DNA from: Arcuatula senhousia
Lineage: Eukaryota; Mollusca; Bivalvia; Mytilida; Mytilidae
Length of the DNA: 64,000 bases
Reading direction: 5' to 3'
Assembly: GCA_963971305.1 (NCBI GenBank)
Contig: OZ020304.1
Coordinates: 4,526,001-4,590,000 of the forward strand
How positions within the stretch are numbered: position 1 is the stretch's first letter; each line of letters begins with the position of its first letter. The notes beneath the pieces were generated by a model, which was given only the letters and a program-made list of their open reading frames with translations, was not told where the DNA came from and ran no database searches. This document shows, in pieces, positions 1 to 64,000 of this stretch. Both the position numbers and the translations under genes were made by a program.

Positions 1-620
1 AAATTTGGAAAGAATAGCTCAAAATAGCTAGACTTTATGAAAAAAGTTTTCAAAAACATGGAGCCGTTTTCAAGATATAAGCACCTAAAAATATGGCGGG
101 AAAAAAACTTCTCTAGACTTTTCATAGGAAATACATGGAAAGTTCTTCTTCTGTTTTAACATAGAAATTGTAATTAGAATTGAATGAAATTGTTATAGGG
201 TGCTTATTATGGCCTTCTCTTAATAGTTCTGAACAAATATTAAGAAAACATGTTAAAATTTTTTTTTTATGCATTTGAATGGATAAAAGCCGAGGATCTC
301 GAAAATGTTCAATTTCTGAAGCTCGTACTCCCTTAATCATTTTACGGTAAGGGACAAAATTGTAAAATTTCATAGCAACCTGTCAATCAGAACTAAAGTT
401 ATCGTGGAAAGCCAAAAAAGTTTCATTTTGCCATTTTTGGTTCCAATTTCTTAACAACAAAAAAGAGGGGAAACCCAAAATTAGTCCTATCCTTTTATGG
501 TTAGTAACATTACTGTAAAGTTTCATAGCATTTGGGCAACCAGAACAAAATTTTTGTGGGAACAAAGAAAAAAGGTTTTTTTGGGCCCTTAATTTCAAAA
601 TGGAATTATACACTTATGAA
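1..620. other. AT-rich non-coding stretch, diverged repeat
   Basis: I see no gene here. The first 130 bases (a run through GGCGGGAAAAAAACTTCTCTAGA) resemble the middle of the TTAA-flanked element at 44412-44801, which also has GGCGGGAAATC followed by CTCTAGATTTT, so this may be a distant relative of that family. Positions 345-560 contain a loosely repeated phrase (a TTTCATAGCA core followed by CAACC and CAGAAC) about 165 bases apart. The short ORFs are chance. Confidence 0.35.
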
Positions 621-850
621 GACGCGGTGGTGTAGTGGTTAAGGCGTTTGGTCTGGTGACCGTACGGTCGTGAGTTCGAATCCAGTTGCCGGCACTTTAT
701 CAACAAGATACTTTACTTCAATTGTTCCAGTCTACTCAGCTGTAAATGAATACGTGGTTAGGTAGTGATAGAAATGTTGAGTGCTAGCTGTTAGCGCCTA
801 AACGGCAACTCCGGTTTTGTACTCCACTAGGAGCTGAGAATTGAATGAAC
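621..850 (+). repeat. tRNA-derived SINE
   Basis: The first 75 bases form a tRNA-like head. An A-box-like run TGGTGTAGTGGTTAAGGC lies at about 628-645 and a B-box GAGTTCGAATCC at 672-683, the spacing of an RNA polymerase III internal promoter. The sequence then continues without a tRNA end or 3' processing context into a tRNA-unrelated body, which is the SINE layout. The 3' boundary is a guess. The body contains CAGCTGTAAATGAATACGTGG, a phrase type I associate with mollusc SINE bodies, but I cannot assign the family. Confidence 0.7.
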
Positions 851-1147
851 ATGGTTCGCATGGTCAAATATTTACCATAGGTTATCTGTGAGACGACTTT
901 ACTTTTGTGAAAAGCGGTATTTAAGAACCTTAAGATCTCAAAAGGGGAGGCGCACATCTTCAATATATCTGCAATAACTGCAGAATTTCAGAAAGATCTA
1001 GTATTTGGTTTTTGAGATTCAGATTACACAAGACAAGCACCCCTGCAGCGCGTCGGACTGAATGACACAACTTCGCCTTCGGTGACGCATGTTATAAAAA
1101 GAGAGCACATGGAGAAACACTAAACATGGCTTATACCTCAGCAACTA
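851..1147. other. non-coding, possible upstream part of the 5' LTR
   Basis: No coding potential. A TATAAAAAG run at about 1094-1102 lies 50 bases upstream of where similarity to the 3' LTR at 25877 begins. This could be a different U3 region of the same LTR or unrelated DNA. The 3' LTR's own first 165 bases (25709-25876) are not found here. Confidence 0.3.
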
Positions 1148-1537
1148 TTTGCAACTTTTGCCGTTATTATGGAACCGATGCACCACATTGAAAGAGAACT
1201 GTGAACTATTGAATTGTTTTATTTATATTTTGTACTGGGTTCGAATTGAACCATGGGGCATCTATGTCCTTACCTTTGGACCTTCAAAGGGTGTCATATC
1301 TAAGCAAGTAAACTTTCTTGCGTTGACACTCTTTAATTCTAAATTATGTTCTTTTGGCTTGATTGTTGAATTAACAATATCTATAAATGATGTTTTTGTA
1401 ATAAAGAATCTAAACATTTTTGGAGTATTGCCTTCTGCCTAAGCTCAATCCCTGCGGACGAACCGAACACGACAGTTCGCCAGACACGAGGGACGATGTA
1501 GCACACCTGGTGTGGCGCATCCGACCCTCCTGTTACA
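1148..1537 (+). repeat. 5' LTR remnant of an LTR retroelement
   Basis: Nearly identical in the same orientation to 25879-26264. Both copies run from TTTTGCCGTTATTATGGAAC to the shared end CCGACCCTCCTGTTACA, and differ by scattered substitutions. The copy here lacks the first part of the LTR. The sequence immediately downstream (from about 1542, TGGTGGCCATTGTGG) has the position and TGG start expected of a primer-binding site; which tRNA it would match is not decided. Two direct LTRs 24 kb apart mark the outermost element of the nest. Confidence 0.8.
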
Positions 1538-1783
1538 TTTTTGGTGGCCATTGTGGGGATTGAGATGAAACTTGGTAGTTTGGTAGTACTCCAAGATGTA
1601 AAGCAACATGGTGAACCTGTGCACAGGCATCACATTTTGGCAATCTATATTTTTCAGATTTGATAGCGCTTTGTATTTTTTATGTGATCACATGTATATA
1701 TGTTAGTATTTTATGTATGTTAGATTTGATGTTCAGATTCTATAACTGCATTTTTGATTAAGTCGAATTTTTCAGAGATTTTC
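1538..1783 (+). other. leader of the LTR element up to the foldback insertion
   Basis: Non-coding sequence after the 5' LTR, interrupted at 1784. The last six bases, ATTTTC (1778-1783), recur directly after the insertion at 24817-24822, so this is the left flank of the target-site duplication. Confidence 0.6.
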
Positions 1784-2231
1784 TATGGTGGCATATTTCT
1801 GCCAACACATAATCATATACATAACTAGTTAATTAAGTAGATATCTAGTTATCTAACTAGATAAATATCTAGTTATTTAACTAGATAAATTATCTAGATA
1901 TTTAACTAGATAATTAAGTGGTTATCTAGTTATTTAACTAGATATTTAACTAGTTAATTAAGTAGTTATCTAGTTATTTAACTAGATATTTAACTAGTTA
2001 ATTTTAATATCATAACGTGAAAAAATGCATGTTAGCGCTTGTAACTGCCATTATTATATTATTATTCACCTCTATTTTATACGGAAGCGTATAGTGGACT
2101 CGTATTGTCTTAATAAAAACCGATATAACGCACTATTTCTCTTAAATAAAACAACTTTATCTCCTTATAAGACAATAGATCGCGTTATTTAGTGTGATTT
2201 ATTGTATTATAAAGATATTTGGTGCATTAAC
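1784..2231. repeat. outer left arm, first part (split by self-insertion)
   Basis: Terminus, AT-rich array (about 1809-2006) and the start of the conserved arm segment, with the phrase ACGGAAGCGTATAGTGGACT near 2078. It stops at ATTAAC (2226-2231). The rest of the same arm resumes at 19652 with ATTAACTTAAGTCG. The copy at 2232-2690 repeats this stretch almost base for base, which is why the region looks like a 448-bp tandem duplication. Confidence 0.75.
1809..2006. repeat. TCTAG/AT-rich palindromic array (outer left)
   Basis: Reiterated units built from TATCTAGTTA and TTTAACTAGATA, most of them self-complementary. The same array type sits at every foldback terminus or junction in the window: about 2258-2455, 13838-14098, 19296-19612 and 24392-24776. 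Such arrays favour hairpins and unequal exchange. Confidence 0.85.
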
Positions 2232-3444
2232 TATGGTGGCATATTTCTGCCAACACATAATCATATACATAACTAGTTAATTAAGTAGATATCTAGTTAT
2301 CTAACTAGATAAATATCTAGTTATTTAACTAGATAAATTATCTAGATATTTAACTAGATAATTAAGTGGTTATCTAGTTATTTAACTAGATATTTAACTA
2401 GTTAATTAAGTAGTTATCTAGTTATTTAACTAGATATTTAACTAGTTAATTTTAATATCATAACGTGAAAAAATGCATGTTAGCGCTTGTAACTGCCATT
2501 ATTATATTATTATTCACATCTATTTTATACGGAAGCGTATAGTGGACTCGTATTGTCTTGATAAAACCCGTTATAACGCACTATTTCTCTTAAATAAAAC
2601 AACTTTATTTCCTTATAAGACAATAAATCGCGTTATTTAGTGTGATATATTGTATTATAAAGATATTTGTTGCATTAACTTAAGTCGTTTTATTCTTAAT
2701 AATTTTTATTTTGTCTTAAATTACTGCAACTTTTTTAGTTTAAAGTAATGTTTTGTGTTTTAAAGCAATTAGTCATCTCTTAGTTTACTCGTTTTACTTC
2801 AGTAACAAAAAGCTTAGTGACATTAAAATGCACCCGGGACGTGCCCGGGAAGGAAAATCCATCCGAGAGGTTTTTAAATGGTCTCCGAGCTACATATTAA
2901 AAAGGTGTAACATGAACAGAGTAAACGTATTTTAATTGGACAGAGTAAATGTATTTTATCGCATCTTGGTTTTTGTATTCATTAAAACTCATTAAATAAA
3001 GGTAATAATAAAATCATTGACCTTTTCGAAGATCAATCTCAAATGTTCTAGAAGAAAGAAAAAGGAAGAAATACCATATAAATTGAAGGTTGCAATGGTG
3101 TTGACTTGGTACAAGCATTAATTTCAGTATTGATTTGGTAAGTGTCTTTTCGTCGGGGTGGGGCCATATAAAATGACATAGATCCATATTTTAATGAAAA
3201 TTGGTAGACATATAGCTCTTATTGATATACATTCATATATGAAATAAAAATGGGGCCTCGATTTGTAATTAAATGCATTTTTGAAAACGCATTTTTTAAC
3301 AAATTAACAAAGGCGTAAAGGAAAAACGCAGCTTCAATACGATTTATTGGCCAGATTTCACGGAGTTAAGAATCTGGATTATAACATGGTGAATGTCGGT
3401 CGGCTGGCAGACGGGGAAGAAATTTGCAGAACATTTTCTCAGCA
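2232..3444 (+). repeat. foldback unit 0, left arm and adjoining segment
   Basis: Order: terminus, AT array (about 2258-2455), conserved arm (to about 3120, with GC-rich landmark CCCGGGACGTGCCCGGG at about 2833), then a segment containing TTGGCCAGATTTCACGGAG (about 3347). It stops inside TTTTCTCAGCA at 3444. In unit 1 the same sequence continues with ACTACTTATCAC (about 15085), which in this unit resumes only at 10864. The ORF at 2753-2935 is part of the arm and not a gene. Confidence 0.8.
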
Positions 3445-3967
3445 CATGTCCAAGAATCATGGACAAATTCAGGGTAGATAACTCTATTTGAAATTTTGTC
3501 ACCACTGATAACGAGTTATGTAACATGACTATAGCTGGAAACCTATCTGTTGGTGACCTTTTCACACATACGTACTTATTATTTAGTTGAGATAAAACCA
3601 AATTGAATCAATAATCAATAATTTGATAAATCATTATATGTAAATTGTCCATTAATATTTGTGTGTTAGCATTTTTCAGTAACTTCAAGCTCAGTAACAT
3701 TTGAATCAACATTCATGTCATAGACAATGGATAACTTTTTTTTACTTCAACTTTTTTGCATATTTAGGGATATTTCAAGATAAACATAAATGTTTCTTCT
3801 TATTTGTATTTTAAGCAAATTTCAAACATCGACATGGTTAAATAATATTGTGGCATATATATGCGGTTTTGTTTTTTTTTATATTAATTTTGTTTTTCTT
3901 GCTAAAAACATGATACACGAGAAACTGTTTGGTATTCAGCTTTTATTACTGTTATTTGACAGTTTAA

Positions 3968-4589
3968 GGGGGAACTTGCAGGTGATCACATGACCAGCCG
4001 AAAATTAATTTAAACTTGCCTTTTAATTTAATACTAAAAGGTGTTCAAGATTTTGAAATTCCATTAAAAAAATATCATAATGATATATTCTTAACTTTGT
4101 TTTGATATTAAAAGCATTAAAACTATTTTTTTCTTTATTTTGTTAGTTTCATTTTGTGAAATATTCTTCAAACCTAATGGATTCTCATATTTCTGCATTT
4201 TGACAAAGGGAGATAATTTATGTCTAAATTTGCCAATTTTGACCACTTTTTGACATATTTTTGTATTTATCTGAAAAACGAACTCAGAAGCACCCCTTTT
4301 TCTTCATATCATTTTAAAGCAATATAACAGCCCGATATAATATCAAAAAATTACAAAATTCTATTGATAAGATTTTTCAAAAATCAGAATTTTCCTTTAA
4401 AATTATGTACTTTCTTTAACATTTCAATGTAAAAAAGTCAACCTTCAGAACCAGTTATCTCGAAAACTACCTCAGAAGCATGCCTTTTTCGAGGTGGATT
4501 TTCAAAGTGTATCTCTTGATGTGTCTATTTGCAAATTTTAAAGAAAATCTATTGACAGGAAATTTTTGGTGTTTGGTGCAAGTACCCCC
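3968..4589. mobile_element. MITE with TTAA flanks (piggyBac/Kolobok-like)
   Basis: TTAA (3964-3967) is followed by GGGGGAACTTGCA, and the right end is TGCAAGTACCCCC followed by TTAA (4590-4593). So 13-base inverted ends with one mismatch lie between TTAA duplications, the target used by piggyBac-type and Kolobok transposases. The 622-bp body is non-coding and AT-rich, with a degenerate internal repeat around CTCAGAAGCA. Confidence 0.7.
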
Positions 4590-4690
4590 TTAAGCGGTGT
4601 GTGTCGTTATTCTATTTATTTATTTGAATTGGTTTATTTTTTTATATATATTTTATCAAATTGCGTCAGGCAATGCAAAAAGGAACTTAA

Positions 4691-4870
4691 GGTCCGTTCA
4701 CACATGAAATAGAGAATAAGCCAATTATGAATTAAAGTATTTGAGGTCAGAGCTTAAGCACAAAGGTACAAAAAAATTATTAAAACCACCACTATGTAGT
4801 ATAATTCATGAAATACAAATGTTGTATATTTTATTGAAATATATGACTTGATGTACAGTGTAAACGGGCC
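4691..4870. repeat. small inverted-ended repeat, possible MITE
   Basis: Ends GGTCCGTTCACAC (4691) and GTGTAAACGGGCC (to 4870) are inverted repeats with two mismatches. TTAA stands directly left of it but not on the right. Non-coding, 180 bp. Weakly supported. Confidence 0.35.
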
Positions 4871-5318
4871 TCTAGACCAACATGTTTAGATTTTGGCGAT
4901 TATTAAAGATTAATTCTTAAGAATTTAAGAAACAAAAACGTACGGTACCCTTATCTTTACTGAAGACGAACTTCAAATGTTACAAGTTTTGAAAAAAAAG
5001 ATGTAAGGGGGAAATTATGAACCTTGTCTAGTTTGAATTCCTTAGAAAATGGAGTTGCAAATGTAGCCACGATCCTTATTAAAAGATATAGATAGATAAA
5101 ATAAAAAGATTTAACGGCTTTTACGAAATTTTTGCTTTATTTCTTAGAGTCCTTTGTCTTTGGTGGTTCTTATAAGATATCCTATACTTCTTTTATTTTA
5201 TAGTTTGGCGTACATGCTGTTTATTAGTCTTTTTTTCTGTTGAAAATTGGAAACAAAACGTGACTTCATTATTAATCATATAATTTGTCCGAGGCTTCGC
5301 AAGAAAATCCCACTTAAT
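4871..5318. other. non-coding AT-rich stretch
   Basis: Interior of the 7.4 kb insertion. Many stops in all frames and no repeat or motif that I recognise. Confidence 0.5.
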
Positions 5319-5815
5319 CAGTCTCGTGTGGGACCCGGGTGGCGAATAGGCCCACATCAGTGCCTAGTTTGTCGTAGGAGGCGACTAATGGTATTGGGAT
5401 TCTGACGTCGGGTCAGCGCTCAGCCCACAGCGCGACCAAGGTGTGTATTCTAGGTGGCTGAATAGGGTTGCCCTCGTCCGCAGGGGTTGTGAGGCCTATT
5501 ATAGGGAAACCCTGACCGGTGACCAAAGTGGGCCAACGTGTGTGATGAGTGCCACGCTTCATACACGTAAAAATCACTCTGTGTATCACCAAATAGGCTA
5601 AATTTTCTGACCCTACCCACCTCTCCCCTTTTCCTGTTTTTTTTTTCTTTCTTAAAAAGTTGCTGTTTCCTTTGTTTCCCACCCCACCCCATGTTTCATA
5701 TCATTATCATCATCATGTCATGTTCATTTTAACAATCTTTCATGTTCATCGCCTTCAAATAACCTATAAAGTGTTGCGAGGGCCTAAAACACAACTCACT
5801 CACTCACCCACTTGA
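5319..5815 (+). repeat. dispersed SINE-like repeat with GTCGTAGGAGGCGACTAATGG core
   Basis: A GC-richer block starting near AGTCTCGTGTGGGACCCGGG and ending with a CATCATCATGTCATG-type tail and AACTCACTCACTCACC. Reverse-orientation relatives lie at 16345-16620 (sharing the rule 'CCTATTCAGCCACCTAGG...ACACACTT' and the tail GGCGATGAACATG) and at 63795-64000 (sharing GTGGGAAACAAAGGAG and AACATGAAATGATGATGATA). Three copies in 64 kb indicate an abundant family. Overlapping ORFs on the minus strand at 5413-5692 are not genes. Confidence 0.65.
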
Positions 5816-5896
5816 TCACACATGTACATGTATTTTAAACAAACTTTAAGCGTTGATTTGCTCAGAGCTCTTTATTAGTTAAGGTAAGACTGGATT

Positions 5897-8428
5897 CACG
5901 GCCACCAGACGGTCAAACGAGCGAAAGTCTGTTAATTTACCTGTATCATGGAGATAAATGCGGCAGAAGTCTGTTACTCGAGTTGGTCAAAGACTGTCAA
6001 TAAAATGTTATCGAGAAAATACCCACAGGTAAGTTGCATTTTTTATTATTATCATTTCTATAGAATCTTATTTGTAAAACAAAATATGTCTGACAAAATG
6101 GTTGCTCGTTTTGCATTGATATACAAAATTGCGTTTTGATTGGATTTAAACAAAATAAGAAATTTAAGGAGGCGTCCGACTCAATCAAATTTATATATGT
6201 GTACAAAATATTCCAACATAACATTTTTATCATTTTTGTTGTTTTTTTTCGATAATTTTACACAAAATGATTGTGTTATCGTTTGTGATGTGTGAAATGA
6301 TCTCATAAGATTCTAACCTCAAAATATTGTATGTTTTCGTGTCTTATAAATGAAGATATTGATTGTTATTGAAAATTCGGTCGGTTAATGAGTCATGTCA
6401 ATTGAATTTTGGTCTGTTAACAGGTCGGTTACGAGTAAATCAATATAGATTATTGCAGCTAGCAATCTGATCTTGAAGGTTCACAAAAATCTTAGTGTTC
6501 CTAACTTTATTCCATTCTACATTACCATGTATCTCTTCAAGTAACATGTTCTCCATTTCCACTTCTCGATACTTTATGTGAATGGTCAGAAACATATTTC
6601 CTTAATTTGTTTTCTGTTCTCTGTCTTATTCATCAAAATGCAATTTTAAAAATGCATTTATTTTTTTTCATTTTTCCAGAATAGAAAATGAAAAGAAAAA
6701 GAAATTCGAATTATTGAAACAGTAAGTTTCTATGAAAAAAAAGAAAATCCTAGAATGAAAACCCTTATGACGGAATTAAATTTATAATCCTCAAAGTAAA
6801 AATAATTTTTGCTTCCAATGTATGGTGAATACATGTACTTTTACATATCAAGATTTAAGTAGTGAAACTAGTGTCATTTAAGACCAAACATAAAAATCTC
6901 CGTCTTTCCTGTTACATGTGTGAAACAAGAATATGTCCAAAAGACATAATGTCCCATCTCGCAACATTTATTTTTTTCTGCAATCACTAAAGCATCAACA
7001 TGGTTGCTAAGGCACTTGTCCGTCATATGGAATGGACTTTCACTTTAACCATTCTTCTTTAAGTGGTCATTCATGCGGAAAATATAGGTCACAGCCAGCG
7101 TCCGAAGCTTGCATTGTGCTTAGCCTCACTAGGTGTACCTACCATAACAATATAGTAATGTGGCACATGTCATTAATCGTGAATGGACTCAATCCATTTT
7201 TCTTTAAGAGGCCATTCATGCAGAAAATATAAGTCACATCCAGCATCCGAAGCATGCATTGTGATAAGCATCATTAGGTGCACCTACCAGACCAATATGG
7301 TTGCTATGACACTAATCAGTAAGGAGGAATGGACTTTAACCATTCTTCTATAAGTGGTCATTCATACAGAAAATATAGGTCACATCCAGCATCCGAAGCA
7401 TGCATTGTGCTTAGCATCACTAGATACACCTACAATACCAATATGATTGATGTGGCATTTGTCAGTAGGTGGGAATTTGGAAATATGGGGATTTGGGACG
7501 GACAGATGAACAGACGGACGAACGGACCCTAAACGGACTAAATGCCCCTCTACTTTTGTAGAACGGGCATAAAAATAGAGATTGTAGGAAGGCATTATTT
7601 CTTACATTTTTGTTTTTACCTTGATAAAATGAAGAGCTTAATAAAAGTTAAACGGTGCTTAAGCAAAATATGACAATGAAAATGTTATATAAGGCATGAA
7701 AAATATGGTATATAGGGAAACAGGAAACACATGTTTTTATTTGGCCCAATATATTGGCATCCAATTACAAACACTCTAAGGTATAAGGAAAACAAGTAAC
7801 ATTTTCGTTTCTAACATAATGAAGAAATCTGATAAATAACTCGCATATATAAAGCACTGTATGCATAGATACATTAAGCATTATATTAAAAACGAATGGG
7901 GATAATAAAACTCTTGACAGACAGTTTTTACTTTGACTTACTCTTTAACCGACATTATCTTTAGAGTTTACTGAAAATCCTGTTTTAAAAAAGACAGAAT
8001 AATGCAAATATCTCCAAATGTATCCAGTATTATTATGGGGTGTAAGATTAACAATTATGATACTGATAGTTCCACTTTTCGGAGTAAATACATTTGAAAA
8101 ACTCATAAATTCAATTTTTGAACATGATTTTTTCTTCTACCTCTCTTATCGCCTTTTCATTTCATTTATAACTCCGTAGACAAAGTTTTTACTTTTTGTG
8201 TCCATTCAATCCGCTAATGATAATCGTTTTGTCAGACAGTTTTTGTTTTGGCCAAAAACAAATCATTATTTCAAAAAAGTAATGATTTTGTACATAAATG
8301 ACTTTTAAAACTAATATTTACTCTTAACAGTCATAGAACCGACTCGAGTAACAGACTTCTGGCGCATTTATCTCCATGCTACAGGTAAATTAACAGTCTT
8401 TCGCTCGTTTGACCGTCTGGTGGCCGTG
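5897..8428. mobile_element. 2.5 kb TIR element with 5-bp TSD GGATT
   Basis: The first about 100 bases (5897-5997) and the last about 98 (8331-8428) are inverted repeats of roughly 95% identity, starting CACGGCCACCAGACGGTC. GGATT flanks both sides (5892-5896 and 8429-8433). A 5-bp duplication with ends starting CAC recalls Transib elements, but no transposase is seen and the ends are not the canonical Transib heptamer, so this is only a suggestion. The interior is AT-rich and non-coding and contains the tandem array at 7030-7575. Confidence 0.82.
7030..7575 (+). repeat. 146-bp tandem array ending in a hairpin
   Basis: Three and a bit units with starts near 7050, 7195 and 7341, each carrying CATTCATGCAGAAAATATA-type sequence and a GCATCCGAAGCATGCATTG core. 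The array is followed by an ACGGACGAACGG microsatellite, then a hairpin at 7543-7569 (TGCCCCTCTAC, loop, GTAGAACGGGCA) and ATAAAAATA. This end design is the same as at 22910-22975 although the units are unrelated. The layout recalls non-autonomous Helitron-like elements. ORFs across the array are not genes. Confidence 0.7.
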
Positions 8429-8433
8429 GGATT

Positions 8434-9221
8434 AGGGTATGCTCCGCACAATGTCACACCTTACATGCATTGTCGTTCCTTTTTTTTCATTTAGAAGTAT
8501 GGAACTCTCATACATTTATACTTTGAGAGTTATATATACCAGTGACATTTTAAGAAAACTAGAAAAGAAAATTGCATCAATATCAGGCAATGATATATTT
8601 TCATTCATTAAAAACATAAAATTAATTAGATAAATCTATGCACAATATTAATAGGACAAGATAATCTTTGAACGAAATTAAAAAAATCCGGGCTCAAAAC
8701 GTAGCCAAAAAATGAACAATCATAACCATTATAGATTAACAAGATATAAAATTCTACTATACTATCGTATAATATACTTATTATGTATGGCAAACAATAT
8801 TTGACACTTTAATAAACTATTTTGTTTTTAAAGTTAAATCCTTTAAAAGTTGAAACTCGAAAATAAATAATTTTGGTGTTATAGATATCAATTCTATAAA
8901 AAAAGGAACACATGTTGATAATTAACACTTGTCCTTGTTTAAACATTTTCACAAAGACATGATGCCCCTCGCTGTTATTTATTATCGCCAATTAGCAAAT
9001 AATCAACTGATCTAGTCTGAGAAAGTATAAAACAAAAAATGGCTAAATTTTAACTTAAATTTGACAGAAAAAAAATAAAGTTTAAACTATTTTTGTTGAT
9101 TCCTGTAGAAAATTTAACATTTGAAGCATTTTTTGGGACGTAGGGCTAAGATTTCCGTTGAGAAATAAATTGACGGCGATTTTTTAAACTAGAGCCGTTT
9201 TACCATTTTAGGCTAATTTAT
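8434..9221. other. non-coding AT-rich stretch
   Basis: Sequence of the 7.4 kb insertion between two inner elements. No coding potential and no recognised repeat. Confidence 0.5.
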
Positions 9222-10545
9222 TGTCTCGCCTGCGACGAAAAGTCGCGGAAGGCGAGACATAGGTATTACTTTCCGGCGGCGGCGGCGGCGACGGCGGCGG
9301 CATCGTAAACTTTTTTGTAAGACTTTTGTGGAGGATGAATTGCTGGAAAAGTATAATAGCTAGGCATCTGATATTCGGTATACAGACAGTTCAGGTTATG
9401 GTCTACGCAGCTGTCACCATGCCGTGTGACCCTGACCCCATTTTCACGCTCCAGTGACTCTGTGAACTTAGGTGTTTTTTCAGGCTGTAAAGTTTTTTGT
9501 AAGACTTTTGTGGACGATGAATTGCTGGAAAAGTATAATAGCTAGGCATCTGATATTTGGTATACAGACAGTTCTGGTTATGGTCTAGGCAACTGTCACC
9601 ATGCCGTGTGACCCTGATCCCATTTTCACACTCCAGTGACTCTTCGAACTTAGGTCTTTTTTAAGGCCGTAAAGTTTTTTGTAAGACTTGTGGACGATGA
9701 ATTGCTGGAAAAGTATAATAGCTAGGCATCTGATATTTGGTATACAGACAGTTCAGGTTATGGTGTACGCAGCTGTCACCATGCTTTGTGACCCTGACCC
9801 CATTTTCATACTCCAGTGACTCTGTGAACTTAGGTCTTTTTCAGGTAGAAAACTTTTTTGTAAGACTTTTGTGGACGATGAATTGCTGGAAAAGTATAAT
9901 AGCTAGGCATCTGATATTTGGTATACAGACAGTTCTGGTTATGGTCTAGGCAACTGTCACCATGCCGTGTGACCCTGATCCCATTTTCACACTCCAGTGA
10001 CTCTTCGAACTTAGGTCTTTTTTAAGGCCGTAAAGTTTTTTGTAAGACTTGTGGACGATGAATTGCTGGAAAAGTATAATAGCTAGGCATCTGATATTTG
10101 GTATACAGACAGTTCAGGTTATGGTGTACGCAGCTGTCACCATGCTTTGTGACCCTGACCCCATTTTCATACTCCAGTGACTCTGTGAACTTAGGTCTTT
10201 TTCAGGTAGAAAACTTTTTTGTAAGACTTTTGTGGACGATGAATTGCTGGAAAAGTATAATAGCTAGACATCTGATATTGGGTATACAGACAGTTCAGGT
10301 TATGGTTAACGTAACAGTCCCCATGCCATGTGACCATGACCCCATTTTTAGGGTCCAGTGACTCTGTGAACTTAGGTTTTTTTTCAGGCAGAAAACTTTT
10401 TTTTTTGTGTGGACAATAAATTGCTTGAAAAGTATAATAGCTAGGCATCTGATACTGGTTATACAGACACAATTTGTGTTTATTTCAAGAAATGAAAGCT
10501 TAGGTGGTTGATTTTAGTGATGGTGCCGGCAGGCGAGACATACTT
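9222..10545 (+). repeat. 181-bp tandem array element with 5' hairpin
   Basis: Seven units of about 181 bp, with starts (TTTTTTGTAAGAC) near 9311, 9492, 9674, 9853, 10034, 10213 and 10395. They are preceded by a near-perfect hairpin at 9222-9259 (TGTCTCGCCT, GCGAC, loop, GTCGC, AGGCGAGACA) and a CGG run at 9276-9303, and followed by GCAGGCGAGACA at 10529-10540. Units 3-4 are repeated almost unchanged as units 5-6, a 361-bp higher-order duplication. Minus-strand fragments at 61160-61470 and 63235-63320 share the two ends; because similarity at 61160 runs past GAGACA, the real right end lies slightly beyond 10540. Confidence 0.8.
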
Positions 10546-10863
10546 TTAGTGGCCACACTTGTATAGAATTCTATTGGAAAATAACGTAATTTTTTCACCA
10601 ATTTTCAACCAAAAAATGACAGAAAATGTATTTACTTTAAACTACTATACGATAAACTGCACGAAAGATAAATGTTTAAGGTATTTTGTCAGACGTAGGG
10701 CTAAGGTTTTATGAGATTAGTTACTTGTCAATTGAAGAAAGTATAGGGACTGTCAAAATTTTTCCATTACGTTCTATTGTAATCAGTTGATTGTGAATGG
10801 TGTCCCCCCTATGGTGACAAAATAATTGGAATCAATTAAAGTTGTCCACCATTCTTGAGTATG
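10546..10863. other. right flank of the 7.4 kb insertion
   Basis: Non-coding. Contains the right inverted end of the 3445-10863 element (10800-10863). Confidence 0.5.
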
Positions 10864-11490
10864 AACTACTTATCACAGCCACTTGATATTTGGTATACAG
10901 CATCATGGTGGGGTCTCATTACGTGGGATTCTATTTAAGGTCTTTCGCCCACCTACTTACTGATCATTTAAGTTGTCATGCCAATCAGTTCACTCAAAAA
11001 GCTACATGTTTTACATGTTTCAGGTCTGTAGCTCACCTACATTTGTACTTTCTGTTAAACAAAATCCGGTCATTTTTGTCTTTGACAATTCTCCCCAAAA
11101 GCTACATATTATTGACATTGTCCCAATTTCATCGATTTTTGCTGATTTTTGCCTATTTTTTTATCTGAAAGAATGTATGCACACATAAACCACAACTCCA
11201 TGCTTGCAAAAAATGTGTAAAATGATGAAATCTATCATTTCTAAAAAAAATGAAGGCTTTCACGCACCAAATGATTCTAATGTGATGCCATAATTACGTC
11301 ACAATTAATGAAATTTGCCTAATATGATGTGTTTTCTTTGTATATATACACATAAGTTGATAATACTTATAATTAAATATCATTTGAACCAACAACATTT
11401 TCTTTAGCCATTTATGGACCCTAATGCCCCTCATCTTTTTATCCGTAACGTCATTTTTAACGTAATGTACCACTTCAACAAGAATATGTA
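10864..11490 (+). repeat. foldback unit 0, right portion of interior (block X)
   Basis: Resumes unit 0 after the insertion. The block is non-coding and is shared with 15085-15601 (plus 16965-17100) and, reversed, with 21460-21833 and 22972-23215. The run TTTGTATATATACACATAAG at about 11337 is the empty site for the element inserted at 15602-16964, and the run near 11155-11175 is the empty site for the one at 21834-22971. The overlapping ORFs are not conserved between copies. Confidence 0.75.
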
Positions 11491-12470
11491 CCAATTGGGC
11501 ATCCGAATGCCAAAAATTCGAAGGACAGAGACACAATTAGTAACAACCAACGAGAACAGGATTGAAAATAGACAACATAAAACACAAAATTACATAAGTA
11601 ACTGAAAAGCAATCAAAAACGAGGACTTAGGGAGTTTGCACACCTGCCGCGTAGCCAACATGACGTTCTGCCAGGGAAATCGTTGTAAGTCCTGCAAGCT
11701 CTGTAGTAACGAATGGAATGGATTGTGATACGCAGACTCCATAATGTGGAGCGAACGGAATGTTGAATTGCTTTACAAGAAAGGAAAGTTGACAATTGAA
11801 ACGTTGAAGTCATCACGCCTGTTATAAAGCTTTGTTGAAAGTTTTCCTTGAGATGTAGATCTCAATATGAAGCAGACTTCATACAATACGTTGTGTTTTT
11901 TTTTTATCTCAAGTTCACGAGGATACATGTACTTAGTATATAAGATAATTAAAGTCACCAAATCGAAAGGATATCATCAATATAACAGAAAGTGAAGAGG
12001 GCCTGACAATTAAAAGAGAATTGTCTAGAAAGAGCTAGTCTACGATTTTTTGTCTAGAAGTGATTTTAAGAAGTCTGCTTTATATGAATGAAGCAACAAA
12101 TCAGCAAAAAAGGTGCACAATTATTGCACATTGAAGTCCCTATTGTTTGCTGAAAAACATATTTACCAAACTATAGATATGTTGTCTATAAGAAGTTGAG
12201 CGTGTCGGTTATTTATTTTACTATAAATGTGTTCTTTTTCTTAGACTCACTGATGACAGAGTAAGTGTTAGTATAATCGACTAACAGAAATTTATACTGG
12301 CGGTTTTCATTTCTTTTAAAAGCTGCGTTTAATTAGCTGTGCTAATGGTGATTTGAGTTGTTTTTGTGGAGTAGAAGTGGAAAAAAATCGAAAGTTTTGA
12401 TACTTGTGCAACTGATTAGAGTAGTCGATTATTCTTTCTTTGCTATCAATGAACAAACGTACAGATAGAA
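11490..12470 (-). pseudogene. Penelope-like reverse transcriptase remnant, unit 0
   Basis: Read on the minus strand, the sequence matches the C-terminal half of the reverse transcriptase intact at 56717-57388: recognisable fragments of an ELEIK, an LSTKLYN.RDDFN.SIVNFPF and an RACRTYNDF segment. Stops and frameshifts are frequent. It is followed on the opposite strand by a short copy of the same element's 3' region (about 12470-12640), giving a back-to-back arrangement that is repeated in units 1 and 2. Confidence 0.7.
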
Positions 12471-12701
12471 GACGAAACGGATTCTAGCAAGTCTGCTGCT
12501 GAATTGACAGCTGGCTACGCGGCGGATGTGTTAGCGAGCAGAAACTGCTTTCTCTTCCGAAGCACCTGATCATGAGTTCACTATCTGCCCTGCTGACTTT
12601 TGACTTTCGGGTGCCCCATTGGTACCTCTGCTTCTTTTAATAAACCAAGCCAAGACCATCGCGCCCTTCAATTTCTTGTTCTTTTTCTTAAACATTTGAG
12701 A

Positions 12702-13249
12702 GAAGCAGAATGTCAAAAGTCCGAAACGGCAGAGACAAAACCAGTAAACACGAACAAGAATGGGACAAAAACAGACAACATGTAAAACATGGAAACACAA
12801 AATAACTGAATATCAATCAACAACGCGAACTCCAGTCGAAACAAGAGTGAACTCAATAGCTCCGGAAGAGTAAGCAGTTCCGTCGCGTTGCCAATAGTCC
12901 ATTCAGCGTGTCAAATCCGGTAAAGGAAGACAAAACAACACCCTATGACAAACCAACATCTGCACTCATCTGAGAGATCGAGATCCCATATTTGTCTATA
13001 CGTGCATGATGTCTGCCATAAAATTTCTTGAGTGAAGACAGCAACCGAGCAACATAACCCTGTGTGAACAATTTCTGCGTCAGACCTGTCGCTCTGCTAA
13101 GGAAATCGATCTAAGTCCCGCACGCTCTGGAGTAACGAATCAATTGAGATACGTAAACTCCATAAGCTGGAGCGGACGGAATGTTGCTACTCAAGAAGGG
13201 AAAGTTGACGATTGGAAAGTTGAAGTCATCACGTTTGTCATAGAGCCTT
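12702..13249 (-). pseudogene. second, 5'-truncated Penelope-like copy inserted in unit 0
   Basis: Minus-strand sequence very close to 57100-57660: it encodes the fragments YGRHHA.IDKYG-like, LTQKL and YGVYVSQLIRYSRAC. It splits ACATTTGAG from ATTGATCTTTG, which are contiguous at 18495-18510, so it is a separate later insertion absent from unit 1. It lacks the upstream two thirds of the reverse transcriptase, as expected of target-primed insertion. Confidence 0.75.
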
Positions 13250-13835
13250 GATTGATCTTTGAAAAGTTCAATGATTTCGTTATTACCTTTATTTAACGAG
13301 TTTTAATGAATACAAAAAAACTAAGATGCGATAAAATACATTTACTCTGTCCAATTAAAATACATTTACTCTGTTCATGTTACACCTATTTTACATGTAG
13401 CTCGGAAACCATTGAAAAACCTCTCGGGTGCATTTCTATCCCGGGCACGTCCCGGGTGAATTTAAGTGTCAACGGGCTTTTTTGTTACTGAAGTAAAACG
13501 AGTAAACTAAGACGACTTATTGCTTTAAAACACAAAACATTACTTTGAATTAAAACAGTTGTTGCTTTTTATAGCACAACACGTGTTAAATTAATACGCT
13601 CTTAACTGTTATTATTGTATCTGGCAGTAATTTAAGACAAAATAAAAATTATTAAGAATAAAACGACTTAAGTTAATGCAACAAATATCTTCATAATACA
13701 ATAAATCCCACTAAATAACGCGATTTATTTTCTTATAAGGAGATAAAGTTGTTTTATTTTAGAGAAATAGTGCGTTATAACGGGTTTTATTAAGACAATA
13801 CGAGTCCACTATACGCTTCCGTAATTTTAAGAGGT
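13250..13835 (-). repeat. foldback unit 0, right arm
   Basis: Reverse complement of 14100-14690 and of 2560-3060, including the landmark CCCGGGCACGTCCCGGG (about 13440) and the arm end AGTCCACTATACGCTTCCGTA (split here as AGTCCACTATACGCTTCC plus GTA). Together with the next arm it makes a palindrome centred near 13968. Confidence 0.8.
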
Positions 13836-13837
13836 TA

Positions 13838-14098
13838 TCTAGATATTTAACTAGATAACTACTTATTATCTAGATATTTAACTAGATATTTATCTAGATA
13901 AATATCTAGATAACTACTTATTATCTAGACAATTATCTAGATATTTATCTAGATAAATTATCTAGATAAATATCTAGATAACTACTTATTATCTAGATAA
14001 TTATCTAGATAATTTATCTAGATAAATATCTAGATAATTATCTAGATAAATATCTAGATAATTATCTAGATAATAAGTAGTTATCTAGATATTTATCT
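13838..14098. repeat. TCTAGATA array at the dimer junction
   Basis: Densely palindromic units (TATCTAGATA, ATTATCTAGATAAT) between two inverted arms. Unlike the outer ends it has no TATGGTGGCATATTTC terminus, so the two units of the dimer are fused through arm-internal sequence. Confidence 0.85.
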
Positions 14099-15601
14099 TA
14101 CGGAAGCGTATAGTGGACTCGTATTGTCTTAATAAAACCCGTTATAACGCACTATTTCTCTTAATTAAAACAAATTTATCTCCTTATAAGACAATTAATC
14201 GCGTTACTTGGTGTGATATATTATATTATAAAGATATTTTTTGCATTAACTTAAGTCGTTTTATTCTTAATAATTTTTATTTTGTCTTGAATTACTGCAA
14301 GATACAATAGTAAGAGTTAAGAGCGTATTAATTTAACACGTGTTGTGCTATAAAAGGCAACAACTTTTTTTAGTTTAAAGTAATGTTTTGTGTTTTAAAG
14401 CAATTAGTCGTCTTAGTTTACTCGTGTTATTTCAGTAACAACAAAAAACTTAGTGACACTTAAATGCAGCCGAGACATGCCCGGGAAGGAAAATGCAGCC
14501 GAGAGGTTTTTAAATGGTTTCCGAGCTACATGTAAAATAGGTGTAACATGAACAGAGTAAATGTATTTTAATTGGACAGAGTAAATGTATTTTATCGCGT
14601 CTTGGTTTTTGTATTCATTAAAACTCATTAAATAAAGGTAATAATAAAATCATTGAACTTTTCGAAGATCAATCTAAAATGTTCAAAAAGAAAGAAAAGG
14701 AAGAAATACCATAGAAATTGAAGGTTGCAATGTTCTTGACTTGGTACAAGCATACATTTCAGTATTGATTTGGTTAGTGTCTTTTCTTTAGGGTGGGACC
14801 ATACCAAATGACATAGATCCATATTTTAATGAAAATTGGCAGACATATAGTTCTTATTGATATACATCCATATATGAAATAAAAATGGGGTTCACATGCC
14901 TCGTTTTTTAATTAAATGCATTTTTGAAAACGCAATTTTCAACAAATTAACAAAGGCGTTAAGGAAAAACGCAGCTTTAATACGATTTATTGGCCAGATT
15001 TCACGGAGTTAAGAATCTGGATTATAAAATGGTGAATGTCGGCCGGCTGTCGGGCGGGGAAGAAATTTGCGGAACATTTTCTCAGCAACTACTTATCACA
15101 GCCACTTGGTGGGGTCTCATTACGTGGGATTCTATTTCAGGTCTTTCGCTCACCTACTTCCTGATCATTTAAGTTGTCATGCCAATCAGTTCACTCAAAA
15201 AGCTACATGTTTCAGGTCTGTCGCTCACCTTTTTTCTGTTAAACGAAATCCGGTCATTTTTTACTTTGCCAGTTCACTCCAAAAGCTACATATTATGGAA
15301 ATTGTCCTAATTTCATCGATTTTTGCTGATTTTTGCACATTTTTTGTCTGGAAGAATGAATGCACACATAAACAACAACTCCATACTTGCAAAAAAATGC
15401 GTAAAATGATGAAATCTATCATTTCTAAAAAAATGAAGGTTTTCATGCACCAAATGATTCTAAAAAAGGGAAATATGTACTGAAAGCATCCAAAGTTGCA
15501 GATTTTCTCCATTTGACAAATATTACCGTCTAATGTGATGCCATAATTACGCCACAATTAATGAAATTTACCTTATTTGATGTGTTTTCTTTGTATATAT
15601 A

Positions 15602-16964
15602 TGTTACAGTAAATTCGTGTAATCAGTAAATACGTGAATTTCCTTAAACTGTCAGTAAATTCATGAATTTACTGGGTGATTTAGTAAATACATGTATTTC
15701 CTGAGTTGACCAGTAAATACGCGTATTTACTGATTTTTCTTGCACATTTTACACGCATTTACTGGACAAGGTTGGTGACCCCAAATGTAGTATCTAACTT
15801 CAATTTTAGGTTTAAAACATCAAACTATGACAATGCTTAACATTTATTAAGGCTTATGAGATTTTACGAGCCTTTTGGTAATAAAACTTAATAAACTGGG
15901 ACATGTGCCCAACGCGGTAGAAATTGGGTGGCCCTGAAGTAATAATTTCCTGGGTCTTCAGGGTATAATGGGGAAAACCTTATCCAAAACCATAGTACAG
16001 CATATTGTTAGGAAATATTTTACGTTTCTCGCACGTTGAAGAACCCTACTGCAGGTCACGATATGAGTAGGTCTCACGGGATCCAATGCAGGAGGCATGA
16101 TTACATCCCTTCATCCCGGATTGGACTTGTCAATGTGTTACAAATATCCTCCATCTCATCATCATTCATGTTTATTTTGTCATCCCTTACATGTTCATCT
16201 CCCTGATAGTCAAACTCGTGCTGCTAGTTTCTGTCTGTTTTGTTTATGAATGAAATATTGTCTAACAAAATGAAACAAACAACAATTTACTTTTTTCAAA
16301 GTCAGGTTGAAGTAGAAACAAAATGGATATTATTCATAAGTAAGTGAGTTAGTTGGTGTTTTATATCCTTGCAACACTATATATGTTATTTAAAGGCGAT
16401 GAACATGAAAAAAAAAAGATAATATAACCATGAAATGATGATGGAAAGTATGTGGGAAACATAGGAACAATAAATTATAAGAGCGGTACAGGGGAAAGGG
16501 CGGAAAATTTAACCTAAGTGGTGCACTACTTGGCACGCAGTCCACTAAGCCAGTAAGGCATCTTTAACGTGCATGAAACTGACAACCGCCGCCCTATTCA
16601 GCCACCTAGGGTACACACTTGATAAATTAATCGGAACTATTAACAACAAAGAATTTAAAATGTTGAAAAATGTACAATTCACCAAAATGTCACATTTGTG
16701 AAGAATAGTAAAATGCTAATAACATTGTTTTTGTATTAACTTTATAACAAATTTGACACGGAAAATAATATTCTACAAAGTTTTATCTTCCAAAGTAAGC
16801 ATCAGTAAAAACGTGTAAAATCTCTTCTAAATTTCAGGAAATTCATGTATTTACTGACCATTTTTAGAAAATACACGTATTTACTGGGTGCCTTAGTAAA
16901 TTCACGTATTTACTAAATTTCAGTAAATACGCGTATTTACTGATTACACATATTTACTGTAACA
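15602..16964. mobile_element. 1.36 kb TIR element with palindromic subrepeats, TSD TATA
   Basis: Begins TGTTACAGTAAAT and ends ATTTACTGTAACA, 13 exact inverted bases, followed inward by about 120 bases on each side made of reiterated palindromes of the type AGTAAATACGTGTATTTACT. The empty site TTTGTATATATACACATAAG is present at about 11337 in unit 0; comparison gives a 4-bp duplication (TATA, though the AT run makes the exact length uncertain). The middle holds two stretches of the dispersed family also seen at 5319 (about 15905-16235 and, reversed, 16345-16620). No transposase. Confidence 0.8.
16345..16620 (-). repeat. dispersed SINE-like repeat, reverse copy
   Basis: Minus-strand relative of 5319-5815: shares the AACACCAACTCACTTACTT-type tail, the GCGATGAACATG phrase and the end CCTATTCAGCCACCTAGGGT. 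It is nested in the TIR element 15602-16964. Confidence 0.6.
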
Positions 16965-17099
16965 TATACACATAAGTTGACAATACTTATAATTATCATA
17001 ATATTTGAACCAACAACATTTTCTTTGGCCATTTATGGATCCTAATGCCCCTCATCTTTTTATCCGTAACGTCGTTTTTAACGTAATGTCCCACTTTAA

Positions 17100-18290
17100 A
17101 AAAGAAGCGGTACCAATGGGCCATCTGAATGCCAAAAATTCGAAGAGCAGAGACAAAACCGGTAACAACCAACGAGAACAGGATGGAAAACAGAAAACAG
17201 AAAACAAAAAAATACATAAGCAACTGAAAAGCAATCAACAACGAGGACGCTCCGGAAGAGTAAGGGGTTCATGATTGCTTACCTGCTGCAAAGCCAACTG
17301 TCAATTTAATGTGCCAAAGCCGGTAAAGGAAGGCGGCACAATAAAACTTATGACAAACCAACATCTGCACTCATCTGAGAGATTGAAATCCCATATTTGT
17401 CTATAAGCGAATGATGTCTTCGATAAAATAGCTAGAGTGAAGAAAGCATCCGAGGAGCATTATAACCCCGTTTTTGTGTTAGACGTGACGTTCTGCCAGG
17501 GAAATCGTTGTAAGTCCTGCAAGCTCTACATAGTAACGAATGAATTGTGATACGCGTACTCCATAATGTGGAGCGAACGGAATGTTGAATTGGTTTACAA
17601 GAAAGGAAAGTTGACAATTGAAAAGTTGAAGTCATCACGCTTGTTATAAAGCTTTGTTGAAAGTTTTCCTTAAGATTCTATTTCGAGATGTAGATCTCAA
17701 TATGAAGCAGACTTCATAGAATACGTTGTGTTTTTTTTTTATCTCAAGTTCACGAGGATACATGTACTTAGTATATAAGATGATTACAGTCACCAAATCG
17801 AAAGGATATCATCAATATAACAGAAAGTGAAATTAAAAGAGAGAGCTGGTCTACGATCTGTTTTGTCTAGAAGTGATGTTAAGAAGTCTGCTTTATATGA
17901 ATGAAGCAACAAATCAGCAAAAAAGGAGCACAATAATTGCACATTGAAGTCCCTGTTGTTTGCTGAAAAACACGTCTACCAAACTTATATTTGTTGTCTG
18001 TAAGAAAGTTGAGGGTGTCCGTTATTTATTCTTCTGTAAATGTGTTCATTTTCTTCTAGACTCACTGATGACAGAGTAAGCGTTAGTATAATCGACTACC
18101 AGAAATTTTCATTTCTTTTAAAAGCTGCGTTTTATCAGCTGTGCTAATCGTGATTTGAGTTGTTTATGTGGAATAGAAGTGGAAGAAATCGAAAGTTTTG
18201 ATGCTTGTGCAAGATGAAACTGATTTAGAGTAGTCGATTATACTTTCTTTTTTATCAATGAACAAACGTACAGATCAAAGACAAAACGGA
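17100..18290 (-). pseudogene. Penelope-like reverse transcriptase remnant, unit 1
   Basis: Same position and orientation in unit 1 as 11490-12470 in unit 0. Minus-strand fragments include CRACRTYNDFPGRT, PAYGV-like degenerate sequence, a KLYN.RDDFNFSIVNFPF-like run (about 17590-17660) and, further along, an IPHKQLKSRLA-like stretch (about 18120-18190). Many stops. A short plus-strand piece of the same element's 3' region follows (18290-18430). Confidence 0.7.
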
Positions 18291-18803
18291 TTCAGTCTGC
18301 TGAATTGACAGTTGGCTACGCGGCGGATGTGTTAGCGAGCAGAAACTGCTTTCTCTTCCGAAGCACCTGATCATGAGTTCAATCTCTGCCCTGCAGACTT
18401 TTGACTTTCGGGTGCCCCATTGGTACCTCTGCTTCTTTAAATAAACCAAGCCAAGACCATCGCGCCATTCAATTTCTTGTTCTTTTTTCTTAAACATTTG
18501 AGATTGATCTTTGAAAAGTTCAATGATTTTGTTATTACCTTTATTAAACGAGTTTTAAAGAATACAAAAAACAAGATGCGATAAAATACATTTAATCTGT
18601 TCAATTAAAATACATTTACTCTGTTCATGTTACACCTATTTTACATGTAGCTCGGAAACCATTTAAAAACCTCTCGGATGCATTTTCCTTCCCGGGCACG
18701 TCCCGGGTGCATTTTAGTGTCACTGGGCTTTTTTGTTACTGAAGTAAAACGAGTAAACTAAGACGACTTATTGCTTTAAAACACAAAACATTACTTTAAA
18801 CTA

Positions 18804-19014
18804 ACTGACTGATGGGTATTTATAGTCGTGACTAGGGGAAAGCCCCTCTGAATCGACTAATACCTATACAGGTATAGACTCGCTATGTGCTATGGGTCGT
18901 CCAGCCCATGACACACCACCGCCAGTGTTAGCTGCTCCAGAGTATCCTTTGTTATCGCTGGAGCAGGGCCCGTCTTTCACCACGGGAAGGTACTGGTCGG
19001 AATTCTGGAAGACT
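18804..19014. mobile_element. short structured retroposon, copy 1 (TSD CTTTAAACTA)
   Basis: A 211-bp element absent from other arms, flanked by the 10-bp direct repeat CTTTAAACTA (18794-18803, 19015-19024). It is rich in stems: GGTATT with AATACC, AGTCG with CGACT, AGGGG with CCCCT near the left end, then ATGGGTCGTCCAGCCCAT, and CTGCTCCAG with CTGGAGCAG near 18930-18965. No ORF, no poly-A and no pol III boxes that I can name. Its second copy at 23240 keeps the stems but has a different loop. Confidence 0.75.
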
Positions 19015-19295
19015 CTTTAAACTACAAAAGTTGTTGCCTTTTATAGCACAACACGTGTTAAATTAATACGCTCTTAACTCTTATTATTGTATCTTGCGGT
19101 AATTTAAGACAAAATAAAAATTATTAAGAATAAAACGCTTTAAGTTAATGCAACAAATATCTTTAGAATACAATATATCACACTAAATAACGCGATTTAT
19201 TGTCTTATAAGGAGATAAAGTTGTTTTATTTAAGAGAAATAGTGCGTTATAACGGGTTTTATTAAGACAATACGAGTCCACTATACGCTTCCGTA

Positions 19296-19651
19296 TTATC
19301 TAGATAAATATCTAGATAATAAGTAGTTATCTAGTTAAATATCTAGATAACCCCTTAAAATAGAGGTGAATAATAATATAATAATGGCAGTTACAAGCGC
19401 TAACATGCATTTTTTCACGTTATGATATTAAAATTAACTAGTTAAATATCTAGTTAAATAACTAGATAACTACTTACTTAACTAGTTAAATATCTAGTTA
19501 AATAACTAGATAACCACTTAATTATCTAGTTAAATATCTAGATAATTTATCTAGTTAAATAACTAGATATTTATCTAGTTAGATAACTAGATATCTACTT
19601 AATTAACTAGTTATGTATATGATTATGTGTTGGCAGAAATATGCCACCATA
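19296..19651. repeat. AT-rich array and terminus of the nested copy
   Basis: TCTAGTTA units, then GTTATGTATATGATTATGTG and the terminus GGCAGAAATATGCCACCATA ending at 19651. It includes the stretch GCAGTTACAAGCGCTAACATG that is also seen inverted at 2028-2055. ATTAAC follows, the right half of the nested copy's target duplication. Confidence 0.8.
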
Positions 19652-20309
19652 ATTAACTTAAGTCGTTTTATTCTTAATAATTTTTATTTTGTCTTAAATT
19701 ACTGCAAGATACAATAATAAGAGTTAAGAGCGTATTAATTTAACACGTGTTGTGCTATAAAAGGCAACAACTTTTTTAGTTTAAAGTAATGTTTTGAATT
19801 TTAAAGCAATAAGTCGTCTTAGTTTACTCGTTTTACTTCAGTAAAAAAAAGCCCAGTGACACTAAAATGCACCCGGGACGTGCCGGGGAAGGAAAATGCA
19901 CTCGATAGGTTTTAAATGGTTTCCGAACTACATGTAAAATAAGTGTAACATGAACAGAGTAAATGTATCTTAATTGGACAGAGTAAATGTATTTTATCGC
20001 ATCTTGGTTTTTTGTATTCATTAAAACTCGTTAATTAAAGGTAATAACAAAATCATTGAACGTTTCAAAGATCAATCTCAAATATTTAAGAAAAAAGAAC
20101 AAGAAATTGAAGGGCGCGATGGTCTTCGCTTGGTTTATTTAAAGAAGCAGCGGTACCAATGGGGCACCCGAAAGTCAAAAGTCAGCAGGGCAGAGAGTGA
20201 ACTCATGATCAGGTGCTTCGGAAGAGAAAGCAGTTTCTGCTCGCTAACACATCCACCGCGTAGCCAACTGTCAATTCAGCAGACTTGCTAGAATCCGTTT
20301 TGTTTTCTA

Positions 20310-21460
20310 TCTGTACGTTTGTTCATTGTTAACAAAGAAAGTATAATCGGCAACTCTAAATCGGTTGCACAAGCATCAAAACTTTCGATTTCTTCCACTT
20401 CTACTCCACATAAACAACTCAAATCACGATTAGCACAGCTGATTAAACGCAGCTTTGAAAAGAAATGAAAACCGCCAGTATAAATTTTTGGTAGTCGATT
20501 ATCTGTCATCAGTGAGTCTAAGAAAAAGAACACATTTATAGAAAAATAAATAACCGACATGCTCAACTTTCTTACAGACAACATATCTATAGTTTGGTAG
20601 ACGTGTTTTTCATCAAACAATAGGGACTTAAATGTGCAATAATTGTGCACCTTTTTTGCTGATTTGTTGCTTCATTCATATAAAGCAGACTTCTTAAAAT
20701 CACTTCTAGACAAAAAAAAAATCTCTTTCTAGACAATTCTCTTTTAATTTCACTTTCTGTTATTTTGATGATATCTTTTCTATGTGGTGACTGTAATCAT
20801 CTTATAAACTAAGTACGTGTATCCTCGGGAACTTGAGATAAAAAAAAAGCTACAACGTATTCTATGAAGTCTGTTTCATATTGAGATCTACATCTCGAAA
20901 TAGAATCTCAAGGAAAACTTTCAACAAAGCTTTATAACAGGCGTGATGACTTCAACTTTTCAATTGTGAACTTTCCTTTCTTGTAAATCAATTCAACATT
21001 CCGTTCGCTCCACATTAAGGAGTCTGCGTATCACAATTCATTCGTTACTACAGAGCTTGCAGGACTTACAACGATTTCCCTGGCAGAACGTCACGTCTAA
21101 CACAAAAACGGCTTGCACGGGGTTATAATGCTCTTCGGATGTTTTCTTCGCTCTAGCAATTTTATCGAAGACATCATTCGCTTATAGACAAATATGGGAT
21201 TTCAATCTCTCAAATGAGTGCAGATGTTGGTCTGTCATAGGTTTTACTGTGCCTTCCGTTATCGGATTAGGCACACTTAATTGAAAGTTGGCTACGCGGC
21301 AGGTGTGCAAACTCCCTGAGTCCTCGTTTTTGGTTGCTTTTCAGTTTCTTATGTAATTTTGTGTTTTATGTTGTCTGTTTTTCATCCTGTTCTCGTTGGT
21401 TGTAACTGGTTTTGTCTCTGCTCTTCGAATTTTTGGCATTCGGATGCCCAATTGGTACCT
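20310..21460 (+). pseudogene. Penelope-like reverse transcriptase remnant, unit 2
   Basis: Plus-strand fragments in order: an HK.LKSRLAQLIKRSFEK-like stretch (about 20410-20465), NFLTDNI-like sequence, a YPRELEIK segment (about 20818), SKLSTKLYNRRDDFNFSIVNFPF-like sequence (about 20905-20990), and a 3' region near 21340-21450. Frameshifts and stops break it everywhere. The minus-strand ORF at 20288-20650 is antisense and not a gene. Confidence 0.7.
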
Positions 21461-21833
21461 ATTCTTCTTTAAATGGGACATTACGTTAAAAACGACGTTA
21501 CGGATAAAAAGATGTGGGGCATTAGGATCCATAAATGGCCAAAGAAAATGTTGTTGGTTCAAATGATATTTACTTATAAGTATTATTAACTTATGTGTGT
21601 ATATACAAAGAAAACACATAATTGTGACGTTATTATGGCATCACATTAGACGGTCATATTTGTCAAATGGAGAAAATCTGCAACTTTGGATGCTTTCAGT
21701 ACATATTTTCCTTTTTTTTAGAATCATTTGGTGCATGAAAGCCTTCATTTTTTTAGAAATGATAGATTTCATCATTTTACGCATTTTTTTGCAAGTATGG
21801 AGTTGTGATTTATGTGTGCATACATTCTTTCAG

Positions 21834-22971
21834 ACTAAACTAGAAAAACTGTGAGTCGCAGCTCACAAATAAATACCCCCACCCCACAAAACAATTAATC
21901 AGATAAAATTTAGAATAGGAGATGCACATCTACATTATGTCACAAAGATTGTGTGTAGGTTTCATGAAAATCCATCAAGGGGTTTAGGAGGAGTTGCAGA
22001 TAAGAGATGGGCACCCCCATGTAGTCGAATGGCTGAGTCCATGTATTGCTATGGGAAACCCCAAAATCATTTTGATCAAACTTTCAAATAGTAGGTGCAC
22101 ATTTATATTATGTTAAAAAGATTGTGTAAAAGTTTCATGACAATCCATCAAGGTGTTTAGGATGAGTTGTGGATAAGAGATGGGTACCCCCATGTAGTCG
22201 AATGGCTAAGTCCATGTTTTGCTATGGGAAACCCCAAAAATCATTCTGATCAAATTTTAAAATAGTAAGTGCACATCTACATTTTGTCACAACAATTGTG
22301 TGTAAGTTTAATGAAAATCCATCAAGGGGTTTGGGAGGAGTTGCGGATAAGAGATGGGTACCCCCATGTAATCAATGGCTAAGTCCATCTTTTGGTATAG
22401 AAAACCCCAAAAATCATTCTGATCAAATTTTAAAATAGGAGGTGCATATCTACATTATGTTAAAAAAATTGTGTGTAAGTTCCATGAAAATCAATCAAGG
22501 GGTTTAGGAGGAGTTGCGGATAAGAGATGGATACCCCCATGTAGTCGAATGACCAAGTCCATGTTTTGCTATGGGAAACCACAAAAACCATTCTGATCAA
22601 ATTTTAAAATAGTAAGTGCACATCTACATGATGTCACAACAATTGTGTGTAAGTTTCAGGAAAATCCATCAAGAGGTTTAGGAGGAGTTGCGGATAAGAG
22701 ATGGGTACCCCCATGTAGGCGAATGGCTAAGTCCATGTTTTGCTATGGGAAACTCCAAAAATCATTCTGATAAAATTTTAAAATAGTAGGTGCACATCTA
22801 CATTATGTCACAAAGATTGTGTGTAAGTTTCATGAAAATCCACCAAGGGGTTCAGGAGGAGTTGCGGATAAGAGATGGGTACCCTGAAGTGTAACGGAAG
22901 GACGGACGGACGGAAGGACGGACGGACACCCCAATCACTATATACCCCCCACTTTTGAAGTGGGGGGTATA
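21834..22971 (+). repeat. 174-bp tandem array element ending in a hairpin
   Basis: Six units of about 174 bp (landmark GTGCACATCTACATTATGT near 21922, 22095, 22269, 22442, 22615, 22790), then an ACGGACGGACGG run and a perfect hairpin at 22943-22969 (TACCCCCCACTT, loop, AAGTGGGGGGTA) followed by ATAAAAATA. The left end has AATACCCCCACCCCAC, a partial inverted match of the hairpin. The uninterrupted site is visible at about 11155-11175 on the opposite strand, which fixes the insertion. Non-coding; Helitron-like in style. Confidence 0.78.
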
Positions 22972-23239
22972 AAAATAGGCAAAAATTAGCAAAACTCGAT
23001 GAATATGTAGCTTTTGGGGTGAACTGTCAAAGTCAAAAATGACCGGATTTCGTTTAACAAAAAGTAGGTGAGCGACAGACCTGAAACATGTAAAACATGT
23101 AGCTTTTTGAGTGAAATGATTGGCATGACAACTTAAATGATCAGGAAGTAGGTGAGCGAAAGACCTGAATATCAAGTGGCTGTGATAAGAAGTTGCTGAG
23201 AAAATGTTCTGCAAATTTCTTCCCCGCCTGCCAGCCGAC

Positions 23240-23444
23240 TGACTGATGGGTATTTATAGTCGCGACTAGGGGAAAGCCCCTCTGCGTCGACTTTAATACC
23301 TAAACAGGTATAGACTCGCTATGTGCCATGGGTCGTCCAGCCCATGACACACCACCGCCAGTGTTAGCTGTTCCAGGTACATACGCCCTGGAGACAGGGC
23401 CCGTCTTCCACCACGAGGAGGTACTGGTCGGAATTCTGGAAGAC
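23240..23444. mobile_element. short structured retroposon, copy 2 (TSD CCTGCCAGCCGAC)
   Basis: Same family and orientation as 18804-19014, flanked by the 13-bp direct repeat CCTGCCAGCCGAC (23227-23239, 23445-23457). Most of the 205 bp match copy 1. The main difference is a stem-loop at about 23365-23400, where the loop is GGCGTATGTAC-type instead of CGATAACAAAGGATA. Long variable target duplications point to retroposition by a LINE-type machinery. Confidence 0.78.
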
Positions 23445-23689
23445 CCTGCCAGCCGACCGACATTCACCATTTTATAATCCAGATTCTTAACTCCGTGAAA
23501 TCTGGCCAATAAATCGTATTGAAGCTGCGTTTTTCCTTTACGCCTGTGTTAATTTGTTAAAAATTGCATTTCAAAAATGCATTTAATTAAAAAACGAGGC
23601 CCCATTTTTATTTCATATATGGATGTTTATCAGTAAGAACTATATGCCTGTCAATTTTCATTAAAATATGGATCTATGTCATTTTGTAT

Positions 23690-24391
23690 GGTCCCACCGT
23701 AAAGAAAAGACACTAACCAAATCAATACTGAAATTAATGCTTGTACCAAGTCAAGACCATTGCAACCTTCAATTTATATGGTATTTCTTCCTTTTTCTTT
23801 CTTCTAGAACATTTGAGATTGATCTTCGAAAAGGTCCACGATTTTATTATTACCTTTATTTAACGAGTTTTAATGAATACCAAAACCAAGATGCGATAAA
23901 ATACATTTACTCTGTCCAATTAAAATACATTTACTCTTTTCATGTTACACCTTTTTAATATGTAGCTCGGAGACCATTTATAAACCTCTCGGATGCATTT
24001 CCTTCCCGGGCACGTCCCGGGTGCATTTTAGTGTCACTAAACTTTTTTGTTATTGAAATAAAACGAGTAAACTAAGACGACTCATTGCTTTAAAACACAA
24101 AACATTACTTTAAACTAAAAAAGTTGATGCCTTTTATAGCACAACACGTGTTAAATTAATACGCTCTTGACTCTTATTATTGTATCTTGCAGTAATTAAA
24201 GACAAAATAAAAATTATAAAGAATAAAACAACTTAAGTTAATGCAACAAATATCTTTATAATACAATATATCACACTAAATAACGCGATTTATTGTCTTA
24301 TAAGGAGATAAAGTTGTTTTATTTAAGAGAAATAGTGCGTTACAACGGGTTTTATTAAGACAATACGAGTCCACTATACGCTTCCGTAATT
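23690..24391 (-). repeat. outer right arm of the foldback element
   Basis: Reverse complement of the arm at 19652-20150 joined to 1784-2231, and of 2690-3125. Landmarks: CCCGGGCACGTCCCGGG (about 24005) and AGTCCACTATACGCTTCCG (about 24370). Confidence 0.8.
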
Positions 24392-24816
24392 TTAAGAGGT
24401 TATCTAGATATTTAACTAGATATTTAACTAGATAAATATCTAGATAACTACTTATTATCTAGATATTTAACTAGATAAATTATCTAGATATTTAACTAGA
24501 TAAATATCTAGATAACTACTTATTATCTATATTTTTTTAACTAGATAAATTATCTAGATATTTAACTAGATAAATATCTAGATAACTACTTATTATCTAG
24601 ATAAATTATCTAGATATTAAACTAGATAAATTATCTAGATATTTAACTAGATAAATTATCTAGATAATAAGTAGTTATCTAGATATTTATCTAGTTAAAT
24701 ATCTAGATAATTTATCTAGTTAAATAACTAGATATTTATCTAGTTAGATAACTAGATATCTACTTAATAAACTAGTTATGTATATGATTATGTGTTGGCA
24801 GAAATATGCCACCATA
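24392..24816. repeat. AT-rich array and right terminus of the outer copy
   Basis: Reiterated TATCTAGATA and TTTAACTAGATAA units, ending with GTTATGTATATGATTATGTG and GGCAGAAATATGCCACCATA at 24816. Followed by ATTTTC, the second half of the outer target duplication. Confidence 0.85.
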
Positions 24817-25708
24817 ATTTTCCTTTGTATATTTTCATTTAAATAGATTTTTCAGAATAATCATGTTTTATTGTGTTATGACGGTTGAGCAGTAAGTTAG
24901 TGAAAAAATCATTTTTGAATAGTTATTTGCATATTGCATACACATTTTATTGGTTAAATGCATTTTTGCATTATCATTTTGCAGTTATTATTGTACAGTA
25001 CATAAACTTTTCACTAGATGTGGTTATTCTCATATGGTTGATGAGAATGTGTTAGTTGCTAGAGGTTAGAAGATGACTTCCGAAATGATTAGTAGGGGTA
25101 TATCTTATCTAGACAACTGTGGTGTATGAGACCAAGGGTGTCTCATTATCTATGTGGATTGTTACATTGTACATAAACTTTATGAGATATTTGCATAGTT
25201 CAGCTTTTATAAGTTAATAGGACTTGAGAATATATAAGTATCGGTGCCTACTGACTATGTTTAATATTTCACACCTATGTTTATATCAAACTACAGTTTG
25301 AGCTTTATGTAAATACTCTATTCATTATGACAAGATGCTCTTATATATTTTAATGATGGTAATTTTTGTACGCGAGATAGCTTTCAATATTTTCAACCAC
25401 CTTGTACTTATATTTGCCGTTTAATTGTGGGCTGTGTCGCGTACACTTATTCCACATCTCTTTATTTTCTATATGTGTGTTTATTCTTCTCTCTGCTTCC
25501 AGCACTGATGCTGATGAGTTCTAACACTGAAAAGGCTGAAAAAGCCTTTGCTATAGTGTTTAGGTATGACGGATGGTGTTGTCCAGTCTAAGAACTGAGG
25601 AGAATGGTCATTAACAGTAGAACTAAAGATGATGCTTACCGATTATTTCATTTGGACTTAATTGATGCTTTATTCCATTCAGCAAATTTAGTCTTAAGAG
25701 GGGAGGAA
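24817..25708 (+). other. 3' internal region of the LTR element with polypurine tract
   Basis: No gag or pol coding sequence is visible. The purine run AAGAGGGGAGGAA (25696-25708) directly precedes the LTR, as expected of a plus-strand primer. A stretch near 25420-25475 (GGGCTGTGTCGCGTACACTT) recurs inverted at about 60885-60940. The element was probably non-autonomous, or has lost its genes. Confidence 0.65.
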
Positions 25709-26264
25709 TGTAACGGGCGTGATGAAATAATCTTATTGATGGTCTCCCTTGGATGAGAAAACTTTTATATTTCAACAAATTTTCAATGAAGGATTTCTAC
25801 CAGAATTATAAGAGACATTTGAACATTATTTAACTTCAATTTGAGGACAATTTCAAGTGATGATTACTGTGAATTTATGGACTTTTGCCGTTATTATGGA
25901 ACCGATGCCCCACATTGAAAGAGAACTGTGAACTATTGAATTGTTTTATTTATATTTTGTACTGGGTTCGAATTGAGCTTTGGGGCATCTATGTCCTTAC
26001 CTTTGGACCTTCAAAGGGTGTCATATCTAAGCAAGTAAACTTTCTTGCGTTGACACTCTTTAATTCTAAATTATGTTCTTTTGGCTTGATTGTTGAATTA
26101 ACAATATGTATAAATGATGTTTTTGTAATAAAGAATCTAAACATCTCTGGAGTATTGCCTTCTGCCTAAGCTCAATCCCTGAGGACAAACCGTACACGAC
26201 AGTTCGCCAGACACGAGGGACGATGTAGCACACCTGGTGTGGCGCATCCGACCCTCCTGTTACA
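25709..26264 (+). repeat. 3' LTR of the LTR retroelement (Ty3/Gypsy-like)
   Basis: A 556-bp LTR starting TGTAAC after a polypurine tract and ending GTTACA, so the ends are short inverted repeats with the TG...CA rule. The last 386 bases match the 5' LTR remnant 1148-1537. The purine tract GAGGGGAGGAATGTAAC is of the type common in Gypsy elements. The ORF at 25885-26169 is shared by both LTRs only because the LTR is repeated. Confidence 0.85.
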
Positions 26265-26498
26265 AACAGAAAGTAAAAAATCAGAATCAAAAGCCCTACG
26301 AAAGTCTCTATTGAGTCGAAGTTGTCAGATGACCTCTTACAGGGAAAAAATAGTGGTTTTTTTTTAATGTTTTGTCGTATAAATGAAAAATATTGCAAAT
26401 AAAAGTTGCTGCTTGCCTCAGCTCATTGCTCCAATGGGCCGCTCCGGCACCAACACTTTTGTGTTGGAGAACACATCAAAGCTTTAAATTATCCGTTT
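26265..26498. other. non-coding spacer
   Basis: Between the 3' LTR and the next MITE. No gene or motif seen. Confidence 0.5.
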
Positions 26499-27082
26499 AA
26501 AGGAGTAGAGCCACGAATGCCTCAAATCGGCCCGGTATTTTTACTAATTTTCAAACTACTTCAAATATTCGTAAATTTATTCAAAATGAGTTAAGGCATA
26601 ACTGAACTTTTAATATATGTAAGATTTAACAAAATATCTACATCACAGGTCTAGCCTTGGCATTTCAAACACTCCATAAATTATACAATTCTTAATTTTT
26701 CGCCTATTTTCACTGTTTTCTCGTCGTATTTTGTCAAAAATAGTATTGGCCACATTCGTCGACCATCGTATTTTTTTTATAATCATTTTATAACATAAAA
26801 ATACACATTTCTATCACAAAATAATTTTGGTCGACGGGTGTGGCCATTTTCGTTTTCACCGATATATACATGAAAATCAATGAAAAATGTCAAAAAACGA
26901 GATTTTGTACAAAATAGACTGATTTTTAGCTCACCGTCCTTCTTGTTGATAAACAATTAAACCAAAAGATATTGCAATTTATAAAATATGAAGTCTAATG
27001 AACATTAAGGGAGCAATTACAATGAAGTATATCAAAGTTGATTTTTTGGGCCGATTTGGGGCCTTCGTGGCTCTACTCCTTT
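26499..27082. mobile_element. 584-bp MITE, copy 1
   Basis: Ends AAAGGAGTAGAGCCACGAA (left) and TTCGTGGCTCTACTCCTTT (right) are exact inverted repeats, with similarity continuing through CCTCAAATCGGCCC versus GGGCCGATTTGGGG. A second copy of the whole element is at 61674-62426. Non-coding. No target duplication is obvious. Confidence 0.82.
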
Positions 27083-27219
27083 CAAAATTGTCTAAACCCT
27101 AAGGTTCTTCCTACCCCAGACATTGGTTGATCATCTTAGAAATAATTTGGTTCCCCAGTTTGGTATTTTTTGTTTTATTGTTCTTTGCTCTTCATAATCA
27201 TATAAATTTTCCTTATAAT

Positions 27220-27385
27220 ACATCTTACATGTATAAATATTATTCACATAAGATATCTTATATACTTTATAAGATATTTCATATAATCTATAAGATATGA
27301 TTATCTTATATACCTTATAAGATATCTTAGAAAGAAAATTTTATGAGATATCCTTTAAACTATATGAGATATCTTATATATTACA
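27220..27385. repeat. ATAAGATATCTTATA palindromic array
   Basis: Irregular repeats of the self-complementary ATAAGATATCTTATA unit over about 160 bases; a simple AT-rich satellite. Confidence 0.7.
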
Positions 27386-27859
27386 TGTATTTATTAGATG
27401 AGGCAGCTTGAAGTTAGAAAAAATAGTTAAACGGCTTGCCAAACAACACACATGTTAATTTTGAATTTGGAATAAAATGAAATAAATAAAAATCATTGTA
27501 CAGGTCCCTTTATTTGTGCCCAATCATTTCAAACTGACCTAAAAGTATTATTTGTTAAGTAACATTATATTATTTGTTGCTGAGTGTCTCGTAAAACAAC
27601 GGGATGGCATCAAGAAATTGCTTTTCTAGCGACAAAGTGGTATAGGATATTTTGGGAAAAAAATGTAAGACCCATATCTCAACTTAGAAAGTTATGGTAC
27701 CATTACAAACAGTATTAAATCTGAACTTGAAAAAATACGACACAGGACCGGTAATGGTATTGATGCATCGGAAGAGAACTACTTCTTGGAAGTATATTTT
27801 CCAGCAAAAAGCGGAAATCACAATCACCATTAACAGTCTTTGTTTAAAAAAAGCCTTAA

Positions 27860-28411
27860 GGTTAGTGAGGACACCTGACCCCAAAAATAATGCCGAATTT
27901 AAAATGTCCAATTTTTTTATATATCAATTTTAGGTAGATACTTTATCTTGAGTAAAAATATTGGACCCCCTTTCCGGGCTTGTTTCCCCAAAATCTACCA
28001 ATCTAGGCTCAAAGTTTTCTCAAATTACTATAGATTATATAGGAAAGGCCAAATAATTAGCATTAAATCTTGTCGCAGAAAAAATCCACGAATTTAAGTT
28101 TTATTTTTATTTGATAAAAATCAATGAAATACAATATATTTTGAAATAAAACAATAAAAACTGGGGGTCACCAGCTTATTTTTCTGTCTACAATACAAAT
28201 CTTTGTATTTTCTTTGTCATTTTTCAAGTGGATTATCTCCCTTGTTTTATTTGAAAATTTATTTTTGAAGGAATGGTTGTTTCATTTGTGTTAAAATTAA
28301 TTTATTTTGATTAAGTTTTATTAAATGAAACTATTTAACACAAGTTTCATTTGTACTTGTTTTTTGCATTTTTAGCTGCTTTTGGTCACATGACAGGTGT
28401 CCTCACTAACC
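27860..28411. mobile_element. 552-bp MITE with TTAA flanks
   Basis: TTAA (27856-27859), then GGTTAGTGAGGACACCTG; right end CAGGTGTCCTCACTAACC, then TTAA (28412-28415). The 18-base inverted ends are perfect. A piggyBac- or Kolobok-type target, in a family unrelated to the TTAA elements at 3968 and 44412. The body is non-coding. Confidence 0.82.
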
Positions 28412-28589
28412 TTAATTTGTCTAGGAAAAATTAAACTAGTCGCGTGTAAATTGAACCAAGATGTCAACCTATCATCTCGGGACTAAGTAAAAACAAACAA
28501 AGAAGCAAAAGACACTATTTACTGCATAAAAACATCAAACAAAATTTGATATATGAGTTAATTCGAATTTCTGGTTCTGAGTGCTATTT

Positions 28590-28840
28590 TTGTTGTTCCC
28601 ACTATCTGACAATCCTGGTCACCGTCCACGTGGACAATTGGGACTTGCCGGAAGCGCGGCCATGTTTGACTGACAGTCACCTTTCTCTTTGGGGAATCTG
28701 GAAAATTCTCTACTATAACAGGAGAGAACATGGCCAATCGACATTTCAATTCGAAGGCCAAGACGCTGACATTTCTTGTGTGGGGCACAGATCTCCTTTT
28801 GCAGGGAATCGAGGCAATACGTTCCTTTAAATCCTGAAAT
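28590..28840. promoter_or_regulatory. GC-rich island, possible promoter
   Basis: A 250-bp stretch much richer in G and C than its surroundings. It contains GCCGGAAGCGCGGCCATG near 28646, which resembles an ETS site (CCGGAAG) next to a YY1-like GCGGCCAT, an arrangement common at housekeeping transcription starts. Several ORFs cross it on both strands (for example 28619-28861 minus, 80 aa) but none shows a known domain. It could also be an exon of an unrecognised gene or a repeat. Confidence 0.25.
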
Positions 28841-28861
28841 TATTCTAAAATTTTCAAACAT

Positions 28862-29944
28862 GCAAAAGGGTCACAATAAAAATTAAAGTACAGTTTCATT
28901 CATTTGTCTTTTAAATTTAGGTAATTCACGGAAATATTATAATTATATATTCTATGGGTAAATTATTTTTTATCACCTCATATTTTGGGGTTTGGAGTAA
29001 ATTTTATAGAGCTTAAATGTTATTTGCTATATTTTTTGCTGACTTGGTATTACTAAAAATTTCCTTGCGTCAAATTACAACCATGACCTTTTCCCTATCC
29101 CTCGAGTTCTTTGCTTAATATCACAAACTGTTAAATAGAGTAATAAAAATACATCAAAACTCCAGTGTAGTGTTTGTACTACGGGCTAGTTATGTTCCCC
29201 CCTGGCCTTTATCACCAGGCAATAAGTTTTGCTATGCCTGGCAAGCATTTCCTTTGTACAATTAAGACTCATCAGTGGCGCTCTTCTCAAAGACTAAAAA
29301 TGGAGAACTAAGAACAATAAGACAAAAACCAAAAACACACATAAAAAAAACTGGGACCAATTTATCAGCTATGATTGTAGAGTTTTTGCAATTTAAAAAT
29401 TTACAGGGACGATTTCATTGCTTTTACGTGTTCTCCTACACAAAAGTGTCAACACAGAAGCGGGCTTTTTAAACTTCACCAGCAGTGCTAACCATCACGG
29501 ATGTTAAAATAAAAAAATTAAAAAAAAACAATACAACAAATTATCAAGTGTACTAATGTATTTGAGGAGTTAATTGTAAAACGCACCAACTTAAAAACAT
29601 TCTTTTTACTGGTAAAAACAGACCATACTATAATGACCAAGTTTTTTCAGAGTTTATGTTCCAGCAAAAAGAAAAAAAAATGTTTTAATTTTATCATGTG
29701 CAATACATTGGAGAAAAATAAGTGTTTTATAGCAGTTTTAGAGTAAAATTGATGGGTTTTTTTAAGCTCTTTGTTACAATTTTTGACTATTTGATACTCG
29801 ATTCATCAAAATATTAACCCTCCAACTTCACTGTACTATATTTACCTTAACAATTTGATTGTGTGATATTCCAGGGTTCCTTTTTACAGTCATGCAAAGA
29901 TTAAAATGACGTTTCCTTGACAGCGCCTTGTGACGTTCTTGACG
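28862..29944. other. non-coding AT-rich stretch
   Basis: Contains a CAGGGGGGAACATA-like short inverted motif around 29200 (CCTGGCCTTTATCACCAGGC) but no gene or clear element. Confidence 0.4.
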
Positions 29945-30165
29945 TTGGTTTTTACATTAGAACCGATTGCAATCGATTCAAATTGTTCACATCAGCGTCG
30001 CAATCGTTTCAATTTGAATCGATCCTTTTGAGACCTCATATTTCCATCGGCCTTTATCGGACCAAAAAGGATCGATTGCAATCGATCTTTGTCCAATGTG
30101 AACAGCAAAAATAGAATTGAATCGATTGCGATCGATTCAAATACGGCTAGTGTAAACTAAAAAAG
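29945..30165. mobile_element. MITE-like repeat rich in ATCGAT palindromes
   Basis: The ends are imperfect inverted repeats: TTTTTACATTAGAACCGATTG at the left (broken here into TTTTTACATTAG plus AACCGATTG) and CGATTCAAATACGGCTAG followed by TGTAAAC at the right. The interior repeats GATTGCAATCGAT and variants six times. Non-coding. Confidence 0.5.
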
Positions 30166-30420
30166 CGTTTTTTTTTATTTTCGTATGGCACATTGACTTC
30201 GACAAAATATCGAGAAAAAGGAGCATATCCTTGTGCACCGGGGTAAAACTGAAAAAAAAAAATAAAGGAAAACGAATAGATTTATATGTAAGAAGTGATA
30301 TCATGAATACAAGCGCAATATATTTCTGAAAAATGCAGGTCCCAACATCGAACAGGAAACAAACTATTTGTGACAATTATTTGATACATGTAAGGGTAAC
30401 TCAAGATTACATCAATATTC

Positions 30421-31003
30421 AAGCAAAGGAGCTACAAGTGTTCCATATTTTACAATGTCATAGAAAAGCTACAAATGTTCCATACGTTACAATGTCACAG
30501 AAAAGCTACAAGTGTTCCATATTTTACAATGTCATAGAAAAGCTACAAATGTTCCATATTTTACAATGTCATAGAAAAGCTACAAGTGTTCCATATTTTA
30601 CAATGTCATAGAAAGCTACAAGTGTTCCATAGTTTACAATGTCATAGAAAAGCTACAAGTGTTCCATATTTTACAATGTCATAGAAAAGCTACAAATGTT
30701 CCATATTTTACAATGTCATAGAAAAGCTACAAGTGTTCCATATTTTACAATGTCATAGAAAAGCTACAAGTGTTCCATATTTTACAATATAGAAAAGCTA
30801 CAAGTGTTCCATATTTCACAATGTCATATAAAAGCTACAAGTGTTCCATATTTTACAATGTCATAGACAAGCTACAAGTGTTCCATATTTTACAATGTCA
30901 TAGACAAGCTACATGTGTTCCATATTTTACAATGTCATAGAAAAGCTACAAATGTTCCATATGTTACAATGTCATAGAAAAGCTACAAGTGTTCCATATT
31001 TTA
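30421..31003 (+). repeat. 37-bp minisatellite
   Basis: About 15 head-to-tail units of AAAAGCTACAAGTGTTCCAT followed by ATTTTACAATGTCATAG, with few changes. It resumes at 31423-31480 after an inserted retroelement fragment. There are no spacers, so it is not a CRISPR-like array. The ORF through it is a repeat translation. Confidence 0.92.
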
Positions 31004-31422
31004 GACACCGCTGTCTCCGTGACCGACTCTTAGACCAAGGTTACAAGAAAGTGCGTCTTATGTATACGGTCCCCTAAAAACTTCTTCCTTCGTTATCAGC
31101 CACTGATGGAAAAATTCAAAATTGGTAAGTGTTTGTTTTGATTAGTGTTTTGCTGATTGTTGTACCGAGATGATCATCTTATTATTCCTATTATGTCTTC
31201 ACAACCGTGTTGCGTTGTGTGTTACTACCAGTCCATAAGATCGCAATGGAAGAGGGAGGTTTGGCGCGCCATAAAACCTGGTTTAACCCACCATTTCATT
31301 TGCAATGCATGTACCAAGTCAGGACCATTGCGATCTATAGCTATTCCGGTGTGTCTTCCATGTTTTGTCGTTTCTCTTGGACATTGAGATTGATCCTCCA
31401 AGTTCGGTAATTTTGTTATTAC
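31004..31422 (+). pseudogene. 5'-truncated retroelement inserted in the minisatellite
   Basis: Splits a minisatellite unit between TTCCATATTTTA and ACAATGTCAT. The first part encodes the fragments RLLDQGYKK and YQPLMEKFKI, which look like the extreme C-terminus of a Penelope-type reverse transcriptase. The rest is a 3' tail with TACCAAGTCAGGACCATTG and GAGATTGATC, ending ATTACCTTTATT. The same tail phrases occur in the inner part of the foldback arms (for example 14640-14760), linking those arms to a retroelement 3' end. Confidence 0.6.
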
Positions 31423-31480
31423 CTTTATTTACAATGTCATAGAAAAGCTACAAGTGTTCCATATTTTACAATGTCACACC

Positions 31481-33523
31481 ACTGTGTAAAGTTGGGGAGT
31501 TCATGAGTAATGAGAGTTAAATATAGAACCTTGAGTTGTTTTTGGTAAGCCATTTCGTAAACACGTTTGTGACATATTCTTATTTTCGGAATTATCGTTT
31601 GATTTCATGCAAATCTTACCCAAACTGTATTTACGTGAACTCTCCTAACTAGGGGTGCTCAGATAAAACCTTTATATATGAAGCAATTCATTACTACCTT
31701 ATTTCACAGCGTTGCATTTTTTTTTTCAGTCTTGGAAAAAAATCATTAAATCAATTAGAAACCGATTTGTTGTAACCGACATTTATTGCCACCACAACAC
31801 CTATATAACTAGAGACTATGTAATACCAACAGGTACCTTACTGGGACATGTAGCTAATATAGGTCTCCAGGCTAATCATTTGCTGGTCATGTACATACAT
31901 GACACTTTAATGACATGGACAAAATGATCGCAGATAAAATAGCCACAAAATTCTAACGTTTGGTCACTAATATTATTTCATACTAATAAAACCAAGTACT
32001 TATTATTGGCTTTTCGATTTCTCTTTATTTGTCGGTTCTTGCGGCCAGCTAAAAAATTCTATCAATGCATACTAGAAAACCTAAAATCATTTTTCTGAAC
32101 ACGTTAATCTCTTATGATACGAAATACCTGAAAATTAAAATGATTGAACTTTTCATGAAATTGTTACTAGTCTTTGTCCTGAATATAAGCAATTGCAATT
32201 TGAGTAAAGCTAGAGATTAGTAGACCATTTCATGCAGATCTATGCATTGGAATAAGTTTTTAACAAACAAAAAATGCTCGGTTTTTTCCTTCTTACACTC
32301 TCAAAGGTATTGACTATTTTTCCGGGTTTTGAAAATTGCTTTTTATTTAGTGTCTAGCATATTCTAACCGTAAAAAGTTTTCCATATTTACTTTATAGGA
32401 AAATATTACATGATATCCGTTTTAAACTTTTTTGTCTCTCTGGTGCAAATGACGTCTTCCTACATTCAATAATTTTGAAAATGTCAAATGTCAAGAGAAA
32501 ATCTACATGGAAATCTCATGTCTTCAAAATCAACTTCCTGAAATTGCACAATATATGCTAATGGGAACATGTACATGTAGTTGACCATTGGTCAAAACGA
32601 TTGACGAAAATAATTAAGAAATTATTATAGCATGTTATATAGTGTTAAAGTTCAGTAAAATAAGAATTATTTTCTAATTTGGATAAAAACAAAGAAGACA
32701 GGGTATGTATAATTGAAAATGAAAAACTTAAAGATTTTGGATTTCTTTTACATTTTTTAAGGATCAAAATTTAACTTAAACGTAGATGCTCTCTTAAATA
32801 TTTTTTTCAGGCAGTTTTAATACTAAAATCGTATTTAATTAGGTATGTGCATTGAAAAAAGATAAAGCCTTAAAAAGGCTCGAAAAATATTGTATAGAAA
32901 TCCGTTCGTCATGACATTAGTCTCTCCACATTGAAATCAAACATTATAATTGATAAACGTAAGCGTGGTTTGTTTGTCCGTCCGCTTATGGTATTATTTT
33001 ACTAATCAAAATACAACTAAAGTCAAACGGACAGCCATGGGACGACAAAATCATGCCCTTAATAAGCAGGTGCCCTTTATATAAAGGTTCATTTTGGTTG
33101 ATTTGTTCATAAAAGGGATATTTTTGATATGCCCTTTATAGGCAGTGATTTGCTATATACAGGTGCCCTTTTAAAGCAGGTTCCAGGCAATAGAATGTCT
33201 TACGACTGACGCGCGTTTCGTCCATTCAGGACTTACCAGATGCGCTGTACCTAAAAGAACGAAAATGCCTAACACTTTATGAATATTAATAAATTCATAT
33301 GTATGAATTTTTAAAATCTCTCTTGACACAATTGCAAGGTTGGTCTCAATGAACGAAACTAGATCTTCGGAAGGGACCGACAGTGATTGCCATAAATGGG
33401 ATGGGCAATGCCGCAATGCACGTTAAAAACTCCTTTGTAGGGTTTAAAAAGGGTCCACTACAAATACCACACTCACACACTGCAAACTAGAGAGGAACAT
33501 GTTTCCCAATCAGTCAGTGTAAA
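31481..33523. other. non-coding stretch with degenerate repeats
   Basis: No supported gene. Around 33040-33180 the phrase TGCCCTTTATA recurs four times at irregular spacing. At 33195-33245 there is the phrase ACGCGCGTTTCGTCCATTCA, a type of dispersed sequence I associate with bivalve repeats. Confidence 0.4.
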
Positions 33524-34679
33524 TAGTCCATCAGCCAGGTCCGGAAAAAAATAATTTGAGTGGATACCCCTGTAGACCGATTTTTTATTGCAGAAATCAA
33601 AAGACAAACATGTGAACTTTATTTTGCAACCTGTTATACTTTGCAAAAAGATGCGGAAACTGGTATAACAGAGGCCCCTTTAGGGGTACTATAAACTGTC
33701 AAAAAAATTCAACCCTTATAAAACATTCTATTATACTAAGTCTACTACAATATTATTGAAAAGAAAACTTTTAACATATTAAATGTTGTCCAGACAACCA
33801 ACGACAGACAAAAGTTTGTTAAAATTTTCACTCAAAGAAGTCTTAAAGGGAGATAATACAAGGAATGACTAAAATGTTTTTTTTTTCATTTTCTTTTTTC
33901 ATTTCCTAAAACAATAAGATAGCTAGGTGGAATATTTTGTGGAAAGAATCTACCTACAACATAACAAATTAAATAAAACAATTCCATTAAAATATTTGTG
34001 GTACCGGTTGAAAAGTTTCGGTATTTATGAATGTAGCCCCAGTCGCCTGAAATCTATATTTTTTTCATGTGTAAATACAAATGATGAACATAATGTGTTT
34101 CATTATATATTTTTTCAATTTTAGTTTATATATTTGACCTTTTTGAAACTATAGTATCATAATATAAGAACTTTAGTCTTAATTGTCGTTTAAAAGTTGC
34201 CATAATTACACGTACATGTGCATTTTGGATCATTTTGCAAGGCAGCATACAACATGTATACAATAATGGCGCTGCATGTTTGACCGTTTGTTGCATTTAG
34301 TTACAAAAGGGATACAAAGTTACTGTTATCGAGGAAATATGCCAGCCAATTAATAAAGTTCTATATGGATCTTTTTTTTTCAATTTATTTGACGCTTTGT
34401 TATGATTGTTTTGCCTTTTGAAATTACTACTAGTATATTTGTAAATACTTTGAAGATCCATATTTAGCTTCTTCATTGTTGGCAGTTGTTTCCTGTACCG
34501 TCTAGAGAATCTAGATTTTAACGAAATTCAAAGCAATAAGCGTACTTCTAAAACAACAAAAAAGAAAATCTCATTACAATCGTAACTAAATATATTTTGA
34601 AAAACAGGCCTTTTTATTGTGAACTTTGTTATGCTGCTGAGCAATGTCGTAGAGTTTGGTCAATTTTTCCCAGAAAGAA

Positions 34680-35560
34680 GTTAACTAAACGAAGTTGAAA
34701 TCACCAAACCATTGAAGTTAGTGATTGAGCTAACCGACGAATGAATTGAAAGAAGCAAACAGGCACAAATAGGGCATTCGAGTGTCAAAAGTTCGAAAGG
34801 GCAACGACAAAACCGGTAAACATGAACAAGAACAGCACGAAGAAACACAAAACACAAAATCAACCGAACGGAAATCAACAACGCCAACTCAAGTCGTAAC
34901 AAGTGTTAACTCGGGTGCTCCGGAAGAGTAAGCCGTTTTTGGCTGCTATAGCACATCCGTCGTGTTGCTAATTTTCAATTCAGTGTGTCAAATCTGGTAA
35001 AGGAAGACAAAACAAATTTCTAAGACAAACCAACATCTGCACTCATTTGAGAGATTGTCTACGAGTGCACGGTGTCTACCGTACAATTTCTTGAGTGAAG
35101 ACAGTTACCGTGGAGCAACATAACCCTGTGTTATTAAAAACGAAAGAATATGGAATATGTGCCTTTTCTGTGTCAAACGTGAAGCTCTGCCAAGGAATCG
35201 ATGTAATTGCCGCAAGCTCTGGAGTAACGAATCAACTGTGATACGAACACTTTATAAGCCGGAGCGGACGGAATGTTGCTACACAAAAAGGGAAAGTTGA
35301 AGTCATCACGTTTGTCATAGAGCTTTGTTGAAGTATTCCTTGAGAGTCAATTACGAGATGTAAATCTAACTGAAGCAGACTTCCTAGAATCCATTGTGTC
35401 CCTTATCTCAGGTTCCTGAGGATATATGAGATGGAGAAAGTCACCAAATAGAGAATTGTTCAGTGAAAGGACATTATCAATACTTGTATAACGGAATGTG
35501 AGATAAAAAGAGATAGCCTGTCTAGTTCTCCACGAGTACAATATGTCCCGTCTTATATCT
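34680..35560 (-). pseudogene. Penelope-like reverse transcriptase remnant
   Basis: Minus-strand match to 56880-57640: recognisable TFRYTSIDNVLSLNNSLFGDFLHLIYPQEPEI (35360-35500, here as an ORF piece), then SKASVRFTS..., then degenerate 3' sequence ending near TTCGAAAGGGCAACGAC. Stops and frameshifts throughout. 5'-truncated. It lies inside the 4 kb inverted-repeat element. Confidence 0.75.
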
Positions 35561-37425
35561 CATTCAAAATTTCTAAAAAAATCAAAGAAAACTACTTGTC
35601 CTGATTATGTGTTAAAATGCGAATACTGTAATCTTACTATTTGTGTGGTTTTTAACTTTGCTGATTTCAGTGTTTCCCATTTTTCATGATATTACATAAA
35701 AAAAGAAATAATGGTACACTAATGATATAAGTTTCTGTTGTATTCTTTGTGTGTCGCCAGTAACATTAGACAGAAGCGACATACATAGGCTCACATTGTG
35801 ATTGTTCGTCTTCTTAAATCGAGCGTCGCTCTGCAAAGTTATTAAGTATTCCGTCTCAATTTTTATGTAACTTAACTCTATGTTTCTTAATAGAGTTAAG
35901 GAATTACTCAACTACTTCCTGTTAACAGAATACTTTATAGACAAAAATACAAAATTCTGACATCGTTTGGGACAAAGTAACTGAGCAAACGGATACAAAC
36001 TTTCTATGGGAACAGACACTTCAAGGTTAAGAGCATATGCTGGTACATGAAGATCAACGTGCCCTTTGCAATGGAAAAAGCTTCAGCACCATTTTCTATT
36101 CATTTACAGCTGACCAGTACCAGTATTGCCTGAGGAACTTTGGTGTGCTTTTGATTCTTAACAACAGCAATCGTCCGAAAAATCATGTATGTGGCGTAGT
36201 CTTTGGGAATGTTTAGGAATGAGATGACATTGCTGTTAAATCTTTAAAATGGAATGCAGTATTGTAAAAATCCATCATCAATGAGGACTTCTTGTCTTCT
36301 AGTACTCTTTTTTTATGAGATAGAACATTACCACGAAAAGAGGGGGTGGGTTTGGTCCGATCAGACAATTATTTTTTTCATAAAGGTGTCTCGAGACAAA
36401 TTTTTGTTTTCATCATTAGCATTATTCTATATGGCAGAAATCCTTCTTCAAAATATTTTATCCTCTGTTACTTAAATATTTTTCATCAAAATTCAGATTC
36501 ATAATATTATTTTAGGAAAACACCAACCCCCTCATCCATTCTTTGATTTCATAACAATAGAATTGGAGAAAAAAAAACTAAATTTACAAAACGACATCAT
36601 TACATTATTTTAAGGCGACAGCTCGATATAAATTGTCGCCAGAAATAAAGAATAGATAAGTTATAAGTAAAATGTAATGCAAATATTTCATATAAGTATA
36701 AATAAAGTCAAACGCACCTGACCTAAAGTAAAGTCTAACAGGCCAAACACAAGAAAACGTGATTAATTGGTTATAACTTTGTTTTTAATAATGTAAAAAA
36801 TCACCTTTACTGTAATATAACTTCTTTTATGTTGGTTTTAAAAAAATACCATAGAAATGACTTAAAAACATGAAAAATATTGATTCTAAAAATAGAAAAA
36901 GTGACCTTCACATTTAATAATTTAAAAAATAAAACCATATCGGTCAAACCATTACAATCCGCACATGGACATTAAAAATGGGTTTTTCTGTAAAACACTG
37001 TTTTTATCAAATCCTGGTGGTTTTGATATTTTTAATTGTGACCATTGTAATTAGGTGAATCTTGTTGAGTAAATTTTACCTGTGATACGTGAGAAGTCAT
37101 AGGAAGACATTCGCAAATTGTAAAAATAGGGAAATTTTGAACGTAATAATTGGCAATTTTAAATCTAAAAAATATCTTTTTTAGACATTGTTATGATGCA
37201 AATTCTTTTCCTAAGTCAATAATCCCTATGCATACTATAGATTTATAAAACAGTAATTGAAGTTTTCAACCCCATGTTCAATTTATTGAAAATAAATGAA
37301 TGACTACTTTTCAATTGCTCACCAGAGGGTCCAGAAAAATGATTTTTACGCTATTTTCCGCATATTTTATACAAGTATAACATTTGGAATTATGAAGCTT
37401 AGATGTAATACTAAATTTTTGTACC
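35561..37425. other. non-coding part of the 4 kb element
   Basis: AT-rich, stops in all frames. I see no gene. Confidence 0.5.
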
Positions 37426-37652
37426 ATAAAAAATCGGTCTACGGGGGTATCCACTCAACTTTTAAATATGACGTCTTTTCAGAGTTGGCTGATGGACTAA
37501 AATGAATAACTTTAAAGTAAAATCTAAGTGCAAAAAAGTTTCATCTATACCTATTGAAAAAATATTTCCATATCATAATATATGAATTCATGGCCATAAA
37601 GTGTAGTACTAATTTAAAGTTCATACATTTTTTACCCTTTATTTTCAGGAAC

Positions 37653-38834
37653 ATGAAACTTTGTTTAATAGTGGCATTGGTTTCGACAATTGTTTCTTCT
37701 GTGCTGTCACAACGAGGAGACATGGGGTATATTGATGAAGAGGAAATCATCGATGTTCCAGACGACGGTCCATGGCGAGGCGATGTTCCATCATGGGAGA
37801 CAGGATCCGGTCCGATAGTCGGCGCTGCTGTATTTGGAATACCAGATGAACAATATCACTTCGGAGGTTCGGTTCCTTATTTTGTCGGAAACCAGTTTGA
37901 TAAGACGCATCATGGTAAGTAAAACAAATGATGTTTGAATTTATAAGAAAGGTCCTCAAGGTCGAATTCTCATTGCTATGGTAGGCTTCATTTTAAAATG
38001 CTTCTTATTTACGCTATTCATTTTGCTGACTAAGACTCAACTTAAAAATAATTATAATTCATGTTATTCATTAATTATATTTCTACCTTTATTTTTTCAC
38101 CGTTCAGGTTTAAACACACTTTAACTATATTTTTATCTAAAATGACCGAATGCTTTGACAGACTGGTGCTTTTTCCCTCTTATAAATTAAAAAAGTTTAT
38201 AAAATTCGAAAACCCACAAATCAATTCGTAAAGCTCCTGGGTTAATTTGTCATCATGTCTTTTGTGCATATTCTGTTTCTAATATTTGCACACTATTCGG
38301 TAATTCATGTTATTTTTTGCAGGAAAACCATGCAAAGTTCTCAAAGGGTATGGCAGCAAAAGCAACTTCCAACACGTCTACCAATCACATGATTTCGGTG
38401 GAGCGTATAATACAATGCCCTATCCAACTAGTGGAGCCATTAGCAGTTATCCATCGCCAATCCACACGTTCCCAGAGTATAATAGCAACTACCCGGGTGT
38501 CAACAATTATTACCCACAAGTCCAAAATAACTACCCAGAAGTCAACGGTAATTACCCAGAAGCCTCAAATATTGGAAATCAGATGTATTCGTCGTCTGCA
38601 ACGTATCAAAACAGTGCCTTATATAACACATACCCAAGTAACCCATCACCTACAGTCAGTTCTCCAGGGAATACAATGACTTTTCCGTCCGATGGTCTGT
38701 ATCAACCAAACTACAATGTACAAAATGTTCTGACATCAGGACAACAAATCTCATCACAGCCGATATTTTCTAACAATGGACTGAATAGTCCGAATGCTCT
38801 TCCATACCAGGATCACGAAAACTCGTACCAATAA
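37653..38834 (+). CDS. secreted Asn/Tyr/Pro-rich protein, two coding exons
   Basis: Exon 1 (37649-37914) starts after a TTTATTTTCAG acceptor, so an upstream untranslated exon is expected. The ATG at 37653 begins MKLCLIVALVSTIVSSVLSQ, a clear signal peptide, and is followed by an acidic stretch (about residues 27-40, DEEEIIDVPDD). A GTAAGT donor follows at 37915 in phase 1. Exon 2 (38323-38834) follows a TTTTTTGCAG acceptor and keeps the frame (GKPCKVLKGYG). The protein is 257 residues. About residues 130-160 carry reiterated NNYPQV/NNYPEV/GNYPEA units, and the tail is rich in S, N, Q and P. An AATAAA lies at 38940. Low complexity, one cysteine in the mature part and a signal peptide suggest an extracellular structural protein such as shell matrix or byssus. 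I do not recognise the family. Confidence 0.85.
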
Positions 38835-38939
38835 TGTCATACAAATTGTCTCGTTTAAGTTTGTTGTAATGTTTTTTAATCTACAAATACGCTACTCATA
38901 TTTGATTTATTGGTTTTATTTATTATTCATTTATACACA

Positions 38940-38945
38940 AATAAA
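38940..38945 (+). terminator. polyadenylation signal of the Asn/Tyr/Pro-rich protein gene
   Basis: AATAAA 106 bases after the stop codon, in an AT-rich 3' region. Confidence 0.6.
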
Positions 38946-38989
38946 GTATAGTTTATTTTGTAAAAAATATCGTTTAATTGTTGTATGAT

Positions 38990-40385
38990 TCAGTCCCGCA
39001 TCGACCTCAAGGTTCTAGTCTGCTCTGTAGACTTTTCTGTCCTCGGTAGGTGATCGAGCTTTCATTCTTGGTAGATTGTTTGCCTTTGATACTTGTAAGC
39101 ATTCATAATTCTAATTATTTTCTACTCTCGGTAGTTGATTAAGCTTCCATGCACGGTAGCTGTTCTGTCCTCGGCAGTTGATTAAGCTTTTATGCTCGCC
39201 ATTAGGGAACGACCATTCAACTTGAAGGGGGGGCTTGGTTTTTTCCTAAAAAAATATTCTGAAAATTATTTTTGATGAAAAAAATATTTTGGCAGCTGAG
39301 GGTAAGAAAAAAATATTCTGAAGAAGGATTTCTGCTAAAAAAATAATGCTAATAATGAAAAAAATATTCTGTCACGACGCCTTCGAAAAATAAATTTTCT
39401 GATCAAAATAAAAAACCAAGGCCCCCCCTTCAAGTTAAATGGTCCGTCCCTTAGACTTTTCTGTACTTTGTAGTAGATCGCTACTCATCTGTCCTCGGTA
39501 GTTGATTTAGCTTACAGGCTCACTAGTTTTCTGCCCTATGTAGCTGAATTATCCCTTATGCTCACTGGCCTTTTTGTCCTCAATAGCTTATTTAGCTTTC
39601 ATGCTCGCTAGCATTCCTTTCCTTGGTGCATGTAGTTGAATAAAGAGTAGCTTTCATGCTCGCTAGCCTCTCTGTCCTCGATAGTTGATTTACTTGTAGC
39701 TTTCATGTTCGCTAGCCTCTCTGTCCTCGGTAGCTGATTAAGCCTTCATGTTCGCTAGCCTGTCTGCCCTCGGAAGTTGATTTAACTTTCATGATCGCTA
39801 GCCTTTTTGTCGTCGGTAGCTGATTTAGCTTCAATGTTCGCTAGCCTGTCTGCCCTCGGTAGTTGATTTAAATTTCATGTTCGCTAGCCTTTCTGTCCTC
39901 TGTTGCTGATTTAGCTTTCATGCTCGCTAGCTTTTGTATCCTCTGTAGTTGATTTACTAGTAGCTTTCATGCTCGCTTTCCTTTCTGTCCTCGGTAGTTG
40001 ATTTAGCTTCCATGCTCGCTAACCTTTCTGTCCTCGGTTGTTGATTTAGCTTCCATGGTCGCTAGTCTTTCTGTCCTCGGTTGTTGATTTAGCTTCCATG
40101 GTCGCTAGTCTTTCTGTCCTCGGTTGTTGATTTAGCTTCCATGGTCGCTAGTCTTTCTGTCCTCGGTTGTTGATTTAGCTTCCATGGTCGCTAGTCTTTC
40201 TGTCCTCGGTAGTTGATTTAGCTTCCATGGTTGCTAGCCTTTCTGTCCTCGGTTGTTGATTTAGCTTCCATGGTTGCTAGCCTTTCTGTCCTCGGTTGTT
40301 GATTTAGCTTCCATGGTCGCTAACCTTTCTGTCCCTGGTAGTTAATATAGCTTTCATGTCCGCTAGTCTTTAACCACACTCGTTA
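38990..40385 (+). repeat. 43-bp minisatellite
   Basis: Units of the form TTTCTGTCCTCGGTTGTTGA followed by TTTAGCTTCCATGGTCGCTAG. Copies are degenerate before about 39990 and almost identical at 40040-40300. A MITE at 39205-39450 splits the older part. Contiguous units without spacers. Confidence 0.9.
39205..39450. mobile_element. 246-bp MITE with TTA flanks (Harbinger-like)
   Basis: TTA (39202-39204), then GGGAACGACCATTCAACTTG and a GGGGGGG run; the right end is CAAGTTAAATGGTCCGTCCC followed by TTA (39451-39453). Inverted ends of about 40 bases. A 3-bp TTA duplication with GG-starting ends fits PIF/Harbinger. The middle is made of AAAAAATATTCTG repeats. It sits inside the 43-bp minisatellite. 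Confidence 0.78.
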
Positions 40386-41725
40386 GTTGATTTAAATTTC
40401 ATTTCTGAAAAATCGCTTTATGTATGAATTTTATTTATGGTTTTTGAAAGCTGTTAAATTCGTTAAATTTTAGAGAAATTGCTGCTGCTGATAAAAGTTT
40501 ATCAGATACTTTATTGGTTTTAAGGAACTCGAGTTACTTATCTCAAATCCCACCCCCACCCCCACCCCCGGTTTCAACTCGTTAAAAATGTCTTACATGA
40601 TTATACATGTGTTATGTTCTCTCAGTTTGATAAATTGTCAATAACCGGTAATAGAATTTCTTTATTTCTTTGGCATCTTGTTCCATTTGTCGTGGTTGTT
40701 TGTTGCGATCGAATTTCTTGAGTGCGCAATAAGTTAGAAATAGGAGAGGGTAACATATAATCTACCGTGACTATTGTGTGCGCGCAGAGGACATTGTAAT
40801 TTATATGATAGTTTTGTTTTTTCTGTTGAATTAAAAGAGGTTTGATTTATTATCTTCTGAATACAGATTGCTCTCCAAAATGGTTGAGCCCATGTATGAA
40901 TTTTTATTATGTATCTTATGACAAAAAAGACCCCAAAAAAGCACTTCATTTGCATGTACTTTTTCACTCATAATTGCATGCAAGTCACACAATAGAATTG
41001 GGAATATTTAGAAAGCCATCATTTAATGTAGAATTAGTGAGGAAAGAACAAATTAAGCCAAGAATATAGTTCATCGCATAAAAATAACAACCCCGTCAGT
41101 TAATTCCAAAACAGAATAAATTCAAGATCAATCTGAATGTTTAACATTAAAATGGATGAGGCAAACACTTTTGTGCAACCTAACTGCTTCACAGGTTAGA
41201 CAGACGGTGCCACATTTGAATGTTATTTCTTCATAGACAGAATAAATATATTAATTGTGGTCATTCCTATTAAGAAACACAATAATGAATGAAAACAAGG
41301 AAAACGATCTTTTAAAAGTTAACGTCAAGCCTTACAGAGGTTTCGACATCCAAGCTGGACATTGAATAATTAACGTATCTGTAACATTAACAAAACTGTT
41401 TAGCCCTTGTTTTTTTTTTCATTTCGTTGTGAACTTGTATCACAATACATTGACCTCAGACCTATTTTTTAACAAAAGTCTTTCACCTTTAAAGAATGAC
41501 TATACTTTTTAAGAAGGGAGTATAAAACCTTTACTATGAAGTACACGTTCACAAAAATTCACATGGTCTAATTTTTTTGTTACCATAATACTTATAAAAT
41601 GATAGATTTGTGATAAATTGATCAATATAATTGATGATTGGTCACCAATTTTATGGTCAAAAGAGAAGAATTTGTCAAACAATGATCGACAGTTATGACC
41701 ACAGAAAGCCTGACCATTACACCTC
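40386..41725. other. non-coding stretch
   Basis: Apart from a CCCCCAC run at about 40549-40570, I see nothing recognisable. Confidence 0.5.
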
Positions 41726-41801
41726 ATTTGCATACTCTATAAAAATCTGGCCTTTATTCTTTTCCATACCACATTGGTCGAGGTTTTGGTCAGCACAAAC
41801 G
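41726..41801 (+). promoter_or_regulatory. TATA promoter and untranslated first exon
   Basis: An octamer-like ATTTGCAT (41726-41733) lies just upstream of a TATAAAAA box (41738-41745). A transcription start would fall near 41768. The short following exon ends at 41801 in front of a GTATGT donor. The next acceptor with a start codon close behind it is at 43364, so this is the likely promoter and 5' UTR exon of the small secreted protein gene at 43371. The link is inferred from position. Confidence 0.5.
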
Positions 41802-43364
41802 GTATGTTACACATTGTTTTTTTTTTATACTTTTTCTGGGTTTTGAGATGATTTCTTGAATGTGTGCATGTTTATATTATTTGGTATGAATGTGCTTTTT
41901 CTTGCCCTGCGCCTTTTTTTCATTTTTTGTACTTTCAGGATTTCATTGTTCAAACCATATATTCAGTTTTGTATTCCGAGGCAAGTTTGCAATTTTTTTT
42001 TAATAATAGAAAATAATGAGATTCTAAATATATGCTAGCATTTTGATGTTTGATGCATTGACCGTCGACGATCCGGACATACGAAATACTTTTATGAATA
42101 ATGTTAAAAAATTTTAAGGTTTTTTCCCTATTCAGAGGTTTTGTGATTTTTGTAGACATTTGATCAAAATAAGGCAGTGAGTAACTAGAAATATTGATTA
42201 TAGTACAATAAAATTAAAACTACCTTATCTTTTTAATCTGTATCATATTATTTTCACCTAAGTAAAGGAGATTCTGAGTACATCTAACTTGTAAAAAGTA
42301 TATGTCCGTGGTGATATAAGAAAGTTTAGTCCCACAAATGTGTTTTTTTTTTCATTTTCAAGACATCACAAATTAGTAAAAATCAAGATTTTTTCAAATT
42401 TTCATTCATACCAAAAAGTAGAAAAAAAAAACATTGGACAATTATATCTTAAAAAACTCAGAAAGCAAATCATATGAATTGCATGCATATTTGTTGGAAA
42501 AATGAATTTTAATACTCCTAGTCTAAAATTGGTTAAATTCTGATTGTGATCAATGGTCAAATTTCGTAAAAAATTATCATATCTCAAAAACAACTTGTCG
42601 TATATGTACATATTTTTTTTTTACATATTTTGGATGGATATATATCCATCAAAAGTTTTCAATTTATATGAGGCAAGTTTTTTTATAAAAACAATCTAAT
42701 TAAAATCAGCTGTTTGATCCGTTCCGCTACTCTCCTCTCTATTTTAATTAGATTGTTTAAAAAATATCCACAAACGAGATTTCAACGAGACTGAAACCTC
42801 AGAAGAATAACTGTAAACGATTTTTTTCTGGAAAATTATTAGCTTATGTAAAAGGACGCAATAGAATAAGGATTTTCTAATTCTATGTCAATTGATTCAA
42901 AAACATCATTTAGTTTGGCCCTTTTCTTTCTGTCTTTCTTTCTTTCTTTTGTCGAAAATACCGTATTGAATATCCATTGCCTAAACTCAGTTCTGCTATG
43001 AAAGATTGAGTTTGTTGTTTTGTGTTTATGTTTAAAGAATTTATTCGATGGAAAGAATTGTTGCATTAAATTAAATAAATTCAATAGAAATATTAACAGA
43101 TTTAAGATTTAAAAAAAACACCCAAAACTAACAGGTAACTTTTTTTTTAAAAAAACCGTCACATAAATTTAAAAAATACATGTGTCTACCGTGGTTTTCA
43201 TTGAAAACACAACACACTATCTAAACATTGGAGAAAAAAAATAAAAATAAAAAACAATTAAACAAGACTAGCATTTTAATTTCGGTGATTATCTAAGGGT
43301 AACGTTTGCCTCATGCGTATCCCCCCCCTCCATCCATAGTTCTAGTATGACGTTATTATTGCAG
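41802..43364 (+). other. probable first intron of the small secreted protein gene
   Basis: Non-coding; contains the perfect hairpin at 42689-42758. Runs from the GTATGT donor to a TTATTATTGCAG acceptor. Confidence 0.45.
42689..42758. repeat. perfect 18-bp inverted repeat with 34-bp loop
   Basis: AAACAATCTAATTAAAAT (42689-42706) and ATTTTAATTAGATTGTTT (42741-42758) are exact complements. The loop CAGCTGTTTGATCCG...CTCTCT is markedly less AT-rich than the surrounding intron. A small MITE or a structured RNA segment. Confidence 0.75.
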
Positions 43365-43370
43365 AGTAAC

Positions 43371-43640
43371 ATGAAGGTTGGATTAGTATCAGTAATGCTG
43401 GTTGTCCTTATGGGCATGTGCTCTGCACAAAATTTAGGATTATTTCCAACACTTGCAGCAGGAACAAATGCCATTCTGACAGCTGGAGCCTTCGCACTCC
43501 CCTTTCTGATAGCTAATGGCAGATTCGGCGGAGGAAGACAGAGACCACAAATCCAAAGAGTACCATTGTTTATCCCACCATACCCACAACCATTCATTGG
43601 TCCATGGCCTCCACGTGGATTCGGAGGATTCCATGGTTAA
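43371..43640 (+). CDS. small secreted Gly/Pro-rich protein
   Basis: The exon starts at 43365 after a TTATTATTGCAG acceptor, six bases before the ATG, so the longer upstream reading frame is intronic. The 89-residue product begins MKVGLVSVMLVVLMGMCSA, a signal peptide with cleavage expected before QN. A hydrophobic segment follows (about residues 30-48), then RFGGGRQRPQ and a Pro/aromatic tail with PPYPQPFIGPWPP and GFGGFHG at the end. There are no cysteines in the mature part. A GTGAGT donor at 43649, eight bases after the stop, and an acceptor before 44032 show a 3' UTR intron; AATAAA follows at 44099. Probably an extracellular matrix-type protein. Family not recognised. Confidence 0.82.
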   Translation: MKVGLVSVMLVVLMGMCSAQNLGLFPTLAAGTNAILTAGAFALPFLIANGRFGGGRQRPQIQRVPLFIPPYPQPFIGPWPPRGFGGFHG

Positions 43641-44031
43641 AATAAAAAGTGAGTAAAGTATTCAATTCTATCTTAAAAGGTAGCATTTTACTTGTATTCT
43701 GCATATCAATAGCATGCATGAAGCCTAGTTTTAAATTTAAATATAGCTGATTAAGACCATAAAAATTATGCACATTATGCAATGCTTGATATTTCAAGAT
43801 TAATAACAAAAATTGTGCAATTCATCTACTTATAGGTACAAACTGGTCTTTAACTCTAAATCGGTTGGACCTTTTCAATCCACCTTACTCAAACATTCGA
43901 CAGAAGGCATGTAAAAATGAGAAATCATCAAATGCATTTAAGAATCGTTTCCTTTTTCAAAGACAGAGAACATTTTTGATTTCCACTCTTAAAAACCAAA
44001 ACTATATCGAATGTTTTCTTTTTCTTTGCAG

Positions 44032-44120
44032 ATGAACTCCATGTGATGTTTTTGTGACATGAATGACATTTGTTACTTGTTGGTTTTATGTATATTTTAA
44101 TAAATAAACTTGCTGGGAAT
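44032..44120 (+). terminator. 3' UTR exon and polyadenylation signal of the small secreted protein gene
   Basis: A TTTTTCTTTGCAG acceptor precedes 44032. AATAAATAAAC at 44099-44109 supplies the poly-A signal. No coding sequence in the exon. Confidence 0.55.
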
Positions 44121-44411
44121 TGTTGCTCAGTATTTATTGACAGTTAAGCTATTATTGGAGATAATGGTTCATGGCTGTTTTGATAATTTGTTCGCTCTCC
44201 ATTGTACCTCACTTTCCCAATCTAGTCTCACAACGTTGTTTGAGAGGGACGTTTGGTGTCATTTATCTAGTTCAACTTACCAATTATTTTGAAAATGTTG
44301 TACAAACGTGCAAATGGAACCCGTCGTTGTCTTCAATTTCTTTTGTACAAATAATTTTGCCGTATTTGCCTACTCTACTTTGACATTTTAAGTTGAAGAA
44401 AAAAATGTTAA

Positions 44412-44801
44412 GGATGGTCACTCCTGAACTTTTTTATATCAAAGATTTTATGATATGTGATGGAAATTATAGATAATTGTTTACTTAATCAAATAGCAAA
44501 AAGAAAATGATAGGTCCGTGTGCTCGTTTTCGAGATAAATGACGTCAAAAATTTGGCGGGAAATCAGATTCCTCTAGATTTTACATAACTTTAACATTGT
44601 GACGTTTTTGCCCTAAAAAACATAAAGTTGTATCAAGAATTTCAAGAAATTTTATACAGTTGGTTTTTAAGGTCTATATAATCAGAAAATATCATAAAAA
44701 GTAGGGGTCAGTGTGCAAAAAATTTCTTTAATATTTAAAGGCAAAGTCTAGAGGAGTTCCGAAATCAGACTGAAATCCTAAAACATGAACAGTGACCATC
44801 C
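44412..44801. mobile_element. 390-bp MITE with TTAA flanks
   Basis: TTAA (44408-44411), GGATGGTCACTCCTGAAC at the left end, TGAACAGTGACCATCC at the right end, TTAA (44802-44805). A second copy occupies 50564-56224, where it is split by a 5.3 kb insertion. Non-coding. Confidence 0.83.
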
Positions 44802-44805
44802 TTAA

Positions 44806-46615
44806 ACGTCTGTCCTATAAACCAAAAAGTACAAATTTGTGGTGGATAATCATATTTCAAGTGGGGGCTACCATCTTCAAAAAAGCTGTTTTAAAAACAC
44901 AATTTAGATAGCAAAGCCTGTGACAAACGGAAAAAAAACACAACAGTAAAAATAGAGCATTTTAGCAATAAGCATGTCTAATACGAAGAGGAAAGCAATA
45001 CAATTTTAGACGGGTTAGAATTTTAAAAGTTTCAATTAAATTGGTTTGCGCTGATTTGAATGAACAAGCTCATGAACACTATCAAACACTGACAGAAACC
45101 AACCCATACTCAACCCGAATAATACAGTCGTTATATTTCACTCCTTGTAGTCGCCACAGTAACCTTTTCCACCGTAGTATACGAAGAAAGAAAAGGCTTA
45201 AATTATTCGAGTTAAACCACACTAAATATATTGAAAAATGCCTAAATAATTGGCGCTTAAGCTGACTATAATTAAACCAGCTAACAGGGGCTGTGTGTTA
45301 TTCAGCGAAAAAAAAAAATACAATGACGGTTAAAACATTTAATTTGGTTATGCTGTATATCGATAATTCAAAGGAGAAACCTCTCATCAACATCATTCAA
45401 AAGAAAACTTTGGAAAGTCAAAAACCAAAAGTATTGAATGAAAAGTACTCAAAGCAAAAAGGTTTGAACAGGGAAGCCAAATCCAGCACCTAGTATATCG
45501 ACCATGTGCATTACAGGGAAAGAAACCTGGTGTTTCAAACAATTTTGAATTTCGACAGTCCGGAAATAAAAATAAAATCATGGTTTAATGGTAAATTCTT
45601 GTCAGACAAGTCTGACGACCAGGCTTGTGATTACCCTCAGGGATATCAGGTCCTCCAGGAGCGGTTATCGACTGAGTGGTTTTGGAATAAAAACATTTAT
45701 AAAAACAGTTAATTTTGCTATGCTGTGCTGTTTATCGATATTTCAAGGCGTAATTAACCTCTCATTCGAATAAAACTTTGGAGGGTCGAAATCGGATTTG
45801 TAAAACCACTTCTATCCGGAAAAATCTAGTTTGAAAATAATCTCCTGAAAATATATATGGAAATAGTCGTTTCGAATTGGGAAACAATTCGTATATTTAT
45901 TACACAACGGTACTATATGTCGGATAAGAGGTGTAACAGATGGCACACGTCTTGCATTGTAATGAAGATTAAAAACATGATCCCACAACATTGATCACAG
46001 CGAGAAGAAAGATCATCAATTATTCCAAACCATTTATAAAAATATAGGAGTTAATGTCATGCTAGCAGGTTGTAAAGGGAGTTAATCCTCTCGACTGATT
46101 CTTTTATCACATCAAAGAACACAATTTAACAGCAATGAAGTAAACGCCATACAATTTCTTTAAAAAATCAGTCACTGATGTTTTAAAGTCTTACTTCCTT
46201 CCATATGGTTTTTAACCAATCACTGTCATTTATATTTCTGTAAAACAAGACTCGTTCTTATTAAACATTACCCACTCATGATCACGTATACCTTTTCTCT
46301 ATCTTAAATATAGTAGTTTTTATATAGAGCTTTATTAACTGATGAAAACAAGAGTTTGTCCGATATAGCAAAACTAAACAAATAAATAAAATTTAAAAAA
46401 TTCCTATAAGGGGTCGCCCGACAACTTCAACACAATGGGGTTTGTGTAGAGTTTTACACAAGCAGCAGCTTGTGTCTGTCTGCAATAGTGTTCTTTCTAT
46501 ATTATACAGTCTTTCTTTAAAGGACCATAGCCCCTATAAAAGGTCATCCGCCAACTTTGACACAATTGATACTTATGTACATTTTTTTTATTCAAAAATG
46601 CTAGCCATTTTTAAA
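44806..46615. other. non-coding stretch
   Basis: Three short ORFs but no recognisable domain, splice structure or repeat. Confidence 0.45.
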
Positions 46616-47020
46616 TAAAGGATGGGTTGCGATAAGGCCCTATTTTGGCCCATCTATAGGCGAAAAATAAAAAGTTTTTCATAGCATTTTACTTTATATA
46701 TAATTTTGTAGCAAAATGATTGTACTGTTGTAAAAAACTACTTTTGAATACGTTTCAAAATTGACCACTTTTGAATGAAAATTTCATCTTGATTTAAAGT
46801 AAATTTCAAGGTAGGGCTTCAATGAATTGAAATTTTGTGCTAAAATACTTGAAGCCAGTGTTTAAAATTCTATAAAAGGTTCAACATATATATACATCAC
46901 TTTAAACAACAATTTTGAAACTGAAATTATCGCTAATCTCGAGAAAAAACGATGAAAACGAAGAAATTTCGCACATTTTTTTAACTACTGACAACAAGTT
47001 AAAAAATTATAGTCTTTTTG

Positions 47021-47606
47021 AAAGGACAAGGTACACTATTAAAGGCCCATATTTGGCCCCCTCTATAATTCAAAAATTGACATGGAAAAGATTTTTTATG
47101 CTATTTAGAAGTTCAAGTAAATGAACAAACTTGTTCTAATAATTTTTTAAGCGTAGCATCTGACATTGGTGAAAAATAAGATGTCAAAACAAAACAAATA
47201 TGAAAGATTTCTGTCAAATTAGCTGAAAATGGACGAATTTTGCGTCATTTTTTTTCAATTTTTGGATGCATCCGCCTCCTTGACTCAGACATTTTGTAAA
47301 ATAACTTTAAAACTGACTTCAATTAAAGTCTAAATCAGTTAAGAAATCTATGGGTCACGTAGGCGGAGGCCTTTGAAATTAACAATGTAAGCTCTAAAAA
47401 TCAGCATTTTTCTCGATTTTGTCGATTTTACTCTGTTTTAGGTCTCTATAAAATTGAAAACGGAAAAGATTATCGGAAATTTAAAGCATACTCATAAATT
47501 TGAACCATTTTACTCCATATATAAAGTGCATTTTAATAATTTTCGCAAGATTTATATTTTCATAAAATAGGGGGCCAAATATGGCTCTTACCGTACCATG
47601 TCCTTT
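47021..47606. mobile_element. nested MITE inside the TA-flanked element
   Basis: Left end AAAGGACAAGGTACACTATT and right end complementary to AAAGGACATGGTACGGTAAG; both continue to CCATATTTGGCCCCCT. About 45-base imperfect inverted repeats. The shared GGCCC/TTTGGCCCC subterminal motif also appears in the ends of the elements at 46618 and 50706. Confidence 0.65.
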
Positions 47607-47615
47607 TCAGTATGT

Positions 47616-47708
47616 CTTGCACGCGGAACCAGCTTGAAACTTTCATAAAAGATGCATTTTAGTAATACAAGTTTTTGAATAAGATATGGAGCTGGTTCCG
47701 CGTGCAAG
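47616..47708. repeat. 93-bp palindromic element
   Basis: CTTGCACGCGGAACCAGCT (47616-47634) and its exact complement AGCTGGTTCCGCGTGCAAG (47690-47708) flank a 55-base AT-rich middle. GC-rich arms in AT-rich surroundings. Confidence 0.7.
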
Positions 47709-48229
47709 GCTTTACTTCCGGGAAGGATATATATCACTCATTTGTGCAACTTTCCCATAAGCACAATGAACAATCATTTGCCGTGATTCATTTCAAGCAC
47801 CCGGTTTACTAAAAAAACAAAATAAGCTTTTGAAATACAGACGTTTATTTTCAAAAAATAGAAATATTAACCTTTCCAACTAGACATTTTGTGATACAAT
47901 ATACTTAATTTTATTTTTGACTTTCGCGGTGGGCTGAAAAAGGGTCTTATCGCAACCCATCCTTTACCGTATACTCTATTTTTAGAATTAGTAAATGTGG
48001 ATCGTTCGTTGCCAGCATGCCATATCATCATTCTTGCAAAATTTCGGTTAAGTGTTGTCAGTATGTTTAAATGTGACAACGGACACATAGTGATGGCATA
48101 ATACTAATAGGCTCAAAACGTTTCTAAAAAAAAAATACTCTACTAGCAATATAAGAAGAGTTTCGAATAAAAGATATGTTAGAGATTTACATTGCTAAAA
48201 GCCAAGGCTTTTTCAAACTGTGTTAAGCT

Positions 48230-48720
48230 CATTTTTAATTCATTTATATCTATCACGAGCGCTCGATTTATAGTCACATGCCCTAAACTCATTATGCCGT
48301 GCTGTCGACTTCTGTCTGTGAAGCAACATTCCATCCGCTCCAGCATTTGGATTTTACGTATCACTCGTTATTCCAGATCATGTGGGGAGTATAACGACTT
48401 CCTTGTCTACACCGCTAACAAGCATATTGTTTACACAGGCAGGTTGTTGTCATCACTCAAGAAATATTACGGAAGACATCATGTGCTTGTAGACAAATAC
48501 GGGATTTCTATCTCTCAGATGATCACATATGTTGGTTTGACATACATAGGGTTTGGTAATGCCATACTTTTCGAATCTGACCATAACTTAATCGATCTTT
48601 GGCAATGTGACGGGCGTGCTATAGCAATCATGAACTGCTTACTCTTCCGGAGCACCTGAGTTCACTCTCGTTTCGACTTGAGTTCACGTTGCTAAATGCG
48701 GTTTAGTTGTTGTGTGTGTT
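48230..48720 (+). pseudogene. Penelope-like 3' fragment
   Basis: The reading frame contains SIRSSIWILRITRYSRSCGEY and YGRHHVLVDKYGISISQM, homologous to about residues 150-220 of the copy at 56717. It is followed by the 3' region seen elsewhere (CGGGCGTGCTATAGCA, then CCGGAGCACCTGAGTTCACTC). The earlier half of the reverse transcriptase is absent. Confidence 0.75.
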
Positions 48721-48809
48721 TTTTTGTTTGTCGTGTGGTTTGTTGTGACGATTTTTTGTCTACCGAAATTGTCTTTGTCTTTTCGGTATACCCCTTTTGC
48801 ACGCATTTG

Positions 48810-49010
48810 CTTCTTATTTTAATAAGTCGATAGCACGACATATTCAGTGGGGTGCATGACATAATAAGTCAACAACACAACATAACAAGTCTGGTGCTCG
48901 AGATAAAAATTCGAGCGCACAGCAAAATGAAACGAGCGCAGGACATAATAAGTCGAAAGCACAACATTATAATTTTAGCGATTGAGATATATTTTGATAG
49001 AAAAAAAATA
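48810..49010 (+). repeat. degenerate GACATAATAAGTCGAAAGCA repeat
   Basis: Irregular repeats of ACATAATAAGTC with AGCAC or GAGCGC between them. It forms imperfect direct repeats of about 25-60 bases. Non-coding. Confidence 0.5.
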
Positions 49011-49522
49011 AGTGTCCTAAAAGTAGCAATGTAGTTAAAACAGGGAAATGGATTAGTTTCAAGAATTGTACCACAGTGATGCTAACTCTAATAGAAGTTT
49101 TTTTTTAATGAAAAAGTACTTCCGTTAATACAAATGTCATCAATTTGCGCCAAAATGCGCGCTTTTTGTTGCCTCGCTTGGCAATTACGTGGTCGTTCAA
49201 AATATTGATTTATACTTAGCCCATATAATTTCTAAATTATTCTATAATATTAGAATGATAATTAGCACAAATTAAAGTTCCTCTGTACATTAAATATAAC
49301 CTATTATGTCGACTGTTACAATTTTGTGAGGAAAACCACACATCATTGAATTATCTTAAAATTATGCATTGAATTTTTGTTTTAGGCTTAGTATAACTAA
49401 CCAACGTTCAACCCGATACAATTTGTAAATTTTTACACATCAAAATCGAAGCGGATTTGTGGATAATGCATAAAACTAAGCGTTTTAAGAAACAGCTGGT
49501 TCTGTTTTTGGGGGATATCAAC
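49011..49522. other. non-coding upstream region of the sulfotransferase gene
   Basis: Probable promoter or 5' UTR region of first exon A. An in-frame upstream ATG exists at 49457, but I see no clear TATA box. Confidence 0.35.
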
Positions 49523-49613
49523 ATGGCATTTGTGAGGAACAAAGTGGCTATTTTTCTAAGTACATTGTTGGCTGTTTGTTTTATTACATTGGCTGTGATA
49601 TCGAAACTAGCAG
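49523..49613 (+). CDS. sulfotransferase gene, alternative first exon A (membrane anchor)
   Basis: ATG plus 30 codons plus one base (91 nt), then GTAAGT at 49614. It encodes MAFVRNK followed by a hydrophobic segment (VAIFLSTLLAVCFITLAVIS), the short basic tail plus single membrane span of a type II Golgi protein. It ends in phase 1, so it can join exon 2 at 58434 in frame (codon GAC). An in-frame upstream ATG at 49457 would add 22 residues; the inner ATG is preferred because it gives the same length as exon B. Confidence 0.65.
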
Positions 49614-50443
49614 GTAAGTCTACCTGTACCATTTTGTATCAGTTTTTAGAAGAAAAAATGTCTTGATAGTTTTCCCTTATTCCCAGTGACAAAAATCTAT
49701 TATATTTAAGGCATTACATGCATATATAAATGTCAAGGTTTCTTTTTCTAATCTACTTTCACGCTAGAAAAAAAACCCGCTTTTTCATTGCTTATGTAAC
49801 ATATTCTATTAGACTCTATGATTATGTAAAACATAGGGTATATTGTATAATAATATTAGCAAAAATAAATTACACATATTCGACCATTCATGTGGCATCA
49901 CAACATATATCTCTATAAAGATGCAAAATTGACAAGAGCTTGTTGGTAAATGAGTTCGCGACGACCTTCATAAATCAGCAAAAATTCAAAAATCCATAAT
50001 GGAAAACAACCAGCAGCATTTGATGGACCCAATAACCTTTTGATCAAAGATTACAAACCAATCCTTATATTACATGTATCAATGACCCCCCCCCCCCGCC
50101 CCGGGGTAGAACAATTAACATCAAGACGACGAGTACAAACATCAGCTTTGACTAAGATTCGCACATATAAAATGTGAAGTGATTAGAATTAATTTTGTGA
50201 GTCCAACCTTCCTCTATGGACAAATCGTGTCCATCATAAACATCTTCGTACGTGGACAACATTTGTTTGTCTGTATTGAAGTATTTTTTTAATCCCTTTC
50301 CAACAAAGAAAATAATCCCATTGCATTACCAGGACAAAACCCATATAAATGTTTTGATTGAAAATCGAAGAAGCTTATAAGGATATCATAGAACACATTT
50401 GAGGTTGAAAGGAACCTTTCATTTTTTCATATATCTTTAAGAA

Positions 50444-50534
50444 ATGGGTCGACGTTGGAATATGATATCAAGGAATGTATTTTTGTTGTTCGTTGTTGCC
50501 ACTTCTACTTTAATTTTCTTAGTCTTATTGACGG
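50444..50534 (+). CDS. sulfotransferase gene, alternative first exon B (membrane anchor)
   Basis: ATG plus 30 codons plus one base, 91 nt, then GTAAGT at 50535. It encodes MGRRWNMISRN followed by the hydrophobic VFLLFVVATSTLIFLVLLT. Same length, same phase and same topology as exon A although the residues differ. It lies 830 bases after exon A and is followed by a 7.9 kb intron full of mobile elements (50564-57680). Confidence 0.65.
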
Positions 50535-50917
50535 GTAAGTTGTGCAGGGAAATGCAATTTTATGGATGGTCACTCCTGAACTTTTTGATATCAAACATTT
50601 TATGATTCGTGATGGAAATGATAGATAATTGTTTACTTAATCAAATAATAAAAAGAAAATGATAGGTCCGTGTGCTCTTTTCCAAGATATAGGACGTCAA
50701 AAAAAGGTAGGGACAGTAAAGCCCTATTTTGGCCCCAAAATTTTAGTGTCTTTTATTCTCAAGATATATGCTTTATTTGTAACCATAAAATGCTACTAAT
50801 GAAGTATTTGGACATTATTGCATTTTGAGTTCCAAGTCTTTCTTAACACGAGTCTTTGAAATATGACTTTTTTACATAAATAATCAGAAACGTAAACAAA
50901 CGTCACATTTTACCATG

Positions 50918-53728
50918 TCAGGGGGTCCAATGTAATTGGTAAGTGCGCAGCATAATTTGGTAAGTGACTATAAAGATGGCGGAAAAACCTCGCTTCGATC
51001 GACAACGGTCAGTTTTCTCTTCGTGTTTACAAAAGTTATACACATCTTATGAATAAAACCATGTTGCCTTTCGGCAATTATGAGTTATGAGAAATAGTAC
51101 ATAACAAAAATTTAATGCTTGATTTGCTTATCAAAAAGCTACTGAAGAAAAACCGGCCACTTGACAGCAATTTTTTTGTCATGCCGAAAAAAACAGACTT
51201 TGTTTCAGGTACTCTGATCACAAACGTAAGGTTTTATGGTGTTTTGTGGTTCGTCAACTAGCATGGATATTCCCAAATATTTGTTTCTGTAAAAGAAACA
51301 TGTATTTGTTGACATATTTACAATTATTTTATTGTTTGGTAAGTGCAAGTTAGTGTACTAAAAAAATTGGTAATGTATATTATTACAGTGCAAAAACTAT
51401 TGAAAGCACTTCTTTAAATACTTTGCATAATATTTCTTTTGTTATCGATTTTTTTTTTTTGGGGGGGGGGGATTCTAATCTTGATGTGTCCGATTGCTTT
51501 CTTATGAAGAATAATAAGAGTCCTGGCCTTGATAATATTAGTAATGAAATGCTCAAGGCATCACAATCCTATATTAACCCAAGTCTGTTGAAGCTGTTCA
51601 ATGCTGTCTTTAGGTCAGGTCAGTACCCTGAACAATGTTCCAAAAGTTATATATGTCCAATTTATAAAAGTGAAAATCCACTAAAGCCAGAAAACTATAG
51701 AGGTGTAGCTATTAATAATAGTATTGGGAAACTCTTTAATATAATACTTTGTAATCGCTTTGACAAACTTTTGTTAGATAATAAAGTAATACGTGAAAGT
51801 CAAATTGGCTTTTTGAAAACAGATCACATATTTGTGTTGAAATGTATAATTGATAAATATCTAAAACAAGGTAATTAAAGATTATATGCTTGCTTCGTGG
51901 ATTTTCGCAAGGCATTTGATAGAGTTATCCATGTTGGAATTATGTTCAAACTTCTTGAAAGAAATGTTAGTGGTTATTTTTATAGAAAACTAAAAAAATA
52001 TGTACTTAAATGATACTTTATGCATCAAAGTGGGCAACAAAATGACAATTTTTTTCACTGCCAAGGTTGGTGTACGACAGGGCGACGTACCTAGCCCTAA
52101 CTTGTTCAAATTTTTCATAAATGATTTACCACAAAAATTGTTAGATCAGTCAGAATCAGTTACTTTAGATAACAGGAAAATCCCTTGCTTGTTGTATGCA
52201 GACGACTTAGTCTTGATGGCCGATTCTAAAAGATGTGACTGTCTACAAAATAAACTCGATATTTTGCAGGAGTATTGTAAAACATGGTGTCGAGATAAAA
52301 ATATTAACAAAACCAAAGTTGTCGTATTAAATAACTCTGGTAAATTATTAAATGAAGAATTTCTCATTGGCATTTAAAAGATTGAATGTGTAAAAAGCTA
52401 TAAATATCTTGGTATAGTGTTGACAAAACTTTCCGTTTTACAGAAGCTAAGTCTAAGTTATATGAAAAGGCATTAAAAGCCAGTTTTAAACTATATAGAG
52501 ACATGAAGGTGGTATCTCCATCAATTAAGGTTCTCCTTCACATTTTTGATCATACTATAAAACCCATTTGTTTATATGGATGCGAGAACTGGGGATTACA
52601 AACGTAACACCAAAAAGAATTGAATTTGTATGAAATGTACAAAGATTGGGAACAAGAAAAAGCTTAACATGAAATTTTGTAAGTTTCTGTCTGGGGTCTC
52701 TGAACAGACTACAAATTTAGCAGTTCTATCAGAACTAGGGAGATTCCCATTTTATTGTGACATTATAGTCCAAATGTTTATGTACTGGCATCTGTTGGAA
52801 AACCAGCCATCTGGGCTAATGCCATTTTCCTTGGTTTCGGTGGTCAAAGCTGAACTATATTATTAAAAGAGCACCTTCTTTGCTTCAAACATATTTCGTA
52901 AGTGATACTTTCAAACTCTTTTTAAATACAAAAAGCTCGAAACATTAGTTACATTTAATTCGTATAGGTTTTCACATTGATCATAAACTTATTTGTATTA
53001 GTATGCCATTTAAAATAAAACTTAGAGTGTTAATTTAACACAAGACCATACTCATCATAGCAAGGTAATTGAATTGGCAATGTGAAATTAACATAACCGG
53101 AAAATATGTACATGTTCACGTACTTTGTCGGAAAAATCAAAGTTATTTGATTCAGCCTGCTAAACAGATTCATGTAGTAGAATAGAAATGAATCGGAACT
53201 CAAAAAAACATCTATCTCATTTAAACGTTAACGCAATGAATAATAAAAGATGTTTGCACTGTGATAATATTCATTACCAATTTTGTTTAGTACACCGACT
53301 TGCACTTACCAAAAAATAAAATAATTGTAAATATGTCAACAAATACATGTTTCTTTTACAGAAACAAATATTTGGGAATATCCATGCTTGTTGACGAACC
53401 ACATAACACCATAAAACCTTACGTTTGTGATCAGAGTACCTGAAACAAAGCCTGTTTTTTCGGCATGACAAAAAAATTGCTGTCAAGTGGCCGGTTTTTC
53501 TTCAATAGCTTTTTAATAAGCAAATCAAGCATTAAATTTTTGTTATGTACTATTTCTCATAACTCATAATTGCCGAAAGGCAACATGGTTTTATTCATAA
53601 GATGTGTATAACTTTTATAAACACGAAGAGAAAACTGACCGTTGTCGATCGAAGCGAGGTTTTTCCGCCATCTTTATAGTCACTTACCAAATTATGCTGC
53701 GCACTTACCAATTACATTGGACCCCCTG
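50918..53728. mobile_element. 2.8 kb element with 477-bp inverted repeats around a reverse transcriptase, TSD CATGT
   Basis: Left repeat 50918-51394 and right repeat 53253-53728 are inverted and well above 90% identical over their length, starting CAGGGGGTCCAATGTAATTG. CATGT flanks the element directly on both sides (50913-50917, 53729-53733). Between the repeats are about 1.86 kb, most of it a decayed LINE-type reverse transcriptase on the plus strand. No transposase is visible. Either a LINE inserted near the middle of a foldback element, or the unit mobilises with it. Confidence 0.85.
51423..52870 (+). pseudogene. LINE-type (Jockey/CR1-like) reverse transcriptase remnant
   Basis: Domain motifs in order: KNNKSPGLDNISNEMLKAS, SYICPIYKSENPLKPENYRG, FVDFRKAFDRV (about 51897-51930), KVGVRQGDVPSPNLFKFFIN, the catalytic LLYADDLVLMADS (about 52190-52222) and KSYKYLGI, then ASFKLYRDMKVVSPSIKVLL and CLYGCENWG. 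Broken by a stop near 51876, a frameshift near 51995, a stop at 52375 and a further frameshift near 52430. The endonuclease and N-terminus are missing, so it is 5'-truncated. The family call rests on general resemblance. Confidence 0.85.
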
Positions 53729-56249
53729 CATGTGGTTTTTGCTAAATTTGACAGTCCGTTTTCCACCGTCAAAAAATTATCTGCCCTATTTTTTCACTCT
53801 CCTGTAAAAAGGTTAAAAATAGTACCTTAAAAATACACGACGCTAAGGTGAGATGCACTCTTATACAATGTGCGATTAAAAATCAGGTGTTGGATTAAGC
53901 GACTTGTAATTTAAAAGGTAAGGTCTAGACATATTTTTGCCTCTATGAATATAATCTAAATCACCATACCTAATGATAGAGATTCATATTTTTAACACAA
54001 ACACGTCGTTAAGGCCAAGCGGAACTGATACTCTGTTTTTGTTAAAAAATTCTAGTGTATTTATTTCCATGGGTGCCACCTACACATTCGGTTTACTAAT
54101 TGCGAATACAAAAAGACACCAAAATCAGCTAGTTGGAAAAAATCTATGTACACGGGCAAAAAAGTGTAACACTTTTGAATAGCCCGTAGTCAAGTAATTT
54201 CAGGGGAATTAATGTTATATTTGACCAAGTACAAGTGGTGCGTTTGATAGGTTTTTATAGATATGTAACATTGCGCAAAAGAAATAACAGATATATAATT
54301 TACATAATTTTGAAATGTAGACTCACTACCTCCATCGTAATTCTAATTCATGCATCGTTTTTCTTTTAATTTTAAAATTTGGATAGGAAAACTTTTGTTG
54401 CAGGGACAGATCCAGAATTGATTCACAGCGGGGGGGGGGGGTGTTACCGCTTATAGTCTACCGAGGACAAGAGGAGGGTTCAGGGTCAATTTCGCAAACT
54501 TATTCAATGGAAAGGGATTAAAAACCCCGATAATCCCCCCTCTGGATCCGACATTGCCATGATAAAAGAGAAAATTCATTGTTCAGATTTAAATTTGTGC
54601 GACTGTTTTCCTTGAAATTATGAAGATGTTGAGGCTAATTGAAACGACCACTGTTAATCTTGAAAAGAAAACTTGTTAATTGCATGGAAGTTTTGAATTG
54701 GCTTTGAAAAGGGGGATGCGTGGAATATACAAAAGTCGTCAAATTTGTACAGCTTCAATACATTAAAAACAAATCAACTTATTTATAATATTACTATCCA
54801 ATTCATTTATATTTTATATATAAAACAGTTTGTGTTGCTACTCAAGCGATACACATTGTTTTTGTTTTCTTAACGGGTACTTATCATTCAATTTGTTTAT
54901 CAATCTTATATTAAACCGGTTCTCTATTAATTTGGATAAAGCGATCAAAGATCAACAAGAAATGGCTTTGTATTTTGATTTGTATTTAGTAGGTCAAATC
55001 CTCGTGACTCAAAATAAAATTAAATATCCTTTTGATTCTTTTAAGGAAAATATGTTTTATTTTTTCAATTTTCATACAAATTTAATGAAACTATTTTTAT
55101 AAAGTGAACGAAAAGTGTTTTAGTGAATAGATAGCATTTTCTTTTGTTACTTATCGCAATGTCAAGGACGGGTGTGTTCGTTTGGGTAAATAGTTATAAC
55201 ACAGGCACTAAAAAAGAACCAACTTTAGAATTACGTATCTCTTCAAATGTTTGAGGTGCCACCTTGACTGTAGCATCAATTTATAAGAAAATATTTACTG
55301 TGTAATTGGAATTTTTTGTAGATTTTTCCTGTTACGGGCAAAAAAGTGTAACAGTAAATAACAACACCCCCCATTTGACACAAAAGTAAAAATATTTGTA
55401 AACGTAAACCATTTTCGGTCGTAATATTTCGTATGTAAGTTAGGAAATAAATGTTTAATCCTTATTTAAGAACAATTTTGTCCAAAAGTGTCGTTTAATA
55501 GCTTTTTAAAGGTCTTGACAACAGCGTAAACAACCCAATAGCACTTTTCTACCTCGTTTGATAGAAGAGTTAAATTCTTTTGTTCTCTTTTCGGTGGAAA
55601 TCGGACTGTTGAATGCCTCCACACGCTTACACCAATATGAAAGTCAAACTTCGCACGAATATGAACAATGGCTTCAGATTTCAGTGTGTAAAATATCGTT
55701 TTGGTGCAGACATGTGCATGATTTAAATTTTTTGAAAAAAAAAACTTATTAAAAAATTGTCAATTTCGCCCATTTTACATATTTTCCTGAAATATGACAC
55801 CATAAAACCAATCATTGTGACGTCAAGTCAATTGCAAAATGTAAATTACAGGTTATTTCAAGAAAACCATACATAACTGAAATTAGTTACAATACAAACT
55901 TGTTCAGTTTTCCAAATTTATTTTTTCAGTAAATTTGGGGCCAAATTAGCACGTTATAGCCCCTATCTCTTTGACGGGAAATCAGAATCCTCTAGATTTT
56001 ACATAAACTTTAAAACATTATGACGTTTTTGGCCTTAAAAACATTAAGTTGTGTCAAGAATTTAAAGAAATTTGATACAGTTGGTTTTTCAGGTCCACAT
56101 AATCAGAAAATGTCATAAAATGTAGGGGTCAGTGTGCAAAAAAATTTTTCTCAATATTTAAAGGTATAGTCTAGAGGAGTTCCGAAATCATACTGAACTC
56201 CTGAAACATGAAGAGTGGCCATCCTTAAATTCTGTTGGTGGCAGTAATG

Positions 56250-57680
56250 ATGACATTCCATCCTTGTATTGGATTCCTAAATTACATAAAAATCCATACA
56301 AACAGCGCTTCATCGCAGGTTTATCCAAATGTACAACTAAGCCTCTGTAAGTTCTGTTGACTTCAATACTTACGGCAATAACATCCGGCCTCCAGAAATA
56401 TTACGATTGTTGTTATTTTAGAAATGGTGTCAATCAAATGTGGATCCTGAAGAATTTGAAAGAACTGATGGAGATTCTTAACTCTTAATCAGTTTCATCT
56501 TGTAACAGCATCAAAACATTCGATTTCTCCACACTTTACTCTTCTATTCCACATGAATAACTGAAATCGCGATTGGCGCTGCTGATTAAACGCAGCTTTT
56601 TCAAAAAGAATGGAAAACGCAGGTACAAATATCTTGTAGTCGATTATACCAAGACTTACTTTGTCATCAATGAGTCTAAGAAATAGAACAAATTTACAGA
56701 AGACCAAATAATCGACATGCTCAACTTTCTTATTGACAACATATTTGTTCAGTTTGGTGGAGGTGTTTTTCAGCAAACAATAGGGGTTCCAATCGGCACT
56801 AATTGTGCACCTTTGCTTGCTGATTTGTTTCTTCATTCATATGAAGCAGACTTCTTACAATCTCTTCTAGACAAAAACGACCGTAGACTAGCTCTCTCTT
56901 TCAACCCCACGTTCCGTTATATTGGTGATGTCCTTTCACTAAATAGTTCTCGATTTGGTGACTTTCTCCATCTCATATATCCCCAGGAGCTTGAGATAAA
57001 GGACACAACGGATTCTAGGAAGTCTGCTTCATATTTAGATCTACATCTCAAAATTGACTCTCAAGGAAGACTTTCAACAAGGCTCTATGACAAACGCGAT
57101 GACTTCAACTTTCCAATCGTCAACTTTCCCTTCTTGTGTAGCAACATTCCGTCCGCTCCAGCTTATGGAGTTTACGTATCTCAATTGATTCGTTACTCCA
57201 GAGCGTGCGGGACTTACATCGATTTCCTTAGCAGTGCGACACGTCTGACGCAAAAATTGCTCACACAGGGTTATGTTGCTCCTCGGTGGCTGTCTTCACT
57301 CAAGAAATTTTACGGAAGACATCATGCACTTATAGACAACCATGGGATTTCGATCTCTCAGATGAGTGCAGATGTTGGTTTGTCATAGGGGTTTGTTTTG
57401 TCTTCCTTTACCGGATTTGACACGCTGAATGGACCATTGGCATCGCGACGGGTGTGCTATAGCAAGCAGGAACTGCTTACTCTTCTGGAGCACCTGAGTT
57501 CACTCTTTTTTCGACTGGAGTTCGCGTTGTTGATTGATATTCAGTTATTTTGTGTTTCCATGTTTTACATGTTGTCTGTTTTTGTCCCGTTCTTGTTGGT
57601 GTTTACTGGTTTTGTCTCTGCCCTTTCGGGCTTTTGACATTCGGATACCCCATTGATACCTCTGCTTCTTTCATGTATAA
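56250..57680 (+). pseudogene. best-preserved Penelope-like reverse transcriptase copy
   Basis: Begins with IPSLYWIPKLHKNPYKQRFI-like coding sequence (about 56260-56330), then decayed sequence with FDF/HM..LKSRLALLIKRSF fragments, then an open frame 56717-57388 (223 residues) with GVPIGTNCAPLLADLF, FRYIGDVLSLNSSRFG, YLDLHLKIDSQGRLSTRLYD and YGVYVSQLIRYSRACG. The catalytic site reads YIGDV where YIDDV is usual, so one catalytic aspartate is lost. The 3' region runs to CCTCTGCTTCTTTC. It starts directly after the TTAA MITE in the sulfotransferase intron. No GIY-YIG endonuclease is seen. The Penelope assignment comes from motif order and is not certain. Confidence 0.78.
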
Positions 57681-58433
57681 ATTAAAACAGATACTTGATT
57701 AAGATTAGATTTTTGTTAAACTATATCAAATGATACCTTTACTTTTAATTTAAACAGATACTTTAAGAATTGTTTCTGAAATGCATTGGTGCTTCAAGCT
57801 AGAAACAAAATGAAGGACCGCTAGCAGAGAACGGCCGGTTACGTTGTTGTTATTTGCTGGCTGTTATTACTTAACCAATAAAAATAGAATGATCGTTGTG
57901 TCAATAGTTGACTTTTTTATAGAAATAAATGTCTGTGCCTTTAATTTGACCATCTTCAATCTGGTCAACGATCATTTTATTGAGTGGGTGTTGGAGTTTT
58001 TCCCAGAGTTTGCTTCGGACTAACTCAAAAATAAGTATTTTTTTTTCGAGCGTTCGCGAATGATATTTTAATCAGTTTTGCAACATCAATCAGCAGTAAT
58101 TGTTTTGATAAGTGTTTGGCTCGTTGTTGACACTAGTAGCCTGCAGTCTGTTCATATGTAGGTTAAAAGATAATAAAAGATCAGGCCCTGTACATGTCCA
58201 TACGATAAATTTTCTAGTTACGGAGCGACCAATTGGTTCTTAAGTGGGACTGTGTATATATTTTGCATTGTGCCTTTTTATTTTAGGGAAAATCATGCAG
58301 AGTCTAGATTTATTATAAAATTTTCAGCCAGAAACATCGTCCTGCGCATTTTTGAATTCAAAGCACTACCCTGCCATTTTATTTCCTGATATTTGGCATC
58401 CTGCCTTTTTATTTTAAAATTCTTTCTTTTCAG
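57681..58433. other. intron sequence
   Basis: Remainder of the intron before sulfotransferase exon 2; nothing recognised. Confidence 0.5.
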
Positions 58434-58513
58434 ACAAAATTAATTTACCATTCGAAAAACTACAGGAGAACTTAATTCGCCTTCATCAAGACGTTCTACA
58501 GGAAAATTCTTTG
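58434..58513 (+). CDS. sulfotransferase gene, exon 2 (stem region)
   Basis: 80 nt between a TCTTTCTTTTCAG acceptor and a GTAAGG donor at 58514. With the base carried over from either first exon it encodes 27 residues (DKINLPFEKLQENLIRLHQD and on), polar and probably helical, as expected of the stem between membrane anchor and catalytic domain. It ends in phase 0, matching exon 3. Confidence 0.7.
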
Positions 58514-59267
58514 GTAAGGTCAAAGTTCACAGTTTTATTCGCATTTTGGACTATAATCTATTGGCATCATGTCCCCTCTGTTAAAATGCCTGGTTTGATA
58601 GTTTACAAGAAGCCACTAATGAACCCAGTTTAACTTGGATTGTCATCTCATTTCAAAATATATGACATCAGACCATTGCGTGTATAATTTATTGGCTAAA
58701 TACGGCATGCGAGGGTATGTACTTTGTTCTATTCTGGTTTACCCTACCTCGCCTTTCTGTAACGGGCTTATAGACCACGGTTAAAAGGGAGAATATTTTA
58801 ATAGGTCTCTTCAAATATATTGTTTTCACTAATGTTAGCCTTTAAAAGGGAATTCAAGTCTTATTTATTGTAGAAAACATGATTCTTGATTGTTCGGAAT
58901 ATTTTGTTTTTTGTTGTACTGTCATGAACACTTTGCTGCTCTGTTTTTGACTTGCAACAATAGTTGTGCGGAACATAAGATTACTATAGAAAAAGGAAGA
59001 TTCGCAAAAAATCTACCCCAAGCATTCTTTAGATAAAATATTTGAACAGTCGGTACCGTTGATGTTTTCATTCATGCATATTAACAAACCTAATTACTAA
59101 ATATCATGGAAAGATGTACGTCAATGAATTTTTTTTTGGAAATATTTTTTCATCACTATCAGCCATTGATAGAGAAATTCAAAATTATTGTAGAAAATAT
59201 AGTTCTTGATTGCTTTAATATTTTTATGTATAAATGCATTTTTATTTTTTTATATTTGATTTTGTAG
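58514..59267 (+). other. intron between sulfotransferase exons 2 and 3
   Basis: GTAAGG donor to TTTTGTAG acceptor. Near 59150-59200 the phrase TATCAGCCATTGATAGAGAA resembles the retroelement piece at 31100 (TATCAGCCACTGATGGAAAA), a tiny fragment. Confidence 0.55.
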
Positions 59268-60389
59268 AAGTATAGAGTACTAACCAGCGACATGTATGCC
59301 CAGAGGGTGTTACAGCTGCATCAGACTTGTTCCAACTCGTCCCATGATTTCCTGGGGGACTCCACAGATAATGAAGTCATGTTCAACATTCACATAGAAC
59401 AAAAACATAATCTTGTCTATTGCCAAATCCAAAAAGTCGGCTCAACATTTATTCGGAAGCTTCTGGCAGAAGTATTTCGTCAAAGTAAAATAAAAACATC
59501 GCAAAAAGAATTTAAACGTTTAAAGCAGCGGAAATCGGAACTCGGATTCGCTCAACTGCATTCCATTATACAAAACTCTGATAAATTTATGTTTGTACGA
59601 GAGCCATATTCTAGAGTTTTGTCGGGGTATGTTGATAAATTGTTTGCTCCAAATACTGTATATTGGGGTATTACTGGGAAATACATCGTGTCTCAGGTAC
59701 GCAACTCTGTAAAAGCAAAAGTAAAGTGCGGCCATGATGTGTCATTTCCGGAATTCGTCAAGTACATCATTCTATCAGAGGAAGGACACAGTCACACGGA
59801 CCGACATTTTACTCCAATGTACGAGCATTGTCGGCCATGTCAAATACCTTATGATTTCGTTGGTAAATTAGAAACGATGAAAAATGATATTTTATTCCTA
59901 CTTGACGTTTGGAATACAAAATACGGAACAAATATAACTTTCGGAGACTTTGAATCCGAAACAGCGGAACATAGAGCTCTGGGTAAAGGAAAAGCGTTAT
60001 TTGGAATGAGAAAGAATATAGAAAAATGTATGCCATTTTATAATGCCAGTGTGCGAGCTTGGAAAAATTTACAAATAAGAGGCTTATTACCAATTCAAGA
60101 GTCATATCCATTTAGTAAAGACTTTACTGAAAAGCAGATGACATTGTCAGATCTTAATGAAGCAATAAAGCGGGCACTAGCTGCTCCTTATGACAGTAAA
60201 TCTATAAAATATCAAAAGACAGAAGCTTTTATTGAAGCATACAGTATGGTACCACGTGACGATTTAGAAAAGTTGCAGAAGATATTGGACCCGGATTGTA
60301 AACTTTTTGGATATGATCCTTTCCCGCCATCTATTTTCAGCAGAGAAAGTAGTAAAGAAAATTTACAGCTCAAATATTTTAATGCCTGA
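59268..60389 (+). CDS. carbohydrate sulfotransferase, catalytic exon
   Basis: Exon 3 starts after TTGATTTTGTAG and continues the frame (KYRVLTSDM) through the internal ATG at 59292 to TGA at 60387. The whole protein would be 430 residues, the usual length of the HNK-1/chondroitin 4-O-sulfotransferase family (Sulfotransfer_2). Visible family motifs, numbered in the full protein: the 5'-phosphosulfate loop CQIQKVGSTF (109-118), the 3'-phosphate motif FVREPYSRVLSGYVDK (166-181), and HTDRHFTPMYEHCRPCQIPYDFVGKLE (233-259). These enzymes move sulfate from PAPS to sugar hydroxyls in the Golgi lumen. The acceptor sugar cannot be told from sequence. The exon is intact, with no stops or frameshifts. 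Confidence 0.9.
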   Translation, partial: KYRVLTSDMYAQRVLQLHQTCSNSSHDFLGDSTDNEVMFNIHIEQKHNLVYCQIQKVGSTFIRKLLAEVFRQSKIKTSQKEFKRLKQRKSELGFAQLHSIIQNSDKFMFVREPYSRVLSGYVDKLFAPNTVYWGITGKYIVSQVRNSVKAKVKCGHDVSFPEFVKYIILSEEGHSHTDRHFTPMYEHCRPCQIPYDFVGKLETMKNDILFLLDVWNTKYGTNITFGDFESETAEHRALGKGKALFGMRKNIEKCMPFYNASVRAWKNLQIRGLLPIQESYPFSKDFTEKQMTLSDLNEAIKRALAAPYDSKSIKYQKTEAFIEAYSMVPRDDLEKLQKILDPDCKLFGYDPFPPSIFSRESSKENLQLKYFNA

Positions 60390-60874
60390 GATTAAAGTGA
60401 TAGATTTTTTAATGTTAAAACATTATCTTCGCGAATACCGAATATCAATATGAATATGCTACGATGGATATTATTTTGAGCATTGAACATAACAGCTAGC
60501 TATTGGTCATTGTATGTCTAAGTATATTCATATTATTATATGCACTTAGAACTGTGTAATATTTGCATGCAAGAAAGTCTCAGTCGTCGCTTGTGGGTCG
60601 TTGTCGTCCTCATCACAGTTTTCTCAGCAACTTTGTCATTCGGCGTGCTCTACATTTTGGTTGGGAGCTGAATCATATTGCAAATGTAAGATGTGTCGCG
60701 GGTGTTTTTGTGCTGTTTAACAGTGCACATCTTCAAAGGAAGACTGTATTTTTTAAATATATGTATCAATTGGAATAAAAAAATTAAAACGGTTAATCAC
60801 GTTTCTTTCTTTCTTTTAATTTTTTTTTTAATTTATCCCTCATAACACCCTACCTGTATATGATTTTAGTTCTT
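60390..60874. other. 3' flank of the sulfotransferase gene
   Basis: Probable 3' UTR and downstream sequence. No clear AATAAA within the first 300 bases; AATAAAAAAATT occurs at about 60774. No other gene. Confidence 0.4.
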
Positions 60875-60945
60875 AATAGAAAATAATGAGATGTGGAATA
60901 AGTGTGCGCGACACAGCCCACAATTTAGACGCGACGAGGAAATGA
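60875..60945 (-). repeat. fragment of the LTR element's internal region
   Basis: Reverse complement of about 25415-25480 (AGTGTGCGCGACACAGCCCA here; TGGGCTGTGTCGCGTACACT there). A second trace of the family in the window. Confidence 0.6.
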
Positions 60946-61159
60946 TAAGAGCAAACATCAGGAGAGTGTGCGTTACTTGATTCTGGTACAGGGTCATACT
61001 GATGTTTTAAAGAAGTCGGACCAAAAGATTTCAATACATTAAGAAAACTAACTTGAAGATTCATCGGACATGCCTTGACATGTAGTTTACAATCGGTCAC
61101 CAGCTAAACGGTCAAAGTATCTAAACCTAGATTACATGCAGTGACCATATACTAAAAAC

Positions 61160-61470
61160 AAGTACGTGTTGCCACTTAAAGTATGTCTCGCCTGGCAGCA
61201 CCACTGTGAAGCTTATTCACATTAAAAATCTAGGCCTTTAATACAAAACAACCTTAATTGTTTGCATACTAAAGAGCAAAACTTAAGCATTTTACTTTTC
61301 AAGTAGTTCATATTCCACAAAAGTCTTACAAATGGGGGCTTACAACCCTATAAATATATATGAGGCCATAAGGTAGACGACAATCTTTAGTGTCTGTATA
61401 CCAAATATCAGATGCCTAGGTATTATACTTTTCAAGTAATTTATTTTCCACAAAGGTCTTCAAACTCCAT
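61160..61470 (-). repeat. fragment of the 181-bp tandem array family
   Basis: Minus-strand similarity to 10395-10560: the end AGTATGTCTCGCCTGGCAGC and a unit piece with GTCTGTATACCAAATATCAG. Confidence 0.7.
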
Positions 61471-61673
61471 CGCAGTAAGCTTTTCTTTTACGACTGAAAA
61501 TAGTACTGTATAATTCCACTGCTGGATATTTTCAATTTCGACAAGATTCTTGCCGAAATTTTTAATTTCAATGAATTGTCAATATTTTGTTACTATTGTT
61601 TATTCAGTTACCAATTTTATGGCCCATAATGATATCAGTAACCCCATATGGATAGTAGAAACTATTTGATGGT

Positions 61674-62426
61674 AAAGGAGTAGAGCCACGAATGCCTCAA
61701 ATCAGCCCGGTATTTTTACTTATTTTCACACTACTTCAACTCTTCGTAAATTTATCCAAAATGAGTTAAGTCATAACTGAACTTTTCATATATGTAAGAT
61801 TTAACAAAATATCTACCTCACAGGGTAGCCAGTCTTTGCAATTGGCCACAGGCCACAAGCCATGGCTAGTGAAAATGCTTGAGGGGCTGTAGAAATGGCA
61901 ACAACAAGCCAATGTTGTCCATACAAAATTTTTCAATAATAAGTTGGTTGTCGGGCCTGTGGACCAAAATTTATAGCGCAAAGACTGGGTAGCCTTGGCA
62001 TATCAAACACGCCATAAATTATACAATTCTTAAATTTTCGCCCATTTTCACTGTTTTCTCGTCGTATTTTTGTCAAAAATAGTATTGGCCACATTCGTCG
62101 ACCATCATAAATTTTTGATAGTCAATTTATAACATAATATTACACATTTTTATCACAAAATAAGTTTGGTCGATGGGTTTGGCCATTTTCGTTATCACCA
62201 ATTTATACCTGAAAATCAATGAAAAATGTCAAAAACGAGATTTTGTACAAAATAGACTGATTTTTAGCTCATTCTCCTCCTTGTTGATATACAATTAAAC
62301 CAAAATATATTGCAATTTCTGAAATATGAAATTTTAGTCTAATGAACATCAAAACAGCAATTACAAGCAAGTATACCAAAGTTGAATTTTTGGGCCGATT
62401 TGGGGCCTTCGTGGCTCTACTCCTTT
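61674..62426. mobile_element. MITE copy 2, with a nested 156-bp element
   Basis: Full-length relative of 26499-27082 with the same AAAGGAGTAGAGCCACGAA ends. Longer by about 165 bases because another element sits at 61831-61986. Confidence 0.82.
61831..61986. mobile_element. 156-bp hAT-like MITE, TSD GGGTAGCC
   Basis: Ends AGTCTTTGC and GCAAAGACT are inverted; GGGTAGCC (8 bp) flanks both sides (61823-61830, 61987-61994). An 8-bp duplication is typical of hAT elements. The empty site is visible at about 26650 in the other MITE copy. Because the repeat ends and the duplication share bases, the exact boundary can shift by one or two. Confidence 0.75.
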
Positions 62427-63234
62427 GCATATATTTGACGTGTGTATGAGTGAAAATGAGAAATTTAACAGAAAAAAATGAATAAATTATCGGTTTTGAA
62501 AAAAAAGGTGGTGGGGCACCATAAGGGTTATCCTGTATACAAGTGCCTGTGAGATATTCAAGCGAATACGCACTATTTTGTATTAACCTGGCATCCTGAT
62601 CATTATCCTAAGCGTCCTTGGCTTCCGGCTGACGTTGTATTGTCCAATCAAGGGCACACAAGGGCAGCATGAGTAACAAATAAACAGATATACGAGAAAA
62701 GATAATAATTGAGTTACATGTAATACATATAGATATCTTACAGACATTACAGAATATAAAACAACAGAACAATGTAGCGCACATATTATATTTAACCAAT
62801 GGTAAAAATGTTAAAGATGGCCATTAATAAATTTTCCAACTGCATTAAGAATTTTAGTATTTTCAGAAATAAGTAAATAGTTAAATGTTTGTTCATCATT
62901 AAGATATGTAGAAGTTATTAATTTTTTTCCCCAATAAATTCAAATAAGGTAAATCTTTGCTGATGATATTTATGACATTTAATCAAAAAATTAATTTCAT
63001 CTTTAATTTCACCAGAAGTACATTTATTACAGTAACGTTATGAAGCTATGGGGATTTTTAACCTGGATCCCAGGTTATACCAATAAGTAACGTGGTTGCA
63101 AAATGCATGTGGTATATGTGATGAGATGTGTGAGTACTTTTCATGTTTTTGTAAAGAGAGCTAGGTCAAAATAAGTCATAAAAAAGTCCGGAAATCCTGG
63201 TGCAGTGATTAGTGTACGAACCGAGAGAATGGGA
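62427..63234. other. non-coding stretch
   Basis: AT-rich. No gene or element recognised. Confidence 0.45.
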
Positions 63235-63320
63235 ACTGGAACTGTAAGGAGTCTTACAAAAAACTAATACCTATGTCTCACCTTTCGCGACTTTTCGTTC
63301 CGACAGGGTTCCGAAATTGA
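63235..63320 (-). repeat. left-end fragment of the 181-bp array family
   Basis: Reverse complement of the 9230-9325 start: ACCTATGTCTCACCTTTCGC then GACTTTTCGT, and TCTTACAAAAAACT. Confidence 0.65.
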
Positions 63321-63794
63321 AATTTGAAGAGTAGTGTAACCTTAAGGTAAAATAATTTAAAATTTACGCTGGAAACTTAGCCTTCAAATTAAAACGTGTT
63401 GGTTTCGAAATGGTTTAAACTCTTTGCTCCATCAGCAGAATCAACAATCCAGGTCGAAACAAAATTAGGACTGAGCTTTAATTAGACATGATAGAAAAAT
63501 CGTTTACATTCGACATTTACAATTGAGAATTACGATTGAGGTATTTAAACTCGGGGTCCATATCAAAACACCTTTATTTCATATGTAACATTTATAGGAA
63601 AGTTTCAGTCATTTAGTCCGTCCTTACGTCTGTCCATCCGTAACATTTTAGTAAAGTTTTGGGGTAAGATTGATATCTTCGGTGCTACGTGGTGGTGGGT
63701 CAATGATTTTTCACCAGCAGATGCATGGCATAGCGAAACCCCACACAGTAGTGAGTGTCTATGTTGGTGTCTTGCACCCTCGTAAAACTATAGG
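63321..63794. other. non-coding stretch
   Basis: Nothing recognised beyond short AT-rich sequence. Confidence 0.4.
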
Positions 63795-64000
63795 TTATTT
63801 GAAAAGGGATGATAAAATGAACATGAAATGATGATGATAATGAAATATAGGGGTGGGGTGGGAAACAAAGGAGTAGTAAATTTTAAAGAACCACAGGAAA
63901 AATTGGAGAAGTGGCCATGAGTAGGGAGTGGTGGTCACTATTTGGCGGTCAACACAAGGGTCTTTTACGTGCATGACACTCTCACACACGTTGGCTTACT
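63795..64000 (-). repeat. dispersed SINE-like repeat, reverse copy, cut by the window end
   Basis: Relative of 5319-5815 on the minus strand: shares CCCACCCC, the CATCATCATTTCATGTTCAT-type tail and ACACGTTGG with flanking sequence. Confidence 0.55.

Follow-up and report, generated by a model that had tools for sequence, protein, structure and literature searches.

Is the region at positions 1784 to 24816 of the window (the whole 64,000-nt stretch of Arcuatula senhousia DNA that was analyzed) one transposable element, and does it call for a new element class? An earlier note, made from the sequence alone, had described it as a single 23-kb foldback-type element of a possibly undescribed class, bounded by identical inverted termini and a 6-bp duplication.

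Termini and target site duplications

The 20-base terminus TATGGTGGCATATTTCTGCC stands in inverted orientation at 1784-1803 (plus strand) and 24797-24816 (minus strand), as claimed, and ATTTTC abuts both outer ends as an exact target site duplication (TSD) of 6 bp and no longer. The terminus had been reported only at these two ends; this pair stands, but the count does not, as a scan of the window revealed four exact copies, at 1784 (+), 2232 (+), 19651 (−), and 24816 (−), where 0.01 would be expected by chance with up to three mismatches allowed. All four termini present TATGG..CCATA, and their first 130 nt are the same except for one base, at position 48 of the 24816 end. The outer ends are not matched over their whole length, because the right A module lacks the segment corresponding to 2002-2079, which the other three ends, outer left and inner, have in common (98.7 to 100% identity); the two outer A modules diverge past the first 130 nt. 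The outer element lies within flanking LTR-like sequence. These features are as follows (strand given where assigned):

1154-1537, plus strand: direct repeat of 25881-26264 (97.4% over 384 bp), LTR-like flank
1778-1783: outer TSD, left copy, ATTTTC
24817-24822: outer TSD, right copy, ATTTTC
25712-26264, plus strand: right LTR-like repeat, TGTAAC..GTTACA (start read by eye)

A nest of three copies

The 20-mers at 2232 (+) and 19651 (−) are the ends of a second unit, which carries its own exact 6-bp duplication, ATTAAC. Since this second pair is nested inside the first with a TSD of its own, the reading of the region as one 23-kb element was rejected in favor of a 5.6-kb outer copy, E3 (1784-2231 plus 19658-24816, foreign insertions included), split by a 17.4-kb nested insertion. 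Two random positions of the window share a 6-mer in 1,146 of 2,000,000 draws (5.7e-4), so that two correctly nested TSD matches would arise by chance with a probability of about 3e-7. The outer copy and the borders of the insertion comprise the following features:

1784-2231, plus strand: E3 left arm, module A (terminus, CTAG array, conserved tail)
2226-2231: inner TSD, left copy, ATTAAC (final 6 bp of outer module A)
19652-19657: inner TSD, right copy, ATTAAC
19658-20106, plus strand: E3 B1, resuming the left arm broken at 2231
20076-21602, plus strand: E3 reverse transcriptase (RT) relic
21619-23243, minus strand: E3 D' (21619-21839 and 22971-23243), divided by a stretch with a 174-bp tandem array (21905-22884)
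23238-23447, plus strand: insertion C in E3, a relative of 18804-19016, with CTGCCAGCCGAC on each side
23446-24816, minus strand: E3 right arm, B2', B1', and A', including the terminus

Six junctions between modules A and B1 occur in the window. Five are uninterrupted (four with exact GCATTAACTTAAG and one diverged), and the sixth, in the E3 left arm, is broken precisely at ATTAAC. Empty sites, which the earlier note had named as a check, are thereby provided for the inner insertion only, by paralogous uninterrupted arms within the window.

The inner unit contains two further copies, E1 and E2, which brings the family copies nested in the region to three, alongside unrelated insertions:

2232-19651: inner 17.4-kb insertion, with the same termini as the outer element, inverted; contains E1 and E2
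2232-3434, plus strand: E1 left arm, A (2232-2679), B1 (2680-3067), and B2 (3068-3434)
3445-10866: X, approximately 7.4 kb of unrelated DNA inserted in E1 (borders approximate)
10897-12701: E1 D block (10897-11307) and reverse-oriented RT relic (11344-12701)
12708-13255, minus strand: separate, less decayed RT fragment with 91% nucleotide identity to 57074-57642
13250-14702: E1 right arm (B1', A-tail') head-to-head with E2 left arm (A-tail, B1)
14703-15560, plus strand: E2 modules B2 and D
15599-16964: unrelated TIR insertion TGTTACAG..CTGTAACA in E2
16964-18503, minus strand: E2 RT relic
18473-19651, minus strand: E2 right arm (B1', insertion C at 18804-19016, A'), terminating at the inner terminus

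Insert X includes an inverted pair (5897-6010 and 8312-8428) and tandem arrays at 7.0 to 7.5 and 9.3 to 10.5 kb. E2 measures approximately 5.7 kb with its foreign insertions, and E1 provides, near 11340-11360, an uninterrupted counterpart of the site of the TIR insertion in E2. At the junction between E1 and E2 there is a CTAG array of approximately 280 bp, and both 20-mers are absent.

Family plan and palindromic arms

The three copies share one module order: an A-B1 arm, B2, D, a reverse-oriented RT relic, and a B1-A arm. Each terminal arm, of about 0.9 to 1.0 kb, is composed of the 130-bp conserved end, a CTAG-palindrome array, the A-tail, and B1. The palindromic nature of the arms noted earlier was borne out, with 2.9 to 6.8 CTAG per 100 bp in five array-bearing stretches versus 0.22 at 27 to 64 kb, and positions 1804-2003 fold as single-stranded DNA with a z score of −10.65. 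Arms often resemble the equivalent end of another copy (E1 left with E3 right, 96.3%; E2 right with E3 left, 95.7%; E1 right with E2 right, 94.8%) more than their own partners (93.1% in E1, 93.4% in E2, and 92.0% in E3), as expected if a single ancestor had two distinct ends. The clustering of the E2 left arm is unclear, with 93.9% identity to the E1 left arm, 93.2% to the E3 right arm, and 93.4% to its own partner.

Probable assignment to the IS3EU superfamily

Elements of the IS3EU superfamily are described as having a 6-bp TSD, TIRs longer than 30 bp, and ends of the form TAYGG..CCRTA, a rule formulated for rust-fungus families (PMC12730594); their termini are given as always TA..TA, with a TSD that is usually 6 bp (PMC10045372). 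Both insertions analyzed here have 6-bp TSDs (ATTTTC and ATTAAC), the terminal pentamers of all four ends obey the rule, and the inverted repeats far exceed 30 bp, being near-identical over 130 nt within much longer arms. The three copies thus very probably represent a single non-autonomous DNA transposon family with foldback arms and with the ends and target duplications of IS3EU (IS3EU/GingerRoot); membership is assigned from the ends and the TSD length only, as scans of the ORF pieces yielded no IS3EU transposase.

The undescribed class suggested earlier was therefore not upheld. It would imply that the TSD and the TATGG ends match IS3EU by chance, which is improbable given that TSD length and terminal pentamer both follow the published rule (PMC12730594). 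In its favor, no transposase was detected in the ORF pieces scanned that would prove kinship, and long CTAG-palindrome arms are absent from the IS3EU descriptions as excerpted. Such arms, however, need no new class, since foldback structure has been suggested to arise independently in different lineages through transposase loss and TIR elongation (PMC4079207). Of the 45 IS3EU families in Repbase in 2022, 17 are autonomous, so most are non-autonomous (PMC10045372). For mollusks, the excerpted literature records IS3EU only in the form of oyster satellites labeled DNA/IS3EU (PMC8268682).

Searches for a transposase were performed with Pfam on open pieces of at least 48 amino acids in 3445-9300 (34 pieces), 10470-10900 (1), and 15560-16964 (8). 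These 43 pieces retrieved no family, although a decayed transposase in shorter fragments would escape such a scan. For the rest of the element, selected frames only were scanned, and one of six (18258-18554) gave an insignificant match (E value of 0.26). Among 10 frames and relics of the window, 9 had no Pfam match, including a 233-amino-acid RT-like ORF, and the other (12946-13110) matched an unrelated family below threshold (E value of 0.021). Within the ORF pieces scanned, we thus agree that there is no recognizable transposase; for IS3EU this is as expected for a non-autonomous copy. The exact 20-mer, a degenerate 18-mer, and an A-tail 28-mer had no match in viral contigs, nor did the exact 20-mer in prokaryote genome contigs, which says little about mussels because neither collection is eukaryotic.

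Reverse transcriptase relics

The RT cargo reported earlier is present, as a relic inside each of the three copies. Its identity as RT derives from homologues of the 233-amino-acid ORF (56687-57385): among the matches listed, 11 of 120 carry a precomputed PF00078 assignment, and all five homologues scanned with Pfam match RVT_1, each below the curated cut-off. The relics are decayed, with 37.6 to 39.0% identity to this ORF over their longest stretches and, in the best short stretch, 60.5% over 114 amino acids (E2).

It is very unlikely that the RT is the engine, that is, that a Penelope-like retroelement with inverted terminal repeats built the structure. The relic does occupy an equivalent place in all three copies, with inverted repeats of about 59 bp (78 to 80%) near its two ends. 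Nevertheless, members of the RT family are also found away from any foldback arm, at 34.7, 48.3, and 56.5 kb, and the relics are decayed, both of which disfavor such a role; moreover, the element ends with their 6-bp TSD lie at least about 0.9 kb outside the RT. The RT is read as a decayed passenger.

Origin of the nest

It is highly implausible that tandem or inverted duplication by recombination produced the ends and the duplications without transposition. Positions 1784-2231 and 2232-2679 do match in register as a tandem duplicate, with identity at 440 of 448 bases, and palindromic arms favor rearrangement, but recombination would place neither ATTAAC exactly at both inner borders, halving an arm that is intact in five paralogous places, nor ATTTTC at both outer borders.

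Under transposition by an IS3EU-type mechanism, a DDE transposase encoded by an autonomous relative and acting in trans would bind the conserved ends, cut, and join with a 6-bp stagger. Recombination or folding of the CTAG arrays may account for their varying length and may have fused E1 to E2, while the RT would be an old passenger retroelement. Tentatively, an IS3EU lineage could have evolved CTAG-palindrome foldback arms, with E1 and E2 fusing through the arrays and moving as a 17.4-kb composite into a third copy; RT relics and approximately 7.4 kb of foreign DNA would have traveled along. In that case, a conserved end of only some 130 bp would be enough for the IS3EU transposase to mobilize multi-element composites. 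Confirmation of such a move would show how, in a repeat-rich genome, a small non-autonomous transposon is enabled by its foldback arms to carry large stretches of unrelated DNA. For the locus itself, nested copies of an IS3EU-like family take the place of the new class suggested earlier, and a rule for dissecting such nests follows: find all copies of the terminus and pair the TSDs.

Comparison with known systems

Polinton/Maverick elements have long TIRs, lengths of 15 to 20 kb, AG..CT ends, and a core gene set that includes PolB and integrase. That the region is a Polinton remnant is extremely unlikely and was rejected on unit size and ends: the 6-bp TSD is shared (PMC10045372) and the total span is 23 kb, but the span is a nest of smaller units (5.6 kb for E3 and approximately 5.7 kb for E2), the ends are TATGG..CCATA, and no Polinton protein was found by Pfam in the ORF pieces given.

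The foldback elements Tetris and Galileo are alike in having long TIRs with internal repeats, variable arms, many noncoding copies, and recombinants (PMC4079207 and PMC3573991). They differ in their ends and in their TSDs, which are 8 to 10 bp in Tetris, for which its authors suggest Mutator (PMC4079207), and 7 bp in Galileo, of the P superfamily (PMC3573991), whereas both TSDs here are 6 bp, outside this range of 7 to 10 bp. The KolobokP composite-like transposons of bivalves also form multimeric units, usually flanked by TSDs, but have long terminal direct repeats, TSDs of 3 to 5 bp, and an encoded transposase (PMC9587614).

A literature search of titles and abstract openings found no description of an IS3EU foldback element. 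Compared with IS3EU as described in the excerpted sources, the present family is alike in its TSD, ends, and TIRs and unlike in its arms and internal RT relic; mildly new are the arms built of CTAG palindromes and the 17.4-kb unit of two copies, which has a TSD of its own.

Nested termini and target site duplications

The 20-base terminus (20-mer) occurs in four exact copies in the window, at 1784 (+), 2232 (+), 19632-19651 (−), and 24797-24816 (−), against a chance expectation of 0.01 even with 3 mismatches allowed. The hexamers outside them are, in order, ATTTTC, ATTAAC, ATTAAC, and ATTTTC, showing that the 20-mers nest in pairs, 1784 with 24816 and 2232 with 19651. Each duplication measures exactly 6 bp; two random window positions shared a 6-mer in 1,146 of 2,000,000 draws. 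The transposon ends and target site duplications (TSDs) are real, though they had been read by eye as one element: the earlier note correctly placed the 20-mer, with ATTTTC outside, at both ends of 1784-24816, but four 20-mers and two nested TSD pairs reveal several copies taken for one.

In the usual arm junction, module A ends in GCATTAAC and is followed by TTAAGTCG, which opens into module B1. Five of the six such junctions in the window are uninterrupted (2672, 14243, 13667, 24232, and a diverged one at 19144), and the sixth is split, with GCATTAAC ending at 2231 and ATTAACTTAAGTCG beginning at 19652. This indicates that a 17,420-bp inner unit entered the outer copy, E3, within its left arm and duplicated ATTAAC. 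E3 comprises 1784-2231 and 19658-24816, totaling 5,607 bp. Direct repeats with 97.4% identity (1154-1537 and 25881-26264) enclose it. The right repeat apparently spans TGTAAC (25712) to GTTACA (26264), of which the left lacks ~170 bp at its start. These repeats look like an LTR retroelement that was the host site of E3.

Organization of the three copies

BLAST of the modules against the window retrieved three family copies with one module order, two of them (E1 and E2) within the inner unit.

Layout of the copies and associated repeats (prime, inverted; A-tail, conserved inner end of A; RT relic, decayed reverse transcriptase)
2232-3434: E1 A, B1, B2
after B2: E1 foreign block of ~7.4 kb, D, reverse RT relic
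12708-13255: E1 second, separate RT piece
reaching 13823: E1 right end, B1', A-tail'
14099-15560: E2 A-tail, B1, B2, D
15599-16964: foreign insertion with terminal inverted repeats (TIRs) in E2
16964-18503: E2 reverse RT relic
E2 right end: B1', A' carrying 213-bp insertion C
E3: opposite orientation, D interrupted, own copy of C
18804-19016 and 23238-23447: insertion C, 0.2 kb, two copies, 89% identity
9305-10469: tandem array, 180-bp unit
21905-22884: tandem array, 174-bp unit

The TIR insertion ends in TGTTACAG and CTGTAACA with an apparent TATA duplication, and its uninterrupted counterpart is visible in E1 near 11340-11360. Each C copy is bordered by repeats of ~10 to 12 bp (CTTTAAACTA, CTGCCAGCCGAC). 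Within the 7.4-kb insert of E1, an inverted repeat pair (5897-6010/8312-8428; ~117 bp, 90%) encloses a 2.5-kb block. The stretch interrupting D in E3 contains the 174-bp array, just past which lies a CCCCCCACTTTTGAAGTGGGGGG hairpin (22945). E1 and E2 join head to head across a CTAG array of ~280 bp, with both 20-mers absent, most likely through recombination or deletion between palindromic arrays.

Arms from the same end of different copies are 94.8 to 96.3% identical (E1 left-E3 right, 96.3%; E2 right-E3 left, 95.7%; E1 right-E2 right, 94.8%), and partners within one copy 92.0 to 93.4%. For the most part, then, an arm groups with the same end of other copies instead of with its partner in its own copy; the left arm of E2 is undecided. 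This clustering supports descent of all three copies from one element that would already have carried two distinct ends and the RT relic.

All four termini share their outermost 130 nt except for one base. The outer left and both inner ends share one type of A, with 0 to 1 difference in the first 200 nt and a common segment (2002-2079; 98.7 to 100%) that is missing from the other type, at the outer right end. The two types would follow from gene conversion by the inner unit. The arm arrays contain 2.9 to 6.8 CTAG motifs per 100 bp, and 1804-2003 has strong predicted single-strand folding (z, −10.65).

Reverse transcriptase cargo and other coding sequences

The RT relics are 37.6 to 39.0% identical to a 233-residue open reading frame (ORF; 56687-57385) over 194 to 248 aligned residues, the best stretch being in E2 (60.5% over 114). 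A Pfam scan of this ORF itself gave no match. Its family is very large (E ≤ 0.001 for 7,682 of 8,000 scored candidates); PF00078 is carried by 11 of 120 listed relatives, and all five scanned relatives matched RVT_1, with scores below the curated cut-off. The family also occurs outside the foldback arms, at 34.7, 48.3, and 56.5 kb, and the piece at 12708-13255 shares 91% nucleotide identity with 57074-57642. The RT is read as an old passenger. Pfam scans of selected ORF pieces found no transposase, in keeping with the earlier note, which had recognized none.

The segment at 51994-52377 matches RVT_1 above the Pfam cut-off (E, 2.5e-13) and represents an RT distinct from the cargo relic. The long open frame at 59268-60389 matches Sulfotransfer_2 (E, 1.3e-35) and is likely a host gene.

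Relationship to known transposons

Secondary binding of the transposase is a proposed function of the repeats within the foldback TIRs of Galileo (PMC3573991, PMC4079207); by analogy, the CTAG repeats of the arms may play this role here. IS3EU transposons of rust fungi are described with 6-bp TSDs, TIRs of >30 bp, and TAYGG..CCRTA ends (PMC12730594). A second account, which handles IS3EU/GingerRoot as a single group, gives complete families termini that are always TA..TA and TSDs usually of 6 bp (PMC10045372). Oyster satellites labelled DNA/IS3EU provide a bivalve annotation of the superfamily (PMC8268682). Rather than the undescribed class that had been suggested, the nest is best read as a non-autonomous IS3EU-like family, an ordinary kind in an unusual foldback form. 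Judged from ends and TSD length, IS3EU membership is likely: the TATGG..CCATA ends and 6-bp TSDs agree with both published descriptions, the rust-fungal one (PMC12730594) and that of the complete families (PMC10045372).
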